From IMG/VR virus record IMGVR_UViG_3300042863_002243, positions 1 to 64,000 of that record: 64,000 bases of DNA; one strand, 5' to 3'. This document shows positions 1-64,000 of this stretch, piece by piece. The notes below the pieces were generated by a model. The model was not told the origin of the DNA. It was given only the letters and a program-made list of their open reading frames with translations, and made no database searches. Positions within the stretch are counted from its first letter, which is position 1; each line of letters starts with the position of its first letter. The DNA comes from a virus. A program made the translations under genes and the position numbers.

Positions 1-785
1 CTTCTGTTACTACTGAGCAAATTCAAGATCTTAACAAACAATTCGGTATCGACGTAGTTTCTATGATCGAGAACGCATTGGTTAATGAGGTTTCTCAAGC
101 TATTAACAAGCACATCTTATCAAGAGGATTTGCTCTTGGATGGTCTAACCACTCTCAATTCTTCTTAACAGAGAATACAAACCTTAACTTAAACTTAGTT
201 ATTGGTGGTCCTGCTACTTATACAGTTCCTAGTTACATCGGTAAAAACGGTCAATCTTTAGGTGCTTCTGCACCAGGTCCAGTAGCTGGTCCAGCTTCAG
301 GTACTTTTGAGAACTTATCAACAGTTCAAAGAAGACTTTACAGCCGTATCTTAGCAGCTGCTAACGTGGTAGCTAATAGAGGTCGTAGAGGTCCTGGTAA
401 CTTTATCGTTACAAACTCTCAAATTGCGTCTGCATTACAAGACATCAGTCAGTTCACATTCGCTCCATTTACTAACACCCTTACTCAAAACAACGGTACA
501 TTATACCCTGTAGGTTCACTTGCTGGTATGACTGTATATGTTGATCAGAACATGTCATTCGGTGACACTAGAGTATTAGTTGGTAGAAAAGGTGCTGATG
601 ATGAGCCAGGTATGAAATTCATGCCTTACATGATGGCAGAATCAATCCAAACAATCTCTGAAGGTACTATGTCTCCTAAGATCGCGGTTAAATCTCGTTA
701 CTCTTTAGTTGAGGCTGGTCACCACCCAGAAACAATGTATTTCTGCTTCCACATTAATGTTGGAACTGCTACTGCTATTATCTAA
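1..785 (+). CDS. Major capsid protein, T4 gp23-like (5' end outside window)
   Basis: C-terminal part of the shell protein that forms the head lattice of T4-like phages. The reading frame is open from base 3, so the first in-window ATG (base 63) is internal and the gene is truncated by the window edge; about 260 residues are visible. Family features include the early SRGFALGWSNHSQFF segment, the late GRKGADDEPGMKFMPYM segment (T4 gp23 has a comparable Gly-Lys-Gly/Pro-Tyr region) and the closing KSRYSLVE stretch. A strong terminator follows directly, as expected for a very highly expressed gene. Codon use is more biased and GC slightly higher than in neighbouring genes, again consistent with high expression. 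The call rests on motif memory, not alignment; the main alternative would be a vertex protein (gp24-like) of the same fold. Confidence 0.85.
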   Translation, partial: SVTTEQIQDLNKQFGIDVVSMIENALVNEVSQAINKHILSRGFALGWSNHSQFFLTENTNLNLNLVIGGPATYTVPSYIGKNGQSLGASAPGPVAGPASGTFENLSTVQRRLYSRILAAANVVANRGRRGPGNFIVTNSQIASALQDISQFTFAPFTNTLTQNNGTLYPVGSLAGMTVYVDQNMSFGDTRVLVGRKGADDEPGMKFMPYMMAESIQTISEGTMSPKIAVKSRYSLVEAGHHPETMYFCFHINVGTATAII

Positions 786-808
786 TCGATATAACAGTAT
801 AATACTAG

Positions 809-836
809 AAAAGGTCTCTCTCGGGAGACCTTTTTC
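809..836 (+). terminator. Rho-independent terminator after the capsid gene
   Basis: Inverted repeat AAAGGTCTC / GAGACCTTT around a short loop, followed by TTTTTC. It lies about 25 bases after the capsid stop codon and separates the capsid transcript from the internal-protein genes. Confidence 0.9.
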
Positions 837-857
837 TTTGTTTCAAGGTTTAGTTGG

Positions 858-870
858 GATATATACAATA
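858..870 (+). promoter_or_regulatory. GATATATA-type start-proximal motif (late-promoter candidate)
   Basis: GATATATACAATA lies 22 bases before the ATG of the next gene and directly after a terminator. It matches a motif repeated before the first gene of many transcription units here and resembles the T4 late promoter core TATAAATA. Promoter function is inferred. Confidence 0.5.
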
Positions 871-881
871 AAAGCAAAAAT

Positions 882-1844
882 ATGTTATTCGAAAACGTAA
901 ATCAGTTTCAATCAGCTAAAAAAACATTATTAGAAAACGATAGAAACGTTCAACACACTGTAGAGATTCTTAAAAATTCTCAATTATTTTCTACACTTTC
1001 AGAGGGGGAAATAATTCTAGCAGTAACAGAATTAAACGAAGGTCTTGGTGATAGAATCATGAATTTCCTTAGCGGTGCTTTTGGTGGTGATGTAAACACT
1101 ATAAAAACTGTTCTAACGCAAATGAAAGAACAAGAACTTAAATACAATCAAGAAGAATTTGAAATATATAATGAATTCTACTCTCTTTTACAAGATCAAA
1201 AAGCTTTAGATAGAGATAAAACAAATCCTAGTTATCAAGAATTTAGTAATGATATTGCACAGTCAAGAAATGGACTAAATCAAAGAATGAAGGAACTAAA
1301 CAAAGCTCACGGCGACATTTTTGATGCTTTAGAGACAAAAGTTAAGGATCTAGTTAAAGATAGTAATAGAAAGAAAAAATACTTCAATGCACAAAGAGCA
1401 ACAGATGTATTAGAGACTAAAAATGACAGATACGATAAGATTAAAGCAGTAACAGCTAAGAGCTCTAGAAGATCTCAAGAATTAGAAGATTTCTTTGGCG
1501 TTAATGCAGAGCAAGCAAAACAAAACGTAGCTCAGGCACAGACTAAAGCAAATCAAGCTGTTAATGCACTTTCAAAAGTTGCACCAGTTGCACCAGGATC
1601 TACGCCATCAAGAGACGTATTTGTTAATGACCCAGAGAAAGGATTTTATGAAGATTTTGAACAAATATCAGGGAGTGCAGGTAAACCTGAGGATAAATTA
1701 AAAGAACTTAGACTATTAGAAAAGGCAATATTTACACATATAATGAAGGGAAATCATTCAGCAGAAACGATTGAGAATCTTAAAGACGTACACAAACAAG
1801 TTTCTGATATGATTCAATCATTAGGATCTAATGTTAATCCATAA
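882..1844 (+). CDS. Putative internal head (core) protein with coiled-coil character
   Basis: A 320-residue protein of no recognised enzyme family. The N terminus MLFENVNQFQSAKKTLLEND resembles the short leaders of T4 capsid-internal proteins and contains an LLE site. At residues 51-53 there is LNE followed by a Gly/Phe-rich segment (GLGDRIMNFLSGAFGG), which recurs in two other proteins of this window. The rest is highly charged, with long Lys/Glu/Gln-rich helices (residues about 80-230) suggesting coiled coil, then an Ala/Pro linker and a helical C-terminal domain. It lies directly downstream of the capsid gene and is followed at once by a similar gene, so packaging as a core or ejected protein is the likely role. 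That role is inference from position and leader. Confidence 0.7.
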   Translation: MLFENVNQFQSAKKTLLENDRNVQHTVEILKNSQLFSTLSEGEIILAVTELNEGLGDRIMNFLSGAFGGDVNTIKTVLTQMKEQELKYNQEEFEIYNEFYSLLQDQKALDRDKTNPSYQEFSNDIAQSRNGLNQRMKELNKAHGDIFDALETKVKDLVKDSNRKKKYFNAQRATDVLETKNDRYDKIKAVTAKSSRRSQELEDFFGVNAEQAKQNVAQAQTKANQAVNALSKVAPVAPGSTPSRDVFVNDPEKGFYEDFEQISGSAGKPEDKLKELRLLEKAIFTHIMKGNHSAETIENLKDVHKQVSDMIQSLGSNVNP

Positions 1845-1845
1845 T

Positions 1846-2718
1846 ATGAAATCAATTAAAAAATTAAACGAGTTTGGTTCTTTAAATGAAGGGATATTTT
1901 CTTCATTCTTTAAAGGCTTCGGTGGTACTCAAGGAAGAAGGGGTAAGCTTGAATCTTTACTAAAAGATATAAGAAAAGCTAGGGAAGAAGATGTTGATAG
2001 CGCTATTTCAATAGAAAAAGAAATCTGGAATATGCCTAAGGAGAATACTCCTGAATATAGATTCGCAATAACAAATCTTAATAGACAAGCTAGGACTTAT
2101 GCTTCTTTAAAAGGCCAGGAGATTAATTCTTTAATTAAGAATGCTAACAATCTCATAGAAGATAATCCTAAATTACAAGCATTTTTTAGTGCAGAGCTTG
2201 CTAAGATAGAAAAGGAAACCACAGAAAAACTTATAAAGAATATAAAGCCTTATAAAGAAAAAACATATCTGGATCAATTAAGTGCTGAGTTTGATAGACT
2301 TGTACAGGATTCAAATAAAAAATCATCAGTATACGGAGAATTTGGAGAGGGCGACGATAGAGTACCTAAAATAACTGTACCTGAAAAGGTTAGTAATGAT
2401 GTTTTAACATTCCTAGATATGTCTCCACAAGAAGCTGCTTTGCATTGTAAAAATTTAAACGATAAAGATATTGGTAATTATTACACACAAATAAAGTCTT
2501 TCTTTTATGATTTACAGTATAAGTATACTAGTGCAATAGATTCAGTAAGAGATTCAATTAAGAAAGCTCAGAAAGAAGGCCAAGATTGGATGATTCCTTC
2601 TTTTGATAAAGAAGAAATTAATATTAGATATTATATGAAAAAACCTATGGACAGGTTAAGAAATAGAATATCTACAATAGAAAAAGAAATGAAAAGTAGA
2701 AAGCATGGCTCTTATTAA
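1846..2718 (+). CDS. Putative capsid-targeted internal protein
   Basis: A 290-residue helical protein. I chose ATG 1846 over the in-frame ATG at 1831, because 1831 lies inside the upstream gene and 1846 gives a leader, MKSIKKLNEFGSLNEG, like those of its neighbours. LNE at residues 13-15 would be a prohead-protease-type hydrophobic-x-E site. The new N terminus would be GIFSSFFKGFGG, close to segments in the genes at 882 and 10005. The body is Lys/Glu-rich and lacks recognised catalytic motifs. The gene starts two bases after the upstream stop and overlaps the next gene by 14 bases, so it is part of one operon behind the capsid gene. Function is unknown beyond probable packaging in the head. 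Confidence 0.7.
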   Translation: MKSIKKLNEFGSLNEGIFSSFFKGFGGTQGRRGKLESLLKDIRKAREEDVDSAISIEKEIWNMPKENTPEYRFAITNLNRQARTYASLKGQEINSLIKNANNLIEDNPKLQAFFSAELAKIEKETTEKLIKNIKPYKEKTYLDQLSAEFDRLVQDSNKKSSVYGEFGEGDDRVPKITVPEKVSNDVLTFLDMSPQEAALHCKNLNDKDIGNYYTQIKSFFYDLQYKYTSAIDSVRDSIKKAQKEGQDWMIPSFDKEEINIRYYMKKPMDRLRNRISTIEKEMKSRKHGSY

Positions 2719-2989
2719 ATTAAAGAATTTTGTTACAGAACAAGAATCTGCTCAACAAAAAGGTAAAGATCTACAGGTTAAAACCACTGCAGAAAAAGAG
2801 ATGCTAGAGATTAATAAAAAGATTTCTGAAATAGATCTTGCAATAGCAAATCTTATAAAAAGAGAACAAGACGGTACTCTTAAAAAAAGTGATTCTATTA
2901 GCCAGCAAGCATTAGAGTTACAGAAGAAGGTTGCAGAAATGCAAAAGAAATCAGTAGCACAGAAAAAGATGGAAAGTCTTGAAAAATAA
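2705..2989 (+). CDS. Small coiled-coil protein with capsid-targeting-like leader
   Basis: A 94-residue protein beginning MALIKLKNFVTEQES, with VTE as possible processing site. Most of the remainder is one Lys/Glu/Gln-rich helix (residues 20-94), probably a coiled coil. It overlaps the end of the preceding gene by 14 bases and is the last gene before a promoter-like TATAAATA motif. Small size and high charge fit a scaffold/core component or packaged internal protein. No family is recognised. Confidence 0.65.
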   Translation: MALIKLKNFVTEQESAQQKGKDLQVKTTAEKEMLEINKKISEIDLAIANLIKREQDGTLKKSDSISQQALELQKKVAEMQKKSVAQKKMESLEK

Positions 2990-2990
2990 G

Positions 2991-3001
2991 ATATATAAAT
3001 A
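2991..3001 (+). promoter_or_regulatory. TATAAATA late-promoter-like motif
   Basis: Exact TATAAATA, the T4 late promoter core, at 2994-3001, embedded in GATATATAAATA and 12 bases before the ATG at 3013. This is the best match to the T4 consensus noticed in the window. Confidence 0.6.
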
Positions 3002-3012
3002 AAAATTATAAA

Positions 3013-3546
3013 ATGAGAAATCAATACTTAGGATATAATCCAGTTTTTGAATCACTATCACAACAAGCTAGGAAATATACAAATGTTCATATTAATGAAG
3101 ATGCAATTGCATACGAAGGTGAAAAATCACAAAAGTATTTAAAGCTTATAATAGATAATATTAGTAGCAGAATAATTACATTCACTGCTTCTATACCAGA
3201 AAAAAAATTAAGGGATTCAGTATTAGCTATAATAGATCAGGGTTACAAAACTCTATCAACTTCAGCTCCTGCTAATTTAGATGCTTTAATAGCTTCTATG
3301 AGGGGTTTATTTGACGAAGCTTATACAGAAGTTGGCGGTTCTTCTTCTAAGGATAAATTAGTTCCTATTTACGATAAAGTAAAAGAGGGAATGGAATTAT
3401 TAATGAAGGCTTATGAAAATTTAAAGAAAAAATACCCTTCGGAAATGAGTCAACCAGCATCTTTAACGAATTGTATTGGTTATTTAAAATCTTCTATAAC
3501 TAGCTTTAATACTACATTAGAAGAACTAAAGAAAAAAGCAGTATAA
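3013..3546 (+). CDS. Putative internal head protein
   Basis: A 177-residue, mostly helical protein without a recognised domain. The N terminus MRNQYLGYNPVFESLSQQ has an aromatic leader and an FES site, and a second INE lies near residue 30, both loosely like prohead-protease sites. It has its own TATAAATA motif immediately upstream and is followed 26 bases later by another gene of the same type. Its location in the capsid-proximal block suggests a packaged or core protein; evidence for function is positional only. Confidence 0.6.
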   Translation: MRNQYLGYNPVFESLSQQARKYTNVHINEDAIAYEGEKSQKYLKLIIDNISSRIITFTASIPEKKLRDSVLAIIDQGYKTLSTSAPANLDALIASMRGLFDEAYTEVGGSSSKDKLVPIYDKVKEGMELLMKAYENLKKKYPSEMSQPASLTNCIGYLKSSITSFNTTLEELKKKAV

Positions 3547-3572
3547 AAAAATAATATTAAATAAAAAATAAA

Positions 3573-5519
3573 ATGCTAAGCAAAAAATTTATATCATTAC
3601 TCGAAAGCATGAAATCACCTCATAATGAAATGTATGAGGACAGAGATGAAAGAGTAGAAAGAAGAGAGGAAAGAAGAAGAGAGCGAAGAGAAGATAAATT
3701 CGGAGTATCTACTAGTAGCACTGACGGTACTACTACAGAGGTCGAAGGGGATACAGATTTTAAAATTAGACCTTTTATTAGAGCAGTTGATCAATTAAAA
3801 TCTCAAGTTCAATCTGAAATTTTTAATATTGATCAGACAATAAAAAACAGAGAATCTGGATCACAAAGTGCTTCCACTTATAAAACAAAATTTAATGCTA
3901 TTTTAGAAATAATTTTAAAAATTGTTTCTAAGGTTGATCTAATAAAAGATAAGGAAGGAAGAAATCTTGAAGCAAATGATTTAGCTGAAATTAAAATCTT
4001 TAGAGGTCTTTATACTACAGCTTCTAATGATTTTCTTGCTGCACAGAAAGAATGGTCAGAAAAAAAATTAGAGGCTGATACTAAATATCTTTCAGATCTT
4101 AAAGACACAGACACCAATAACTTTATTATTGGTGCTAATAAAGCATTTGACGAAGCTAAAGCTATGTTAAACGATCTTATAAGAAATTCTCAATCCGCAG
4201 GATCTAGTGGATCTTCAGGATCTTCAGGAACATCAGGATCAACAGATATTGCAACAGGCGACACAATTAAAGGCGGTAAATACGCTAAAGATTCTAAAGA
4301 AGGTAAGATAGTTATAGCGGTTAAGAAAACTATCTATACTAAATTTAAAAAATATAAATCGTTATCTGATACTAATGACTGGAAGGTGGTTTATAAAGCT
4401 GGTGTAGATAATGTATCTGGTACTTTATTAGCTAACACACAGGCAGTAATAAAATTAGTAAAATTAGGACTTGCTACTAAAGAGGCACCAGAATTAAAAT
4501 CAGACAAAACAGGTGATATTACTCCAGCATTTATTGCTGCAATAAATAAGATATCAGAGGGTAAAGAAAATACATCCGGTAGATTAATAACATTCGAAAA
4601 TTTTATTAAAAATAAAATAAACGAACAATTTGACGAGGAAGCGGTAAAAACTTCTATAGCTAGTGGAAGTAGTTCATCTTCTTCTTCTAATAATTCAGGA
4701 AGTAATACCAAACCTAAAACAGAGAAACCTAAAGTTCCCACACAAGAATATAATTCAACAGGTTTTGATAATGAGACAGATGGAAATGAATTCAGAGCAT
4801 GGGTTATTAAAACACATAAAGAATGGGCAGAAACTAATGATTTATGGGCTCAAGGACCTAAAGATAACAGACTCATAAGAAAAGCTTTTAGTCAATTTGG
4901 AGCAGATTATGCTAAAACTAAAGAGGCACCAGCAGAGGTTAAAACTGTAGCAAAATTAACTCTTTCTCAATTGCAGCAAATAGTAACATCAATAAAAGCA
5001 AGCGGAGCTAAGGCAGAAATAAAAGTAACAACTGAAGAGGGAAATCCTTATGTCTTTTGGTGGAGAGGAAAAGAATATGGTCATATATTTACTAATTTTA
5101 GACTTACGTTTGTTTCTTCTTCAGGAAAGAAATTTAATGGAACATATGCTACAGGGGGAAATATTAAATTTGATAACGGAAAAACCATTACACTTAAAGA
5201 TTTTGTATTAGGAAACGCATCATTTAAAATCTCTGGCGAAAAACCTGAAGTTGCTCAATCCAAGAAAGCTTTTGTTGCTAGTTCAGGAGATGGTTATGTT
5301 AACGTGAGATCTGGAGCATTCGCAGATACCAAAGGAGGAAACGCGAACTTAATCTATAAGCATACCGATAAGTCTAAGCAAATAGGTGTAGTTGTATCTA
5401 GTCAAGTAACTAAAAGCTCTAAAATTGGAGACAAGACTTGGTACAAAGTACAATTTCCTACAAAAATGTCAGGGCAGGAATTCGGATACGTTAGATCTGA
5501 CACTGTTGATCTAAAATAA
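3573..5519 (+). CDS. Large capsid-targeted protein with Ser/Gly linkers and C-terminal SH3b-like domain
   Basis: A 648-residue protein. The leader MLSKKFISLLESMKS ends in LLE, as in T4-type capsid-targeting peptides. Next comes a very charged Arg/Glu stretch (about residues 22-43), a helical domain (60-205), a low-complexity GSSGSSGSSGTSGS linker (about 210-225), a second domain (240-360), another Ser-rich linker (365-385), a mixed region, and a C-terminal bacterial SH3-like module (about 565-648, with GYVNVRSGAF near its start and TWYKVQF near its end). SH3b modules commonly bind cell-wall peptides, so after ejection this protein could act at the envelope; a structural role is equally possible. 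No catalytic residues were identified. It is the last gene of the capsid-proximal block. Confidence 0.65.
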   Translation: MLSKKFISLLESMKSPHNEMYEDRDERVERREERRRERREDKFGVSTSSTDGTTTEVEGDTDFKIRPFIRAVDQLKSQVQSEIFNIDQTIKNRESGSQSASTYKTKFNAILEIILKIVSKVDLIKDKEGRNLEANDLAEIKIFRGLYTTASNDFLAAQKEWSEKKLEADTKYLSDLKDTDTNNFIIGANKAFDEAKAMLNDLIRNSQSAGSSGSSGSSGTSGSTDIATGDTIKGGKYAKDSKEGKIVIAVKKTIYTKFKKYKSLSDTNDWKVVYKAGVDNVSGTLLANTQAVIKLVKLGLATKEAPELKSDKTGDITPAFIAAINKISEGKENTSGRLITFENFIKNKINEQFDEEAVKTSIASGSSSSSSSNNSGSNTKPKTEKPKVPTQEYNSTGFDNETDGNEFRAWVIKTHKEWAETNDLWAQGPKDNRLIRKAFSQFGADYAKTKEAPAEVKTVAKLTLSQLQQIVTSIKASGAKAEIKVTTEEGNPYVFWWRGKEYGHIFTNFRLTFVSSSGKKFNGTYATGGNIKFDNGKTITLKDFVLGNASFKISGEKPEVAQSKKAFVASSGDGYVNVRSGAFADTKGGNANLIYKHTDKSKQIGVVVSSQVTKSSKIGDKTWYKVQFPTKMSGQEFGYVRSDTVDLK

Positions 5520-5532
5520 TCGAAATTTTACT

Positions 5533-5550
5533 TATATTTGGGGTATAATC
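5533..5550 (+). promoter_or_regulatory. Promoter-like TATATTTG / GGTATAAT region
   Basis: TATATTTG at 5533-5540 matches the TAnnTTTG -10 element described for Bacteroidota housekeeping promoters, and GGGTATAAT follows immediately. It lies in the intergenic gap before the kinase-like gene. Which element is used, if any, cannot be decided from sequence alone. Confidence 0.35.
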
Positions 5551-5564
5551 ATAAACAAAAGATT

Positions 5565-6101
5565 ATGCCCCTTATTATTGTAGAAGGTTCTAGAAAATCT
5601 GGTAAGTCTTATCTTATATCAAAGCAGACTGATTTTCCTGTTTTCAAATTTGATTTTAATTCTAATTTCTCAACATGGGATTTTGGTAAACAATCAGAAG
5701 ATATTCATTGGTTTGGTCTAGGGAAAGAAGTTATGCTTCACGAATTAAACTCGTCCGGATTTCTAGAAGAAATGGTAGTTGATAGAGGAATATTAACAAA
5801 CTCTGTCTGGGGTGTATTTCAAGGAAGAGTCACAAAGACCCAAGCAGAACAAGATCTTATAAATTTTCATAAACGAGGTCTATTTAAAAATGTAAGAATC
5901 TTAGTAGTCGAAGGAGAATGGAATCAATCAAGAACTAAAGATATTTGGGATAATGACGACTCTAGAGCAGAAGAAGAAAGGGTTCTTTTTAGATCGTTTT
6001 CTTTGCTTCTAAAGGACTTAGGAGTAGACATAAGGTCTTTCACTAATAACTTTGATTTGGAGTCAGTAGTACGCTTTAAAAACGAAATTAGAAAGAATTA
6101 A
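5565..6101 (+). CDS. P-loop nucleotide kinase-like protein
   Basis: A 178-residue P-loop NTPase from ATG 5565; an in-frame TTG at 5538 lies within the promoter-like sequence and is less likely. The Walker A motif GSRKSGKS is at about residues 8-15, right after a beta-strand (PLIIVEG), as in thymidylate kinase, dNMP kinase and polynucleotide kinase folds. A conserved-looking VVDRG segment may hold the Walker B/DR element. The Arg-rich mid-section and DNDDSRAEEE segment could form the lid. It is followed two bases after its stop by the asparagine synthetase gene, so the pair is probably co-transcribed. The substrate (nucleotide, polynucleotide or small molecule) cannot be assigned. Confidence 0.65.
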   Translation: MPLIIVEGSRKSGKSYLISKQTDFPVFKFDFNSNFSTWDFGKQSEDIHWFGLGKEVMLHELNSSGFLEEMVVDRGILTNSVWGVFQGRVTKTQAEQDLINFHKRGLFKNVRILVVEGEWNQSRTKDIWDNDDSRAEEERVLFRSFSLLLKDLGVDIRSFTNNFDLESVVRFKNEIRKN

Positions 6102-6103
6102 AT

Positions 6104-7516
6104 ATGTGTGGAATTTTAGTAGCAAAAAGACCAAGTGAGCAAAGAATATTATCCATAGCTCACAGAGGAATAGAACACAGTACAGTTTATAAAGACGACT
6201 TATGCCTAGTACACCACAGACTACCAATTCAAACAGTAGATGGTGATAGTTGGTCACAGCCAATACAAATTGGAGAAGACCGATGGTTATTGTTCAATGG
6301 AGAGATCTTTAATTACGGAGATTTTGAATCTGACACAGCATATTTACAAAATCTATTCAGTTCTTTTAATTTTGGAAGTGTTGGTATGCTACAAGCTTTA
6401 TTTGAACCACATATTGTTGCATGGGATGGCTTTTGGGCTATAACATTAGTTGACACTAAGAAAAGAGAAATATTTGCTTTCACAGATCCATTAGGAAAAA
6501 AATCCCTATACAGAAACGATTCGGGGGAAATATGTTCAGAAATAAAAGGACTATTTGAACCAGGAGAGAATTTACAGATTGACGAATCATTTTTTAGTGG
6601 TGTTGTAAAATTTGGATATCTTCCTAATGCACAGACACCTATAGCAAATGTTAAAAAATTAGAACCAAATAGATTCTACAGATGGAGTTTAGATCATCCA
6701 ATAAAAGTGGAGGTTTCAGATCCTTATTATAATTTTCATTATTTTGATGCGGGACTAAGAACATATGATGATCGATGTGATTGGCTTTTTGAAAAGATGG
6801 AAAAATCTGTAGGAGCTAGACTACTATCCAAAAACTACCCTACATCTCTACTTTTATCAGGCGGATTAGATTCTGCAATAATTGCGGGGCTTTTATTAAA
6901 GCTAGATGCTGATGTTGATTTCTATTCTATTTCTAATGGAGAAGATGAGAAGTATGTAAAAGATTGTGAGTACTACTGGGATATAGAATCTAAAAGGCTG
7001 AACTATTCAATTGATTTAGAAAGTGAAGAAGGTCAAAAAAATCTGAAAGAGATCTATAAAAAATGGAATGAATCACCAGTTGATATGGGTAGTGTGGTTC
7101 CTCAATATCATTTATTTGATGCTATCAAAAAAGGATCTAATACGAGGATTGTAATATCTGGGGATGGAGCAGATGAATTATTTGGAGGATATAGAAGAAT
7201 TAATGAATATGATTCACAGCAATCTGATATCTTTCACGAATTATCTTATTATCATTTACCAAGACTAGATAAGTTATCTATGGCTCATACACTAGAATTA
7301 AGAAGTCCTTTCTTAAATCATGATATTGTGAGATTTGCTTTGAGTCTTCCTTTTGAAGAAAGAAAGAATAAGAAAATTCTTAAAGACACATTCAAAGGAC
7401 TAGTACCAGATTCAGTTATAGAAAGAAGCAAATTAGCTCTTAAGAATACAAAGATTGTTGAGAATCAAATAGAATACAGAAAAGATATAGTTAAATTATA
7501 TCTAGGAGATTTATAA
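6104..7516 (+). CDS. asnB: Glutamine-dependent asparagine synthetase (AsnB-like)
   Basis: A 470-residue class II amidotransferase. Cys2 of the MCGI start is the N-terminal nucleophile that releases ammonia from glutamine. NGEIFNY and the DPLGKKSLY segment complete the glutaminase domain (about 1-190). The synthetase domain carries the pyrophosphate loop SGGLDS (near residue 252) and SGDGADELFGGYRR, the region that shapes the aspartyl-AMP site. It is shorter than bacterial AsnB (about 550 residues), mainly by compact loops. Known activity of the family is ATP-dependent amidation of aspartate; relatives amidate sugars or peptides. Here it lies between capsid genes and an ATP-grasp ligase, so it may amidate a phage product rather than only supply asparagine. 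Convergent with the ligase gene, overlapping it by 6 bases. Confidence 0.88.
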   Translation: MCGILVAKRPSEQRILSIAHRGIEHSTVYKDDLCLVHHRLPIQTVDGDSWSQPIQIGEDRWLLFNGEIFNYGDFESDTAYLQNLFSSFNFGSVGMLQALFEPHIVAWDGFWAITLVDTKKREIFAFTDPLGKKSLYRNDSGEICSEIKGLFEPGENLQIDESFFSGVVKFGYLPNAQTPIANVKKLEPNRFYRWSLDHPIKVEVSDPYYNFHYFDAGLRTYDDRCDWLFEKMEKSVGARLLSKNYPTSLLLSGGLDSAIIAGLLLKLDADVDFYSISNGEDEKYVKDCEYYWDIESKRLNYSIDLESEEGQKNLKEIYKKWNESPVDMGSVVPQYHLFDAIKKGSNTRIVISGDGADELFGGYRRINEYDSQQSDIFHELSYYHLPRLDKLSMAHTLELRSPFLNHDIVRFALSLPFEERKNKKILKDTFKGLVPDSVIERSKLALKNTKIVENQIEYRKDIVKLYLGDL

Positions 7517-9007
7517 AACTTCTTCTTCGCTATTTCCGTTAGCTTTTATCACTTTAACACCTGCTATTGGATCTCCTTTAGCATCTTTAGGTGAATAACC
7601 TTTAGGTCTATCACTAATAACAAAATCTTCAGAAGGATCTACAATAAGACCAGCAGAACTTAAGAAATCTCTATTAAGTAATAAAGGTGTACTTTTTTCT
7701 GTTCTATCTACTAATGAGAATTTAACTTTCTTGTAAACTATACCATTAAAATCAACATCAAGATTAACTACAGATCTGTGGTGTATTTTTTCACCTACCT
7801 CTGCTCTAGATTGACCTATAATTTTATTTACAAATTCTTGATTTCCTAATTTCCAGTGTACGCTTCCGTCTGTTTCTTCAATAGAGTCAGCGTGTAAAGA
7901 ACAAGAGTTAGCTCCATTTCCTGTATCAAGTTTACCAACAAAAGTACCAACCCCTGAAATAGTAACCATCTCTCTAAATCCTGCAATTTTTTTAGGTTTA
8001 ACCCAATTCTTTTTATCTAATAAGAAATCCAATACCATATCAGTTACTGGTATATTCGTTGTTTTTTCTATTCCTGTAGTACCTGGGGAAGCGTTAACTT
8101 CAAGTACATAAGGTTTATTTTCTCTGTTTTTTTCTACAATAATATCTACTCCACACCATAGACATCCAGTAGCTTTTGCTGATTCAATTGCTATTCTTTC
8201 AATCTCCGGAGAAAGCTCTACTGTTTCTGTGTCACCACCTAGTGAGAAGTTAGTTCTAAAATCACCTTCAATTTTGATTCTTTTCATTGCTGCAATGACT
8301 TTGTACTCTCTTCCAGACATACCATCAGATTCAGCAATTACATGTATTCTAAGGTCGTATTCAGCATCAATCTTTTCTTGTAAAACAATCTCAGTATCTG
8401 GTGACAAATACCATAATGCTTGAAGGGTAGATACCAATGAAGGTCTTGAATCTATCATAAAAACTCCGATACCTTTAGTACCTGATAGGAATTTACAGAC
8501 AACTGGATAAGTTCCACCAACATCTTCTAAAGCTTTATCTATATCAGCCTCTGATGATATAAGAGCAGTCTTAGGAACAGGTATTTTTGCTAATTGTAAT
8601 TTTCTAGTGGTTTGTAATTTATCTTCACACATGATAACAGAATCATAGGAGTTCACACACGGAAATCCTAAATCTTCCATTTTCTTAAAAAATCCTTTAG
8701 CTGCATTGTTTTTTATAGCAGATCTTCTTGTAAGAACCACCGTTCTATCTAAATAAATTTCTTGTTGTTTTCCTCCTCTACTTGATATTAAAAAAGTTCC
8801 TTTAGTTGTTTTTTGTATAGATCCTTTTTCTGTGTCTATAATTATACACCTAACCCCTCTTTCTTCACAGATTTTCATTATTTTATCTGTGCTTGGTGCA
8901 TTTTTTAAACTCCTACCTAACTTTGTGGTAAGGATTACTACTGTCAAGGGCCTTTCTTTTCCTTTTACGCCTTTAAAAACAAACTTTTCTAATAGAGGGA
9001 TATCCAT
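7511..9007 (-). CDS. RimK-like ATP-grasp ligase fused to RimB-like retropepsin domain
   Basis: A 498-residue two-domain protein. Residues about 20-330 form a RimK-type ATP-grasp ligase: the CKFLSGTKGIGVFM Gly loop, the QEKIDAEYDLRIHVI strand, and the metal-binding VLEVNASPG motif. RimK enzymes add glutamate (or related amino acids) to protein C termini or small acceptors using ATP. Residues about 342-475 resemble the retropepsin-like RimB/'ATP-dependent zinc protease' family: GKLDTGNGANSCSLHA carries the Asp-Thr-Gly triad with Asp near residue 361. The two activities are separate neighbouring genes in many bacteria; here they are fused. The adjacent upstream minus-strand gene encodes a protein made largely of Glu/Asp, a plausible acceptor. 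A GATATATA-like motif lies 12 bases upstream of the ATG. Confidence 0.85.
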   Translation of the reverse strand: MDIPLLEKFVFKGVKGKERPLTVVILTTKLGRSLKNAPSTDKIMKICEERGVRCIIIDTEKGSIQKTTKGTFLISSRGGKQQEIYLDRTVVLTRRSAIKNNAAKGFFKKMEDLGFPCVNSYDSVIMCEDKLQTTRKLQLAKIPVPKTALISSEADIDKALEDVGGTYPVVCKFLSGTKGIGVFMIDSRPSLVSTLQALWYLSPDTEIVLQEKIDAEYDLRIHVIAESDGMSGREYKVIAAMKRIKIEGDFRTNFSLGGDTETVELSPEIERIAIESAKATGCLWCGVDIIVEKNRENKPYVLEVNASPGTTGIEKTTNIPVTDMVLDFLLDKKNWVKPKKIAGFREMVTISGVGTFVGKLDTGNGANSCSLHADSIEETDGSVHWKLGNQEFVNKIIGQSRAEVGEKIHHRSVVNLDVDFNGIVYKKVKFSLVDRTEKSTPLLLNRDFLSSAGLIVDPSEDFVISDRPKGYSPKDAKGDPIAGVKVIKANGNSEEEVL

Positions 9008-9010
9008 ACC

Positions 9011-9021
9011 AATATATATCT
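9011..9021 (-). promoter_or_regulatory. GATATATA-type motif before the ATP-grasp gene
   Basis: Read on the minus strand, AGATATATATTGG ends about 8-12 bases before the ATG at 9007, the same arrangement as before other first genes in the window. It separates this gene from the terminator of the gene behind it. Confidence 0.45.
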
Positions 9022-9023
9022 GT

Positions 9024-9059
9024 GGAAAAAGAAAAAGCCCAGATTATAATCTAGGCTTT
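9024..9059 (-). terminator. Rho-independent terminator of the hyperacidic-protein operon
   Basis: On the minus strand, AAAGCC-TAGATTATAATCT-GGGCTTT forms a long hairpin with one mismatch, followed by TTTTTCTTTTT. It lies just after the stop of the gene at 9083-9739. Confidence 0.8.
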
Positions 9060-9082
9060 GTATCTTTTATTATTTAATGTGA

Positions 9083-9739
9083 TTAATTAAAGAAATTATC
9101 GAATCTTATAACCTTCTCCGAAGTATCATCCTCTTCCTCTTCTAAATCCGATTCGTCCTCTTCTTCAGTGTCATCTTCGTCATCTTCTTCAGTGTCATCT
9201 TCGTCATCTTCTTCTTCGTCTTCTGCTTCGATATCGTCCTCGTCAGATTCTTCTTCGTCTTCTACTTCAATTTCGTCCTCGTCAGATTCTTCTTCGTCTT
9301 CGTCGGATTCTTCCTCGTCTTCGTCAGATTCTTCTTCGTCCTCTTCATATTCTTCTTCGTCCTCTTCAGATTCTTCTTCGTCAGATTCTTCTTCGTCAGA
9401 TTCTTCTTCGTCTTCGTCAGATTCTTCTTCGTCTTCGTCAGATTCTTCTTCGTCAGATTCTTCTTCTTCGTCCGATTCTTCTTCTTCGTCAGATTCTTCT
9501 TCGTCAGATTCTTCTTCGTCCTCGTCAGATTCTTCTTCTTCGTCAGATTCTTCTTCGTCAGATTCTTCAGTATCTAGATCGTCTAGGTCCTCGTCTTCTT
9601 CGTCAGATTCTTCTTCGTCCTCATCAGTTTCTTCTTCCTCCTCTTCTTCTATTTCAGAATCTTGCCAAAAATCATTTTTTGGCATTTCAGAAGGTTTTCT
9701 TGAGTTAAACTCTTCGAATGATAATATTTTTTTATCCAT
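9083..9739 (-). CDS. Hyperacidic Glu/Asp/Ser repeat protein with capsid-targeting-like leader
   Basis: A 218-residue protein of which residues about 28-205 consist almost only of Glu, Asp and Ser in imperfect ESDEEE/EEESDEDE repeats. The ends are different: MDKKILSFEEFNSRKPSE at the N terminus resembles the leaders of other internal proteins in this window, and the C terminus ends VIRFDNFFN, itself similar to ILSFEEFN. The net charge would be extremely negative. Such a polyanion packaged in a head could act as a scaffold/core mass (T4 core contains acidic proteins), a DNA mimic or a counter-ion regulator. The Glu-adding RimK-like ligase is the next gene on the same strand and could extend or modify it; this is inference. 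First of its transcript's end, three genes read together from 10727 to 9083. Confidence 0.75.
   Translation of the reverse strand: MDKKILSFEEFNSRKPSEMPKNDFWQDSEIEEEEEEETDEDEEESDEEDEDLDDLDTEESDEEESDEEEESDEDEEESDEEESDEEEESDEEEESDEEESDEDEEESDEDEEESDEEESDEEESEEDEEEYEEDEEESDEDEEESDEDEEESDEDEIEVEDEEESDEDDIEAEDEEEDDEDDTEEDDEDDTEEEDESDLEEEEDDTSEKVIRFDNFFN
9122..9650. repeat. Trinucleotide-rich low-complexity repeat coding for poly-(E/D/S)
   Basis: Imperfect tandem repeats on the plus strand of TCAGATTCTTCTTCGTC-type units (14-20 bases), corresponding on the minus strand to GAAGAAGAATCTGA. Such tracts are prone to replication slippage, so length differences between related phages are expected. Confidence 0.85.
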
Positions 9740-9751
9740 TTTTTTTGTTTT

Positions 9752-10003
9752 TTATTCAGTTACACCTATAGAAGCTCCGCTTCCTGATTCTGTTGCTCCG
9801 TAACCAGGATAATCTATTTTAGAAAATCCATTAAAGATTGCGTCTTTATAGCCAACATAATCATAAGCAGATTCTGGTTTTATTTTATGTAATCCAGTTC
9901 TGTCTTCTTTACTAAGATTCTCTGGGTTCCAAGGATCATTAGCCACTTTCATAAAGTCTTTATAGCTAAGTACTTCTCTTTTTTTTACGTTCTTCTGATT
10001 CAT
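9752..10003 (-). CDS. Small conserved-type hypothetical protein
   Basis: An 83-residue protein, MNQKNVKKREVLSYKDFMK at the start, where LSYKDFMK resembles the leader pattern of nearby internal proteins. The middle contains NPENLSKEDRTGLHKIKP and the end is Gly/Ser-rich (YGATESGSGASIGVTE). No domain is recognised. It sits one base after the 240-residue gene and 12 bases before the hyperacidic gene on the same strand, so the three form an operon. A packaged head protein is possible. Confidence 0.6.
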   Translation of the reverse strand: MNQKNVKKREVLSYKDFMKVANDPWNPENLSKEDRTGLHKIKPESAYDYVGYKDAIFNGFSKIDYPGYGATESGSGASIGVTE

Positions 10004-10004
10004 A

Positions 10005-10727
10005 TTAATTAGCGAAATTTAAAATACTTGTTAGTCCACTTTTAGCAGCTTTAGTGAATATATTAGGATCTTTATTTTCTGCTCCTTGTATTTCTGATGC
10101 TATCTTTTGTTTATCTACATCCGTAACATTTTTACCACTTATAACATCTCCAAGATTGAATCCACAAATTTTATCTCCAATCATAGTTTCAATATTGTTC
10201 ATGAATGCTGTGTTGTTAGCTGCATTAGTTAAAGCCTCTCTTAGTCCTGCTGCTATAGTTGCTCCCATTCCACTTTGCATATCCATTTTTAAACCTAATC
10301 TAGGTAATAAATATTCTATTCCTCTTTCTTGTAATGTTTCAGAAAGACCCTCTACAACTGCTTTTGACCAGAACTTACAAGATCCTTTACCAAAATAACT
10401 ACCAAGATCTGTGAAATGCACCTGCTCAATAATGTTTCGTATTACTTGATAAAAGAATGTTGGTTGTCCCATTTCATCGAATGCTTCAATACCAAGTTTT
10501 TCTGTTGCCCAGTCAATAACATAATCTTTAAAAGTATCTGTAAAACCACCTCCTAATGATCCTAAAAATGAAGCAAAAATATTTTCATTTATTTGTTCTT
10601 CATTTAATCCCTCGGACTTAAGTTTAAGGTATTCATTTTCTAAAAGTGACATTTCATTACTGTATGATACATTTAATGAAGCATTTTTAGATTCTGCCAG
10701 AAATTGTGAATATTTACGAATAGTCAT
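10005..10727 (-). CDS. Capsid-targeted internal protein with hydrophobic Gly-rich segment
   Basis: A 240-residue protein starting MTIRKYSQFLAESKN, strikingly like the leader of T4 internal protein III (MKTYQEFIAEA, from memory), with LAE as the expected prohead-protease site. A second site INE (residues 46-48) precedes NIFASFLGSLGGG, shared in form with the genes at 882 and 1846. The remainder is helical with moderately hydrophobic stretches (residues 105-165, including SGMGATIAAGLREAL), which could interact with membranes on ejection. The first gene of a three-gene minus-strand operon; a GATATATA motif lies about 24 bases upstream. Packaging in the head is inferred from the leader; the activity is unknown. 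Confidence 0.75.
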   Translation of the reverse strand: MTIRKYSQFLAESKNASLNVSYSNEMSLLENEYLKLKSEGLNEEQINENIFASFLGSLGGGFTDTFKDYVIDWATEKLGIEAFDEMGQPTFFYQVIRNIIEQVHFTDLGSYFGKGSCKFWSKAVVEGLSETLQERGIEYLLPRLGLKMDMQSGMGATIAAGLREALTNAANNTAFMNNIETMIGDKICGFNLGDVISGKNVTDVDKQKIASEIQGAENKDPNIFTKAAKSGLTSILNFAN

Positions 10728-10743
10728 TTTAATCTACTTTTAA

Positions 10744-10782
10744 TGTATATATCATTTTACCTGTGGGAATCTGATATATATG
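10744..10782. promoter_or_regulatory. Divergent pair of GATATATA motifs
   Basis: On the minus strand GATATATACATTA (around 10740-10752) faces the gene starting at 10727. On the plus strand TGATATATATG (10772-10782) lies 6-15 bases before the ATG at 10788. Two divergent genes each having the same motif at similar distance supports a regulatory role. Confidence 0.5.
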
Positions 10783-10787
10783 TAGTA

Positions 10788-11198
10788 ATGGCAAGAATTT
10801 TAAAGATAGACAATTTTACAGATGCTTTTCCCAGCTTTTATGGATTAGAAGGAGATGGTGCTTGTTATAGTGTTACTAATCCATTTTCAGTGGATATTTT
10901 AATATCCTATGATGTTAAAGGTAAAATAGGTGATATAGATTACTTGGAGCCAACTTGGACACAATACCAATGTCAAGAAGGAGATCTTATAACATGTAAC
11001 AAAAACGGATGTTATATAGAACCAAAGGCTTCTGAATATTTTGTTGAATGTATGCCTAACGATAAAACCAAACCAGGAGAGCCAAGCTTTGATAAATTCC
11101 CAGTGGAATCTTTAAAAAAAATAGGCATCGATTTAATAAATTCACAATCTATGGGATTTGAAGAAAGAAAGAAAATAACACTTACATCGGGATTATGA
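10788..11198 (+). CDS. Hypothetical protein, possible internal protein
   Basis: A 136-residue protein when started at ATG 10788; the longer in-frame start at 10743 would read through the promoter-like motif and is unlikely. The start MARILKIDNFTDAFPSFYG has the aromatic leader pattern of neighbours but no clear hydrophobic-x-E site. The body is a probable beta-rich domain with four or more Cys (CYSV, YQCQ, ITCNKNGCY). Function is unknown. It overlaps the next gene by ATGA, showing translational coupling. Confidence 0.6.
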   Translation: MARILKIDNFTDAFPSFYGLEGDGACYSVTNPFSVDILISYDVKGKIGDIDYLEPTWTQYQCQEGDLITCNKNGCYIEPKASEYFVECMPNDKTKPGEPSFDKFPVESLKKIGIDLINSQSMGFEERKKITLTSGL

Positions 11199-11758
11199 AA
11201 AGGATCTTTACATTTAACCAATTTAATCTAGACGAAAGTTCTGCTGCAGGAAATATGGGACAGACATATTCAATACCGTTTGCTTATACATCTAACGATC
11301 CAAAAGATGGTTATAGTAGTAAAAGTTTTTGCGACGATTTAGAAGCTGTTTTTATAGAAAAACCAAATCTAAGAAAAGAAATTATTGAATTTTTATCATC
11401 CAACTTAGGGATATCAAAAATTGAAGAATTAGCAATAATGCCATTTATAAAAGTAGCTAAAGTCATACCTGAGATAGAAAGAATAATAGAAGCAGGTGAA
11501 TATGAGCCAGAGACCACAATGCCTGGAGGCGGATTACTATTTATAAGAAATAAGATTTTTGCTAATGGCGGGGGAGCAGATTTCTATATAAATAGAAAAG
11601 GCACTAAGGTGGAAGTTGTTACAGAGGACGAAATGGGTAACGAGAAGGTTCGAATATTTGATATAGAAAAATTCCCTTTCGATCGTTTTGAATTTACAGA
11701 AGAGGATAAAGAAGAACTTAATGCTTTAAAAAAAGCTAAAGGAGGATTCAGCTTTTAA
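11195..11758 (+). CDS. Hypothetical capsid-targeted protein
   Basis: A 187-residue protein with the leader MKRIFTFNQFNLDESS, where LDE would be the processing site. The rest shows helical segments (residues 45-105) and a C-terminal part with GGGLLFIRNKIFANGGGADFYI suggesting a beta-hairpin followed by KGTKVEVVTEDEMG. No known family is recognised. The gene overlaps its upstream partner by four bases (ATGA) and overlaps the tail of the convergent gene on the other strand by 11 bases. Confidence 0.6.
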   Translation: MKRIFTFNQFNLDESSAAGNMGQTYSIPFAYTSNDPKDGYSSKSFCDDLEAVFIEKPNLRKEIIEFLSSNLGISKIEELAIMPFIKVAKVIPEIERIIEAGEYEPETTMPGGGLLFIRNKIFANGGGADFYINRKGTKVEVVTEDEMGNEKVRIFDIEKFPFDRFEFTEEDKEELNALKKAKGGFSF

Positions 11759-12461
11759 ACTTATTCATAATAAGATCTATAGATTTTTCTTTCCCTAGCT
11801 CTGTTCCTATCTCTAAATCAATATCCTTAGATACATCAGCGACTAACACACAATCATATTGAGTGGAAAAGTCTTTTATGTTTTCTTTTAGAAATTTTTT
11901 TATCTTAGCAATATCTTTTGTTGTGTTACATTGAGGATCTAATAATTCGGTCATTAATAAAGCTATATTCTCCTTACCCGCAACTTTAACTATGGAAAAG
12001 AACCAACTAAATATTCTCATGTGTTCTTCACCTTTTTTTCTTATAACTAAAAATCCCTGATCCCAAAGATTATATTTAGCACAATAGCTTTCGACATCAA
12101 CTAATGAATTATATCTTTCATAAAATTCTCTGTTATCATTAAGAAACTCATTGATTACTTTTATTGAATTTTTTACAATATTCTCAATTTCTTCTATATC
12201 ATCAAGATTTTTATCAAGCATATCATACATATGACTCCTTTCCTCATCTGTCATTTTAGACAAGGTCTTTTGTGTTAGCTCTGTTTTTTTATCAAAGCTC
12301 TCCAAATCTTTTTTTATTGCAATTAGATTCTTGAAATACTTCTCAAATCCTTGTGTTTTAAAGCTCTCTTTGACCCTCATTAAATAAGCCATAAGAATAT
12401 AATATCTATATTCTGTATCTATTGGGGATTCTATAAACCAATAAGGCTTTAATTCTTTCAT
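11748..12461 (-). CDS. Hypothetical protein
   Basis: A 237-residue, Lys/Glu-rich, mainly helical protein beginning MKELKPYWFIESPIDTEYRY. Residues 55-115 look like a coiled coil. There is a C-terminal alternating region (QYDCVLVADVSKDIDLEIG) that may be an alpha/beta unit. No catalytic motif or family is recognised. It is a single-gene minus-strand unit converging on the internal-protein pair; a TATATA-containing sequence lies about 24-29 bases upstream of its start. It lacks the capsid leader pattern. Confidence 0.55.
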   Translation of the reverse strand: MKELKPYWFIESPIDTEYRYYILMAYLMRVKESFKTQGFEKYFKNLIAIKKDLESFDKKTELTQKTLSKMTDEERSHMYDMLDKNLDDIEEIENIVKNSIKVINEFLNDNREFYERYNSLVDVESYCAKYNLWDQGFLVIRKKGEEHMRIFSWFFSIVKVAGKENIALLMTELLDPQCNTTKDIAKIKKFLKENIKDFSTQYDCVLVADVSKDIDLEIGTELGKEKSIDLIMNKFKS

Positions 12462-12616
12462 GTAATCTTGTTAATACATTATATTATATATTAAATCAGG
12501 GAAAATTATTCATGAATTGAAAATATATCTGAAATATTGAAACTATTCTGTGGAACCCGTCTAAAATTTTTATCTTTAAAATCCCAGGCTATGAATACTT
12601 TATATATGATAATCTT
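12462..12616. promoter_or_regulatory. Divergent intergenic region at the head of the sugar island
   Basis: 155 bases without a gene. A TATATA element at 12485-12490 faces the minus-strand gene, and TATATATGATAATC (12601-12614) lies directly before the ATG at 12617 and would start the long plus-strand sugar operon. No convincing hairpin or RNA gene was seen between them. Confidence 0.4.
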
Positions 12617-13237
12617 ATGAGTCCCCAATTTTTAGTAATAGCTTATTATACTGAGAGCACACAATATGAAGTCCTAGCTGGTAATCTTGAGAAGACTTTA
12701 CAAAACTTTAGTATTCCTTTTTATATAGAAGATATAGAGGATTTAGGTTCTTGGGAAAAGAATACACATTACAAAGCACATTTTATTAAGAAATGTTTAA
12801 ATGACAGAAATCAGGATCTTTTATATGTAGATGTTGATGCACTCTTTAAACAATACCCAAGTCTTATACCAGATCTCACATGTGATATAGCATATAGAAC
12901 GCAAGACTTCAGATGGAGAGCAGACGAAGCCCTATCAGGAACTATCTTTCTAAAGAATAATGACAAGGTTAAGAGATTTGTTGATCGATGGATCCAACTA
13001 AATGAAGCCACACCCGCAGAAAGAATGAAACCTGAAACATGGGAGCAAAAAAATATGCAAAGAGCTCATCGAGAAATGACCGAGATCGATTATTTCAATC
13101 TACCACCAGAATACACATTCATATTTGATCACATGAAAACAATGTATCCAGGAACATCTCCAGTAATAGAGCATTATCAAGAGTCAAGAAATGTTCATAG
13201 AAATACGAATCAAAATCGTAATTTCAGGATAAGATAA
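12617..13237 (+). CDS. Putative GT-A glycosyltransferase (nucleotide-diphospho-sugar transferase type)
   Basis: A 206-residue protein resembling the nucleotide-diphospho-sugar transferase group (GT77-like fold). LLYVDVDALF (around residues 74-83) contains the DxD-type metal site after a buried strand, and SGTIFLKN is the typical strand after the acceptor loop. Compact size indicates a single catalytic domain with no membrane anchor, so it would act in the host cytoplasm. First gene of the sugar island, followed two bases later by a second transferase. Donor and acceptor are unknown. Confidence 0.65.
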   Translation: MSPQFLVIAYYTESTQYEVLAGNLEKTLQNFSIPFYIEDIEDLGSWEKNTHYKAHFIKKCLNDRNQDLLYVDVDALFKQYPSLIPDLTCDIAYRTQDFRWRADEALSGTIFLKNNDKVKRFVDRWIQLNEATPAERMKPETWEQKNMQRAHREMTEIDYFNLPPEYTFIFDHMKTMYPGTSPVIEHYQESRNVHRNTNQNRNFRIR

Positions 13238-13239
13238 GC

Positions 13240-13974
13240 ATGGAATTAAAATATGCTGTAGTCAGCTCCGATTCAAATCCTGAATATCTTGATTTTTGGC
13301 CTTACGTAGCTAAAGCATGGAAAAGAATAGGTATAGAACCAGTACTACTTTATATTGATAAACAAACTCCACCAGAGAGCGTACATGAACATGGAAAGGT
13401 AATATATCTTGAATCAATATCTGAATGGAGTATAGCTCAACAAGCACAATGTATAAGATTTTGGGCAGCTAAGATATTAGATGCTCCTTTTATAATATCA
13501 GATATTGATATGCTTCCTATTTCTGAAGAATATTATAAAAATGGTGTGGCTTCCATTGGAGATAAAGGTATAGTTTCTTACAGCTCTGATATTATTAAAT
13601 ATAGATGGTATGTAACTAATCCACAATACCCTATGTGTTATCTTGCAGGAGACACACAAAGCTTTATTGATCTATTAGAAATGAATGATAATTCTCATCA
13701 GAATTTTTTAAGAAGATTAATGAAAATGAATATAAGATTTGGTACAGATCAGAAGTTCTTTTATAATCAATCTGTTAAAAATAAACACATATCTATTAAG
13801 CATTTAGAAAGAGGATGGATAGAAGAGAAATATGCTAGAGGAAGATTGGATAAAGTGATCTGGCCAAAAACAGACTATAATGCAGATGAATATATAGATT
13901 GTCATTTACCAAGACCGTTATCCTCAAATATTGGGATTTGTAAAGAATTATTTAATAAAATTAGAATAGATTAA
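13240..13974 (+). CDS. Putative GT-A glycosyltransferase with DxD motif
   Basis: A 244-residue protein with the pattern of small GT-A enzymes: an early strand (KYAVVSSDSNPEYL), an Arg-containing helix (IRFWAAKIL), then FIISDIDMLPIS carrying the DID metal-binding motif near residue 92. A later FGTDQKFFYNQ segment and the ERGWIEE stretch may shape the acceptor site. It has no anchor or signal peptide. Tight spacing (2 bases from the upstream gene, zero from the downstream gene) places it in a continuous operon. Specific sugar unknown; assignment is to fold level only. Confidence 0.6.
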   Translation: MELKYAVVSSDSNPEYLDFWPYVAKAWKRIGIEPVLLYIDKQTPPESVHEHGKVIYLESISEWSIAQQAQCIRFWAAKILDAPFIISDIDMLPISEEYYKNGVASIGDKGIVSYSSDIIKYRWYVTNPQYPMCYLAGDTQSFIDLLEMNDNSHQNFLRRLMKMNIRFGTDQKFFYNQSVKNKHISIKHLERGWIEEKYARGRLDKVIWPKTDYNADEYIDCHLPRPLSSNIGICKELFNKIRID

Positions 13975-14784
13975 ATGAAATTATCAATAATACTTCCCAC
14001 AGGTGGAAATGACCATCTAAGAAATAGAAATTTTAACGAGTGTCTTACTTGTATTAAAAATCAGACTTTTGTTGATTATGAAGTTATTGTGGTGGAGCAA
14101 TCATTAGATAATAATTTTTACAAACAAAGTAATCCAATTATTTCTTATAAACACATAGGAATTAAAGATCCACATGATAGAGGATTTAATCTTAGCTGGT
14201 GTAGAAATGTAGGAGCAAGAGAAGCACAAGGTGATATTATAGTCCTGATGGATTCTGATTTTGTTTTTGAAAATAATTATTTCACTATCATTAGTGAATT
14301 TAATGGAGAATTTGCTGCTGGAGCGGAAACATATTATTGGTGTAATACTGAAGATCCCACTACCGATTGGATAAGAACAAAAGACTTTAATGTTTTTAAA
14401 AAAAGAGGTGGTGGCCCTAGAGACCCTGTATTTCAATTTAGATCTATGTCTAGAGGATGTGGGTACGGAGCTATACTAGTTTATAATAAAGAATGGTTCT
14501 GGAATACTATGGGAGGATACAACGAAAACTTCTTTAGATATGGCTGGGAAGATAAAGCAACAACGGAAATGATTAAATCATTGCTTGATAGGGATGATGA
14601 GAGTATGTTAAGAATTCCTTCAGAAGCAGCACATCTTAATCATAGATCTAAAGATGTTAGGAATATGAATATAAATGAAGCACTTTTTAATAAATTTACT
14701 AGAATGGATCAATTAGAGCTTTCAAAAACAATAAAAGAATCATTTGTTGGCAAAAGATCAGAGCCTACTTTATTAAATATTTAA
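13975..14784 (+). CDS. Glycosyltransferase family 2 / GT7-C type
   Basis: A 269-residue GT-A transferase. The start MKLSIILPTGGNDHLRNRN is the nucleotide-binding first strand, followed by a second strand YEVIVVEQ. DIIVLMDSDFVF carries the DSD metal motif, and GGYNENFFRYGWEDKATTEM near residue 185 is the Gly-Gly-x-(D/N)-E/ED acceptor motif typical of the galactosyltransferase C-terminal (GT7-C) region. Its ATG immediately follows the upstream stop. It probably transfers a hexose or hexosamine from a nucleotide sugar during stepwise oligosaccharide assembly; the exact donor is not readable. Confidence 0.8.
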   Translation: MKLSIILPTGGNDHLRNRNFNECLTCIKNQTFVDYEVIVVEQSLDNNFYKQSNPIISYKHIGIKDPHDRGFNLSWCRNVGAREAQGDIIVLMDSDFVFENNYFTIISEFNGEFAAGAETYYWCNTEDPTTDWIRTKDFNVFKKRGGGPRDPVFQFRSMSRGCGYGAILVYNKEWFWNTMGGYNENFFRYGWEDKATTEMIKSLLDRDDESMLRIPSEAAHLNHRSKDVRNMNINEALFNKFTRMDQLELSKTIKESFVGKRSEPTLLNI

Positions 14785-14787
14785 TTC

Positions 14788-15960
14788 ATGAAAAAACCAG
14801 AAAGAGATATATCTGAGGAAAGAAGAGGAAGAAGAATATTAAACAGATTCATTCACGGAAATAAAAATACTGATATTAATAAAGAAATAAAAGAAATTAT
14901 AAAAGCGGAAGTTATAACAAATAAACACCCTATAATAGAATTATACGAAAAAAATAATCTAGATTATATAATGGAAAAAAATAATACTGATATAGCTAAA
15001 TATTGGGAACATCTTAATATAATAAACGGAAATAATATTGACAATTCTCTTCCATTTTTTATAAATATCTCCGCAATTAATTATAATGATTTAAGCAATT
15101 TAGCAGAAGAAAAAAATAAAGAGCTTTTTAAATGCTTTGATGGATTAACTGTAGATAAGTGCATTGATGAGTATGATTTGGTTACTATAATTCCTTTCAG
15201 AGGGAGATACATGCATTTAGAAAAAACATTAGAAACATTATTAGCTTCTTCTAATAATTCTTCAAATAAAATAGGTTTTATTATTATAGAAAACTCTAAT
15301 GAATCTATATTTAATTGTGATAAATTTAATAATCCAGATATACATTACAGATGGATTAATTCATCGGGTAATATATTTAATAAATGCTTTTGCCATAATA
15401 TAGGATCATTAATAAGTAACACCAAATATTTACATTTTCATGACTGCGATTTATTAGTACCTAGTAATTTCTACGATGAGGTTTTTAATAAAATAGAATT
15501 GAATGATGTAGTACAGTGTTTTTATAATAGAAGAGTTAATTATCTGAATGAAATTCCCTCGATTGATTATTTTAACGGGGAAGATATAGAATCTATAATT
15601 GTTAATAAACAATCATATAAAGAAGGTGGATACGGAGCACCAGGAGGATCTATTGCAATATCAAAGGATCTTTTTGAAAAATGTGGGGGATTTGATCCTC
15701 ATTTTTTCTGGGGATATTCTATAGAGGATGCTTTTTTCTGGAATAAAGTTGAAAGATTTAAAACCATAATAACATTAGATGATCCTAAGATAGAATTATA
15801 TCACTTATGGCATCATCCTGCATGGGGAAAAAATCCTATGCAAGGTGTAGAGAAAAGAATACACGATTCATTTATAAGCAATAATCATAATTGGTTAGAT
15901 TATGTAAATAAATCTAAAGAACTTTATAATAGAATTAAAAATACTTTTATAAATGAATAA
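14788..15960 (+). CDS. Glycosyltransferase with N-terminal extension (GT2/GT7-like)
   Basis: A 390-residue protein. Residues 1-125 are a Lys/Asn/Ile-rich helical extension with no recognised domain. The catalytic part begins with LVTIIPFRGRYMHLEKTL, has a second strand IGFIIIENSN, the metal motif in YLHFHDCDLL (DCD), and the acceptor motif KCGGFDPHFFWGYSIEDAFF, as in the preceding gene, so the two may be ancient duplicates or act in succession. An extra helical region may serve in partner binding. Overlaps the fcl-like gene by 8 bases. Confidence 0.72.
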   Translation: MKKPERDISEERRGRRILNRFIHGNKNTDINKEIKEIIKAEVITNKHPIIELYEKNNLDYIMEKNNTDIAKYWEHLNIINGNNIDNSLPFFINISAINYNDLSNLAEEKNKELFKCFDGLTVDKCIDEYDLVTIIPFRGRYMHLEKTLETLLASSNNSSNKIGFIIIENSNESIFNCDKFNNPDIHYRWINSSGNIFNKCFCHNIGSLISNTKYLHFHDCDLLVPSNFYDEVFNKIELNDVVQCFYNRRVNYLNEIPSIDYFNGEDIESIIVNKQSYKEGGYGAPGGSIAISKDLFEKCGGFDPHFFWGYSIEDAFFWNKVERFKTIITLDDPKIELYHLWHHPAWGKNPMQGVEKRIHDSFISNNHNWLDYVNKSKELYNRIKNTFINE

Positions 15961-16870
15961 AAAAATATTAATAACAGGAGGTACATCACATTTAGCTGAA
16001 AGTCTAAAAAAATATTTGCCTAATGCTTCTTATATAGAAGGAAGATCTGAATTAGATCTAACTGATTATCAATCAACATTAGAATACTTTAAAAATGAAT
16101 CTCCGTATTGGGTTTTACATTTAGCATCTAAAGTTGGTGGTATTAAAAGTAACATGGAAAATCCTTTTGAGTATTTCTATGACAATCTATTAATTAATAC
16201 TAATGTTTTTAGAGCATGTAAAGAATTAGAAATAGAAAGATTAACTTCTATATTATCAACATGTGTATATCCAGCAGATAATGTTGAATATCCTATTGTA
16301 GAGAATAATATTATTTTAGGCGATCCAGAAAAAACAAATAGAGGTTATGCTCAATCTAAAAGAATATTAGCGGAACTCACTGATCTTTATAATCAGAAAT
16401 ACGGAAAAAATTACAATTATATTATTCCTTGTAATCTTTTTGGTATGGAAGAATCGTATGATCCTAATAAAACACATTTTCTTACATCATTGATTTATAA
16501 ATCTGCTAAAGCATTATCCAATGGCGATAAAGAACTTGAAATGTTTGGTAGCGGTAAAGTTCTAAGACAATTTGTAACGTATGACGATTTTGCAAGAATG
16601 CTAGCTTATTGTGTTGATAACGAAGTCTCTGAATCTTTTAATTTTTCTCCTGATTATAATTTATCATTAATTGAATATGGAAGTATTATAGAGAATATCA
16701 CAGATAAAAAAATTAAGGTTACATTCAACGGTAATGGACCTGACGGGGTATACAGAAAAGATGCGGATAATTCAAGAATGAAAAAAATAGCACCGGATTT
16801 TGAATTTAGTGTACTAAGAGAAAGTATAAAAGAAGTATTAGATTTTTATTTAGCAAATGATAGCATTTAG
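15953..16870 (+). CDS. fcl: GDP-L-fucose synthase-like epimerase/reductase (Fcl or ColC type)
   Basis: A 305-residue extended short-chain dehydrogenase. KILITGGTSHLAESL is the dinucleotide-binding loop, TCVYP and GYAQSKR (Tyr-x3-Lys) are the catalytic elements, and the FGSGKVLRQFVTYDDFARM segment matches the family that converts GDP-4-keto-6-deoxy-mannose into GDP-L-fucose by 3,5-epimerisation and NADPH reduction. Close relatives (ColC) instead convert the 3,6-dideoxy intermediate into GDP-L-colitose. Both are possible here because a gmd gene and a ColD-like dehydratase occur in the same island (30281-32454). It overlaps the GT11 transferase gene, which would use the product. Confidence 0.85.
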   Translation: MNKKILITGGTSHLAESLKKYLPNASYIEGRSELDLTDYQSTLEYFKNESPYWVLHLASKVGGIKSNMENPFEYFYDNLLINTNVFRACKELEIERLTSILSTCVYPADNVEYPIVENNIILGDPEKTNRGYAQSKRILAELTDLYNQKYGKNYNYIIPCNLFGMEESYDPNKTHFLTSLIYKSAKALSNGDKELEMFGSGKVLRQFVTYDDFARMLAYCVDNEVSESFNFSPDYNLSLIEYGSIIENITDKKIKVTFNGNGPDGVYRKDADNSRMKKIAPDFEFSVLRESIKEVLDFYLANDSI

Positions 16871-17597
16871 TCACTTAGGAAAATATGGTAAATTGGGCAA
16901 TCAGCTTTTTCAAATTGCTGTTGTTTATTCACATTGTATTAGAAACGGTAAAGAATTTATTTTTCCTGAGTGGAAATATAATTCCTATTTAAAAACTCCA
17001 ATTAGAACAGGATCAATACCACCAGGACTAATTTTACACAGAGAAAAAGATCCTTTTTCTTTCACCCCTATTCCTAATATAGATAACATTGATCTCATTG
17101 GATATTTTCAGAACGAGAATTATTTTAATGGACAGGAGGACACAATAAGAGATCTTTTAGAACCAGCAGATTTTGTAAAATCTAAAATAGAAGAAATAAA
17201 TTTAGAAGGTATAACTGCTATACATGTAAGAAGAGGAGATTATCTAAACTTCCCTTTACACCATCCTATACCTCCTATGGATTATTATAATAGAGCAATA
17301 GAAAATTTAAAAGATAGGACTAGTAACTTTATGATTTTTTCTGATGATATCGAATGGTGTAAAGAAAACTTCTCTTCTGATTTTTTATTCTCTGAAGAGA
17401 AAGACGAGTTCATAGACCTTTATAAAATGTCTAGATGCGCTAATTTTATAATTGCAAATTCTAGTTTTTCATGGTGGGCTTCATTCTTAAATAAATCAGA
17501 TGATAAAATAATATATGCTCCGGAAAATTGGGTAGGACGAGGATACTTAGGTACTAGCTGGAGACAAGTTTACAGAAAAGAAATGAAAATAATATAA
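16857..17597 (+). CDS. GT11 family alpha-1,2-fucosyltransferase-like enzyme
   Basis: A 246-residue GT-B enzyme of family GT11. The start has GKYGKLGNQLFQIAV, the family N-terminal motif (GxLGNQLFQ), and ITAIHVRRGDYL holds the HxRRGDY motif that binds GDP-fucose. FIIANSSFSWWASFL is the third family motif, and APENW closes the catalytic region. It is shorter than the usual 280-300 residues. GT11 members transfer L-fucose, and some transfer L-colitose, to position 2 of galactose. The overlap of 14 bases with the fcl-like gene suggests coupled synthesis and use of the GDP-sugar. Confidence 0.88.
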   Translation: MIAFSHLGKYGKLGNQLFQIAVVYSHCIRNGKEFIFPEWKYNSYLKTPIRTGSIPPGLILHREKDPFSFTPIPNIDNIDLIGYFQNENYFNGQEDTIRDLLEPADFVKSKIEEINLEGITAIHVRRGDYLNFPLHHPIPPMDYYNRAIENLKDRTSNFMIFSDDIEWCKENFSSDFLFSEEKDEFIDLYKMSRCANFIIANSSFSWWASFLNKSDDKIIYAPENWVGRGYLGTSWRQVYRKEMKII

Positions 17598-17601
17598 TAT
17601 A

Positions 17602-18465
17602 GTGGAAAAAGAAACGATAGGTATTATAGGACAAGGATTTGTCGGATCTGCTGTTAGAGAAGGAATGGAAAAATATTTTGATGTTATATGCTTTGATAAG
17701 GATCCTAATAAATTTAGCAATTCCGTATCTGTATTTAATGTTATAGAGAATAGTGTATTATGCTTTTTGTGTGTACCAACTCCTATGAAAAAATCAGGAG
17801 AATGTGATTTAAGTATAGTTAAGAAAGCACTTAATGAAATTTATGAGTGTACTACATCTTTAAATAAAAACCAATATATAGTAGTGATAAAATCCACTAT
17901 ACCTCCAGGAACTACTAGTAAATTAAATTTAGAATTTCCAAATATTTCTATTGTTTTTAATCCTGAATTTTTAACTGAAGCTAATTCTGTTAATGATTAC
18001 TTAGAACAAAACCGAATAATTATAGGAGGAGATAGACCAGCATCATCAAAAGTTAAGATGATTTTTACTAAGGCATTTCCTCGTGTACCTATAATTAAAA
18101 CTAGCTCTACTATTGCAGAGACTATTAAGTATGTAACTAATACATTTTTAGCAATGAAGGTTTCTTATGCTAATGAAGTTTATCAGATATGTCAGGAATT
18201 AAATATAGATTATGATAAAGTTATAGAATACTCAAGATATGATGATAGACTGGGAAATTCACATTGGTCGGTGCCTGGTCCTGATGGAGATTTTGGCTTT
18301 GGAGGACATTGCTTCCCTAAAGACTTAGCTGCTTTTGAATTTATTGCAAAAGAAATGTGTATAGATACAATAATGTTAACTGCTGCATTAGATAAAAATA
18401 AAAAAGTAAGAAAAAACCTAGATTGGGTTAAACAAGTAGGAAGAGCAGTATCGTTAGAAGAATAA
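17602..18465 (+). CDS. UDP-glucose/GDP-mannose dehydrogenase family, short form
   Basis: A 287-residue NAD-dependent nucleotide-sugar dehydrogenase starting with GTG. IGIIGQGFVGSAV is the NAD-binding loop, CVPTP and KSTIPPGT are family motifs, FNPEFLTEANSV follows, and FGGHCFPKDL contains the catalytic Cys (about residue 237). Standard UDP-glucose dehydrogenases are about 390-440 residues with a C-terminal sugar-nucleotide-binding domain; here the protein stops shortly after the central helix, so that domain is missing. It may act on a different or smaller substrate, or need a partner. Not an obvious frameshift, as the next gene begins two bases later in another family. Confidence 0.8.
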   Translation: MEKETIGIIGQGFVGSAVREGMEKYFDVICFDKDPNKFSNSVSVFNVIENSVLCFLCVPTPMKKSGECDLSIVKKALNEIYECTTSLNKNQYIVVIKSTIPPGTTSKLNLEFPNISIVFNPEFLTEANSVNDYLEQNRIIIGGDRPASSKVKMIFTKAFPRVPIIKTSSTIAETIKYVTNTFLAMKVSYANEVYQICQELNIDYDKVIEYSRYDDRLGNSHWSVPGPDGDFGFGGHCFPKDLAAFEFIAKEMCIDTIMLTAALDKNKKVRKNLDWVKQVGRAVSLEE

Positions 18466-18466
18466 T

Positions 18467-19084
18467 ATGAAAATACCAGGAATAGATAATATTTATTGCA
18501 TAAATCTAGAAAGAAGACCTGATAGAAGGAATGAAGCTATAGAAGAATTTAAAAGATTCAATCTAGACTTCGAATTTTTTAATGGCGTTGACGGTCATGA
18601 ATTAAATGTACCTGCTAAAATAAAACCAGGACACGTAGGATGTGTTATGTCACATCTTAACCTTTATAGATATCTTAAAGAACAAGAAGGTGAAATATTT
18701 ATGATAACGGAGGATGATGTTGTCTTTAATGAAAATTTCATATATAGCTATTTAGATGTAGTAAGACACGTTCCTTCTGATTGGCATCTTTTATATTTAG
18801 GTGGTAACCATAACGGAATGCCATTAAACATAATAGCACCAAATATTCATAGGTTACAAAAAACTTTTACAACTCATTGTTATTTGGTTAAAAAGACACA
18901 TCTAGATGTTCTTATTAATGAATTTGATACAGTTAACATCTTTAATAGTGAGGTTGATGTTCATTTATCTCGAATACAATTAAAAGTACCTTGTTACGGA
19001 TTTACTCCATCTCTAGCATGGCAAAGAGACGGATTTTCTGATATAGAAATGAAAAACGTTGAATATAATTTTTTAAAGAAATAA
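18467..19084 (+). CDS. GT25 family glycosyltransferase
   Basis: A 205-residue protein matching the LPS galactosyltransferase family 25: IYCINLERRPDRR is the diagnostic N-terminal strand and Arg pair, HVGCVMSHLNLYRYL is the second family motif, and FMITEDDVVF holds the EDD metal site. The later segment HCYLVKKTHLDVLI is the usual helix after the acceptor loop. GT25 enzymes typically transfer galactose or glucose from UDP-sugars to LPS core or, in relatives, to collagen hydroxylysine. It is soluble and would act in the cytoplasm. Two bases separate it from each neighbour. Confidence 0.82.
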   Translation: MKIPGIDNIYCINLERRPDRRNEAIEEFKRFNLDFEFFNGVDGHELNVPAKIKPGHVGCVMSHLNLYRYLKEQEGEIFMITEDDVVFNENFIYSYLDVVRHVPSDWHLLYLGGNHNGMPLNIIAPNIHRLQKTFTTHCYLVKKTHLDVLINEFDTVNIFNSEVDVHLSRIQLKVPCYGFTPSLAWQRDGFSDIEMKNVEYNFLKK

Positions 19085-19085
19085 A

Positions 19086-20024
19086 ATGGAAAATACATTT
19101 ATCTTTACTGAAGCTTTTAATTGTGGAAAGATCCTAGCGGTTTGTTTAGAATCTTTTCATAGACACCACGATTTAAAACTGAACATAATAGGTACATCTA
19201 GAGATTTTAAAGAAGCAGGCGATATTATAAATCATCCTAATAATGTACTAATTAATTGGGATTCACATAGCTCTGCAAAGGAGAAATGGTCAATTGGACA
19301 TCAAGGAACTGCACTTGCTTTTGCAACTGCTATGAAAGGAAATATACATTCTGATAAATTTGTAATACATCTCGACTCCGATTGTTATTTTAATGGCGAA
19401 TGTATTTCTGATATAGTTTCTATGCTAAATAATGGATATGATATAATAGGATCTCCTAGGCCTTATAAGAATAATCTAAGTGGTATAAAAGGATTAGAAA
19501 GAACACCAGACTGTGTGTCTACTTATTTAATGGGTGTAAATACTCATAAGATACCTAATTATGATTTTGAAATATTTACCCGAATGTGTGGGGGATGGGC
19601 TTCTCCTACAGGACATAGATCTTTAGATTTCTTTGATCCTGTTACCCATGCAATAATAACAAACGGAGGAAGAATAGGATTTCTAGACACATACAAATAT
19701 GGTGGTATAGATTTAGATGGATCTAAGAATAATGGATTTGAATCGAATCTTAATTTTGACTGTGGATCACATATTGCTCATTTTGGGGGGGTAGGATCAG
19801 GTAAAGCAGTTGCTGATAATTTATCTGAGCCACCAAAAGGATATGCTGATTGGGCTTATTACAGATGGAATTTTTTCTCGCATATATTCTTTAACACTGA
19901 AGCTTTAGAAAGCCCAGTAGCAGTATATTCATCACCCTCAGATCATCAAGGTAAAAGATGGTGTAACGGTGCAGCAGATTCTTCTATAATAAATAACGCA
20001 AAAAAAGAACTTAATTTAAACTAA
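19086..20024 (+). CDS. Putative GT-A glycosyltransferase
   Basis: A 312-residue protein. A first strand (NTFIFTEAFNCGKILAVCL) leads to a nucleotide-binding-like fold, and FVIHLDSDCYF (around residue 97) carries the DSD motif expected of a metal-dependent GT-A enzyme. GSPRPYKNN and the CGGWASPTGHRSLDFFD stretch look like acceptor-site loops. A C-terminal HIAHFGGVGSGK motif contains His residues often seen as a third metal ligand. No specific CAZy family can be named with confidence. It sits in the unbroken operon between GT25-like and GT10-like genes. Confidence 0.6.
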   Translation: MENTFIFTEAFNCGKILAVCLESFHRHHDLKLNIIGTSRDFKEAGDIINHPNNVLINWDSHSSAKEKWSIGHQGTALAFATAMKGNIHSDKFVIHLDSDCYFNGECISDIVSMLNNGYDIIGSPRPYKNNLSGIKGLERTPDCVSTYLMGVNTHKIPNYDFEIFTRMCGGWASPTGHRSLDFFDPVTHAIITNGGRIGFLDTYKYGGIDLDGSKNNGFESNLNFDCGSHIAHFGGVGSGKAVADNLSEPPKGYADWAYYRWNFFSHIFFNTEALESPVAVYSSPSDHQGKRWCNGAADSSIINNAKKELNLN

Positions 20025-20025
20025 A

Positions 20026-20829
20026 ATGATAAAGCCAATAGTACAAGAAATATTATTAAAAGGATGGAGTGTGGATCCTTTTACTTATTTTGGAAGCTAC
20101 CATAAAAGAGTAGCTATAGAAATAGATCCTTCCCGTGATCCACATTGGATAAATGATGAGTCTTTATTTAAAGTAGCAGTTCAAGTTGAGCCTCCGTCTG
20201 TAACTAATAAAGCAGTAGAACAGTATCTTGATGTGGAGGGAAATAAATTCGATCTTATTCTTACATATTATTCTTCTATTCTTAAATCGAATAAGAAAGC
20301 TAAACTTTTTTATTTTGGCGACTCTTGGATAAAGGAGAAAAGCGAATCTATAGATAAAACAAGAAACGTTTCCTTTGTAACATCTAACAAGAATTTTACT
20401 CCTGGACATGCTGTAAGAATGGAGGTAGTTGATTCTCTTCACTTAGGATTAGCTAGATTTGATTTGTATGGTAGGGGATTTAATCCTATAGAAAAAAAAG
20501 AGGAAGGACTTAATGATTATAAATTCTCTATAGTAATTGAGAATGAGTTTATGGAAAATTGGTTTACTGAAAAAATAGTCGATTGCTTTAGAACTAAAAC
20601 AATACCGATCTATAAAGGATGTCCTAATATTAAAGATTTCTATAATGAGAAAGGAATAATAAAATTTGATACTACGGAAGAACTTTACTCAATATTAAAT
20701 GATGTAAATTTTAATAGTACTTCAATTTATGATTCAATGAAAGAATCTATGGATGATAATTATAATAGATCATGGGCAGATCCTGCATTTAACGAAAGAG
20801 TAGAGATAGAAATAAAAAAATATCTATGA
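20026..20829 (+). CDS. GT10-like fucosyltransferase
   Basis: A 267-residue GT-B protein. The C-terminal half has YKFSIVIENEFMENWFTEKI and the following KTIPIYKGCPNI, the hallmark of family GT10 (alpha-1,3/1,4-fucosyltransferases), whose consensus is F-x-x-x-x-E-N-S...TEK...P-x-x-x-G. The N-terminal acceptor half is short and divergent, with VAVQVEPPSV matching the usual E-P-P/S element. GDP-fucose or GDP-colitose made by gmd and fcl-like products in this island would be the natural donor. It overlaps the next gene by four bases (ATGA). Confidence 0.75.
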   Translation: MIKPIVQEILLKGWSVDPFTYFGSYHKRVAIEIDPSRDPHWINDESLFKVAVQVEPPSVTNKAVEQYLDVEGNKFDLILTYYSSILKSNKKAKLFYFGDSWIKEKSESIDKTRNVSFVTSNKNFTPGHAVRMEVVDSLHLGLARFDLYGRGFNPIEKKEEGLNDYKFSIVIENEFMENWFTEKIVDCFRTKTIPIYKGCPNIKDFYNEKGIIKFDTTEELYSILNDVNFNSTSIYDSMKESMDDNYNRSWADPAFNERVEIEIKKYL

Positions 20830-21542
20830 ATATAGATTTTTTAAATAGAACAATATTAGTAACAGGTGGTACTAAAGGAATAGGATACCACGTAGCTAAA
20901 AATTTAAATTCTTGTGGAGCCAATGTTATTGTAACGGGTACAAAGGATACTAATATAGACTATGGTAAATTCTTAAAAGCTGATTTTTCAACTAGGGAGG
21001 GAATATACAAATTTATTGAAATTATAGAAGAAATACCTATAATAGATGGATGTTTTAATTGCGCGGGTATAAATAAAATATCATGCTTGGAAGATATAGA
21101 CATAGAAGACTTTGATTCGATTATGAATGTAAACCTATATGCTCCGTTTCTTATATCTAAACATCTAATCCCAAAAATGAAAAAGAATAATTATGGTAGG
21201 ATTGTAAACGTTTCTTCTATATGGGGATCGATAACAAAAAAAGGAAGGACCTCCTATTCTGTTTCAAAAAATGGAATAATAGGTCTTACTAGAAGTTTAG
21301 CTGTAGAGGGAGCCAATAATAACGTGATAGTAAACTCGATATCTCCTGGATTTACTGAAACTGAATTAACTAGAAAATCTTTATCTGATTCAGATATCTT
21401 AGATCTTGAAAAAACAATACCAATGGGTAGAATGGCAACACCTAATGAGATATCTAATGTTTCGTTATTTCTTCTATCAGAATGTAATTCGTATATGACT
21501 GGGCAAAATATTATAGTAGATGGAGGATTCTCAATTGTATAA
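20826..21542 (+). CDS. Short-chain dehydrogenase/reductase
   Basis: A 238-residue classical SDR. LVTGGTKGIGYHVA is the cofactor loop (TGxxxGxG), NCAGIN the NAG-type motif, NVSSIWG supplies the catalytic Ser, and YSVSK the Tyr-x3-Lys. The ending GQNIIVDGGFS is typical of FabG-like members. In sugar clusters such enzymes reduce or oxidise a hexose or cyclitol keto group. The gene overlaps the AroB-like cyclase by 23 bases, so it may act on the cyclase product. Flagellin-modification islands contain SDRs of similar type, but orthology cannot be claimed. Confidence 0.85.
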   Translation: MNIDFLNRTILVTGGTKGIGYHVAKNLNSCGANVIVTGTKDTNIDYGKFLKADFSTREGIYKFIEIIEEIPIIDGCFNCAGINKISCLEDIDIEDFDSIMNVNLYAPFLISKHLIPKMKKNNYGRIVNVSSIWGSITKKGRTSYSVSKNGIIGLTRSLAVEGANNNVIVNSISPGFTETELTRKSLSDSDILDLEKTIPMGRMATPNEISNVSLFLLSECNSYMTGQNIIVDGGFSIV

Positions 21543-22581
21543 AATAGATATAAAGTCATCAATAAGAGACTATAGTGTTTTCTTTATAGATTCAATAGAA
21601 GATCATATAAAAAATATAATAAAACCTAATGATATAATCATATGTGACAATAAGATTAACATATCTATTAACAAAAATCTTAAAATAATTAAAGTTAAGG
21701 CATCAGAAAAATCTAAAAGTTTTGATGGTGTTAATTCTATGATAACTAAAATATTAGATATAGGTTTAACTAAAAATGATAGAATAATATGTATAGGTGG
21801 TGGAACCATACAGGACCTTGGATCTTTTATAGCTTCAATTTTATTTAGGGGGATAGATTGGATATTCTATCCTACTACGCTTCTTTCCCAGGGAGATAGC
21901 TGTATAGGAAGTAAAACTTCTATAAATTTTGGGGATTATAAAAATCAGCTAGGTAATTTCTATCCCCCTGCTTCTGTTTTTGTAGATATAAATATTCTTA
22001 AATCATTGGATGATTCAGAAATACGCTCCGGTATAGGTGAAATGTCTCATTACTTTTTTATTAAAGGTGGGAACGATCTAGATTTTTTTGTTAAAAATTA
22101 CAAAAAATGCTTTGAAATAAATACATCTATAAGAGATATAATATACAAAAGCCTACTGATAAAGAAAGAATACATAGAAATAGATGAGTTTGATAAAGGT
22201 CCTAGGGTTATTTTTAATTATGGACACACATTTGGACATTCAATAGAATCTATTAAAAAGTATTCAATCCCACATGGTATTGCAGTATCTATAGGCATGG
22301 ATATGGCTAATTATATTTCTTTTTGTAAGGGATATATAAAAGAGAACGATTTTTTATTTTACAGAAAGATATTAAAATCTATCTGGAGCGGGTTTGATTT
22401 ATTAGATCTAGATGTAGATTTAATGATTACCTTTTTAAAAAAAGATAAAAAAAATGAATATAATAAAATAGGTTTAATACTAACAAAAGGTCCCGGAAAT
22501 ATGTTCAAAGAACTTATTGATCCACACCCTGAACTATTTAACTATATCAATGATTATAAATTAAAATACATAAATAAATAA
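21520..22581 (+). CDS. Sugar-phosphate cyclase, 3-dehydroquinate synthase (AroB) superfamily
   Basis: A 353-residue NAD/metal-dependent cyclase. The NAD-binding motif is GGGTIQDLGSF (about residues 92-102), PTTLLSQGDSCIGSKTSIN is the substrate-binding stretch, GEMSHYFFIKG supplies a metal-ligand Glu region, and NYGHTFGHSIE supplies the metal-ligand His pair. Family members cyclise DAHP to dehydroquinate, or sedoheptulose-7-phosphate to valiolone-type cyclitols, or glucose-6-phosphate to deoxy-inosose. Substitutions relative to true AroB (IQDLGS rather than VGDLAG) argue against a shikimate role. It is flanked by an SDR and a sedoheptulose-phosphate-isomerase-like gene, which favours a C7 or related cyclitol. 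Start uncertain: ATG 21520 overlaps the SDR; TTG 21535 is an alternative. Confidence 0.82.
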   Translation: MEDSQLYKIDIKSSIRDYSVFFIDSIEDHIKNIIKPNDIIICDNKINISINKNLKIIKVKASEKSKSFDGVNSMITKILDIGLTKNDRIICIGGGTIQDLGSFIASILFRGIDWIFYPTTLLSQGDSCIGSKTSINFGDYKNQLGNFYPPASVFVDINILKSLDDSEIRSGIGEMSHYFFIKGGNDLDFFVKNYKKCFEINTSIRDIIYKSLLIKKEYIEIDEFDKGPRVIFNYGHTFGHSIESIKKYSIPHGIAVSIGMDMANYISFCKGYIKENDFLFYRKILKSIWSGFDLLDLDVDLMITFLKKDKKNEYNKIGLILTKGPGNMFKELIDPHPELFNYINDYKLKYINK

Positions 22582-22588
22582 AAAAGTT

Positions 22589-23197
22589 ATGATACTAAAT
22601 CTTGAAAACATAGAAAGTAAATTTAATAATTTACTAGAATCTCCAAAATATAAAGAATTTATTAAGCAGATAAAAGAAGCAAAGAACATATACCTTGTTG
22701 GTAATGGAGGTCTTTGGTCAACAGCAAACCATGCTGCAGATGATTGCAATAGATTACTTACTAAAGCAGGAATTAATAAGATGTTTATTTCTATGGACAG
22801 TCAATGTCTAATTACATCTGTAGCAAATGATTATGGGTACAACAATATATTTGTTAGATGGCTAGAACTTTTGAAAAAAAATAACGCTAAATCATCAGAG
22901 ACTATGGTTATAGGTTTATCCTGTTCTGGTACATCAAAAAATGTCATATCAGCTTTGCATTGGGGTAAAGAGAATGGATATAAGACATGTTTAATTTCTG
23001 GTCAAAAATCTGCAGTTATACCCGAAGATATGTTAGAGGTTTGTTTTGATACGGAATTTTTTCACACAACAGAAGTTTTATCTCTTATATTATTTTACCA
23101 AATAATTATTGAATGTGGAGCTTCTTGTCCAACAATAAAAGAAGAAATTATAAGAAAAGGTTCTTCGCAACCTTTAACTAGACCTACAGACGAATAA
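22589..23197 (+). CDS. SIS-domain phosphoheptose isomerase-like protein (GmhA type)
   Basis: A 202-residue SIS protein. IYLVGNGGLWSTANHAADD matches the GNGGSAxxAxHxA active-site loop of sedoheptulose-7-phosphate isomerase GmhA, and LSCSGTSKNVISAL matches the second sugar-phosphate-binding loop (xSTSGNSxNVxxA). HTTEVLSLILFYQII contains the equivalent of the metal/His region. GmhA gives D-glycero-D-manno-heptose-7-phosphate, precursor of nucleotide-heptoses. No heptose kinase or adenylyltransferase is evident, so the substrate may differ. It follows the cyclase by 7 bases; both may use sedoheptulose-7-phosphate. Confidence 0.8.
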   Translation: MILNLENIESKFNNLLESPKYKEFIKQIKEAKNIYLVGNGGLWSTANHAADDCNRLLTKAGINKMFISMDSQCLITSVANDYGYNNIFVRWLELLKKNNAKSSETMVIGLSCSGTSKNVISALHWGKENGYKTCLISGQKSAVIPEDMLEVCFDTEFFHTTEVLSLILFYQIIIECGASCPTIKEEIIRKGSSQPLTRPTDE

Positions 23198-24030
23198 TGC
23201 CATCCAAACAATTTTCTGATATAATAGATAAAGAGAAAGGTAAAATTGGGCTAGTAATGGGATTAGGTCCTAGCTTAGTACAATCTTCACATTTTATAAA
23301 AGAGAAAGAGAAAGACAAGGATAATTTTTCTATTGTTTCTTGTAACAATATTGATGTTATGTCCGATTTTAAAGTAGATTATTGGATACTTGCACAACCT
23401 GCAGATTACTGTAATCCTTTACATATTCCTTTAGCAAAAGATAGGTATAATAAAATGGGTGCAACTTTCTTGTATACAGATTGTTTAGATCTTACACCAA
23501 GAGAGGAAGTTGAAGAGATGTTAAAAGATATAGATTATATTGGATACGATCAAAGACATATTAATTCAGAAAGATGTGGATGGTTAGATGTACACGGCAG
23601 ACCTCCCTCCTGTTGTAATGGTATTATAGAGGGAAGACTTTGTATACAGGAGGAATTCCAAAAATACACAGGATCTGAAAATAAATACGGTTCAGGAGAT
23701 ACTGTTGGTGTGCATATGGTTTCTTTAAGTGTTATGTTAGGATTAAATCCTATTTACATATCTGGTATAGATCTGGATTATACCAACGGATATTTTAACA
23801 ACGATTTTGAAGGCGAAGAGGGTATTAAAAATCTAGGAATGAGATTAGTTGATCGAATAACCATGGGAATGAATAGTATAAATAAATCTCCTGACATAGT
23901 AGATAGGATAATAAGTGATTTATCAATAATTAATGAATCCGCTAAAAAAATAGGTGTTAATATATACAATACATCTAAAGAATCTCGACTTAATGAGGTC
24001 TTTGATTATTTTGATATAAGTAAACTTTAA
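23197..24030 (+). CDS. DUF115 / MptE-like protein (motility-accessory-factor-type domain)
   Basis: A 277-residue Rossmann-like protein. GKIGLVMGLGPSLVQS is the Gly-Pro-Ser loop characteristic of the 6-hydroxymethylpterin-pyrophosphokinase-like DUF115 fold, and IYISGIDLDYTNGYF is the second conserved element (GxDxxxxxGxxY). The same fold forms the core of Maf proteins, which transfer nonulosonic acids to flagellin in Campylobacter and others. Its TAATG junction with the isomerase gene shows coupling. A second DUF115 gene lies one gene downstream. Function as a CMP-sugar-dependent transferase is an inference from the surrounding CMP-sugar genes. Confidence 0.7.
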   Translation: MPSKQFSDIIDKEKGKIGLVMGLGPSLVQSSHFIKEKEKDKDNFSIVSCNNIDVMSDFKVDYWILAQPADYCNPLHIPLAKDRYNKMGATFLYTDCLDLTPREEVEEMLKDIDYIGYDQRHINSERCGWLDVHGRPPSCCNGIIEGRLCIQEEFQKYTGSENKYGSGDTVGVHMVSLSVMLGLNPIYISGIDLDYTNGYFNNDFEGEEGIKNLGMRLVDRITMGMNSINKSPDIVDRIISDLSIINESAKKIGVNIYNTSKESRLNEVFDYFDISKL

Positions 24031-25086
24031 ATGTATAAGCATCTAATAATTTTTCCACAAAAAAAATGCGAATATAATACATGGTCTAGGCTTAATGCCT
24101 TTATCAGTGAGATAAGAGATATGTACGAAAGAATATCGGTAGTTTTACCAACAAAGGTAGCTACTATAATTTCGGAAGCGGATGATTTTATTTCTTGTAA
24201 TGATAATTTTTTGGATACAATAAGAGAGAATTATCCACAGCTTCATCATTGGGAAGAAAAACTAGATGGGCCTTCTATTTTTCACGAAACTGTCATGGGT
24301 TATATTAAAAATGATCCTGATCTATTAAGAGCAGAGATTATAAGTATTACCCCTTATGAGGTAATATCATTAGAAAATCCTAATAATATTAATTTACTCA
24401 ACCAAATATATCGGGTTAGTCACGGGGGTTATAGGGATGCTTTAAGAAGAGACTGGGAGTTTTTAAAAAAATATATTTCCAGTAAGCCATTATTAAATCC
24501 ATCTCTAGATTCTAAAAAAAAAATGGAGCATAAATTTGAATCACATCTTAAAAAAAATAAAAAAAATTATCTCCTAATATCTAGAAGTACTACTTTAAAA
24601 AGTGTTGCAAATTATAATACGAAAATACAAATACCTGAACTTGAGGATCATATAAGATATTGGACTAATAACGGAATAGGTATTATAAACATCGGGTTCC
24701 CCCCTGCTTCTTATGATAATATGAGTGATAGTTATTTAGAAATTGAAGAGAGCTTATCACACGATGAAGTTTTAGCTATTTCTTCTATCGTTGACGGAAC
24801 AATAATTAGCGGAAGTGCTGGTGGATATCTAGTTCATATTTTAGGCAATGTCGATTTATTTATACTAACAGAAGATTGGGGTATAACCTTATCTAAAAGC
24901 GGTGAAAAATCAGACGAGGAAAAATACAATCTTATATCAGTAAGAAAAAACAGGACTGAAGTCAAGACTATAGCTAATTATGAATGGCTTAGGGATGTTA
25001 ATTTTTCAGGAGATTTTTTATTGTCCCACAATAGTGAAGTTAAGAAAGATTTTAGTATCACTAAAAATATAAACTATATCCTATGA
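24031..25086 (+). CDS. Hypothetical protein, possible GT-B-like transferase
   Basis: A 351-residue protein with alternating alpha/beta character. NYLLISRST at about residue 185 starts a second Rossmann-like domain, GIGIINIGFPP continues it, and IISGSAGGYLVHILGNVDLFIL (about 260-280) looks like the Gly/Ser turn of a GT-B nucleotide-sugar site. No family signature strong enough to name an enzyme. It lies between the two DUF115 genes with its start immediately after one stop and a 4-base overlap with the next start, so it is likely to share their pathway. Confidence 0.5.
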   Translation: MYKHLIIFPQKKCEYNTWSRLNAFISEIRDMYERISVVLPTKVATIISEADDFISCNDNFLDTIRENYPQLHHWEEKLDGPSIFHETVMGYIKNDPDLLRAEIISITPYEVISLENPNNINLLNQIYRVSHGGYRDALRRDWEFLKKYISSKPLLNPSLDSKKKMEHKFESHLKKNKKNYLLISRSTTLKSVANYNTKIQIPELEDHIRYWTNNGIGIINIGFPPASYDNMSDSYLEIEESLSHDEVLAISSIVDGTIISGSAGGYLVHILGNVDLFILTEDWGITLSKSGEKSDEEKYNLISVRKNRTEVKTIANYEWLRDVNFSGDFLLSHNSEVKKDFSITKNINYIL

Positions 25087-25961
25087 TTTTAGATATATGT
25101 GATATAATTAACAAGCATAAAGGAAAATCTGCTTTAGTGATAGGTAACGGCCCTAGTTTAACCCCTGAAATAAAAAGAAATTTACACGATCTTAACCCAG
25201 AGAGTATAGTTACTTTTGGTATGAACTATTGGTTCGAGTATTACAACAAAACACCCGACTATTGGATAATGGCTGAGCCCAGCTTAACTCTACCTAGAGT
25301 GATATCAGAGATTAAAAATTTTAACATCCCTGTCTTATATCCAGATGTTGTTGATTTAACTCCTCGTAAATTCATAGATGAAAACCAAATAACGTGTTTG
25401 CCTTTTGATAGAATGCATTATAATAATCAAGATTGTGGTGAGAATTTACCTTGGTATGAAAAATTTAAAAATTGGAATGATCCCATAGAACATTATTGTT
25501 GTGAAGGGTTTATAAAGGATAGAAAAAGTATACAAGAGGAATTTGGTATTTATTGTAATTCTGATAATATAGATTTCCCCTTTAGAAAAAGAAAGCTGTT
25601 GGATTTTAATGGTCCTTTAAATGAAATAATATTAAGAACATACGGTCCAGGAAGAAGCGTTATTCTTCATGGATTATCATTTGCTACTATGATGGGATGT
25701 GATTCAATATATGTGATAGGATTTGACTGGGATTATTCTAAAGGATATTCAGGACAAATAAACACCAATGATGATTATACTTTATTATCAGATCCTCCTA
25801 ATTTACTAGGATTTAGCGACGATGTTATGGAAGATCTTAATATAATAAAAGAATTGGCTAAAAATATAGGTACTAATATTTACAATCTAAATAAAAACTC
25901 GTGGCATAAAATATTAGATTTTTGTGATTACGATGAATTCTATAATAAAATAAGGGTATGA
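25083..25961 (+). CDS. Second DUF115 / MptE-like protein
   Basis: A 292-residue paralogue of the gene at 23197. GKSALVIGNGPSLTPEI is the Gly-Pro-Ser loop; PDYWIMAEPSLTLP and VLYPDVVDLTPRKF are shared with the other copy (WILAQPADY, LYTDCLDLTPRE); IYVIGFDWDYSKGYSG is the second Asp-containing element. The two copies are diverged enough to suggest an old duplication or different acceptors. Overlaps both neighbours by ATGA. Likely role is sugar transfer or sugar activation, by analogy with Maf proteins. Confidence 0.7.
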   Translation: MILDICDIINKHKGKSALVIGNGPSLTPEIKRNLHDLNPESIVTFGMNYWFEYYNKTPDYWIMAEPSLTLPRVISEIKNFNIPVLYPDVVDLTPRKFIDENQITCLPFDRMHYNNQDCGENLPWYEKFKNWNDPIEHYCCEGFIKDRKSIQEEFGIYCNSDNIDFPFRKRKLLDFNGPLNEIILRTYGPGRSVILHGLSFATMMGCDSIYVIGFDWDYSKGYSGQINTNDDYTLLSDPPNLLGFSDDVMEDLNIIKELAKNIGTNIYNLNKNSWHKILDFCDYDEFYNKIRV

Positions 25962-26734
25962 GTAATTATCCTGTGTGGGATTCATCTGCAGTAAATCCTG
26001 ATATTTATATAGAAAAATATACCGATTACGTAAAAACTGCTGAGCTCCAAGAAATATTAGACGGAAAAACAGTAGCTATAGTTGGACCTTCATTTCATAT
26101 AAATGGACAAAATCTTGGTAATTATATAGACTCATTTGATGTTGTAGTGAGAGTAGGATTTTTAGAAGAACCTACAGAAATAGCTATGAAAGACTACGGT
26201 AGTAGAACAGATATAATAATACATTCATTTAACTCATTTGAAATACCAGTTGCTTACCGAAATACAGGTTACCTTTCTAAGTGTAAGCACATTATATGTG
26301 GAATGGTTTCTAGTGATTTTATAGATGACCATGAATCTTTTTTTGCTTCTTTAAGAGAAATAGGTATTAAAGTACAAAATGTGGAAGATAGCTATTTATA
26401 TGGATTTTTTAGAAGAGTTGGAACAATATGTAATTTAGGAACAGTAGGAATAGAAATTATTCTTAAGTATGAAATTAAATCTCTTTTTGTTACTGGGATA
26501 AACTTTTATAACATGGGAAGATACGGTAAGGTATACAATGAGGAATATTTCGATGTTGTTTCATCTAAGATGGGAATTTACAAGAATGAACTTAACGGAA
26601 CAGTTAATGGTATTTCAGCAAGATCTGATTTACATTCTCAGAAACCTCAGATAGAGCATTTTAAATCAGTAGCTAGATCTGACGATAGAGTATTGTTGGA
26701 TAAATATTTGGAAGATAATTTATTCGTTCCTTGA
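25958..26734 (+). CDS. GT29-like (sialyltransferase-family) glycosyltransferase
   Basis: A 258-residue protein with both main sialylmotifs. TVAIVGPSFHING followed by NYIDSFDVVVRVGF (residues 38-67) matches sialylmotif L (VVGNSG...IDxxDxVxRxN), and CNLGTVGIEIILKYEIKSLF (158-177) matches sialylmotif S (STGxxA...CDxVxxxG). A His-containing stretch (DLHSQKPQIEHF) may hold the motif VS base. GT29 enzymes use CMP-sialic acid; plant relatives have been linked to CMP-KDO. In this island a KdsA and a NeuA-like cytidylyltransferase could supply such a donor. It ends the long plus-strand operon and overlaps the opposing methyltransferase gene by 15 bases. Confidence 0.75.
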   Translation: MSNYPVWDSSAVNPDIYIEKYTDYVKTAELQEILDGKTVAIVGPSFHINGQNLGNYIDSFDVVVRVGFLEEPTEIAMKDYGSRTDIIIHSFNSFEIPVAYRNTGYLSKCKHIICGMVSSDFIDDHESFFASLREIGIKVQNVEDSYLYGFFRRVGTICNLGTVGIEIILKYEIKSLFVTGINFYNMGRYGKVYNEEYFDVVSSKMGIYKNELNGTVNGISARSDLHSQKPQIEHFKSVARSDDRVLLDKYLEDNLFVP

Positions 26735-27319
26735 TCCTCCCCACCATACAAATTCGTAACTGAATTTTGTATTGAAACCTAATTTATTTAGATCATCAAT
26801 AATTCCGTACATGTATTCTTTTTTAATACCCTTGTTTCTGTGGAATTGTATTTGTATATTTTGCACAAGGTCTAGACATTTATTTTCTATAAGATAAGGT
26901 ACTAGATCATATTCATATCCCTCGATATTGATCATTAGAACTGCTATTCTTTGATCTTTGATAAAATCCTTTGCGTCTTTGATTAGTATTATCTCTTCAC
27001 CTTCATTTGATATTGATGATCCATCTTCATCTAGATTTATTTTATCCTCTTTATTCTCTAGCCCTAATGCAAAATTGTGCACCTTAATTTTTTCTGGAAA
27101 TATCACATCCTCTATGAAGCTTTTTATTGGCTCGAATCCTATTCCATTACACCCATATTTATTGTACATATCAATAAGCCATTGACCTTTGTATGCACCA
27201 ACATCTACTATTAGATCATCTGGACATAAATTGTAATTCCTTAAATGCTTCTGATCTCCTAAATCACCGAACCATCTCTCGATTGTGTTTCTAAATTCGT
27301 TATCCTGTTTTGTAATCAT
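26720..27319 (-). CDS. FkbM-family methyltransferase
   Basis: A 199-residue SAM-dependent O-methyltransferase. LIVDVGAYKGQWLIDM is the SAM-binding motif I, NGIGFEPIKSF has the acidic ribose-binding Glu of motif II, and VLMINIEGYEYDLV is the FkbM signature (D/N-x-E-G-x-E). FkbM relatives methylate sugar hydroxyls in polysaccharides and antibiotics. It is the last gene of a three-gene minus-strand operon (29579 to 26720) with ATGA overlaps, so it probably methylates the product of the CMP-sugar/aminotransferase pathway or a finished glycan. Confidence 0.8.
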   Translation of the reverse strand: MITKQDNEFRNTIERWFGDLGDQKHLRNYNLCPDDLIVDVGAYKGQWLIDMYNKYGCNGIGFEPIKSFIEDVIFPEKIKVHNFALGLENKEDKINLDEDGSSISNEGEEIILIKDAKDFIKDQRIAVLMINIEGYEYDLVPYLIENKCLDLVQNIQIQFHRNKGIKKEYMYGIIDDLNKLGFNTKFSYEFVWWGGSRNE

Positions 27320-28464
27320 AATATAGATTTTTTTATAATTTTTAAAGCTTCTTTAACCTCTTCGTCTTTTACTGCTAAATTAGGTCTAATCCTAATTGAT
27401 GTATCCCCTGCTGAATTAACAAGTAATCCGTTGTTTTTAGATCTAAGAATAAAAGAATTTCTTTGTTCTTGATTTTCAAAATCAAAAGCTATTAACAGCC
27501 CACACGATCTAACATTCATTAGACCCATTTCTTCTAGTCCTGTGTGTAATTTATATCCTTGTTTTATTGAATTCCCTGTCAGATCTTTCTCTTTGATTGC
27601 CTTAATTATATACGTAGATCTAATCATGTCAATTATATCACCGTCCCATGTTATGCAATATTTTGACGGATCATTAATTTTTTCTGCTATTCTCTTAGTT
27701 GACATAGCTCCCGATACTTGTGACTTTTTTCCGAATATTATTATATCCGGAGCATAAGCAGTATTTTGAAAATACCATATTTTTCCTGTGGTACAGAATC
27801 CTGTTTGTATCTCATCATAAATAAGAGGTATATCATACTTATTTGCTATCGATCTTAGTCCTTTAAAAAATTCTAAAGAGTAATAGATATCTCCATTGGT
27901 ACATTGAACAGGTTCAAAAAGTATAGCAGCTATATTTTGATCCTTTTTAATTGACAATTCAAGATCATCTAAGTCGTTAAATTTAGGCCAAACTTTATCC
28001 CCAGGAAATCCGTTTAATCTCTTGTAGCTTGGCCCAGTTCTACCTGTTACTATATTTCCGTATGAAGTAATACCATGGAAGCTTTTATTATGAGATATAA
28101 CCTTAGGATTTTTTTTATTTGAATATTCAAATGCCATTTTTATACCATGCTCTACTGCAAGAGCTCCTGTACATGCAAAATGAGGATTATGAAAAATACC
28201 TAAGGAAGTAAATTCCATAAAATCTTTTTCAAATGTCTCCCTTTCTTCTGATGTGTATTCGCAGTTGGTTATCCTAATACCTGCCCATTTATTAATAGAT
28301 TCTTTAAAATCATCTCTTTTAAATATATCGTGATTATAGCCAAGAGGAAGAGAAGAATACATTGACATGAAATCTAAGTATAATCTATCGTCCTCCTTAT
28401 TATATAGGTAACTATTATTTGATAGTAAGGGGTCTATTTTTATTTTATAAAAACTGTTTATCAT
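27316..28464 (-). CDS. Class III PLP-dependent aminotransferase (lysine-6-transaminase-like)
   Basis: A 382-residue aminotransferase. HNKSFHGITSYGN binds PLP phosphate, PLIYDEIQTGF supplies the Asp that holds the PLP nitrogen, IIFGKKSQVSGAM carries the Schiff-base Lys, and ITWDGDIIDMIRST resembles the TWGGNLVDMVR region of L-lysine-epsilon aminotransferases. Glutamate-1-semialdehyde aminomutases are also in this fold class. The gene overlaps the cytidylyltransferase-cupin gene by four bases, so a sugar or ulosonate carbonyl may be the true substrate. It is somewhat shorter than the 430-450 residues usual for the class. Confidence 0.78.
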   Translation of the reverse strand: MINSFYKIKIDPLLSNNSYLYNKEDDRLYLDFMSMYSSLPLGYNHDIFKRDDFKESINKWAGIRITNCEYTSEERETFEKDFMEFTSLGIFHNPHFACTGALAVEHGIKMAFEYSNKKNPKVISHNKSFHGITSYGNIVTGRTGPSYKRLNGFPGDKVWPKFNDLDDLELSIKKDQNIAAILFEPVQCTNGDIYYSLEFFKGLRSIANKYDIPLIYDEIQTGFCTTGKIWYFQNTAYAPDIIIFGKKSQVSGAMSTKRIAEKINDPSKYCITWDGDIIDMIRSTYIIKAIKEKDLTGNSIKQGYKLHTGLEEMGLMNVRSCGLLIAFDFENQEQRNSFILRSKNNGLLVNSAGDTSIRIRPNLAVKDEEVKEALKIIKKSIL

Positions 28465-29579
28465 AGTTTTTTAATATCTCCCGTATATATGTGATCAACG
28501 TCTTCTCTTGAAACAGCTAATCTAATAGCTGGTACGTTTCCAGTTGCTTCTATTCTATGGATTCTGTTTTTTTCTATGAATACCATATCTCCTTCTTTAA
28601 CTATTTTATTAGCTCCTTCTATTTCAAATATCCATTCGCCTTTAACAATTAACCACCATTCATTCCAATCCGAATGATAATGTCTTCTGTTACCTTCACC
28701 TGGATTTTGACAGATTAGTGTTGCACTATTATTTTCTGAGTTTACTACTCTTTTACTCCAGGATGATTCTCCCATAGAGTTTATAACGTCGTATAGATTA
28801 ACTATTTCTTTATTAGAATCGTGCAAATCGTTGTATTCGACGCCATCCTTAACTAGAATGCTAGGAACATCATTTTCTTTATGTAAATCTGTAGAGTCCT
28901 TCTCAATTTTCTGTATGTGCTCAGCTATCACTTCAGCTATATCAAAATCCTCTTCATTATCGATGTCAACGGTTGAAAATCCTTTTAGTTCGAAAGTGTC
29001 CTTTGGATAATCTCCACCGTGATATCCAGCTCCGTGGATTTTCATATTTTCATTGTATTCTTTTGTAGTCCATGCCATTAATGAACAAGCGTATGCTTTT
29101 ATCGGCTCTAGTTCTTGTGAAGGAAGTGTTACCCCTATAGGATCAAAATTAATTGGCTCATTTTTATAAATAGCTTCTATTTGCACGTTCTTTACTGATA
29201 TTAATGTGTTGATATCACCTATCTTAATTCTCTCTACAAATTCTCTAATTTCTTCTGGTGTTATAAAAGGTGATGTAGATAGGATCTGCACTATCACGTC
29301 GCATTCTATATTATTTATAAACTCCTGTGTGAAATCGTCATTGGTAGCAGAATCGGAGGATAAGTGCTCGGGCCTTTTGTGAAATTTAATACCGCTTTTT
29401 TCTGCAATATCTTTAAACACATCTGATTCGGAATTTATATAAATCTCGTCGAATACTCCTGCTTCCTTTGCTGCATCTATCGGGTACTGTATTAGTTGTT
29501 TTCCTAAGATTTTCCTAAGATTTTTTTTAGGAACTCTCTTGCTACCCATTCTTGCGGGGATCATTGCTACTATTTTCAT
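28461..29579 (-). CDS. NeuA-like CMP-sugar cytidylyltransferase fused to a cupin domain
   Basis: A 372-residue fusion. Residues 1-230: MKIVAMIPARMGSKRVPKKN is the CTP-binding signature of CMP-sialate/CMP-ulosonate synthetases, VIVQILSTSPFITPEEI is the second family motif, and STVDIDNEEDFDIAE the C-terminal metal-binding Asp region. Residues 285-365: a cupin, with GEGNRRHYHSDWNEWW (motif 1, His and Glu ligands) and GDMVFIEKNRIHRIEA (motif 2). The cupin may be a sugar isomerase/epimerase or regulatory module. First gene of a minus-strand operon with a class III aminotransferase and an FkbM methyltransferase. The likely product is a CMP-activated ulosonate; KdsA at 33508 could provide the sugar. 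Confidence 0.82.
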   Translation of the reverse strand: MKIVAMIPARMGSKRVPKKNLRKILGKQLIQYPIDAAKEAGVFDEIYINSESDVFKDIAEKSGIKFHKRPEHLSSDSATNDDFTQEFINNIECDVIVQILSTSPFITPEEIREFVERIKIGDINTLISVKNVQIEAIYKNEPINFDPIGVTLPSQELEPIKAYACSLMAWTTKEYNENMKIHGAGYHGGDYPKDTFELKGFSTVDIDNEEDFDIAEVIAEHIQKIEKDSTDLHKENDVPSILVKDGVEYNDLHDSNKEIVNLYDVINSMGESSWSKRVVNSENNSATLICQNPGEGNRRHYHSDWNEWWLIVKGEWIFEIEGANKIVKEGDMVFIEKNRIHRIEATGNVPAIRLAVSREDVDHIYTGDIKKL

Positions 29580-29594
29580 ATTTAACTAATTTGT

Positions 29595-29605
29595 TTTATA
29601 TATTT
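29595..29605 (-). promoter_or_regulatory. TATATAAA motif before the CMP-sugar operon
   Basis: On the minus strand AAATATATAAAACA lies about 18-23 bases before the ATG at 29579, in the divergent gap with the methyltransferase gene at 29631. Similar to the motif before other operons. Confidence 0.4.
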
Positions 29606-29630
29606 TACTTGAAACCTATATGATTATTTC

Positions 29631-30284
29631 ATGTATAATAATAAAAAAAATGATATGAACTTAAATAAGCAAGAAGATGAGTACAACTGGAAAAATTACA
29701 CTCCAGAATATTCCGATCAATTAAGGGGAATGGTTAAAAACGATGGTTTTGATTTTTTTGTAAAAAACTATGAAATAATTAACGACAACCCAGTTTTTCA
29801 TGATAATTTAGTTAGTAACTGGAAAGAAATATACTCTCTTATTTATAAAATAAATCCTAAGAGTATTTTTGAATTCGGGTGTGGTGCTTGTTATCATTTA
29901 AGAAATATTATGACATTATGCCCAGAGATTAAAGTTTCAGGAGCTGACTATCTAGGAACACAGATAGAATTCGGTAAAGAATTTATTCCGGAAGGTATGG
30001 AATTTCCTAAAAATGTATCCGTTAGAGATTTAACAGAAGATGTATCAGATATACCTAAAGCAGAATTAGTCTATTCACAAGCAGTAGTTATGCACTTAAA
30101 CTCAGAGAAGGCTGTAAAAATGATGCAGAACATGGGTGAGGTAGCAGAAAAATATATAATAATGGTTGAGGGCGTAAGGAATCACGAGAATTGGTATGAG
30201 CTTGTTAATTATGCTTTACCAGATTGGAAAATGACTTTAACTAATAATTACATTGATTACGGTATAATATTAGAAAGAAAATGA
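29631..30284 (+). CDS. Class I SAM-dependent methyltransferase
   Basis: A 217-residue methyltransferase. SIFEFGCGACYHLRNI is motif I (E/DxGxGxG), VSGADYLGTQIEFGKE the motif II acidic turn, and LVYSQAVVMHLNSEKAV the post-II/motif IV region typical of small-molecule and sugar methyltransferases. An in-frame ATG at 29655 is an alternative start. It overlaps the ColD-like gene by ATGA, so it probably methylates a deoxysugar, a nucleotide sugar or the assembled glycan. Confidence 0.75.
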   Translation: MYNNKKNDMNLNKQEDEYNWKNYTPEYSDQLRGMVKNDGFDFFVKNYEIINDNPVFHDNLVSNWKEIYSLIYKINPKSIFEFGCGACYHLRNIMTLCPEIKVSGADYLGTQIEFGKEFIPEGMEFPKNVSVRDLTEDVSDIPKAELVYSQAVVMHLNSEKAVKMMQNMGEVAEKYIIMVEGVRNHENWYELVNYALPDWKMTLTNNYIDYGIILERK

Positions 30285-31450
30285 AAAATGTAAAATTGGT
30301 ATCAGACACAATATCAAAAAATGATATAGAAAAACTAGTGACATGGATGTCACAAGATGATATACCACAATTAACAAAAGGTCCTTTAACAATAAAATTT
30401 CAGAATGACTTCTCTAATTTTTTAGGTGAAGATTTAAGAAGCTGTTTTATTAATTCGGGATCATCTGCTATTCTTTTATCTCTTCTTGCTCTTAAGATAA
30501 AGAACAATATAAAAAAAGTTGTTGTACCTTCAGTTTCTTGGGCAACAGATTTAAGTAGCCCTATGGTTCTTGGATTAGAAACTATATTATGTGATTGTAA
30601 CTTACAAGATCTATCATTAGATCTAGACAAATTAGAAAAGATCTTTGAAGAAGAAAGTCCAGAGGTTTGTATATTAGTTTCTGTATTAGGATTAGTGCCT
30701 GATATGGAGCGTATAATGAGTCTTTGTAAGAAATATAACGTTATTCTTTTGGAAGATGTTTGCGAGAGCTTAGGATCAAAATATAAAGGTGATTACCTTG
30801 GAACTTTTGGTCTTATGTCATTCTTTTCTTTCTATTATGGTCATCATATAAGTACTATAGAGGGAGGAATGATTACAACAGAAGATAAAAACATGCATGA
30901 TATTTTAGTTTCTATACGTAATCATGGATGGGATAGAGATTGGAGTGAGGATCTAAAAAAAGAATATCGGGAGAAATACGGAATTGATTCTTTTTCTAGC
31001 ATGTATGCTTTCTATTTTCCTGGACTAAATCTCAGATCTACTGATCTTCAAGCATTCCTAGGAATAAATCAGATAGAAAAAATAGAACCTTTTTCCTCAG
31101 TTAGGAATAGAAACTTTCTTAAATATTCGGAACTTATAAAAGAAAACTATTTGAACGTTAATCAGAGAGATGGCGATTTTGTTTCTAATTTCGCTTATCC
31201 TGTGGTACACTCAGAAAGAGCTTCAATCATTGCTAAGATTAAAGAGCATAATATAGAAGTTAGACCTCTTATTGCAGGATCTATGGCTAAGCAACCATTT
31301 GCAACGGGGGTTAATAAAAAATACGGAACAGGTAATTCTGATATAATTCATGAGAAAGGATTTTATTTACCTAATCACCAAGATTTATCTTTAGAGCAGG
31401 TTGAGTTCATTGCATCTTTGGTTAATTCTGAAAAAAATAATTTAAAATGA
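30281..31450 (+). CDS. colD: ColD-like GDP-4-keto-6-deoxymannose 3-dehydratase (DegT fold, His replacing Lys)
   Basis: A 389-residue DegT/DnrJ/EryC1 family protein. [17 protein letters not shown] binds PLP phosphate and [16 protein letters not shown] supplies the PLP-nitrogen Asp. At the position where aminotransferases have the Schiff-base Lys it reads [16 protein letters not shown], with His at residues 188-189. This Lys-to-His change is the hallmark of ColD (His188, about 388 residues), a PLP-dependent dehydratase that removes the C3 hydroxyl of GDP-4-keto-6-deoxymannose on the way to GDP-L-colitose. RfbH-type dehydratases also have His but are larger and bear Fe-S cysteines, not seen here. 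The next gene, overlapping by ATGA, is gmd, which makes exactly this substrate. Confidence 0.82.
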
Positions 31451-32454
31451 AAAAAGCTATAATAACAGGAGTTAACGGGCAAGACGGAAGTTATCTTGCT
31501 GAACTCCTTCTCGATAAAGGATATGAAGTACACGGTACTATTAGAAGATCCTCATCTTTTAATACATGGAGAATAGATCATATTAGATCTCATGAAAATT
31601 TCCATTGGCACTATGCTGATGTTACAGATCCGGTATCTATTAGTAACCTTATATCTAGAATAAAGCCAGAAGAATTTTATAATTTAGCTGCTCAAAGCCA
31701 TGTTAAAATTTCTTTTGAAATTCCTTACTATACAGGACAAGTTGATGCTATAGGAACACTTAATGTACTTGAAGCAATAAGAACGCATTCGCCAATTACT
31801 AAGCTTTATCAAGCATCAACATCAGAACTTTATGGAAAAGTTCAAGAAATACCACAGAATGAAAATACACCTTTTTATCCAAGAAGCCCTTATGGAGTTG
31901 CTAAGCTTTATGGATTTTGGATAATAAAAAACTACAGAGAAGCATACGACATATTTGCATGCAATGGAATTCTTTTTAATCACACATCGCCAAGAAGAGG
32001 AGAAAACTTTATGGAGAAAAAGATTGTAGATTCTCTTGTAGCTATTCACAAAGGGGGTAAAGAAATTCTTAAGCTTGGGAATCTTGATGCTAAAAGGGAT
32101 ATTGGTCATGCTAAAGAATATGTTGAAGGCATGTGGAGAATGCTTCAACAAGAAACCCCCGAAGATTTTGTTCTTGCTACTGGTATGTGTTTTTCTGTAA
32201 GAGAAATAGTTGAAACCGTTTATCAAATTTTAGGTAATAAAATAAGATGGGAAGGGGAAGGACTAGAAGAAAAAGGTTTAGATGTGGAAACTGAAAAAAT
32301 CGTAGTTTCTATAGACCCTAAATATTTTAGACCTTCGGAGGTTGATCTACTAATTGGTAATCCTAAAAAAGCTAAAGATATTCTTGGGTGGGAAAGTAAT
32401 AGCACAATTAGGGGAATTTTAGAAGAGATGGTTAACGAGCAAATCAAAAAATAA
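31447..32454 (+). CDS. gmd: GDP-mannose 4,6-dehydratase
   Basis: A 335-residue extended SDR that converts GDP-mannose to GDP-4-keto-6-deoxymannose using bound [21 protein letters not shown] is the cofactor loop and [14 protein letters not shown] the NADP 2'-phosphate contact region. [16 protein letters not shown] contains the catalytic Thr/Ser-Glu, and YGVAK the Tyr-x3-Lys. [14 protein letters not shown] is the GDP-binding motif, and [12 protein letters not shown] the C-terminal family signature. Length is slightly below the 345-372 typical. Overlaps colD-like and the isomerase gene by four and one base. Central branch point for fucose and colitose in this island. Confidence 0.95.
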
Positions 32455-33041
32455 TGGACTATAAAGGTTTAATTGAAAAAGAAATAGAGTATTTAAGAAA
32501 GATACCAACCGAAAGAATTGGCGATATAGTAAGAATAATAAATTCAAATCTAAAAGGCGGAAGAATAATAACTTCCGGTATGGGAAAGGCAGGACAAGTT
32601 GCTAATACCTTTGCAACTACACTCTGCTCTACAGGAACCCCTTCTTTTTTTCTACATCCTGCAGAAGCTCAACATGGAGATCTTGGTATGATAATGCCAG
32701 GAGATATAATTATAGTTTTTAGTAACTCAGGAAAAACTAGAGAAGTTATAGAGCTTATAGAACTTGTACATTCTTTAGAATATAATAATATTATATTTGG
32801 TGTTATAGGAAAAAGAAACCCTCAATTAGATCTAATATTTGCAGATTATATTGAATTTGGTGAGGTGGAAGAAATATGTCCTCTTGGATTAACACCAACC
32901 ACTTCAACAACTTGTATGTCAGTTATTTGTGATCTTATGGTAGTTGGAATAATGGCTAATAAAGAATTTACCAAAGAAGAATACGCAAAATTCCATCATG
33001 GCGGATATTTGAATTTAAAGGCTAAAGGAATTTCTAATTAA
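32454..33041 (+). CDS. kdsD: Arabinose-5-phosphate isomerase-like SIS protein (KdsD/KpsF type)
   Basis: A 195-residue SIS protein. ITSGMGKAGQVANTFATTL is the active-site loop (GMGKSGxxxxKxxxT), STGTPSFFLHPAEAQHGDLG the family-specific stretch with the catalytic His region, FSNSGKTREV the second sugar-phosphate loop, and CPLGLTPTTSTT the third. Unlike chromosomal KdsD (about 330 residues) it lacks the two C-terminal CBS domains; such short forms are known. The reaction would be ribulose-5-phosphate to arabinose-5-phosphate, the precursor for KdsA two genes downstream. TAATG coupling with gmd. Confidence 0.85.
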   Translation: MDYKGLIEKEIEYLRKIPTERIGDIVRIINSNLKGGRIITSGMGKAGQVANTFATTLCSTGTPSFFLHPAEAQHGDLGMIMPGDIIIVFSNSGKTREVIELIELVHSLEYNNIIFGVIGKRNPQLDLIFADYIEFGEVEEICPLGLTPTTSTTCMSVICDLMVVGIMANKEFTKEEYAKFHHGGYLNLKAKGISN

Positions 33042-33059
33042 GATAATTTAATAATAGAA

Positions 33060-33518
33060 ATGAATAAAACGATAGGAATTACTTGCTCTACTTTTGATCT
33101 TTTACATACTGGACATATAATTATGCTAGAGGAGTGTAAAAAATACTGCGATTATTTAATATGCGCAATACAAGTTGATCCCTCATTAGATAGAATTGGA
33201 AAAAATAAACCAGTGCAGTCTTTAGTTGAAAGGTACATACAATTAGATGCTGTTAAGCATGTTGATAAGATTATACCATACACTAATGAGAAAGAGCTTG
33301 AATTAATATTTATGTCATTAGATTTAGACGTTAGAATTATAGGTGAAGAATATAAGGATATAGATTTTACAGGTAAGAATATTTGTATAAAAAGAAATAT
33401 TAAATTAATATACAATAAAAGGGAGCATAATTTTTCTACAACTAATTTAAGAAAATCAATATACTTAAATGAATTAAATAAAGAATTAGAAAAAAATAAT
33501 AAGCCGGATGGAAATTAA
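33060..33518 (+). CDS. TagD-like cytidylyltransferase (nucleotidyltransferase superfamily)
   Basis: A 152-residue nucleotidyltransferase. ITCSTFDLLHTGHIIML contains the HxGH nucleotide-binding motif, VRIIGEEYKDIDFTGK the substrate loop, and FSTTNLRKSI the second nucleotide motif ((I/S)STTxLR). Closest in form to glycerol-3-phosphate cytidylyltransferase and to the adenylyltransferase half of HldE/RfaE. It could make CDP-glycerol, CDP-ribitol-like or nucleotide-heptose products; the context with a GmhA-like isomerase leaves a heptose route open. It overlaps kdsA by 11 bases. Confidence 0.75.
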   Translation: MNKTIGITCSTFDLLHTGHIIMLEECKKYCDYLICAIQVDPSLDRIGKNKPVQSLVERYIQLDAVKHVDKIIPYTNEKELELIFMSLDLDVRIIGEEYKDIDFTGKNICIKRNIKLIYNKREHNFSTTNLRKSIYLNELNKELEKNNKPDGN

Positions 33519-34296
33519 ATATAATAAGATTCTTATAGCAGGTCCTTGCGTAATTCAAAGTTGGGACACTTGTTATGAGGTAGCTATTGAAATTAAAAGA
33601 TGTGCACTTCTGTATAATTTTACACCTATCTTCAAAGCAAGTTTTGATAAAGCTAATAGAACTTCGTCTAATGGATTTAGAGGCGTTGGTATAGATAAAG
33701 GATTAGATATACTATCTAAGATCAAACAGAGGCTAGATATACCTGTTATAACGGATGTACACGAAACTGAACAAGTTGAGCAAGTAGCATCAGTTGTGGA
33801 TTACTTACAAGTTCCTGCTTTTTTGTCTAGACAGACAGATCTTATTGAAGCATGTGCTAAAACAGGATTACCTGTGTTAGTTAAAAAAGGACAATTTCTT
33901 TCTCCTGAAAGTTGTAAATTCATTGAGGATAAATTTTACAAAGCTGGGGGTACACAATTACTAATAGGTGAAAGGGGTAACAGCTTTGGGTATAATGATT
34001 TGATAGTTGATGTCACATCAATTTCTAGATTAAAAAAATCCTGCGAAAATTCAAAGATTATAATGGATTGCACACACAGTCTGCAAAGACCCAATGGAAT
34101 TTACGGAAAGACAGAAGGGAGAGGTGATATGATCGAAGAGATGGTAAAATATGCTTCAGTAATGAATGCTGATGGAATATTTATAGAAACACATCCATAC
34201 CCAGAACTCTCCCCGTCGGATTCTGAAAATATGTTAGAACTTAGTAAATTTGAAAATATAATAAAAAAATCAAGATCGATATATGATACCCACTAA
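33508..34296 (+). CDS. kdsA: 3-deoxy-D-manno-octulosonate-8-phosphate synthase
   Basis: A 262-residue TIM-barrel aldolase that condenses arabinose-5-phosphate with phosphoenolpyruvate to KDO-8-phosphate. AGPCVIQS contains the Cys metal ligand of metal-dependent members, FKASFDKANRTSSNGFRG is the PEP/A5P binding signature, and ITDVHE the next strand. LQVPAFLSRQTDLIEACAKT and VKKGQFLSPE are diagnostic of KdsA rather than DAHP synthase, and IMDCTHSLQRPNG and GIFIETHPYPELSPSD complete the metal site. Slightly shorter than bacterial KdsA (about 280). With the KdsD-like isomerase it gives two consecutive steps of KDO synthesis; a KdsC phosphatase is not seen in the window. Confidence 0.93.
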   Translation: MEIKYNKILIAGPCVIQSWDTCYEVAIEIKRCALLYNFTPIFKASFDKANRTSSNGFRGVGIDKGLDILSKIKQRLDIPVITDVHETEQVEQVASVVDYLQVPAFLSRQTDLIEACAKTGLPVLVKKGQFLSPESCKFIEDKFYKAGGTQLLIGERGNSFGYNDLIVDVTSISRLKKSCENSKIIMDCTHSLQRPNGIYGKTEGRGDMIEEMVKYASVMNADGIFIETHPYPELSPSDSENMLELSKFENIIKKSRSIYDTH

Positions 34297-34999
34297 ATTA
34301 ATGGATATAGTGATTGTTAGCTATGCTAAAGATGACTACTGTAAGGGTTTAACTGAAAATTGTATAAAGTCAATTCTAGAGTCAGAAAATTATTCTGAGA
34401 AGCTATTTAATATAATTGTTGTTGAATCTGAACCTGGTGTAAAATGGGAACATCTATCCGATATAGTTCACACATTTGAAGCTCCTTTACCTTATGGTTA
34501 TCACAAATTTCTTAACTTTGGTAGAAAGCAGGGAAATTCACAATTCGTTGCTCTCTGTAATAATGATTTAGAATTTAAAGAAAAATGGTTTACTAATATA
34601 ATGAAAGCATCTGTTATGGAATCTGATGTCATATCATTTTCTCCTATATGTCCGATGACTCAGACAATTTACGAGATATACGAGCACTCAGGAAATATTG
34701 AAGGATACGAAATAAGAAAACATATATCTGGATGGTGTATAATACACAAGAGGGAAATTTATAATATAATTGGGGATCTTGATGAAAGATTTCATCATTG
34801 GTTCTGTGATAATGATTATTCAATGGAGCTTCAATATCATGGACTTAAACACATGCTTGTCACTGATTCAATTGTGATACATCACGATAAAAATATAGGA
34901 AAAACCACAGAAAGAGTTATAACTGATAGAAATCAGATGTATGATATGACTAGTGGTTCTTTGCCTATCTTTCAAGAAAAATGGAGAAATAAAATATAA
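34283..34999 (+). CDS. Glycosyltransferase family 2
   Basis: A 238-residue GT-A enzyme (or 232 residues if started at ATG 34301, MDIVIVSYAK, which gives a cleaner family start). FNIIVVESEPG is the second strand, and FVALCNNDLEF contains the NND/DxD-like metal site (Asn-Asn-Asp). GDLDERFHHWFCDNDYSMEL holds the acceptor motif (ED-like Asp pair). SIVIHHDKNIGKTT supplies the C-terminal His. Such enzymes add rhamnose, hexose or similar to growing chains. It overlaps kdsA by 14 bases with the longer start. Confidence 0.75.
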   Translation: MIPTKLMDIVIVSYAKDDYCKGLTENCIKSILESENYSEKLFNIIVVESEPGVKWEHLSDIVHTFEAPLPYGYHKFLNFGRKQGNSQFVALCNNDLEFKEKWFTNIMKASVMESDVISFSPICPMTQTIYEIYEHSGNIEGYEIRKHISGWCIIHKREIYNIIGDLDERFHHWFCDNDYSMELQYHGLKHMLVTDSIVIHHDKNIGKTTERVITDRNQMYDMTSGSLPIFQEKWRNKI

Positions 35000-35009
35000 A
35001 ATATAAAAT

Positions 35010-35633
35010 ATGAAAAGATATGAAATGATCAACCGTGTTATCGAATCAAAAGGATACACGAATTATTTAGAAATAGGAGTGAGAGACGGTGAATGCTTCA
35101 AAGAGATTTGCTGTAAGAATAAAACCGGGGTGGATCCTAATCCCACTAGTGATCATACAACACATATAATGACTTCTGACGATTTCTTTTATGAATTAGA
35201 CGAGAATTCTATGTTTGATGTGATATTCATTGATGGGTTACACTTAGATCATCAAGTAAATAAAGATATTGAAAATTCATTAAAGCATTTAAAAGAAGGT
35301 GGAACTATACTTCTTCATGATTGTAATCCACCAACTAAATATCATGCTGCAGAATCTCCTGTTTATTCTGCACCTGCTAACGGTGATTGGAATGGTACTG
35401 TGTATCTTTCCTTGATTAATTTAAGATTATACAGAAATAATTTGAGATTAAGAACGGTGGATTCTGATTGGGGAGTTGGCTTATTAACAAAAGAGACGAG
35501 CGAGACTTTAAATGCTTTTCCTAATGATGCTATGTCATGGGAATTCTTTTATGAAAACCGACAAGAAATACTCGATTTAGTTACAGTTGATGAATTTATT
35601 AATCTTTATCCTGTCAATCTTCTAGTTGACTAA
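35010..35633 (+). CDS. Class I SAM methyltransferase (Methyltransf_24-like)
   Basis: A 207-residue methyltransferase. NYLEIGVRDGECFKEI is motif I, FDVIFIDGLHLDHQVNKDIE contains the Asp/His metal- and substrate-binding motif seen in macrocin- and cephalosporin-type sugar methyltransferases, and GGTILLHDCNPPT is the next strand with its HD pair. Probably methylates a sugar hydroxyl. It is the last gene of the sugar island before small genes of the tail module. Two direct repeats of TATAAAAT precede the start. Confidence 0.75.
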   Translation: MKRYEMINRVIESKGYTNYLEIGVRDGECFKEICCKNKTGVDPNPTSDHTTHIMTSDDFFYELDENSMFDVIFIDGLHLDHQVNKDIENSLKHLKEGGTILLHDCNPPTKYHAAESPVYSAPANGDWNGTVYLSLINLRLYRNNLRLRTVDSDWGVGLLTKETSETLNAFPNDAMSWEFFYENRQEILDLVTVDEFINLYPVNLLVD

Positions 35634-35670
35634 TGAAATTATTCCAATTTATTAGAGTATAAAATTTATT

Positions 35671-35931
35671 ATGAAAATAGAAAATGGTTATAAACTATGT
35701 TTGACTAAAGAAAAAGGCAAGACTAAAATAGAGATAACTAGGCATAAAAATCCAGTAATGGATAATATTTTAATAATAAACAGCATAGGAAGTACAAGAT
35801 ACGAAGACACATGGATAATAGAGAAAGATTTAGATGGATGGTTATCCAGTTTAAAAAATGAAGGTTTTACTGAAATAAATATAAATGAGGATGTGGAATC
35901 TCCTAAAGAAAATAATAAGAAAAAAAAATAA
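35671..35931 (+). CDS. Small hypothetical protein
   Basis: An 86-residue protein, beta-rich in its first 65 residues (LCLTKEKGKTKIEIT, NILIINSIGSTRY, DTWIIEKDLDGWLSSL) and ending in a Lys/Asn-rich tail. No family recognised. Preceded by TATAAAAT 13 bases before its ATG, and followed one base after its stop by the next gene. This marks the transition from sugar genes to virion genes. Confidence 0.55.
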   Translation: MKIENGYKLCLTKEKGKTKIEITRHKNPVMDNILIINSIGSTRYEDTWIIEKDLDGWLSSLKNEGFTEININEDVESPKENNKKKK

Positions 35932-35932
35932 G

Positions 35933-36511
35933 ATGGAAAACATAGAAGAAATCGATATTGAGTACCTTGATAAAGAACTAAGCCCTTTTGTTTATAAATG
36001 GACCAAAGGAGATAACGATGGGGAAATATGTGAATATGAAAACTTATTTAAAGATCCAACTACTGGAATTATTTGGATAAACTTTAGAGGTGGTAGTAGA
36101 ATTAATTATTTATTATTAAATGATTTTATGCTACAGATAGAACCTTCAGCGGTTAAGGAAGAAGCTATAGAGCAATTAGCAAATCTTCCAATGAGAAATG
36201 TTATGCTTTCTGATAATAAATCTAAAGTTACACTTCCTGATAATCCTATTGTTTCTTTATTACAGAAACAAAAGCCAAACTGGGTCGAGGTTGGTATTAA
36301 TCTTAAATTGAATCTACCTACTAAGAATCTTTATAATGTATTAACTAGCTCTTTTGAAGATGCGGAAGAAGAAATTATAGAATTTGTAGTGAGGGATCTT
36401 GATATAGAATTAATTAAAGACAGTTTGAGGATAAATATAAAAGATATATATAATAAAAGTAATGGAACTTTACGAAAAAGCGGATCCCAAGATAATACAA
36501 AAGACGGGTAA
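35933..36511 (+). CDS. Hypothetical protein of the tail-gene region
   Basis: A 192-residue acidic protein; I chose ATG 35933 because the earlier in-frame start (35885) lies inside the upstream gene and gives an untypical basic extension. Residues 60-90 (GGSRINYLLLNDFMLQIEP) and 110-140 suggest alpha/beta elements, but no known domain is evident. Overlaps the Nudix gene by 50 bases in a different frame, an unusually large overlap. Role unknown. Confidence 0.55.
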   Translation: MENIEEIDIEYLDKELSPFVYKWTKGDNDGEICEYENLFKDPTTGIIWINFRGGSRINYLLLNDFMLQIEPSAVKEEAIEQLANLPMRNVMLSDNKSKVTLPDNPIVSLLQKQKPNWVEVGINLKLNLPTKNLYNVLTSSFEDAEEEIIEFVVRDLDIELIKDSLRINIKDIYNKSNGTLRKSGSQDNTKDG

Positions 36512-37025
36512 TATAGAGGTTATTGATATAGATGACCATTTATTTATACGACAAATAAATCCAGGGGTTATTATAATGCCTTACACTTCCGATGAGTCAG
36601 GATTCCCTGTTAAAATAGGTGTTATTTCTGAGGTATTAGATCAAAGACCTGGTGGAATGTCTATGACACTTATTACGGGATCGACAGAAGATGATGATAA
36701 AAATATTTATCAAACAGCAGTTAGGGAGTTAAGGGAGGAATCAGGATTTGAAATTAAAGATTTAAAAAGATGGAAATTCTTAGGAAGTCTATACACATCT
36801 AAAATGGTTATGAACTCCAATCCTTGTTTTGCTGTTGATATTACAGGGACTGTAGCTGAGGAGAAAGAAACTGACGGATCACAATCAGAGAAAGATTCAA
36901 AATTTGAATTAATTAGTGTGGACAATGCTTTGGATCTAGAAGATTCATTAGTTAGCACTTTATTTATAAAAACATTTAAAAACCTTTTTAATAAAAATGA
37001 ACAAGATACAGAATCTCCCGAATAG
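36462..37025 (+). CDS. Nudix hydrolase-like protein
   Basis: A 187-residue protein. TAVRELREESGFEI is the core of the Nudix box (REUxEExGU), which binds Mg and the diphosphate; the leading Gly is one position off the strict 23-residue pattern. FLGSLYTSKMVMNSNPCFAV is the expected following strand. Nudix enzymes cleave nucleoside diphosphates linked to another moiety, including nucleotide sugars, CoA, mRNA caps or damaged nucleotides. Beside a nucleotide-sugar island, control of NDP-sugar levels is possible; NudE-type phage enzymes act on other dinucleotides. Large overlap with the upstream gene. Confidence 0.75.
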   Translation: MELYEKADPKIIQKTGNIEVIDIDDHLFIRQINPGVIIMPYTSDESGFPVKIGVISEVLDQRPGGMSMTLITGSTEDDDKNIYQTAVRELREESGFEIKDLKRWKFLGSLYTSKMVMNSNPCFAVDITGTVAEEKETDGSQSEKDSKFELISVDNALDLEDSLVSTLFIKTFKNLFNKNEQDTESPE

Positions 37026-37185
37026 AAAGGATAGAAGAAAAATGGCCAAAGACCTTGGTCTTTTTGGTAAGAAAAAAGATAAAGCAGAAACGGCTGAATC
37101 TAAAGAAAGAACTAAAGCTGTAGGAAATCTTATTAGACTTAGGAATCTTACGGAGCAAAGAAATAATAACAAAACTAAAGACTAA
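36997..37185 (+). CDS. Small basic protein
   Basis: A 62-residue, Lys/Arg-rich protein: NRKDRRKMAKDLGLFGKKKD near the start, then a Lys/Arg/Asn-rich helix. It overlaps the end of the Nudix gene by 29 bases. Strong positive charge suggests binding to nucleic acid or to an acidic protein. No family is recognised, and it could be a spurious call, but spacing to the next gene and continuous operon arrangement favour it being real. Confidence 0.5.
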   Translation: MNKIQNLPNRKDRRKMAKDLGLFGKKKDKAETAESKERTKAVGNLIRLRNLTEQRNNNKTKD

Positions 37186-37188
37186 AAG

Positions 37189-37518
37189 TTGGAGTGTTTT
37201 AAATCATTTATAGTATCAAAATCTGATAAGGTTAAAACAATAGATACAGATTCTATTGGTCCTTATCATGTTATAGATGTAAATATGTGGTTTAAAACAA
37301 ACAGTTTAACCCCTTCAAATATGAACGAAATTCGCCAATACATATTTGAAGAATGGCTACATAAAAAAATAGTTACTTCTAAAACAAAAGTTGTTTCTGG
37401 TAGTAACTTAGTGGTAGTTTATGATAGTCCTACCGATCCTTTTATTGATTTATTAAAAAATAAAATTTCCGAAATTCTTGAATTTGAATTTTGTGATATT
37501 ATTTTAATAGATGAATAG
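37189..37518 (+). CDS. Hypothetical protein (TTG start)
   Basis: A 109-residue protein whose only plausible upstream start is TTG 37189. It is alpha/beta in pattern: HVIDVNMWFKTN, a helix NMNEIRQYIFEEWLHKK, then NLVVVYDSP and a final FCDIILIDE strand. No family recognised. It immediately precedes the first large tail gene and may belong to the tail assembly operon. Confidence 0.5.
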   Translation: MECFKSFIVSKSDKVKTIDTDSIGPYHVIDVNMWFKTNSLTPSNMNEIRQYIFEEWLHKKIVTSKTKVVSGSNLVVVYDSPTDPFIDLLKNKISEILEFEFCDIILIDE

Positions 37519-37525
37519 AAAGTAA

Positions 37526-37536
37526 GGTATATAATA
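37526..37536 (+). promoter_or_regulatory. GGTATATAATA motif before the tail operon
   Basis: TATATAATA at 37528-37536 ends two bases before the ATG at 37538. If it is a T4-type late promoter core, the transcript would begin at about the start codon, that is nearly leaderless. Confidence 0.4.
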
Positions 37537-37537
37537 C

Positions 37538-39361
37538 ATGGCAGCACCTTTCTCATTTTCATCAGATGTACAAGATTTTGAAAGATCTGGTAAGAATATA
37601 TTTAAGTTCGATAGCGACAAAGTATTTGCTACATACGAACTATCCGATCTAGCAACTCTTCCTAAAAGTTTATTTTATGATGCTGCAACAGCAGATGGTG
37701 CGGGATATGCTGGTCTTTTTGCTTATTATGTTTTAGGTAGGGGTGCTGGAGGACAAAATGTTAAATACCATTTATCTGAGACAACTAATGAATTAAAAAA
37801 CGTAACATCACAAGAATCAAGAAATCCCACAGCAGCTCAAATAATATCAATAACTTCAGGAAAAACTAGTGAAAACTCTGTGCCTGCTTATTTAGATCCT
37901 AAAAGTCCTTATAGAGGACAACTTTATAATGTTAAGGATTTTATATTTTGTAAATATTATGGTATTATTCCTAATAATAGGATGATAACTTTGAGAAGAT
38001 TTCCGCATCCTACATTAGATTCACTAAGAACTATTCCAGATGGAGGTGTTGGAGATTTTGGATTTTCTCAGAAAGATAAAAAGAAAATAACTTTTGAAGC
38101 TAGAGGAGTTCCTGAACTAGGTAAATTACATGATAAAACTGGGGAACTTAACACATCCCTTCCTGTTGCACAAGCGGTTACATTTTTTGGTGGTGACACA
38201 GGTAACTCACTATCCACTGTATTAGGAATAAACACGGGTTTAAATTTTGGCGTACAGACACAGGAAGCTGTAAAAAATGAACAAACAGGGGATCCTGGGT
38301 TAATGAATTCTCCATATGGAGATTTAATAAAATCTTTAATAACTGGGACTGGAATAGATTTTGATCCAGAGGTAGCGGATAATTTAGCTGGTACATTATT
38401 AACTCCGGAGAAAAACAGAAACAGATTACAAAGAATGTTATTAGATCAGGCAGTAAGTGAAGACGGGCCGTTATCTAAAAAAATATTTGTCAATGTAAAT
38501 ACTGTTAATCAGATGATGATCAGATCGCAAGGTTTTAATGGAGGATTTGATTCCTTTACCTTGGATTTTCATTATAATTTAACATCAGTTGGTAGAATTA
38601 ATTCTAAGATTCTATTTCTTGATCTTATGACTAATCTTTTATCTATAGGATCAGATTATGGCCAATTTTTATCACCAGAGCTTAGATTATCTCAAACTAG
38701 TGTGGGATTAGGATTTCCTGGTGGACCCGCAGGATATGCAAAATCTATAGTTGATCCCATAGGTTATATTAGAGATACTGTTTCAAAAATGCTTTCAAAA
38801 GATAATGTTGATAGGCAATTAGAAAACGAAAAAGGATTAGCTGACCGGGTGTCACAGATAGCAGCAGAGGTTAAAGCTTTTGCTAATGATCCATCAAAAG
38901 GTTTAGGACCAGATTCAACACTAATGAAATCTATATCTGTAATGTTAAGTGATGCTTTTCTTAAGAAGGTTTATTTTTCTCCTATTATGCTTAGTGGATA
39001 TCCGACCGGAGATTGGCATATGGTAGTTGGTAACCCTTTAAATCCTATTGCTATGATAGGAAATTTAGTTTGTACAAATGTTAAAATCACCTTCGGTGAT
39101 GATCTAGGACCTGATGATTTTCCTACTGAATTAAAAGCTACATATACTTTACAACCAGGAAGACAAAGACATAGAGGCGATTTTGACTCAATGTTTAATA
39201 GAGGTAGTGGTAGACTATATCTTGGTCAATTAGTATCTTCTGGAGAATCTACTAAAGCATTTATTAATACCAGAGGAATATTCACTAATGAAATAAAAAA
39301 TATAGACCAGACAGTAATACAAGGATCTAGTACAACTACAGGATCGGAAAAAGTAAATTAG
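37538..39361 (+). CDS. Tail/baseplate structural protein
   Basis: A 607-residue protein, first of a run of tail genes. It has no enzyme motif. The C-terminal third (from about residue 440) reads like virion assembly proteins of marine T4-like phages: GYPTGDWHMVVGNPLNPIAM, then a Thr/Leu-rich region TLQPGRQRHRGDFDSMFNRG. The position before gp53-like and gp27-like genes favours a baseplate hub, tail-tube-initiator or tube-cap role (gp48/gp54 region in T4), but sequence alone does not allow a gp number. No signal peptide or membrane segment. Confidence 0.6.
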   Translation: MAAPFSFSSDVQDFERSGKNIFKFDSDKVFATYELSDLATLPKSLFYDAATADGAGYAGLFAYYVLGRGAGGQNVKYHLSETTNELKNVTSQESRNPTAAQIISITSGKTSENSVPAYLDPKSPYRGQLYNVKDFIFCKYYGIIPNNRMITLRRFPHPTLDSLRTIPDGGVGDFGFSQKDKKKITFEARGVPELGKLHDKTGELNTSLPVAQAVTFFGGDTGNSLSTVLGINTGLNFGVQTQEAVKNEQTGDPGLMNSPYGDLIKSLITGTGIDFDPEVADNLAGTLLTPEKNRNRLQRMLLDQAVSEDGPLSKKIFVNVNTVNQMMIRSQGFNGGFDSFTLDFHYNLTSVGRINSKILFLDLMTNLLSIGSDYGQFLSPELRLSQTSVGLGFPGGPAGYAKSIVDPIGYIRDTVSKMLSKDNVDRQLENEKGLADRVSQIAAEVKAFANDPSKGLGPDSTLMKSISVMLSDAFLKKVYFSPIMLSGYPTGDWHMVVGNPLNPIAMIGNLVCTNVKITFGDDLGPDDFPTELKATYTLQPGRQRHRGDFDSMFNRGSGRLYLGQLVSSGESTKAFINTRGIFTNEIKNIDQTVIQGSSTTTGSEKVN

Positions 39362-39378
39362 AAAAATAATAATAATAG

Positions 39379-39984
39379 ATGTTAATTATTGATATAATAG
39401 AAGCAAAACCTTATAGGACAGATCCCAATACTAAAATATCTTTATTGGATCTTGTTAGTCCATCTTGGGATCCAAAATCTATTGGTTATGAATTAAAAAG
39501 TATTGCCATAGTAACTGACGAAACTGAAATGAGACCTGATTTAATTGCTCTTTCATATATGAGTGAAGCTAGTCATTTAGGTACATTATTAAAAATAAAT
39601 AATATATCTAATCCTCTTAGCTTACTAAGAGGTGAGGTTTTATTAGTACCATCGGATAAGATGATGAAAAATTTATTCGCTAGCGGACAAGCTGTAAATA
39701 ACCAGAAACAGAAAGCTAAATCTTTCAGAAAAGAATTACAGGAAAAAATATCACAGGTCAGTCAGGAAAGACTTGAGTATTTGAATTCTAAAAATATATC
39801 AAATCTAACAGAAACTCCTCTTCCACCAAATATGTTAAAAGAAGGAGAACAACAAATATTAGTTGAAGGTGGGAGATTAATATTTGGACCTGATATAGGA
39901 ACTTGTAGAGCTAAGACAAAAAAGAATGTTTCTATTACTGATATAAAGTCTAAGCTTGCACAGAAGAACATTTTTAAAAGATAA
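39379..39984 (+). CDS. Baseplate wedge protein, gp53-like with LysM-like fold
   Basis: A 201-residue protein, the same size as T4 gp53 (196). Residues 50-100 (MRPDLIALSYMSEASHLGTL, then LLKINNISNPLSLLRGEVLL) follow the LysM-type pattern D-x-L-x-x-I-A...G..LLK.N.I.NP..L..G..L.VP, as described for the gp53 core, where it links wedges rather than binding peptidoglycan. The C-terminal half is Lys/Gln-rich followed by a small beta part. It lies between the first tail gene and a gp27-like hub gene. Alternative: another LysM-containing tail protein. Confidence 0.6.
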   Translation: MLIIDIIEAKPYRTDPNTKISLLDLVSPSWDPKSIGYELKSIAIVTDETEMRPDLIALSYMSEASHLGTLLKINNISNPLSLLRGEVLLVPSDKMMKNLFASGQAVNNQKQKAKSFRKELQEKISQVSQERLEYLNSKNISNLTETPLPPNMLKEGEQQILVEGGRLIFGPDIGTCRAKTKKNVSITDIKSKLAQKNIFKR

Positions 39985-39987
39985 TAA

Positions 39988-41601
39988 ATGGCTGTAGATT
40001 TTAATTTAAGAAAAGCTATATTACAATATAGAGATCCCACTATATTACTGGATGAATTAGGAATAGTTGACACGTCCTCACAGGAAGGGGATATAACAGC
40101 AAATGACCAAAGATCTGGAAATATACAAAAAAAATATACAGGGCTAGCTGAGCCTTTAGTAAGGATTAATAATGCTACTATTACAGGTATTAAATATTTT
40201 AATCTGGATCTGACTGGATTTAAACCCACACTTTTATTTAGATTTGAAACAATAGATGAGAGATTTCTTTTCACGTCATATCCTAAAGACGGTGATATAG
40301 TTTCTTTGTATATAAGGCCTTTTGGTGAATTATTTAAACCTATTAGGATGGATTTTATTATAAACGAGGTGATATCTCCTTTTAATAATGGACCATATAA
40401 CACAAATGAACCATCAACTGGTAAATTCCTTTCCTTTACTGTAATGTGTGAAGTGAGAATACCAAAACTATATAAACATATATGTAAGAATATTAGAGGA
40501 ACAAGTACAGAAGCATTAATAAAAATAGCGGAAGATCTTGGTCTAGGATATGCTTCTAACGAAGTAAAGATGAACGATCCAATGAATTGGCTTTCACCTA
40601 ATCTTGATTACGAATCTTTTATAAAAAATATAGTTAATGGTGCTTGGTTAGGAGAGGATGATTATTTTGATTGTTGGATAGATCAATATTATAATATAAA
40701 TCTAGTAAATCTTAAAAAACAATTTGACGAGCAGAATTCTAAAATTGACACAATGAGAATGGCTTACGGTGTTGATTCATTCGGTGATTTAAGTGGAGGT
40801 GCAGAACCTGCTGAAGTTGAATTCCCTATTGTTCTTACAAATTCAACGCAATTTGAGAAGTCTCCCCTTTTTATTAAAGATCTTGCTTTGGAACAAAACT
40901 CTGGGTCTATTAATAAAGATCTAGGATATTTTCAAAAGATTCAATTCTACGATGATAAATTAAAATCAGATAAGCCTAAAAATAAGTTCGTTGAATATTC
41001 TATAGAATCGGTAACTAATAAGGATTTAAGTTCTAGGGACACTTTAAATAAAGGAAGATTAGGAGAGGATGTATATAAGGACGAGGAAAAGAAAACTTAT
41101 ATAGGTACGATGTACTTTGATAATGTTCATGAAAATTTTCAACAGGCATCTATACAAAATATACTTAATAGAAATGATAGTTATAAGACTATATTAAAAG
41201 TGAAAAATAGAGCATGGACTCCTTTTTTATATAGAGGACAAACATTCCCTGTAATTATTATGAGCGAAGGGAGTACTACAGCTTCTTCAGATTCTGCAAT
41301 GGGTCCAGGAGGAAAAAAAGCTTCTTTAGCACCAGACGGAGATAAAAGAGTACCTAATGTATTTCTCTCTGGTAATTATGTTGTTCTTGGTTTTAATTTA
41401 GAGTTTAATCCTAATGATGGGATATATCAAAGTATGATTCTTGGTAAAAAACAATGGACTTTAAATCCTGGGATTATTTCAGATCCTAAGACATTAGATC
41501 CTAAAGTTGATGATGCACAATTTAATGATTTAGTTAAAAATTCATCTACTATATTACAACAAGAAGTTGGCAAAATAAAAAGCAGCATATTTGCTGGATA
41601 A
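39988..41601 (+). CDS. Baseplate hub protein, gp27-like
   Basis: A 537-residue protein with features of the phage late-control D/gp27 hub class: the N-terminal domain has beta-strand alternation with FRFETIDERFLFTSYPKDGD, the middle has DLGLGYASNEVKMNDPMNWL and a DYESFIKNIVNGAWLGEDDY helix, as in hub proteins that form the trimeric base for the spike, and the C terminus contains GNYVVLGFNLEFNPNDGIYQ. The OB-fold spike gene (44014) lies two genes downstream, the usual partner. The call is at fold/context level; no alignment was possible. Confidence 0.6.
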   Translation: MAVDFNLRKAILQYRDPTILLDELGIVDTSSQEGDITANDQRSGNIQKKYTGLAEPLVRINNATITGIKYFNLDLTGFKPTLLFRFETIDERFLFTSYPKDGDIVSLYIRPFGELFKPIRMDFIINEVISPFNNGPYNTNEPSTGKFLSFTVMCEVRIPKLYKHICKNIRGTSTEALIKIAEDLGLGYASNEVKMNDPMNWLSPNLDYESFIKNIVNGAWLGEDDYFDCWIDQYYNINLVNLKKQFDEQNSKIDTMRMAYGVDSFGDLSGGAEPAEVEFPIVLTNSTQFEKSPLFIKDLALEQNSGSINKDLGYFQKIQFYDDKLKSDKPKNKFVEYSIESVTNKDLSSRDTLNKGRLGEDVYKDEEKKTYIGTMYFDNVHENFQQASIQNILNRNDSYKTILKVKNRAWTPFLYRGQTFPVIIMSEGSTTASSDSAMGPGGKKASLAPDGDKRVPNVFLSGNYVVLGFNLEFNPNDGIYQSMILGKKQWTLNPGIISDPKTLDPKVDDAQFNDLVKNSSTILQQEVGKIKSSIFAG

Positions 41602-41615
41602 ATAATTTTTAAAAG

Positions 41616-43991
41616 ATGGCAGATTTTTTTGGTGATTTTGGTGACGAGGCCAAAAAATCTTTAAATAGAAAGATAGATTATCAAAGGGAAAAATTTCTAA
41701 AAGGGATTTCCACCTCTAAGCACGGAAAAAAAGAAGATCCTACATATTTACATTTTAGATTTATCTTTGATGAGGGTATTTCTGATCAGATAGATCCTGA
41801 GACATTTTTAGCACCATCTCCATTATTTAGCCCTTATAAAAATCCAGCTAAAGCTACAGGTGTTGAAGGTGCAACAGGAAATGCTGAGCAACCAACCCCG
41901 CCTTCTTTTGTAACAGGTGGTTCTAATTTCTTTTATCAATCTAAATTTCGAATTGATGGAATGGAAGGTTTTGGTGCTATTGACCCACAAGATGGATATG
42001 CTTATATGGGTGCTCAAGAATATTTATTTCAAAGATCTACACAAAGAAGAGATATGCTTAACGCATTCAGAAATGGATTTCTTTATATAAACAAAAATAG
42101 TCCATATTATTTTCAGAGCATATCTGGACTAGATCAATTATTAAAATCTGATATAAAAAACATACACAAAGGAGCAAGTAAACCACAAAGAATGGGTACT
42201 TTATCGATAGATTGTTTAGAATCTATTGATATGAGAATGTTTGCTCTTTCCGAACTTTACAGAAAAGCTATTTATGATTATAAATATCAAAGATCAATGC
42301 TTCCTGAGAATCTTAGAAAGTTTAGAATGTGGCTGGTTATAACGGAGATTAGAAATATACAATTAAGTTATGGAATTGGTGATGTGCTAAACCCTTTCTC
42401 TATACCTTCGGTTGCAAAAGCTGCTAATGCTTTAGATAGTTTTAATTCACAGACGGGATTTTTGGATAAAATATCCGGACTTAATCAAAAAAGTACAAAC
42501 ACAGAAAAAGCTCCTCCAGAAAATAATGCCTTAGGAACCGACGAGTTAGGGCCATATGCTTTTATTTATCAATTTGATCAATGTGAATTTGATTTTGATG
42601 ATAGCTATCCATCATATTCCTCTATAGATAATAAAGGAGGTTCAGCAGTGACTAGTAAATTTAAAATACATGTCGGCAGGGTTAAGGATTATAAAATACA
42701 ATTCAATCAATTAGCCGATATTATCGGGAAAAACGATAATGTAAAACAAATGGTTATTAATGACACCTGGGGATCTTTAGGTAGTAGTTATAGAGATTAT
42801 GATTATGTAGGAACTCAAGGGATATCAGATCTTGTTATGGACGAAAATGATCCTGCTGGGTTTTTTAAAGAGATGGCTTCCAATTTTATAACTAATACTG
42901 TTGCAGATCTTAAGAATATAGGTGTTTCTAAATTAGAAAATGCTTTACTAGGTAACATTTACGGATTAGGTGGATTAAATATAGCGTCAGCAGGAAGGAG
43001 TGCTTTTTCTGTAGCTAACACATTTAATGATCTTAAGAATAATGGAATACCTGATCCCAGAAAAGATAATTCACCTCAAGGACAAGGTCTAGGAGGACCA
43101 GGGCAAAGACAATATCCCACTATCAACGAAGATGCTTATACCGGAACTTCATCACAAAATAACGAAAATTTAGGAAATGTTTTAGGTGGTAGTACTAATC
43201 CTCCTGGTACATTATCTGGTGATGTTTATCCGAATGTTCCTGGTACAGATTTAGGTGGACCGGATAGGCAATATCCTTCAAATGATTCGGATGAGTATAA
43301 TAATGTACCTGGGGCAGATTCGGGTGTACCCGGAAGAGTTTACCCGGTTCCTTCTGGAGATACATACCCCACTGTTCCTGGTACAGATTTAGGAGTACCT
43401 GATAGGCAATACACAACAAATGATTCGGATGAGTATAATAATGTACCAGGCACAGATTCGGGTGTTCCTGAAAGGGTTTACCCAATTCCTTCTGGAGATA
43501 CATATCCCACTGTTCCTGGTGCAGATTTAGGAGTACCCGATAGGCAATATTCACAAGCAGGAGGGGACGAGTATTCTAATGTCCCTGGCAGCGATTTGGG
43601 TGTGATAGGTAGGGTTTATGATGAACCAGTCGGTGATGTGTATCCTAGCGTACCTGGATCGGATCTAGGAGCACCTGATAGACAATATTCACAAGCAGGA
43701 GGTAACGAATACCCGGAGCCCGAAATAGGAGTTGCTCCTAATTTTACTAAAGTATACCCAGATGCGGATAATAAATACCCTAAAGTAAATGACAGGGAAT
43801 ATAAAGATTCAATTAAAGAATTTAATGATAGTATGGGTGATGTTTATAAAAATGTACCAGGACCTGATTTAGGAGGCAAAGGAAGAAATTATGAATCTAT
43901 TAGGACGGATGAATATAAAGATATTCCCGCGCAGCCTCAAATTAATTTAGGAAGGACTTATACTAAATCTAATAATTCCGAAAACTCCTAA
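41616..43991 (+). CDS. Tail/baseplate structural protein with C-terminal VPG repeat domain
   Basis: A 791-residue protein. Residues 1-430 form a globular part without recognised motifs (YFQSISGLDQLLKSDIKNIH, KFRMWLVITEIRNIQLSYGI are prominent), resembling the tail-tube/baseplate-junction class. Residues about 535-710 contain 46-residue tandem repeats made of two half-units of the form GDxYPxVPGxDLGxPDRQY and DEYNNVPGxDSGVPxRVYP. The repeats are Tyr/Pro/Gly/Asp-rich and likely an extended, flexible rod. Decayed copies follow to the end. The globular part sits among hub genes, so the repeats may project from the baseplate. Confidence 0.6.
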   Translation: MADFFGDFGDEAKKSLNRKIDYQREKFLKGISTSKHGKKEDPTYLHFRFIFDEGISDQIDPETFLAPSPLFSPYKNPAKATGVEGATGNAEQPTPPSFVTGGSNFFYQSKFRIDGMEGFGAIDPQDGYAYMGAQEYLFQRSTQRRDMLNAFRNGFLYINKNSPYYFQSISGLDQLLKSDIKNIHKGASKPQRMGTLSIDCLESIDMRMFALSELYRKAIYDYKYQRSMLPENLRKFRMWLVITEIRNIQLSYGIGDVLNPFSIPSVAKAANALDSFNSQTGFLDKISGLNQKSTNTEKAPPENNALGTDELGPYAFIYQFDQCEFDFDDSYPSYSSIDNKGGSAVTSKFKIHVGRVKDYKIQFNQLADIIGKNDNVKQMVINDTWGSLGSSYRDYDYVGTQGISDLVMDENDPAGFFKEMASNFITNTVADLKNIGVSKLENALLGNIYGLGGLNIASAGRSAFSVANTFNDLKNNGIPDPRKDNSPQGQGLGGPGQRQYPTINEDAYTGTSSQNNENLGNVLGGSTNPPGTLSGDVYPNVPGTDLGGPDRQYPSNDSDEYNNVPGADSGVPGRVYPVPSGDTYPTVPGTDLGVPDRQYTTNDSDEYNNVPGTDSGVPERVYPIPSGDTYPTVPGADLGVPDRQYSQAGGDEYSNVPGSDLGVIGRVYDEPVGDVYPSVPGSDLGAPDRQYSQAGGNEYPEPEIGVAPNFTKVYPDADNKYPKVNDREYKDSIKEFNDSMGDVYKNVPGPDLGGKGRNYESIRTDEYKDIPAQPQINLGRTYTKSNNSENS
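43218..43740 (+). repeat. 138-bp coding tandem repeats (VPG repeats)
   Basis: Three complete 138-base units (about 43218-43355, 43356-43493, 43494-43631) and a partial fourth, each coding 46 residues in two related halves. Divergence between units is mostly synonymous or conservative, so the repeat is under coding selection. Recombination between units could change copy number. Confidence 0.8.
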
Positions 43992-44013
43992 TCAAAATTA
44001 ACTATAATTTTAT

Positions 44014-44952
44014 ATGAGCTTAGTTAATAGAGAAAAATTAGAAAGACCAAATACGGAGATAACCCATTATTTAGGTGTTGTGGTTGATAATAAAGATCCA
44101 GAATTTAGAGGAAGAGCAAAGATACGTGTTTTTGGACTATTTGATCAAATAGAAGATGCGGATCTACCTTGGTCACATCAAAGATTTGAGATGAGCTACG
44201 GATTAGGCGGAGGATCTGGTAGAATATCTGTTCCTAAGTTAGGTTCAGTAGTTCATGTGCAATTTAATAATGGTAACTATTATAGCCCAGAATATAAAGC
44301 AGTACAGGAATTATCACCAGATTTAATAGATGAGATAAGAGTTAGTTATGATGGTGCTCATTCTCTTATATACGATGGTATAGAAAGATTAAAAATGTAC
44401 TATACTGTAGAGAAAGGTCTTGTAATAGATTTAAAAGATTCTAAAATTATAATAAGGAATGACAATTCTATACTAATAACTCACGCAGATGATACTTCTT
44501 CAATAGAATTAAAAGGTGGTAAAATAACTAAATATGCAGATCAAGAGATAGAGAATACTGCGGTTACTAGAATTAAACATTCTTCCGAAGAGGTTTGGAT
44601 GGATGGTAAAACAACTAATCTTGGGCACTCTCCTGTTTTTTCTGCTGTATGTGCAGAACCTCTTTGGGACTTCTTAAAAAAATTAGCTATATCAGTTGAC
44701 AGTAAAATGCCAGCTACTCCTGGTGTTAATTCAACACTAGCATCTAGCTTTGAACAATTAGCAACAAGCCAAACAGTAAGGGTTACTAGAGAAAATACAC
44801 CAGATCTTCCTACTACGCCAGCACAGAATAATACTCCTGTATCATTACCTAATACTGGACCTACTGGAATATTAGGAATTACTGGATTGACCGGACCTAA
44901 TGGAATAACTGGACCAAATGGAATAAACCTTACAGGAGCTACGGGAGGATAA
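44014..44952 (+). CDS. Baseplate spike protein, gp5-like OB fold with collagen-like tail
   Basis: A 312-residue protein. Residues 15-105 form the gp5/VgrG OB-fold: LGVVVDNKDPEFRGRAKIRV is the opening strand pair and PKLGSVVHVQFNNGNYYSPE its closing strands. Residues 110-200 are repeating short strands (VSYDGAHSLIYDG, IIIRNDNSILITH) compatible with a triple beta-helix needle. Residues about 280-312 are collagen-like Gly-x-y triplets (GPTGILGITGLTGPNG). Unlike T4 gp5 there is no lysozyme domain, so wall digestion must come from another protein. Overlaps none; the next gene begins two bases later. Confidence 0.75.
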   Translation: MSLVNREKLERPNTEITHYLGVVVDNKDPEFRGRAKIRVFGLFDQIEDADLPWSHQRFEMSYGLGGGSGRISVPKLGSVVHVQFNNGNYYSPEYKAVQELSPDLIDEIRVSYDGAHSLIYDGIERLKMYYTVEKGLVIDLKDSKIIIRNDNSILITHADDTSSIELKGGKITKYADQEIENTAVTRIKHSSEEVWMDGKTTNLGHSPVFSAVCAEPLWDFLKKLAISVDSKMPATPGVNSTLASSFEQLATSQTVRVTRENTPDLPTTPAQNNTPVSLPNTGPTGILGITGLTGPNGITGPNGINLTGATGG

Positions 44953-44953
44953 T

Positions 44954-47900
44954 ATGGCAAGTATAGAAAAAAGAATAGATAAGCTCCTTAGTAAGGATTT
45001 TACAACAGTTAGCTCTGATGAAATAATCAATATAATAACTGACGGGAAAGTATCAAATTTACCTTATGATGATTTACAATCAGAAGAGGGATTTAATAAA
45101 GAACTTGAAAAAAATCAGAAAGAGGTAGAGAATATATTAGCAAGCTTAGAACCACAGAAGCCTCCTATTTCTATGAAAATGATAGAGAAATTGGCTTGTA
45201 ATTATGAAGGTGATGATTTGTACAGTGTTATATTACTCGAATCTTTAAAAAAAGAAAAACCAAAATTATATAAAGAATTAATATCTTCTGCCGAATTTAA
45301 AAATAATTCTGCAATAACAGAGAAAGATCTTGGAGTAACTGTAACTAATACTAAATCTTTTAAATACCAATATAAAATACCTTCTTCAGGTATTATTAAA
45401 TTTCTTGAGGCAAAAAATCCTGATTTTTTAGAAATTGCTAATGAGAAAATTTTTGATAATATGGACCCTTTATTGCTAGGTAAACCTTCTAATTCAGGAG
45501 CTAGAAAGAAAAGAGAAATGAATGTGCTTGGATTTAAAATTCCTTTGGAATTTATAATGTCTGGTAAAAAAGTAGTACATGTTAAAATAGGAAGTGAAAA
45601 ACAAACTAAAAAGGAAGCTTTAGATAAGATTAATAGCGTACTAGATAAACAATATAAGAATTCAAAGCCTTGTGATTTTGAAGGTCTTGGTGAAAATATT
45701 AGATCAGAAAGATCTGAAAGATTAGATGATTATGATTCAAATTTCTTTCCTGATGGTGATGACCCTATATTAGATGATGATTGTTTACCGGGTGTTCCTG
45801 AAGATCCTATTACAGGAGATCCTATAGTAACAGTGGATACATTTAACAACTTAACTGAAGATTTTTGTGATCCTCCTGAATACGATTTTTCAGATGCTAA
45901 TGGAGATGAATTAGATCCAGTAGGTAATCAAGTTGATGTGGATGCAATAGATGCTTGTATAGATTCAGCATTAAAAAAATCCAAAAAGATTGAAGACGAT
46001 AGCAAACTATTAGCTAGATGGAATCTTATTGAAAGAAGTTTAGAAGAAATATTTTATCACTACGAAATAATATATGAGTATCAAAAGGCATTATCAGAAA
46101 ACTGGAGAAATAGAATTCCTGTAAATTCAGGAGGTGATCCTAGTAATCTTGATCTTGCAATTAGTATATTAACATATAATGATAGCATAAAAGAAATTGA
46201 TAAAGAGATCACTGATCAGAAACAAAAAAATGATACGGACAAGAAAAATTTCATTCAAGAGAACGAAATATTTACTGAGGATATTTTTCTTTTAAGTGGA
46301 CTTGACACCGAATTAAATACGATAGAATTAACTAATCTATTTAACTATCAAATAGAAGCTAATAAATCACCTATACGTTATGATTCAACAACACAATCAT
46401 GGCCAGTTTCTGAAGGTGTTAGTGATTTTCAAAAAAATGTAGAGTCAATAAGAGTTATATTAATAGAGAAAGGATTTATATCTAATTTAATAAATGATAG
46501 GGATCAGAAGGTTTCTTTAAGAGATGCTGACCTTGCCACTTTAAAAAATAGACTAGGTGTAAATGTAACATATAATGATCTTGAGAGTGGATTCACGTCT
46601 GGCAGTTCAACAACAGACGATACAGCTGAAAGGGTTTTTAAAAGTGCTTTGGTTAATGGAATATCTGTTAATACTTATGATTCTTATGGATATGAATTTT
46701 TAGAAAAATTAAAAGAATTCTCTGTGAGATTTAAAAAAGTAGAATTTAATAACAGCTTAGGAGAATTACAATTTGAGCTTTCTTTTATGACAGATTATGG
46801 ACGACCGCTTCCGTATGAGATAGTAGAAAAACCAGCACCTATATCTTTTAAAAATAAAGTGACTAAGCCTATGAGCAAAGTTTCTGAGCCTGATATAAAG
46901 AAAATAAAAATTGGTAACGAATATGCAGGTAATGGGGGATTATTAGCTAATACATCTCCTTCTTATTTAAAAAGCTATAAATTCATAAAAATAAATAACA
47001 TTAAAACAGTAGAACCTGATATTGCTAATTTTTATGATTTCATTGAGACTATCATAAAAAAAGATGATAGCAAATCAGCAATAATTAAAAAAATAGTTGA
47101 TGATAGAGGTATTTTATACGGGCAACTTATAGAAAAATCTGCTTCTCCTTGGTTATTTTTTACAGCTGGAGAAAGAGGAGATAACGATTCTAGAGATCCT
47201 GCAAAAACTAGACCTTCCAGTTTTACTAAAGACGGTGATCCAAATAAAACTTTTACTGATTTTTGGGGAAAATTTAAAGATAAATGGGACAGTAAATACA
47301 AGGAGAATAAAACAAGATATATTGATCCTGCAATGGTAGAATTAAAAAATGAAGCCAGAAAAGCAGGTGAAGGCTTGGGTAAGACATTGCCGACTAGTGA
47401 TGCTATAGGAGTTAGGATATTCGAAAACTATTTCGATGTTAAACAAAAATACGAGCAAATTCAGGACATTATATTATATGTAGCACAAAAAAGAGCTGAG
47501 ATAGAAGGATCTTTAAGTCCGGAGAATTTGAGTAAATCTTTCTCTGATGTTAAATGCTCAGGAGGAGATGGACAAGGAAATGGAGATGATCCAGAAAACT
47601 GCCCACCTAAATGTTGTGGACCTGCTGGTACGGATTTTAATTCTGAAAATTATTTAACTTCTGCAGGACCAAGTTCAGATTGCCCTACGATGTATCAAAA
47701 ATGCTGGTGGAAGCAATTCTGTAAAGATTTAACAAAAGTCGGCTTGCTTCCTTATCCTAACGGATTACCTCCTATTGAAGATCCTAAGTATTTCTTGGCA
47801 GCTGGTCCTAGTGTTAGATTGGGATTGAAATATTGGCCTGTAGGATATTTACCTCCTGCATTTATTCCTATACCTTTTGCTAATCCAATAGACGGACTTC

Positions 47901-50035
47901 CTTATATAAGAATTCCGTTACCTATGATATGGACAACCATACCGCCTATACTTATTCCTTTGCCATTTAATTTAGGTATAATTGTTATATTCATTCCCCT
48001 AATAGGTGGATTTATGCCTACACCTCTAGTTTATATAAAGGAATTTATTTTTGGTAACTCTTTATTTCTTACCGGAATAAGAGGACCTAGATTTATACCA
48101 AGAAAATCTGATCCACAAATAAAAGATTCGTTAGAAAAAATTAAACAAGCTCTTAGCTTTGGTATACCTGACAAGTTAATTCCTTTGCCTGGATTTGGAT
48201 TAGATAATTTGGATTCAGCTACTAGGGTTTTAGGAGATATACAAGGAAATTTAACTAAGATTTTTGATAGTGTGCCTCCTCCCGGTAATATACAGGCTTT
48301 AAGAGATTTACAAGGAATGGAGAGGGGTTTAAAAGAAGCAATTAGAGAAAAAAAGAGAGATTATGATAAAAAATATGCTCTTATAGATCTTCCTGCTCCT
48401 AATTTTGAAGAAGACAATGAAAAATTAAAAGGATTAATTAAGGAAAGAAAGAATGTACTTAAAAAAGTAATTAATGAATATATTGATAAAGGTATACCTA
48501 ATCCTAAATCTATTTATTTTCCTAAGGACAAGGATAAATTAAAGATAGACATTCCAGGTATTATTAAGTCTTTAAGAATATTAAAAGAGATGCGAGCAAG
48601 TTTTATACCTACTCATTGCTCAGATTATATAAATTTTAAAGATGAAATGAGGGAGATCTTAAAGTTAATGAAGATAATTTGTCCCCCAAAATATTTCTTA
48701 GAAAATCAAGAAGTTTCCAATGTTAATAAGATATTTCTTAGAATAGAAAAAGACCCTAGATTAATGAACGAGGATGAGTTTTCTGAGCTAGTTAAAGAAA
48801 TAAAAGGTGTCTCCTTAATTATTACTAATATAATATTAAGAGGTAATAAATTTTCAGTAATTAAAAAAATGAGAAAGGGTGCTTTCTCTATAATAGATGA
48901 CTGTGGTTATCAGGGAAATTTTTTATTCCCTCCTATAAAAATAACAAATTCTGCACCTAAGGCATTAAAGTTCATAAATGTAAAAAACCCAATAATAGAA
49001 GCTATTTACCTTAGACTAATGGAAGGAATGTCAAAGACTCAATATAAACCTGAGGACTTTGCAAAATATGTAAGGTACAATGGGGAAACTCCTTTATTAG
49101 TTATAAGGGTTAAGGATCTTAAAAAACTAGTAGCTAAAAAGCTAGGATTAAGTAAAAGAGGACCTTTTGATGTGGAAAGACCCTTAGATAAAGAAGAACC
49201 GCTAATTTCTAAATTCCCACACCCGGAAGGACCTTTATGTTGTTTGGAATCTTTAAATGGCGGATTTGGTAATGCTGTTGCTGCATTTGAACTTCCCACA
49301 GTATTCCCCCTTAAACAAGATCAGATTTCACAGACTCCTGGATTAGGGGGAATGATTCAGGTAACCATACCAGGTAAGGTGATTAAATCATTTATGAAAG
49401 AATCAATAATTAAATTAATGGATAATGGTCTATTGGAAAAAATGATACCCGAAATAAATGATCCTCTATCTCCTAAATTTATAAATATGGATCCTTCTGA
49501 TATTCAGAAGATAACTAGGAATATGGTTAGAGATTTATTTAATCCAGATTCCCCTGATATACCTAAATTTTTAAATGTTATTAAAGCACCGCCATTTCCT
49601 TTGGCAAGACCTACTGACATGGTAGAACAAGCATTAATAGGTTTAGGTGCACCCCCTGCTGCTAGAATAGTTTTTAATAATTTTTGGAAGTATTATAAAT
49701 CTTTACCTAAAACTCCTTTGGGTGATATAATAACGCTTCCTGCAATAGAGTTATCTGCTAGTATATTAAATAAAATTCCTTGGCCTTTAACAGTACTTAT
49801 TGGAAGAAGTGTAGTGAATTTACTAAATCCAATAGTTATGTCTGACGATCATCCAGTATGGAGAAGAATGAGTCTTAAAAATGTTTATTATGTTATTTAC
49901 TTGGATGAATTTTTAAGAAGCGCTGCTGATGTATCTGGGCTATTTAAGTTCTTTTTAGGATCAGCGGATCCAGTATACCCTATACCAGAATTTCCATCAG
50001 AGCTTAAAAAAGCATTAAACATAAAAAAATATTAA
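44954..50035 (+). CDS. Giant tail/baseplate protein (1693 residues), function unknown
   Basis: A 1693-residue protein. Regions in order: a charged N-terminal helical part (1-150), acidic Asp/Gly/Pro stretch (255-330), coiled coil (340-460), mixed alpha/beta (460-840), a Cys-rich patch (about 880-930, with CPPKCCGPAG and CPTMYQKCWWKQFC), then a long hydrophobic Pro/Ile-rich segment (about 955-1035, YLPPAFIPIPFANPIDG and IPPILIPLPFNLGIIVIFIP), followed by charged helices and a C-terminal domain ending EFPSELKKALNIKKY. Membrane-compatible segments in a tail-gene context suggest a pilot or tape-measure-like protein inserted in the envelope on infection, or a large hub component. No homologue is recognised by eye. 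Confidence 0.6.
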   Translation: MASIEKRIDKLLSKDFTTVSSDEIINIITDGKVSNLPYDDLQSEEGFNKELEKNQKEVENILASLEPQKPPISMKMIEKLACNYEGDDLYSVILLESLKKEKPKLYKELISSAEFKNNSAITEKDLGVTVTNTKSFKYQYKIPSSGIIKFLEAKNPDFLEIANEKIFDNMDPLLLGKPSNSGARKKREMNVLGFKIPLEFIMSGKKVVHVKIGSEKQTKKEALDKINSVLDKQYKNSKPCDFEGLGENIRSERSERLDDYDSNFFPDGDDPILDDDCLPGVPEDPITGDPIVTVDTFNNLTEDFCDPPEYDFSDANGDELDPVGNQVDVDAIDACIDSALKKSKKIEDDSKLLARWNLIERSLEEIFYHYEIIYEYQKALSENWRNRIPVNSGGDPSNLDLAISILTYNDSIKEIDKEITDQKQKNDTDKKNFIQENEIFTEDIFLLSGLDTELNTIELTNLFNYQIEANKSPIRYDSTTQSWPVSEGVSDFQKNVESIRVILIEKGFISNLINDRDQKVSLRDADLATLKNRLGVNVTYNDLESGFTSGSSTTDDTAERVFKSALVNGISVNTYDSYGYEFLEKLKEFSVRFKKVEFNNSLGELQFELSFMTDYGRPLPYEIVEKPAPISFKNKVTKPMSKVSEPDIKKIKIGNEYAGNGGLLANTSPSYLKSYKFIKINNIKTVEPDIANFYDFIETIIKKDDSKSAIIKKIVDDRGILYGQLIEKSASPWLFFTAGERGDNDSRDPAKTRPSSFTKDGDPNKTFTDFWGKFKDKWDSKYKENKTRYIDPAMVELKNEARKAGEGLGKTLPTSDAIGVRIFENYFDVKQKYEQIQDIILYVAQKRAEIEGSLSPENLSKSFSDVKCSGGDGQGNGDDPENCPPKCCGPAGTDFNSENYLTSAGPSSDCPTMYQKCWWKQFCKDLTKVGLLPYPNGLPPIEDPKYFLAAGPSVRLGLKYWPVGYLPPAFIPIPFANPIDGLPYIRIPLPMIWTTIPPILIPLPFNLGIIVIFIPLIGGFMPTPLVYIKEFIFGNSLFLTGIRGPRFIPRKSDPQIKDSLEKIKQALSFGIPDKLIPLPGFGLDNLDSATRVLGDIQGNLTKIFDSVPPPGNIQALRDLQGMERGLKEAIREKKRDYDKKYALIDLPAPNFEEDNEKLKGLIKERKNVLKKVINEYIDKGIPNPKSIYFPKDKDKLKIDIPGIIKSLRILKEMRASFIPTHCSDYINFKDEMREILKLMKIICPPKYFLENQEVSNVNKIFLRIEKDPRLMNEDEFSELVKEIKGVSLIITNIILRGNKFSVIKKMRKGAFSIIDDCGYQGNFLFPPIKITNSAPKALKFINVKNPIIEAIYLRLMEGMSKTQYKPEDFAKYVRYNGETPLLVIRVKDLKKLVAKKLGLSKRGPFDVERPLDKEEPLISKFPHPEGPLCCLESLNGGFGNAVAAFELPTVFPLKQDQISQTPGLGGMIQVTIPGKVIKSFMKESIIKLMDNGLLEKMIPEINDPLSPKFINMDPSDIQKITRNMVRDLFNPDSPDIPKFLNVIKAPPFPLARPTDMVEQALIGLGAPPAARIVFNNFWKYYKSLPKTPLGDIITLPAIELSASILNKIPWPLTVLIGRSVVNLLNPIVMSDDHPVWRRMSLKNVYYVIYLDEFLRSAADVSGLFKFFLGSADPVYPIPEFPSELKKALNIKKY

Positions 50036-50091
50036 AAACTTGGAAATTTTATCTACTCTTAATACTAAAATAAATACAAACTCTAAATAAA

Positions 50092-51201
50092 ATGAAAAAT
50101 AAAAATTTTAGCTGCTTTGAATATGAAGCAAATGAAAGAGAAAGATTGAAAAATCTTTATTCTGAAACTTTCCCTGAGACAGACACAAAGATGTCAGGTA
50201 AAGATTTACAAGAAAATACTTCTGAAAGAATTGTAGTTACTGGATATGATAGCGAAAAAGGAGTAGCATTAGGCGAAACTGCATTCGGACAAACAATTAT
50301 AATCGATACAAAGAAGGAAGAAAAGCATATGAGAAAGCTTGGGTATCCTGCTATAGAAATTATACCAGGACAGGTTCTTGATGTTGTTATTCACAAAGAT
50401 GCCTCGGGATCATTCAACGGATCTGTTTCAGCAGGATATGAGAAAGCTTTAAAAATAGAATTGCATAGATCTATTAGAGAAGAAGACTGCGCATTTAAAG
50501 TGAAGGTTAAAAATGTTTGTAATGGAGGATTTATAGTTGATCTTTCAGGTATTGAATGCTTCTTACCTGGTAGTTTAGCTGCTGCTAATAGAATCATGAA
50601 CTTTGCTGATTATGTTGGAAAAGATCTCACTGTTATGATAGAGATATACGATCAAAAGAGAGATATTTTTGTTGTATCGTTTAAAAAATATCTTAAAAAG
50701 ATTATTAATTCTGAAGTGAAAAATCTTTCATTCTCTAAAAAATATGAAGGTAAAGTTACAGGAGCTTCTGGAAATAATATTTTTGTTGAATGGGAAGAAA
50801 TCTATACAGGTATTATTTCAATTGACGAAAACAACAGAACAAAATTAGAAGCTTTACAAACAGGGGATTTAGTTGAATTTTATGTTGTAGATATTAAAAA
50901 TCCCCAAAGAATAGGTCTTTCTATTTTAGAACCTAATGATAAGTTAAAGAATATTCAAAATTTAAAAGATACCTCATCTCAAGTTTTAGGCGAAAATACT
51001 GAATTAAAAACTTACAAAGCAGAGATTACTAAATTAAAGACATTTGGTGTGTTCGTTAAAATCGAGAATGGTCTATCCGGACTTATCGAAAAAGAAAAAT
51101 TGGTAAAAGATATTAAAGACTACGAAGTTGGCCAATCTGTTAATTGTTCAATATCGAGTGTAGATACAGCTACTCTTAAAATACAATTGACCGAGGTTTA
51201 A
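50092..51201 (+). CDS. Ribosomal protein S1-like RNA-binding protein with multiple S1 domains
   Basis: A 369-residue protein with S1-type OB modules at roughly residues 45-125, 133-205, 218-288 and 308-369. The best is the last: KTYKAEITKLKTFGVFVKIE followed by GLSGLIEKEKL, the classic S1 pattern (G.V..I..FGVFV.....GL.H.S). The second has FKVKVKNVCNGGFIVDLSGI. Host S1 proteins have six such domains and bring mRNA to the 30S subunit. Phage start codons here lack Shine-Dalgarno sites, so a phage S1 could favour their translation; that is inference. Alternatively it acts in RNA turnover or transcription. It stands alone between tail and amidoligase genes and ends at a strong terminator. Confidence 0.85.
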   Translation: MKNKNFSCFEYEANERERLKNLYSETFPETDTKMSGKDLQENTSERIVVTGYDSEKGVALGETAFGQTIIIDTKKEEKHMRKLGYPAIEIIPGQVLDVVIHKDASGSFNGSVSAGYEKALKIELHRSIREEDCAFKVKVKNVCNGGFIVDLSGIECFLPGSLAAANRIMNFADYVGKDLTVMIEIYDQKRDIFVVSFKKYLKKIINSEVKNLSFSKKYEGKVTGASGNNIFVEWEEIYTGIISIDENNRTKLEALQTGDLVEFYVVDIKNPQRIGLSILEPNDKLKNIQNLKDTSSQVLGENTELKTYKAEITKLKTFGVFVKIENGLSGLIEKEKLVKDIKDYEVGQSVNCSISSVDTATLKIQLTEV

Positions 51202-51229
51202 TATTAATATTTAATAATATTTTTGAATT

Positions 51230-51263
51230 AGAGTTTTACTTATAAGTAAAACTCTTTTTTTTG
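51230..51263 (+). terminator. Strong Rho-independent terminator
   Basis: Perfect inverted repeat AGAGTTTTACTTA / TAAGTAAAACTCT followed by eight T. It ends the S1-like gene transcript, 30 bases past its stop codon. The rest of the 170-base gap up to 51371 shows only the promoter-like motif listed next. Confidence 0.92.
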
Positions 51264-51358
51264 TGATTATCTAGAGGTAATTTATTATCGTTTTTAATTG
51301 ATAATACAAATAAGAAATAAAGATATAAAAAGCTAAAAGGGTTTATCTTTTCTTTTAC

Positions 51359-51369
51359 GAATATATAGT
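51359..51369 (+). promoter_or_regulatory. GAATATATAGTA motif
   Basis: TATATA at 51362-51367 lies 10 bases before ATG 51372, in the gap after the terminator. Same type as the motifs before other first genes, again so close that a transcript would be almost leaderless. Confidence 0.4.
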
Positions 51370-51371
51370 AT

Positions 51372-52799
51372 ATGGATATTAGCACAAGAGATTTTTTATA
51401 CTCTGCCCAATGTGGTTTTGAATTTGAGTTTTTTAGTAACTTAAATAGAAACGAGATAGCAGATTCGCTAGGGAAAACTTTAGGTAAAAAAATTCTTCTA
51501 TTTAGTAAGTATCATTCAGGTTTTAAACCCACTAAGGATATTTTTAAATTAGAACCAGATTACTCAGGAGGATCTAAGATGACCGAATTAATAACTGGGC
51601 CTTTACCTTATTTTGAAGCGATAGTGATTCTTATAAAGACTCTTAAGTGGATTGATATGTATGGATATACAGATAAGAAATGTGCATTCCAATTTGGAAT
51701 AAGCATCGATACATCTATATTCCCTGAGGTTCCTCCGGTATCTCAAATAAACCCTCTTAAATTTATTTTAGGATTCGATGAGAATATTATCTATAAAAGA
51801 TTCCCAGAAAGAGCTGGATCTTTGTATGCTAAATCTATAAAAAGAATATTACCTGCTAATAAATTTGTAGATCCTTCAAATATTTCATTTATAGATAAGA
51901 ATCTTTTCGAAATACCAGTAGAAAAAAATATGGGTATAAATTTTACTAAATTATCGGATGGATATTTTGAAGTGAGATATTTAGGAGGTAAAGATTACCA
52001 GAGGAAGTACTCAAGTATAAAAGAAATATTAGATTATATAATAACATATACTATACAGACTCTTAAGTTTAATAATAGCTTCACAGATAATGATTTAAAA
52101 GTTCTTAAAATGTTCTTAGCAGAGATCTATAAGAGTTCTTCGACATTTATAGATCCTGAATCTTTTCAAAAGAATTACCCACATTTAAATATAATGGTAG
52201 ATCTTAGATCGGATCCACAAATAGTTAGAACATTTTTCCTGACTATTAGAGAAATTCTTTATGATATTATTGTAGATAATGGTATTAAAGAAGGTGTTAT
52301 TAATTATGATAGTTCATTAGGTAAATTTCAATTGAAGGACGTAAAAACTACAAGAGCTTATTTACTTAAAGATTATGATATTCTTAATAGTGAAATTTCA
52401 GGAAATATATTGAATTGTAGGTTGTTTTCGTGTGATCTTAACGACTGTGCTGTTGAAGATTGTGATCTAGTTACTAATAATGAAGTTAAGCGATCTAAGA
52501 TCATGTATTCGGATATTATGTTTAGTAATGTAGTACACGAAACTTATATTGATAACAAAGAGAAGGAAATAAACTGTGAAGTATTTGGTGGAATAATTAG
52601 ATCCGGGTATATTGGAAAACTTGCTACAATTTCACCAGAGACTGAAATAGTTAAAGATGCTGAAGACGATAAAAAAATGAAGGGAAGTTCTAAAAAGAAA
52701 GGATTTCCTGATAGAAATGACGGGGAAGCATTATCTAAACCTGTTAGATTTAGTAACAATAATAGTAAGCCCTCAGGAATTCCTGGGACTAGCTTCTAA
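51372..52799 (+). CDS. Amidoligase-like protein with C-terminal pentapeptide-like region
   Basis: A 475-residue protein. CGFEFEF (residues 14-20) and KLEPDYSGGSKMTELITGPL (about 58-77) match the two conserved elements of the glutamine-synthetase-like Amidoligase_2 family (G-x-E-x-E; D-x-S...E-L-x-x-x-L), whose members form amide or peptide bonds with ATP. Residues about 350-410 (LNCRLFSCDLNDCAVEDCDL, then SDIMFSN) have the five-residue periodicity of pentapeptide/beta-helix repeats. The C terminus is Lys/Ser-rich. As the second peptide-ligase-like enzyme of the window it could modify a virion or host wall peptide. First gene of its transcript, followed 17 bases later by a virion-type gene. 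Confidence 0.68.
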   Translation: MDISTRDFLYSAQCGFEFEFFSNLNRNEIADSLGKTLGKKILLFSKYHSGFKPTKDIFKLEPDYSGGSKMTELITGPLPYFEAIVILIKTLKWIDMYGYTDKKCAFQFGISIDTSIFPEVPPVSQINPLKFILGFDENIIYKRFPERAGSLYAKSIKRILPANKFVDPSNISFIDKNLFEIPVEKNMGINFTKLSDGYFEVRYLGGKDYQRKYSSIKEILDYIITYTIQTLKFNNSFTDNDLKVLKMFLAEIYKSSSTFIDPESFQKNYPHLNIMVDLRSDPQIVRTFFLTIREILYDIIVDNGIKEGVINYDSSLGKFQLKDVKTTRAYLLKDYDILNSEISGNILNCRLFSCDLNDCAVEDCDLVTNNEVKRSKIMYSDIMFSNVVHETYIDNKEKEINCEVFGGIIRSGYIGKLATISPETEIVKDAEDDKKMKGSSKKKGFPDRNDGEALSKPVRFSNNNSKPSGIPGTSF

Positions 52800-52816
52800 T
52801 TAAATAACCAATTAAA

Positions 52817-53596
52817 ATGACTGAAGCAGACTTAATTCAGGAAATTAGAGATGATATATCTCATTCTTGTGCATTGCCCTATAACTTAAATGACCAAGAA
52901 ATAAAAAGAATTATAAAAAGAGCTAGGGCTTATTTTTATGATAATTACCAGTATGCAGTAGAAGATAGAATATTTGTACTAGGTAAAGATCTATTTTCTA
53001 ATCCCTCTTTTAGAGCTACCAGACAAATACAATTGCCATCTTGTGTGGTATCTGTATATGATGTTAGAGAAGTTAATGGCTCGGGTCTTACCGGTACACC
53101 GGATAAAGATTTTGGAGATTCTAAATTATTAGGGTCTGAGCTTATGTTATCGCCATTTGCAGGAGATAACTTGGTTTATCGTACTGTTCTCTATTCATTC
53201 TTTGATTTAGCTAAAGCCTATTTACTAGAGAGTTATGCTTATAATTACAATAAGAACACCAAGAAATTAACAATACTTGGTAGAGATCCTAATAGGACTA
53301 GTGTAACTGATTCTGGAAGTTCTTCCACATTATTTTCTGGTACTGATGTGGGTGTTAAAGCTTGTATAGCTATACCAGAAGAGAGTCTTTATGATGATGA
53401 ATTATTCGTAAGATTCTGTCTTGCTGAAGCTAAAATTAACATTGGTAGGTTATTAGGTACATTCGAATATAACCTCCCAGGTGGTGTTAGAGTTAACTAC
53501 AGTAATATTCAAACAGCAGGAACAACAGAAAAAGCTGAGATTATTCAGATGATCAAAGACGAAAACACACCTAGTTATTTTTTGCAGTGGAATTGA
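52817..53596 (+). CDS. Predicted virion structural protein
   Basis: A 259-residue protein. The N terminus (LIQEIRDDISHSCALPYNLN, KRIIKRARAYFYDNYQYAVE) is the helical start typical of a structural protein seen in marine T4-like genomes, followed by two beta-rich domains (RQIQLPSCVVSVYDVREVNG) and a C-terminal helix. A neck/connector or baseplate-adaptor role is possible. No catalytic features. Flanked by the amidoligase and a homing-endonuclease gene. Confidence 0.5.
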   Translation: MTEADLIQEIRDDISHSCALPYNLNDQEIKRIIKRARAYFYDNYQYAVEDRIFVLGKDLFSNPSFRATRQIQLPSCVVSVYDVREVNGSGLTGTPDKDFGDSKLLGSELMLSPFAGDNLVYRTVLYSFFDLAKAYLLESYAYNYNKNTKKLTILGRDPNRTSVTDSGSSSTLFSGTDVGVKACIAIPEESLYDDELFVRFCLAEAKINIGRLLGTFEYNLPGGVRVNYSNIQTAGTTEKAEIIQMIKDENTPSYFLQWN

Positions 53597-53607
53597 AAAA
53601 TATACAT

Positions 53608-53626
53608 TATATTTGGATATATAATA
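53608..53626 (+). promoter_or_regulatory. TATATTTG / GGATATATAATAC motif
   Basis: Contains TATATTTG (matching the Bacteroidota-type TAnnTTTG) overlapping GGATATATAATAC, 14-32 bases before the ATG at 53640. It may serve the homing-endonuclease gene independently of the surrounding late genes. Confidence 0.4.
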
Positions 53627-53639
53627 CTAAAAATATCCA

Positions 53640-54845
53640 ATGTGTATATTACAAAAAATTGAAGAGTGGAGATCTAAAAGCGGTAAGGCATTTGGAACTA
53701 TAATGAGAGATATTCCAAAGAATCCCGATGATGTCGAACAATTAAAATCACTAACTTCTTTTCTGAACCGAATTTATAATCCTGAAAAAATTTCTATTCA
53801 GCAGAGATTTTATCATGTGTGGTTTGGATTTTATGGAATAGAAGTTTGTCCTTGTTGTGAATCCCCTAAAATGTTTACAAAAAAACCCAAATTCTCTATA
53901 GATAGGTATGGTATAAAACCTACGAATTCAGTGAATTATTATGGTACGTGTATGTCTGATTTCTGTAATAAAAAATACAATTTAGAAAAAACGCGTTCTA
54001 AAATGATGGAAAATCACGGAACTATAAATCCTATGGAGGTACCAGGTGCTTTAAATAAGATTAAGAAAAATAACAGGGAAAAATACGGAGTGGATTTTTA
54101 TACAGAAACTGAAGAGTTTAAAGAAAAAGTAAAAGCTACATTTTTAAAAAAATATGGTGTTCACCCTACTAAATTAAAGGAAACACAAGATAAGAAGAGA
54201 AAAACAAATAGAGAAAAATATGGATTTGAGCACGCATTGGATAATTCAGAAGTAAAGGAAAAATCTAGGATAACCAATAATTTAAAATACGGCGGAAATT
54301 CCAGTATGTGTTCAGATGATACCAGAAATAAATCTAAGGAGACTAATAGAAAAAATCATGGAGTAGATTGGTATGTCCAAAGTGGTGATTTTAAGCAGAA
54401 ATTCAAACAAACTATGATTGCTAATTATGGTGTTGAACAAGTTATGCACTACACTCCGTCATTTGAAAAATCTTTAAACACCTCATATAAGAAAAAGATT
54501 TTTGTTTTTCCTTCAGGAAGAATCGAAAAAATACAGGGATATGAAGGTTTTGCTTTGAATGATTTATTAGATAATGATTACACTGAGGATGATATTATAG
54601 TTTCAAATAAGAAAATAGAGGAATATACTAGTAAAATATGGTATTTAGATTCTGAAAGGAAGAAAAGAAAATATTATCCAGATATTTATTTAATTACAGA
54701 GAACAAAATAATAGAGGTTAAGTCTGAATACACTTATAAATCAGCATATTCGATAAATATTAGAAAAAAACAAGCATGTCTTGATCTTGGAATTTCTTTT
54801 GAGTTTTGGATATATGACAAGAATGGGAAAAGAACAATAAAATAG
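53640..54845 (+). CDS. Free-standing homing endonuclease (PD-(D/E)xK/Vsr-like) with DNA-binding repeats
   Basis: A 401-residue protein. An N-terminal domain holds a possible zinc site (CPCCESPKMF and later CMSDFCNKKY). Residues about 115-290 carry about six repeats of the form NREKYGVxx...EVKEKxxxTxxxKYG, the NUMOD-like DNA-binding repeats of phage homing enzymes. The C terminus has RKYYPDIYLITENKIIEVKS, with Asp348 and Glu359-x-Lys361, the PD-(D/E)xK nuclease core. Such genes are mobile elements that cut phage genomes lacking them and are copied in by repair. It separates a structural gene from a capsid-targeted gene, the usual intergenic site, with no sign that it interrupts a reading frame. 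Confidence 0.85.
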   Translation: MCILQKIEEWRSKSGKAFGTIMRDIPKNPDDVEQLKSLTSFLNRIYNPEKISIQQRFYHVWFGFYGIEVCPCCESPKMFTKKPKFSIDRYGIKPTNSVNYYGTCMSDFCNKKYNLEKTRSKMMENHGTINPMEVPGALNKIKKNNREKYGVDFYTETEEFKEKVKATFLKKYGVHPTKLKETQDKKRKTNREKYGFEHALDNSEVKEKSRITNNLKYGGNSSMCSDDTRNKSKETNRKNHGVDWYVQSGDFKQKFKQTMIANYGVEQVMHYTPSFEKSLNTSYKKKIFVFPSGRIEKIQGYEGFALNDLLDNDYTEDDIIVSNKKIEEYTSKIWYLDSERKKRKYYPDIYLITENKIIEVKSEYTYKSAYSINIRKKQACLDLGISFEFWIYDKNGKRTIK

Positions 54846-54848
54846 TAT

Positions 54849-55202
54849 ATGAAAAATTTAATAGAATATAATAGCTTCTTATTAGAATCTAAATCGATTA
54901 ATGATTCTAGATCCTTTGAGGATAGAGTTAAGTTTCTTAGGGGTGTATCTGACAATAATAAAAAAATTGCAATAGATTTACAAAAAGAATATTCCAGAGC
55001 AAATAAGGGTGTAATAACAGAATTAAATTTACATCCGGATTTAATTAAGAAGATTAAGGAAAAAAAATACCCAGATGGATTCAGCATGGGTATTGATAAA
55101 AATGGATTCTTTGTACATACTCATAGGGCTAGATCTAAATCACACGAAACTCCTTCTGGTATAACAGCAAAAGAAATGAAATTCATAGATTCTACTGGCT
55201 AA
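54849..55202 (+). CDS. Small capsid-targeted internal protein
   Basis: A 117-residue protein with the leader MKNLIEYNSFLLESKS, ending in LLE and very like the leader of the gene at 10005 (MTIRKYSQFLAESKN). The mature part contains a helix (RSFEDRVKFLRGVSDNNKKI) and a basic C-terminal region (FVHTHRARSKSHETPSGITA). The similarity to T4 internal-protein leaders suggests packaging and ejection with DNA. No enzyme motif. It lies directly after the homing endonuclease and before the baseplate wedge genes, away from the main internal-protein cluster. Confidence 0.65.
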   Translation: MKNLIEYNSFLLESKSINDSRSFEDRVKFLRGVSDNNKKIAIDLQKEYSRANKGVITELNLHPDLIKKIKEKKYPDGFSMGIDKNGFFVHTHRARSKSHETPSGITAKEMKFIDSTG

Positions 55203-55293
55203 TTATTTAAAACTAATAGCGGATTTATTTTAATTTACCTATCTATAATTATATAAGAAATTGTCATAAAAATATTGCAGATATATTTCTTTG

Positions 55294-55303
55294 AATATAT
55301 AGA
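55294..55303 (+). promoter_or_regulatory. GAATATATAGAAC motif before the wedge operon
   Basis: TATATA at 55296-55301, 14 bases before ATG 55310, in a 107-base gap that otherwise shows no hairpin or gene. Similar position and sequence as the motifs at 860, 10775 and 51362. Confidence 0.45.
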
Positions 55304-55309
55304 ACTAAG

Positions 55310-55681
55310 ATGGCAAGATTCTCAGAAATTTATCCTAGAACACCGGATGATCCTAGATACAAAGAAGGATTATTACATACTGACGATGAAGTAGAAATAC
55401 TAATCGGTATGATTAAGCAGTGTATGTTAACTACACCAGGTGAAGTTCTTGGAGATCCTTATTTTGGTATAGATCTAGAAGGCTTATTATTCAATTTTAA
55501 TGTGGATCAAGTCACTTTAGAAAGAGCAATAAGACTACATTTAATAACATACGTTCCTTTAGCATCAAGTAAATTTAATGTGAATTTTACTGTGGGATTC
55601 TTTAAAGGAGAAACTAGAGATTCATGTGTTATTGATTTTGCTATAAAAGGTAACCCTATATTGGGAATTAAAATAATATAA
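55310..55681 (+). CDS. Baseplate wedge protein gp25-like
   Basis: A 123-residue protein of the gp25/GpW family that forms the wedge core of contractile baseplates. DEVEILIGMIKQCMLTTPGE followed by VLGDPYFGIDLEGLLF matches the family signature (L-x-T-x-x-G-E-x-x-x-x-P-x-F-G), and TRDSCVIDFAIKG closes the fold. Its size matches T4 gp25 (132). It has no lysozyme activity despite old naming. The following gp6-like gene starts two bases after the stop, the standard order in contractile tails. Confidence 0.85.
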   Translation: MARFSEIYPRTPDDPRYKEGLLHTDDEVEILIGMIKQCMLTTPGEVLGDPYFGIDLEGLLFNFNVDQVTLERAIRLHLITYVPLASSKFNVNFTVGFFKGETRDSCVIDFAIKGNPILGIKII

Positions 55682-55682
55682 T

Positions 55683-57380
55683 ATGGATTTATTAGATAAG
55701 AACAAAGCAAAAATATCAGATCTATTATCACAGACTTTTGATTTAATACAGGCAAGATATGGCATGTCTGAGCAACTATTTACTGTTGCTTCTGTTTGGG
55801 GACAAATAATATTTGTATTAGATAATCTATCCCAATTTATTTTATTCTTTATTGAAGATTCAATAACAGAGCTTAATATAAATACAGCAACACGAGAATC
55901 ATCTATATACGGATTAGCAACATTAGCTGGACACAACCCAACAAGATCAATAGCAGCAAAGGGTGAGATTATAGTAAAATGGAACGGTAAAGGTCTAGAA
56001 AATATTGGGGGTGGAGCTATTCTTATACCCAATAATGCACAGGTAAAATGTGTAAACAATGGTAGAACCTATCTTCTTAAATTAGGACAAGAATATGTTA
56101 GGATAAATCTTGATAACACAGCAACTTTATCTGCTTCAATAATAGAAGGAACATTAAATACTAATCAATATACAGGAACAGGAAGAAAATTAGAAAGCTT
56201 TAATATATCGGCTAGAGGTACATCAGGAATAGAAAATTTTGAAGTTGCTGTTAGAGTAAACGGTAACACATGGAAGAAATATGATTCTTTATATGATATA
56301 CCAAGAAATGCAAGAGGCTATATCGTAAAAAGTTCTTTAATATCAGGTATAGATATTTTCTTCGGTACAGTAGATTTTGGGTTTCCCCCACCAGCTGGTT
56401 CTATAATAGAAGTTGATTATTTAGAGTGTGCTGGAGCGGGTGGTAATTTATTAGTAGATGATTCATCTCAAGCTCTTTTTAAATTTGATTCAGACGGAAC
56501 TGATATATTTGGTAGAAATGTAACACTGAGTGAAGTTCTACAAGTTGCCTGTACAATAGCTCCACAATTGGGAGCTAGTCAAGAGCCTATAGATTTAACA
56601 AGACTTCTTGCACCTAAAACATCTAGAAGTTTTGTTTTAGCAAACCCTACAAATTATATAACATTCTTCGAAAAATTTGGACAGTTTTCAATCATAGAAG
56701 CATTTACTACTTTTGATGATCAATACTTAGATGACGATAATATTATCTATTTAATTCTTGTACCCGATATTCAATTAACACTAAAAACTAATGAAACATA
56801 TTTTGATATTTCTCTTTCTAGATTCAAATTAACTAATGCTCAAAGAGATAGGATTTATCAGTTGTTAGATGAGAGTGGACAAAAAATAGTTACTACTGTG
56901 GTAAAAATATTAGATCCCGTACTTATTAAATATGTAGTAAATATTGCTTTAACTATATTCGAAGGTAATGATCCTTCCACAATAAAAAACCAAATAACTA
57001 GTATATTAAGTGATTATTTTCTTAATATAAGAAGAAGAGATAAAATACCTAGATCTGATTTAATTGCAGCAATTGAGTCTATTTCAGGAGTGGATTCGGT
57101 TTCTCTTTACTTTGTAGGAGAGGCTAATGAATTAGCCAAATCACAAAGTCCAAATTCTCCAGATATTGGATTCGATGAATTTGGCGATATTGTTATGGGT
57201 AAAGACGAAATTGTTGTTATATCTGGCGGATGGGAAGATAGGAATGGTATTTATTATGACTACGGAGCTGGTATGGACACTCTATCTTCAGTGAATATAG
57301 ATATTAGATCTATTGTACCAGTAACTTATAATACTAAAGTAAATAATATATTAAAAAGCTCACTAAATACAGGAAACTAA
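55683..57380 (+). CDS. Baseplate wedge protein gp6-like (baseplate J family)
   Basis: A 565-residue protein. The N-terminal helix region contains SDLLSQTFDLIQARYGMSEQ and the start of the core LNINTATRESSIYGLATLAG, typical of gp6/J proteins (a helix followed by A-x-x-x-G). Residues 95-280 are beta-rich; the C-terminal part (INNQ..., RRRDKIPRSDLIAAIESISG and VDSVSLYFVGEAN) corresponds to the conserved C-terminal domain that forms the gp6 ring. Shorter than T4 gp6 (660). It is between gp25-like and the propeller giant, in the wedge operon. Confidence 0.78.
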   Translation: MDLLDKNKAKISDLLSQTFDLIQARYGMSEQLFTVASVWGQIIFVLDNLSQFILFFIEDSITELNINTATRESSIYGLATLAGHNPTRSIAAKGEIIVKWNGKGLENIGGGAILIPNNAQVKCVNNGRTYLLKLGQEYVRINLDNTATLSASIIEGTLNTNQYTGTGRKLESFNISARGTSGIENFEVAVRVNGNTWKKYDSLYDIPRNARGYIVKSSLISGIDIFFGTVDFGFPPPAGSIIEVDYLECAGAGGNLLVDDSSQALFKFDSDGTDIFGRNVTLSEVLQVACTIAPQLGASQEPIDLTRLLAPKTSRSFVLANPTNYITFFEKFGQFSIIEAFTTFDDQYLDDDNIIYLILVPDIQLTLKTNETYFDISLSRFKLTNAQRDRIYQLLDESGQKIVTTVVKILDPVLIKYVVNIALTIFEGNDPSTIKNQITSILSDYFLNIRRRDKIPRSDLIAAIESISGVDSVSLYFVGEANELAKSQSPNSPDIGFDEFGDIVMGKDEIVVISGGWEDRNGIYYDYGAGMDTLSSVNIDIRSIVPVTYNTKVNNILKSSLNTGN

Positions 57381-57381
57381 T

Positions 57382-57627
57382 ATGGACAAACAGAGTTGGT
57401 ACGAATTTATAGAATCACAAAATGATGATAGATCAAATAAAGGATTTGATTACGAAGGAAAGATCTTTGAAAAGACACTTTCTAACCAAATAATAAATGG
57501 TGATAATAATAGAGTAGATATATTAGCAAGTATAGAGAAAGTTGTTTATAAATTATTTGAAACCACTAAATACATAAAGAACTATATTAATTATACAGTT
57601 CCTAAAAATAATAAGTACGTAAGATAG
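57382..57627 (+). CDS. Small hypothetical protein in the wedge operon
   Basis: An 81-residue, charged protein (MDKQSWYEFIESQNDDRSNK at the start, helix in residues 45-70, IEKVVYKLFETTKYIKNYIN). No family known. It lies one base after the gp6-like gene and one base before the giant gene, so it is probably a co-expressed structural or assembly component. Confidence 0.6.
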   Translation: MDKQSWYEFIESQNDDRSNKGFDYEGKIFEKTLSNQIINGDNNRVDILASIEKVVYKLFETTKYIKNYINYTVPKNNKYVR

Positions 57628-57628
57628 G

Positions 57629-60600
57629 ATGACAACTCAAAATCTTTTATTTTTTAATAAAAAAGGGGATCAATATAATTTTCAATGGAATGGAAATTAT
57701 TGGGAAGGTGCAGTTCTTTTTCCTATTGTTTCAGAAAAACTTTTTGAAGTAGATAACATATTTATAATAGAAAAATTTTTAGATCTTTCTTCTGATATAA
57801 AATACGGATATCCTCATGCAGAATTAACAAGTCCAGGATCTCCTGTATGGAGAACAAGATGGGAATCTGACTATGACGGAACAACAGATGTATCTTCCAC
57901 AATTTACACTTATGAACTTGGTGTAGATTCTGTTTTAGATGCTCCTGTATTAGTTAAAGCTAATAGTGTAGAGTTTTATCCGGAATTAGTACCAGGAGAC
58001 ACTATATCATCTCCTGAAGGTATAGTTGTAACATCAGATATCACTTCATCTTCAATGCAAATTAATATTGCGCTTAATTCTGATAGTGAAGGAATATACG
58101 ATCGCACATTAATATTTGAGGATTATACAGATCCTAATAATCCTGCTACTATTTTAAGAGTTAGTTTTCATGGTGAGGTTGAAGGAGAAGATAGTAGATT
58201 GGCTGTTATGCTCGGAAACTTTGGTAGAGAATTTACCAAATCCGACGCATTCATAGTTAGAGATGGTGATATTAAAGAACCGTTACCTGACTATGAAATA
58301 ATCAATAAGAAAAGGAAGGAGCTATTATTAGAAGGAGAGAGTATATTTCCTTACTTAGGATCTTATAAATCGCTTTTTAATGCGATTAAATTCTTTGGCT
58401 ATTATGATTTAAGGGTTAAAGAATATTGGCTTAATATAAAGACTGATACAGCTGATACATTAACTCCTTTACAACAGAATAATAATATATTAAACCAACT
58501 TGCTAAACCTAATATGCAAGGAGAAAGCTCTTTGGAACTTATAAGTAGTTTATTAAAAGACGAAAATCAAGGTAAATTTAAACAGGTAGAGGTTTACGGA
58601 AAAAGAAAAGATGGTACTTTCGGATTAAAAAAACAATTTGAAGAAATATTCCCAACTAAATCTTACAAGAAGACTTCTCTATTTGGACTTTTTTATGATA
58701 TTAATCGTGTAGTAGAAGGGCAAGACGAGGATCAATATGGATACCCTATTGTTGAGGATTCTTTTGTTTTTAGTCCAGAGGAGGTTTTAATTAAATTATT
58801 CGGATTAAAAGAAAGATTAAAGAGAGATTATTTGCCACTTAATGCTAGAATTGTTGATATAACTGGTGAGGGTGTATATTTCAATATCTATAAAACAAGA
58901 GGTTGGACAGACGTACTAGATGTTTCTGAAGTAAAGGCAGGTATACAAGTAGACTTTAGTGTATTTCCTAAAGAAGGTTATATTGAGGATTTAAGAGTAT
59001 TTTATACTAAACCCAATCAATCTGGTATATTATACCCTGCTGTAAATGGAACAGAGCTAGGAATAAGTTATTATGGTAATACCGTGGATCCTTATTCTTA
59101 TTTTCAAGAATATCCTATATCGGCTATTCCTTTATTAAAGACTGCAGTTGATAGTTACTATCAAGATATAGATAATGGAGAAATGCCTAAATTTTTAGGC
59201 GATGGCGATTACAATCCTCCGGGATATAAGTTATTCTCTGATGGGTCTGATTATGTGCTTCCTGCAGGATGTCCTGTGATAATAAAAAATAATACATTCA
59301 ATCTTTCTTGGGATGAAACAGGAGTAAGCTGGAGATCTTTAGATTCAACAGTTACTACAACACCTTTAGAAGTTGCAGACTATAATTCAACTACATCTAG
59401 TAATCCGGGGGGTCAATTACAGATTGTTAACAGTACAACTTCTTTAATACTAGATCCTTCACTCCCTAATGGTATAAATATAAATATAGGTACAGGTAAA
59501 GATTGGTTTGATACCACATTACCTGAGACATTATTTGTGAGAATTGAATCTATAGATTCTCCTGGAAATTTATACTTAGGATATGTTAGTGCTGGAGATT
59601 ATAATACAGTTACTGGTAATCTATTTGTACAGGTAGTTTATACTAGAGGCACAGGAACTTATGCTAATTGGAATGTCACTCCTACAAATATAGGATTTAG
59701 TGCATACACTTTTGAATACTATGAGAATTTTGTACAATCTGGGGGATTCTATTCTTGGGATAGATTACCTTATTTAGATTTCTATGAAATAGAATGGACA
59801 ATATACAAAGAAGATAGTAGACCTTATTACTTTCAAATTAGAGGAAAATTACCAGAATTAGAAACACTAGTGCATTTCTTACCTTATGATGGTAATTACA
59901 ATGTTAAATGTAGGGTTTGGGACACTTTAAATTCAATTTCTTTAGGAATAAAAAGAAGTGTAATAAAAGTCAATAAGAGACAAATAGAACTTAATACACT
60001 TACAAGATTTAGAGAATCGGAAGTTTATGATTGGAATAATGTTCCTTTGAAATGGGAAAGTTATCCTTCACAATGGATATTCCCTGTAGAGAATACTAAT
60101 AAGATATTAGATATTTCAGATTTTATACAAAAATATCCGGAGTATTCTAATAATTTTAGTGAGGGACAAACATGTGAAATATTAACTAAATTACCGGAAG
60201 TAAAAGCCACATCAACTTTTGATATTTCGATAATTAAAATCAATATAACAAATATAGTTAGTCCTTATAATTCGGGATACAGTTTAGCTGTAGTTACTAC
60301 TACAACTCCTCATGGATATACAACAGGAGATACTGTATGGATTTACGATTCTGTTGGAGCTCCTTATGGACAATTTCCTATAATAGTAACAGGGACAAAC
60401 ACATACGAAATCCCACAAATAATAACTACCTCCATTACTGGTGGTTATTCTTATGGCGCTGGTAGTATAAAAGTGATAGCTGATTCAATAGTTATTGCAG
60501 ATTGTAATTTCATGGGGGATTTAAACTCCACTTGTAGTTTAATATATTCATCAATAAACCTTTCATTGGTAACTCCAAAATGTAAGGTGATAAATTTAAT

Positions 60601-63600
60601 AGATTCTAATATTTCTGGTTATAAGACTTTCACTATACAGGCTCCTAATGATTCGGGTGATATATTTAATGGCAAATCTTTAATTTTACAAACAACGGGG
60701 TCAATAATAGCAACACCAACAGTGACTTCTTTCTCTGGAGGATTAAACCAGAGAGAAGAATATCTTTCATATGATTTTAATACAATTCCAAATTCCATAA
60801 TGAAATATTGGGGTACTAAGAGATTATCATGGGATACATTTGAAGATTTTGAATTCCAAAAAGCATATGCTCACACTTGGGATATGTATGATTACCATAA
60901 TGATTGGTTAGGTGGATTTGATTTATACTCTTTACAGTATGGTGACAGAGTGAAAGTTACTGATGATTCTACGGGTATTGTATTTGGAGAAACAGATTCA
61001 CCTATTAATAGTTATTTAGATCTTTCCGAAGCTGCAGATCAACTTAATGATTCAATCGATGATAATATAAAAAGATTTGATTATATAGTTAGAGGATTTT
61101 CTGAATTACCAAATAGGTTTTACCCTAATGGCGATCCTATATCTCCAGATTTAAGTACTAATCCTGGACCTCAAAATATTAGATCTACATTTTATAAAAT
61201 CCCTGAATACTCACCTGTAGCATTTTTACCTACAGGAATTGCTTGGGATGGTGATGGGGATATATGGATAACAGGAGAAGACGTAGTAAAATTTGATGGT
61301 GCTAATTATGTTACATATAATTCTGCTAACAGTGTTTTACCAGGGATTGGCCTATCTACTAATTGTATAAAAATAGACAGAAACGATGTTAAATGGATTG
61401 GTTTAGAAAATAGCCTTAATCCGCTTGTTAAAATAGATGATAAGGATCCCACAAATAGCATTGCATATTCTGTTAGTGATTTTGTTGATAATGGTGGTAA
61501 TCCAGTTTCTCCAGTAATAGCTTCGAGTATACATGCAATTGAAATAAATCCGCAGTCGGGAGATATATTTGCTGCATTTGTTTGTAATGCTTCACCTTCC
61601 TATGATGGACTTTTATTCTACGATTCATATGCTAAATCGTGGCATCTTTATACGGTATTAAATTCTAATATTCCTTCTGATAATATAAGAGATATTAGAT
61701 TGGAATATTACGGAATAAATAAATGGTATCTTTGGATTGCTACTGATACAGGTCTTTCTAAATTTAATGGTGTAGATTTTAAAAATTACGACACAACAAA
61801 TTCTGGTATTCCTTCCAATTCAATTTATTCTATAGAGCTTGATTCATTGAATCATAAATGGTTAGGCACAGCAGATGGATTAGTTTATTGGGATAATATA
61901 AGATGGGCAGTATGGAATAATGCTACTAATCCTGAACTATCTTTAGGTACATTCGGTAATATAGTGGAAACTGGAAATGCTAATATATGGTTTACTATAG
62001 ATCCTTCAACTTCTCCTGGAGACACAGAATTATATTTCTTTGACGGATACTTTTTCACTAAAGTACTATATAGAAATGACGGAACAACATTAATAAATCC
62101 TTGCAATATATTTCATGGAAAAACTCTTCTTTCTGCTCCTTGGAAAACTATTAAAAATGGTGAAACCACTTACCCTAAAAATTTACTACTTGTTACAGAT
62201 CTTGGAGAACTTGCTAAGATTGATTATGTGATACCACATATACATGCCACTTCAAAATTTCCGGGCACACAAGGATGGGATTTCGTTTATCATGATACTT
62301 CTACACCTTTACCTGCGGTTCAATACATTTATAATGGAGGCATTGGATTCTCTCAATTAGGATTTAACTTTATTATAGGTAACGGAGGAGACAATCTCAC
62401 ACTAAACTCTGATTACACTAGACCTGTCATGCCTAACGTAGATAAATACTCTTGGTATAAGCCTATTTGGCAGCGTTATAACATACATAAACTGAAAGAC
62501 CAGTTTCCATCTTTAAACCTTAACGATGTCTTCTTATACGCTCCGCTACGAGATATTATAGAGGGAAAAGCAACCAAAGAAAGTTACTGGAGAAATTCAC
62601 AAATAGAAAGAATAGCACAGAAGAAGTCTAGAAATCTTTTTGAGAATTTTGAATGGATAATCACATTGGGGAATAGCCAACCAGATCAAGGTGTTAAAGT
62701 CACCGTTGATAAAGAAGGCGATGTGATTGCAATAGGAGACTTTCAAGGAACAATATTCATGGGAGAGGTTAATAACATAGGTACACAGGACGTTTATTTA
62801 ACTAGTGCAGATTCTGGTGTTTATATTAGTAAGTATAATAAAGGAGGGGTTTTACAGTGGGCAAGATCCATCTCTACAACTTCACCACAAGGACCGATAT
62901 ATGCTAGATCGGTTACGACCGATGTAAATTCTAATGTTTATGTAGCAAGTGATAACAATCTTACTGGATTCATAGAAATTGATAAGTATAATAGTTCTGG
63001 GCTTCTTTTAAACACTGTTAATATACCAATATCTCCCGATCAATTCTTAGGTGATATTAAAGTTGATAAGTACGAGAACATTTATATCTGTGGAGGATTC
63101 CAAGGCACATTAAATCTAGGAATTCACACCTTGTCATCGTCACAGGATGTAGGATTTATTGCTAAAATGGATTCAACCCTAAATTTTGTATGGGCAAAAG
63201 AACTAGACTCTACTACCTATTCAAGAGCTTATGAATTAACTATTATGAATGAGTCTGATATTTATATTACTGGATTATTCCAAAATGATATAGATCTAGG
63301 AGCTATTTCTTTAACAGGAGTCGGTATTCCTGATATGTTTGTTGGTAAATTTTACTCAGGGGATGGTGCTTGTATATGGGCAGAATCATTTGCTTATGAT
63401 GCTTCAACATCTTTCGTTTCTCCTTCTATTTGTTTAGATCCTAAGGGACATATATTAATTACAGGATCTTTCCAAGGAACTATGACAATACAGAATAGCA
63501 AAATCACATCATTCCCTGGATACGATGATATATTTGTTGTTAAAATTCTTTCAACTGGGAAATTAATATGGCTTAAAATGTGCGGAGGAGCATCAGGAGA

Positions 63601-64000
63601 CACTTCCCATGATATAGAAAGCGATTCAGAAGAGAATGTTTATATAACAGGATCTTATACATCTGGTTCTTATTTTTCACCAGAGGAGATTGATTCAAGA
63701 GGAGGCACAGACATATACTTAACTAAATTTAATAAAGACGGAACTTTAGTAGATATAGTTACTGCTGGCGGAATTAATAATGATTCGGGTGCAGATCTTG
63801 TACTTGATTCAGAGGAGAATATTTATATAACAGGTTACTTTGAAGGCGAAGCTGAATTTTCACCTTATGTAGTTACATCTCCTCCCGGAGGTAGTCTTGA
63901 TGCTTTCTTGGGTAAAATACCAAAGGAAAGATTTAATTCAGGCTATAAGATAGGAGCAGTTCAATCTTGGTTAGGGTCTCATTCATGGGCATGGAAGGAA
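57629..64000 (+). CDS. Giant baseplate/tail protein with beta-propeller domains (3' end outside window)
   Basis: At least 2124 residues from ATG 57629; the frame was followed at several points and is still open at base 64000. The N-terminal 250 residues are beta-rich; then a helical segment (LPDYEIINKKRKELLLEGES) and a wedge-like core. Residues about 1205-1430 have propeller blades of the KWLGTADGLVYWDN / IWITGEDVVKFDG type (two-component-regulator propeller). Residues about 1685-2105 contain six or more blades of the form NIYITGYFEGEAEF, the SBBP beta-propeller repeat. Position right after gp6-like genes corresponds to T4 gene 7, whose product pairs with gp6, so the N-terminal part may be a gp7 equivalent carrying added propellers. 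No adhesin signature is certain. Confidence 0.75.
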   Translation, partial: MTTQNLLFFNKKGDQYNFQWNGNYWEGAVLFPIVSEKLFEVDNIFIIEKFLDLSSDIKYGYPHAELTSPGSPVWRTRWESDYDGTTDVSSTIYTYELGVDSVLDAPVLVKANSVEFYPELVPGDTISSPEGIVVTSDITSSSMQINIALNSDSEGIYDRTLIFEDYTDPNNPATILRVSFHGEVEGEDSRLAVMLGNFGREFTKSDAFIVRDGDIKEPLPDYEIINKKRKELLLEGESIFPYLGSYKSLFNAIKFFGYYDLRVKEYWLNIKTDTADTLTPLQQNNNILNQLAKPNMQGESSLELISSLLKDENQGKFKQVEVYGKRKDGTFGLKKQFEEIFPTKSYKKTSLFGLFYDINRVVEGQDEDQYGYPIVEDSFVFSPEEVLIKLFGLKERLKRDYLPLNARIVDITGEGVYFNIYKTRGWTDVLDVSEVKAGIQVDFSVFPKEGYIEDLRVFYTKPNQSGILYPAVNGTELGISYYGNTVDPYSYFQEYPISAIPLLKTAVDSYYQDIDNGEMPKFLGDGDYNPPGYKLFSDGSDYVLPAGCPVIIKNNTFNLSWDETGVSWRSLDSTVTTTPLEVADYNSTTSSNPGGQLQIVNSTTSLILDPSLPNGININIGTGKDWFDTTLPETLFVRIESIDSPGNLYLGYVSAGDYNTVTGNLFVQVVYTRGTGTYANWNVTPTNIGFSAYTFEYYENFVQSGGFYSWDRLPYLDFYEIEWTIYKEDSRPYYFQIRGKLPELETLVHFLPYDGNYNVKCRVWDTLNSISLGIKRSVIKVNKRQIELNTLTRFRESEVYDWNNVPLKWESYPSQWIFPVENTNKILDISDFIQKYPEYSNNFSEGQTCEILTKLPEVKATSTFDISIIKINITNIVSPYNSGYSLAVVTTTTPHGYTTGDTVWIYDSVGAPYGQFPIIVTGTNTYEIPQIITTSITGGYSYGAGSIKVIADSIVIADCNFMGDLNSTCSLIYSSINLSLVTPKCKVINLIDSNISGYKTFTIQAPNDSGDIFNGKSLILQTTGSIIATPTVTSFSGGLNQREEYLSYDFNTIPNSIMKYWGTKRLSWDTFEDFEFQKAYAHTWDMYDYHNDWLGGFDLYSLQYGDRVKVTDDSTGIVFGETDSPINSYLDLSEAADQLNDSIDDNIKRFDYIVRGFSELPNRFYPNGDPISPDLSTNPGPQNIRSTFYKIPEYSPVAFLPTGIAWDGDGDIWITGEDVVKFDGANYVTYNSANSVLPGIGLSTNCIKIDRNDVKWIGLENSLNPLVKIDDKDPTNSIAYSVSDFVDNGGNPVSPVIASSIHAIEINPQSGDIFAAFVCNASPSYDGLLFYDSYAKSWHLYTVLNSNIPSDNIRDIRLEYYGINKWYLWIATDTGLSKFNGVDFKNYDTTNSGIPSNSIYSIELDSLNHKWLGTADGLVYWDNIRWAVWNNATNPELSLGTFGNIVETGNANIWFTIDPSTSPGDTELYFFDGYFFTKVLYRNDGTTLINPCNIFHGKTLLSAPWKTIKNGETTYPKNLLLVTDLGELAKIDYVIPHIHATSKFPGTQGWDFVYHDTSTPLPAVQYIYNGGIGFSQLGFNFIIGNGGDNLTLNSDYTRPVMPNVDKYSWYKPIWQRYNIHKLKDQFPSLNLNDVFLYAPLRDIIEGKATKESYWRNSQIERIAQKKSRNLFENFEWIITLGNSQPDQGVKVTVDKEGDVIAIGDFQGTIFMGEVNNIGTQDVYLTSADSGVYISKYNKGGVLQWARSISTTSPQGPIYARSVTTDVNSNVYVASDNNLTGFIEIDKYNSSGLLLNTVNIPISPDQFLGDIKVDKYENIYICGGFQGTLNLGIHTLSSSQDVGFIAKMDSTLNFVWAKELDSTTYSRAYELTIMNESDIYITGLFQNDIDLGAISLTGVGIPDMFVGKFYSGDGACIWAESFAYDASTSFVSPSICLDPKGHILITGSFQGTMTIQNSKITSFPGYDDIFVVKILSTGKLIWLKMCGGASGDTSHDIESDSEENVYITGSYTSGSYFSPEEIDSRGGTDIYLTKFNKDGTLVDIVTAGGINNDSGADLVLDSEENIYITGYFEGEAEFSPYVVTSPPGGSLDAFLGKIPKERFNSGYKIGAVQSWLGSHSWAWKE

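Follow-up and report, generated by a model that had tools for sequence, protein, structure and literature searches.

In the T4 internal protein IPIII, residues 4 and 7 serve targeting and residues 8 and 10 serve cleavage, and T4 internal proteins co-purify with the scaffold protein gp22, according to published work (PMC9026906). At least 10 internal-protein families have been reported in T-even phages, with an anti-restriction role for Ip1-3 (PMC12373910). No study that catalogues such tags across whole genomes of Bacteroidota phages was found in the literature searched. We analysed a window of 64,000 nt (positions 1 to 64,000 of the viral record IMGVR_UViG_3300042863_002243), from a T4-like phage whose hosts are probably Bacteroidota. 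A first-pass annotation had proposed that 11 proteins of dissimilar body begin with T4-type capsid-targeting leaders. We consider it likely (probability about 0.8) that these leaders represent a much expanded T4-type capsid-targeting system, in which tagged proteins are loaded into the head, cleaved and, for the most part, delivered to the host. That the proteins are packaged, cut and injected, and that they dock by mimicry, is inferred.

All 11 proteins are present with the N-termini described, and their bodies are indeed unrelated, as tagged proteins match different Pfam families or none. The record was scanned with the pattern [FY]xxF[ILV]xE, which was fixed from published work on the T4 IPIII capsid-targeting sequence and not from this genome. 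Of 150 proteins, 12 carry this pattern within their first 26 residues, where 0.15 were expected (p~1e-19). Among 20 spacings tried the T4 spacing alone stands out (12), the 19 alternatives giving 0-4. The proposed likeness to the IPIII leader holds, with the T4 spacing, at the residues that are experimentally important in T4. Pooled relatives gave 28 matches against 1.7 expected. A strict regex chosen after the leaders had been seen, [FYL]..[FY][LIVFAC].E at aa 2-27, matched 18 of 152 genes, whereas the internal windows of these proteins predict 0.9 (p~3e-18). Likewise, the targeting half, [ILVM]x1-2[FY]xxF, was found in 23 of 150 proteins (3.0 expected) and was enriched in 5/5 relatives tested. 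A de novo motif search on N-termini returned ILSFNDFLLE, with a likelihood above that of internal, C-terminal and shuffled segments. The family thus recurs far above chance, and the set is larger than the ten or so proteins first noted: a broad hand list holds 31 genes (18% of the record), and we count about 25-30 otherwise unrelated tagged proteins, most of their genes lying at 64-148 kb of the record, beyond the window. Used as genome-wide controls, Tenacibaculum phage PTm1 and T4 were not significantly enriched in the leader, which is what genomes with few tags or none should show; a relaxed regex gave 4 matches in T4, IPII and IPIII among them.

Inspection of the individual leaders upheld some of the original list and amended the rest. 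Those at 10005, 54849 and 2705 are canonical, the last with L at -6; all three match the strict regex. The 10005 leader, MTIRKYSQFLAE/SK (10692..10727, minus strand; slashes mark predicted cuts), has an F9 that is invariant in 11 orthologues. The segment that follows it (10584..10691, minus) ends at a second predicted site, INE/NIFASFLGSLGGG, whose E48 is invariant and N47 nearly so in the same orthologues. The AlphaFold2 model of this protein had a pLDDT of 52 and was left out of the fold search. The 54849 leader, MKNLIEYNSFLLE/SK (54849..54887, plus), heads a 117-aa protein encoded between tail genes and found, among the genomes compared, only in this phage and the near-identical G009. At 2705 the leader is MALIKLKNFVTE/QES (2705..2740, plus), and in orthologues it ends mostly in F[LVI]xEQ. 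The 11195 leader, MKRIFTFNQFNLDE/SSAAGNM (11195..11236, plus), carries one extra residue; of the three other orthologues, two have the canonical form, reading FNFNQFVNE/SSAAGNM or FSFAQFINE/SSAAGNM.

Other leaders depart further from the T4 form. At 1846 the leader MKSIKKLNEFGSLNE/GIFSSFFKGFGG (1846..1890, plus) consists of box, short spacer and an NE/G site, supported by an NE/G motif test, and is kept in 13 diverged orthologues. The variant MRNQYLGYNPVFE/SLS (3013..3051, plus) contains NPVFES, and NP[VL]FES is kept in 12 orthologues whose bodies are only 24-35% identical; P0003, upstream of the protease described below, begins with a motif of the same kind. A 648-aa protein starts with the variant MLSKKFISLLE/SMKS (3573..3605, plus), of which F..L[LIMT]E is kept in most orthologues at 25-40% identity. 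The divergent leader of the 320-aa protein at 882 (882..1040, plus) is itself weak; its predicted cut, ELNE/GLGDRIMNFLSGAFGG (E53), is a site that the closer relatives keep: ELNEGLGD is retained in G001 and G004 and LNEGLGD in G002, and the sequence has diverged in G005. The annotation had also stated that the leaders mostly end in hydrophobic-x-E. T4-spaced processing residues are enriched, and in most proteins with the box an L-x-E site lies no more than 40 residues away, but such an end is absent for 9083, 9752 and 10788. The acidic 218-aa protein 9083 shows the targeting box MDKKILSFEEF in a box scan (9707..9739, minus), with no adjacent L-x-E site. The 83-aa protein 9752 has the box VLSYKDF (9953..10003, minus), kept in 13 orthologues that likewise lack an L-x-E site beside it. 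Both are possibly uncleaved variants. The protein at 10788..11198 (plus), beginning MARILKIDNF, was rejected, as its orthologues show neither the box spacing nor an L-x-E site, and no acidic site occurs in its own sequence or theirs. We also set aside 57382 (MDKQSWYEFIES), a look-alike beside baseplate-type genes whose orthologues have lost the E.

Tagged bodies include MoxR-type AAA, DUF2201, adenylate kinase, pterin dehydratase, OmpA and CHAP proteins, the MoxR-type AAA and DUF2201 proteins being tagged in two paralogous pairs. Close orthologues of the adenylate kinase keep the leader, and a 58% homologue is without it; the gene seems to follow a ribonucleotide reductase gene. For this enzyme and the pterin dehydratase, a role in the infected cell instead of the head would also make sense. 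Scanned leader proteins gave no Pfam or PHROG match to the IPI, IPII or IPIII families, and a PDB sequence search with 64685 (minus) gave no match. Assignment of 111786 as an ADP-ribosyltransferase, suggested by a YRG motif, was dropped for want of Pfam or PHROG support.

The record starts inside the gene for the gp23-type major capsid protein, whose C-terminal 240 aa are encoded at 63..785 (plus); the full protein, P0002, matches PF07068 with an E of 4e-40. In the near-identical phage L065 the full-length capsid protein has a predicted cut site, CHFHSLNE/SAGAY, an L-x-E site that matches the tag cleavage pattern. A Pfam search of the record itself found no S77 match, as expected of a record that begins inside the capsid gene. 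The gp21-like protease that the first-pass annotation suggested looking for is encoded in a near-identical phage and is cut off from this record. In G009 it matches Pfam S77 (5.5e-11) and the PHROG head-maturation protease (1.4e-38), and S77 matches occur in 11/11 related records searched (G009 and ten others). The best PDB fold match of the protease-scaffold model is T4 gp21 (5jbl, 1e-6), the only fold that the search found. Protease and scaffold form a single fusion protein, the scaffold part being built of 14-residue repeats, NISYSEYLAENLDK (ISYSEYLAEN), in 11 in-register copies at 42-nt spacing, and the repeats are kept in every relative aligned; the repeat region, at a model pLDDT of about 30, is too uncertain to interpret.

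Tag and scaffold repeat resemble each other in both directions. When a tag profile was run on the G009 proteome, 9 of the 20 top internal windows fell in the scaffold gene (p 2.5e-11). With a scaffold profile on G000, the top window of 45,707 was the 10005 leader, and 7 of the 20 top windows were N-terminal against 1.3 expected (p 2e-4). Judging from these sequence comparisons the tag may interact with the scaffold core, and since the scaffold is a string of 14-residue tag-like units, the simplest docking model is that the tag imitates one unit. The resemblance could instead reflect a common preference of the protease.

The late-promoter-like box GATATATA stands upstream of 13/30 tagged against 8/120 other genes (p 5e-6), for example 24 nt before the 882 gene (858..865, plus), 23 nt before the 3013 gene (2990..2997, plus) and 26 nt before the 10005 gene (10746..10753, minus). 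A T4-like TATAAATA late promoter, unlike GATATATA, is not enriched. In the mechanism that we propose, tagged proteins would be made late, probably from GATATATA promoters, and the N-terminal aromatic box F/YxxF would dock each of them into the scaffold core while the head assembles. The scaffold-fused gp21-type protease would cut after L/I/V-x-E directly behind the box, or alternatively at a second NE/G site further along, releasing the mature protein within the head. Freed proteins would remain among the DNA, and most would enter the host with it. On mimicry itself we are more tentative, at slightly less than even odds: cargo would carry one copy of the scaffold repeat, enter the core as a scaffold unit, and be freed as the fused protease cuts every unit, the tag included.

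Several other explanations were weighed. Chance would mean that similar short leaders had merely been selected by eye in a proteome encoded by AT-rich DNA. In its favour, some listed leaders are weak (10788, 882), but it is refuted by the p value reached with a T4-fixed pattern, the spacing controls and replication in relatives. Another reading is that the similarity stems from a signal for translation start, or one acting in the RNA, at the 5' end of late genes. The upstream box common to tagged genes would suit it, yet that box lies ahead of the coding sequence and is found before untagged structural genes too. Synonymous change at tagged gene starts (93 against 102.5 expected) is near normal and no less than in untagged genes, indicating that constraint acts on the protein; this explanation is largely refuted and very improbable.

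We regard it as improbable that the tag instead brings proteins together at a site of assembly or replication within the cell, outside the head, its T4 likeness being secondary. Adenylate kinase and pterin dehydratase are metabolic enzymes, and the 9752 orthologues keep a box without a neighbouring L-x-E, but most box-bearing proteins do have a nearby site, exactly the T4 spacing is enriched, and the scaffold itself carries the motif. A less remote alternative, though still unlikely, is that the tag provides only protease recognition and scaffold docking for factors of head assembly, such as core proteins and chaperone-like AAA/DUF2201 pairs, so that the prohead would be the place of action of most tagged proteins, which would not be delivered to the host. 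Protein 9083, with its leader and D/E-rich tail, is built like an acidic core protein, MoxR-type AAA and DUF2201 proteins are tagged in two paralogous pairs, and T4 core proteins are likewise gp21 substrates. CHAP and OmpA-type bodies, however, are better suited to acting on the host envelope, and small proteins confined to one lineage, 54849 among them, are reminiscent of the rapidly changing internal proteins that are ejected.

If head loading and delivery are right, the proteins injected by a large group of uncultured phages can be predicted from a simple N-terminal rule, and for many unknown phage proteins the tag points to where they are likely to act. The tag's likeness to one scaffold unit suggests how such tags could work and, if the reading is true, explains in concrete terms, open to test, the docking of a capsid-targeting sequence. 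Should mimicry hold, dozens of dissimilar proteins, enzymes included, would be loadable, and the binding partner of the T4 targeting sequence would be identified. The tags also offer naturally occurring models for the filling of phage heads with chosen proteins.

The tags and the T4 IPII/IPIII leader (MKTYQEFIAE) are alike in being N-terminal, about 10-16 residues long and attached to unrelated bodies, with an aromatic at -6 and -3, I/L/V at -2 and E at 0. They differ in that box and cut site are often parted here by a short spacer, several proteins have a second NE/G site, and the cargo includes complete enzyme domains. T4 has three such proteins and this phage about 25-30; a T4-type lineage thus appears to tag about ten times T4's number, among them two AAA/DUF2201 pairs and enzymes that look complete. 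Like the T-even internal proteins, the set contains small unrelated proteins with only the packaging leader in common; unlike them, its bodies show no similarity to those families in Pfam or PHROGs, many are 200-700 aa, and the T4-type phages concerned belong to a different host lineage. PTm1 likewise encodes, beside its capsid gene, a joined prohead scaffold-protease protein of the S77 type, but its scaffold lacks the SYSEYLAEN repeat. In phiKZ and SPN3US, ejection proteins with propeptides are comparable, many head proteins being cut after glutamate by a gp21-related protease; cleavage in phiKZ is at S/A-x-E, and the parts of those accounts used here describe no short shared aromatic box like the one that unites the tags of this phage.

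Similar short leaders had been proposed in the first-pass annotation to recur on about ten dissimilar proteins, and a motif scan of the whole record bears this out, finding them genome-wide and beyond the window too. A regular expression derived from the leaders matches 18 of 152 N-termini, where internal windows would lead one to expect 0.9. Because this expression was picked post hoc, with the leaders already seen, we repeated the test using a pattern set by experiments on T4, in which residues 4 and 7 of IPIII (MKTYQEFIAE) serve targeting and residues 8 and 10 processing (PMC9026906). The T4-defined pattern, [FY]xxF[ILV]xE, gave 12 matches against 0.15 expected (p about 1e-19), so that the suggested likeness to the IPIII leader holds at the experimentally defined residues and with the T4 spacing; 19 alternative spacings yielded 0-4 matches. 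Pooling five relatives gave 28 matches against 1.7 expected, and a relaxed expression applied to T4 picks out IPII and IPIII. The targeting box alone ([ILVM]x1-2[FY]xxF) occurs in 23 proteins where 3.0 would be expected, and all relatives tested have an excess of it; Tenacibaculum phage PTm1 shows no enrichment of it, and in T4 its enrichment is not significant. Motif, position, spacing, conservation and spread were all computed here. Synonymous divergence at tagged gene starts (93 against 102.5 expected) is not below that at other gene starts, indicating that the leader is conserved at the protein level.

The tagged bodies, named by record position, include an adenylate kinase (109811), two MoxR-like AAA proteins (96648, 122798), two DUF2201 proteins (94780, 124294) and, on the minus strand, an OmpA-like protein (143242), a weaker OmpA-like match (140996), a CHAP match below the curated cut-off (147757) and a pterin dehydratase (64402). 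Most of the remainder could be assigned to no known family. In 109811 the kinase domain is intact behind its leader, which is kept in close orthologues and absent from one 58% homologue. DUF2201 and MoxR-type AAA genes form two paralogous pairs (94780/96648, L002:10780-14237; 124294/122798, L003:18798 to L004:1226), with head-targeting-type leaders on four of four proteins. Within window 7511-9739, an acidic D/E-rich protein with a targeting box (gp67-like make-up) adjoins an ATP-grasp-like protein, which lacks the canonical leader present on its distant homologue at L112:4738-6195. We infer that tagged proteins would dock, be cleaved, packaged and ejected, and act on the host.

The leader also occurs in variant forms. 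In the 1846 family a short spacer separates box and cut, which is NE/G (slashes mark predicted cuts), as in KLNEFGSLNE/GIFSS and RLKDFELNE/GIISS; one distant member has RFEEFVSE/G. NE/G[IFL] near N-termini is enriched on its own (6 against 0.38), and a cut there would expose N-termini (GIFSSFFKGFGG, GFFSSIANLIKK) that look amphipathic. Across 11 sequences of the 10005 family, neither the leader F nor the second-site E varies; distant members lacking the leader E still have the box and second site, a pattern that fits the T4 separation of targeting from processing. The conserved protein encoded divergently from 10005 (window 10743-11198) has orthologues that mostly retain ILKIDNF, with no cleavage motif seen in them.

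The record (148,938 bases) is a fragment that begins within a gp23-type capsid gene; the window is its bases 1-64000, and the remainder was covered as loci L001-L005. The missing upstream genes were taken from G009 (locus L065), a near-identical phage with 100% protein identity over the capsid segment and all leader genes with an orthologue there. The named-phage relatives of the capsid protein are mostly from Bacteroidota phages (Prevotella Lak phages, Tenacibaculum PTm1, Chryseobacterium, Flavobacterium), so the host probably belongs to that phylum. A long sugar-nucleotide/glycosyltransferase-like island (window 12600-35600) lies between head and tail genes, and one 2254-aa frame, baseplate-like by position, fills window 57629-64000 and extends to 64393, which is why short ORFs are unlisted there.

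A gp21-like protease, which the first-pass annotation had suggested seeking upstream, was found upstream of the G009 capsid gene, in a 678-aa protein. Pfam Peptidase_S77 covers residues 25-140, the first third matches a PHROG head-maturation protease, and a model of low overall confidence has T4 gp21 (5jbl) as sole significant PDB match; S77 is present in 11 of 11 related records searched. The remainder is scaffold-like, with 14-residue tandem repeats NISYSEYLAENLDK (42-nt spacing, 11 in-register copies) found in all relatives aligned, at 53-89% overall identity. Such a fusion has a precedent in PTm1, whose annotation includes a joined scaffold-protease. The best named protease-scaffold matches come from uncultured phage genomes of 460-735 kb (L157, L158, L160), and L160 carries leaders MKHIKRFNE and IDTYIEFINE close to its capsid gene. 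Upstream of the protease, an 843-aa protein (L065:4407-6938) starts with an NPIFES leader and has a second leader-like stretch ILSFEDFYSVIEES in its middle, together with a region of weak likeness to endolysins and a hydrophobic stretch rich in Gly; it could be an ejection protein.

Aligned on the glutamate (position 0), which both contain, the tag KYSQFLAES and the repeat SYSEYLAEN each have aromatics at positions -6 and -3, with S at position -5 and L at position -2. Profile scans in both directions back this likeness. A tag profile run over the G009 proteome places 9 of its 20 best internal windows in the scaffold, which holds 1.8% of windows (p 2.5e-11). With the scaffold-repeat profile, the 10005 leader ranks first of 45,707 windows in the G000 proteome (the genome of this record), and 7 of the top 20 are N-terminal (p 2e-4). 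A rival account is that tag and repeat reflect a common protease preference and not mimicry. The T4 gp23 cut site (FGSFLTE) has both aromatics, which leaves room for this account, whereas the local capsid site, CHFHSLNE/SAGAY, lacks aromatics at -6 and -3; from this site, they may be dispensable for cleavage as such.

The most frequent upstream 8-mer, GATATATA, precedes 13 of 30 tagged and 8 of 120 other genes, mostly 12-35 nt ahead of the start, and is also found before structural genes. The relative G004 agrees (7/14 against 18/139 genes, p 0.002). This promoter-like box, which like the protease, the repeats and their similarity to the tag was computed here, may be a late-type promoter; it stands before late-looking genes at window 858, 2990, 9020 and 10753 (the last two on the minus strand) and at 26 more record sites. 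In several genes it lies just 12 nt ahead of the start codon, a distance that would yield leaderless or very short 5' ends.

In T-even phages, unrelated internal proteins with a common leader are established, with at least ten families reported, and Ip1-3 block GmrSD enzymes (PMC12373910). New in the present case are how many proteins are tagged, which phage lineage tags them, what types of cargo are involved, the second site and the connection with scaffold repeats.
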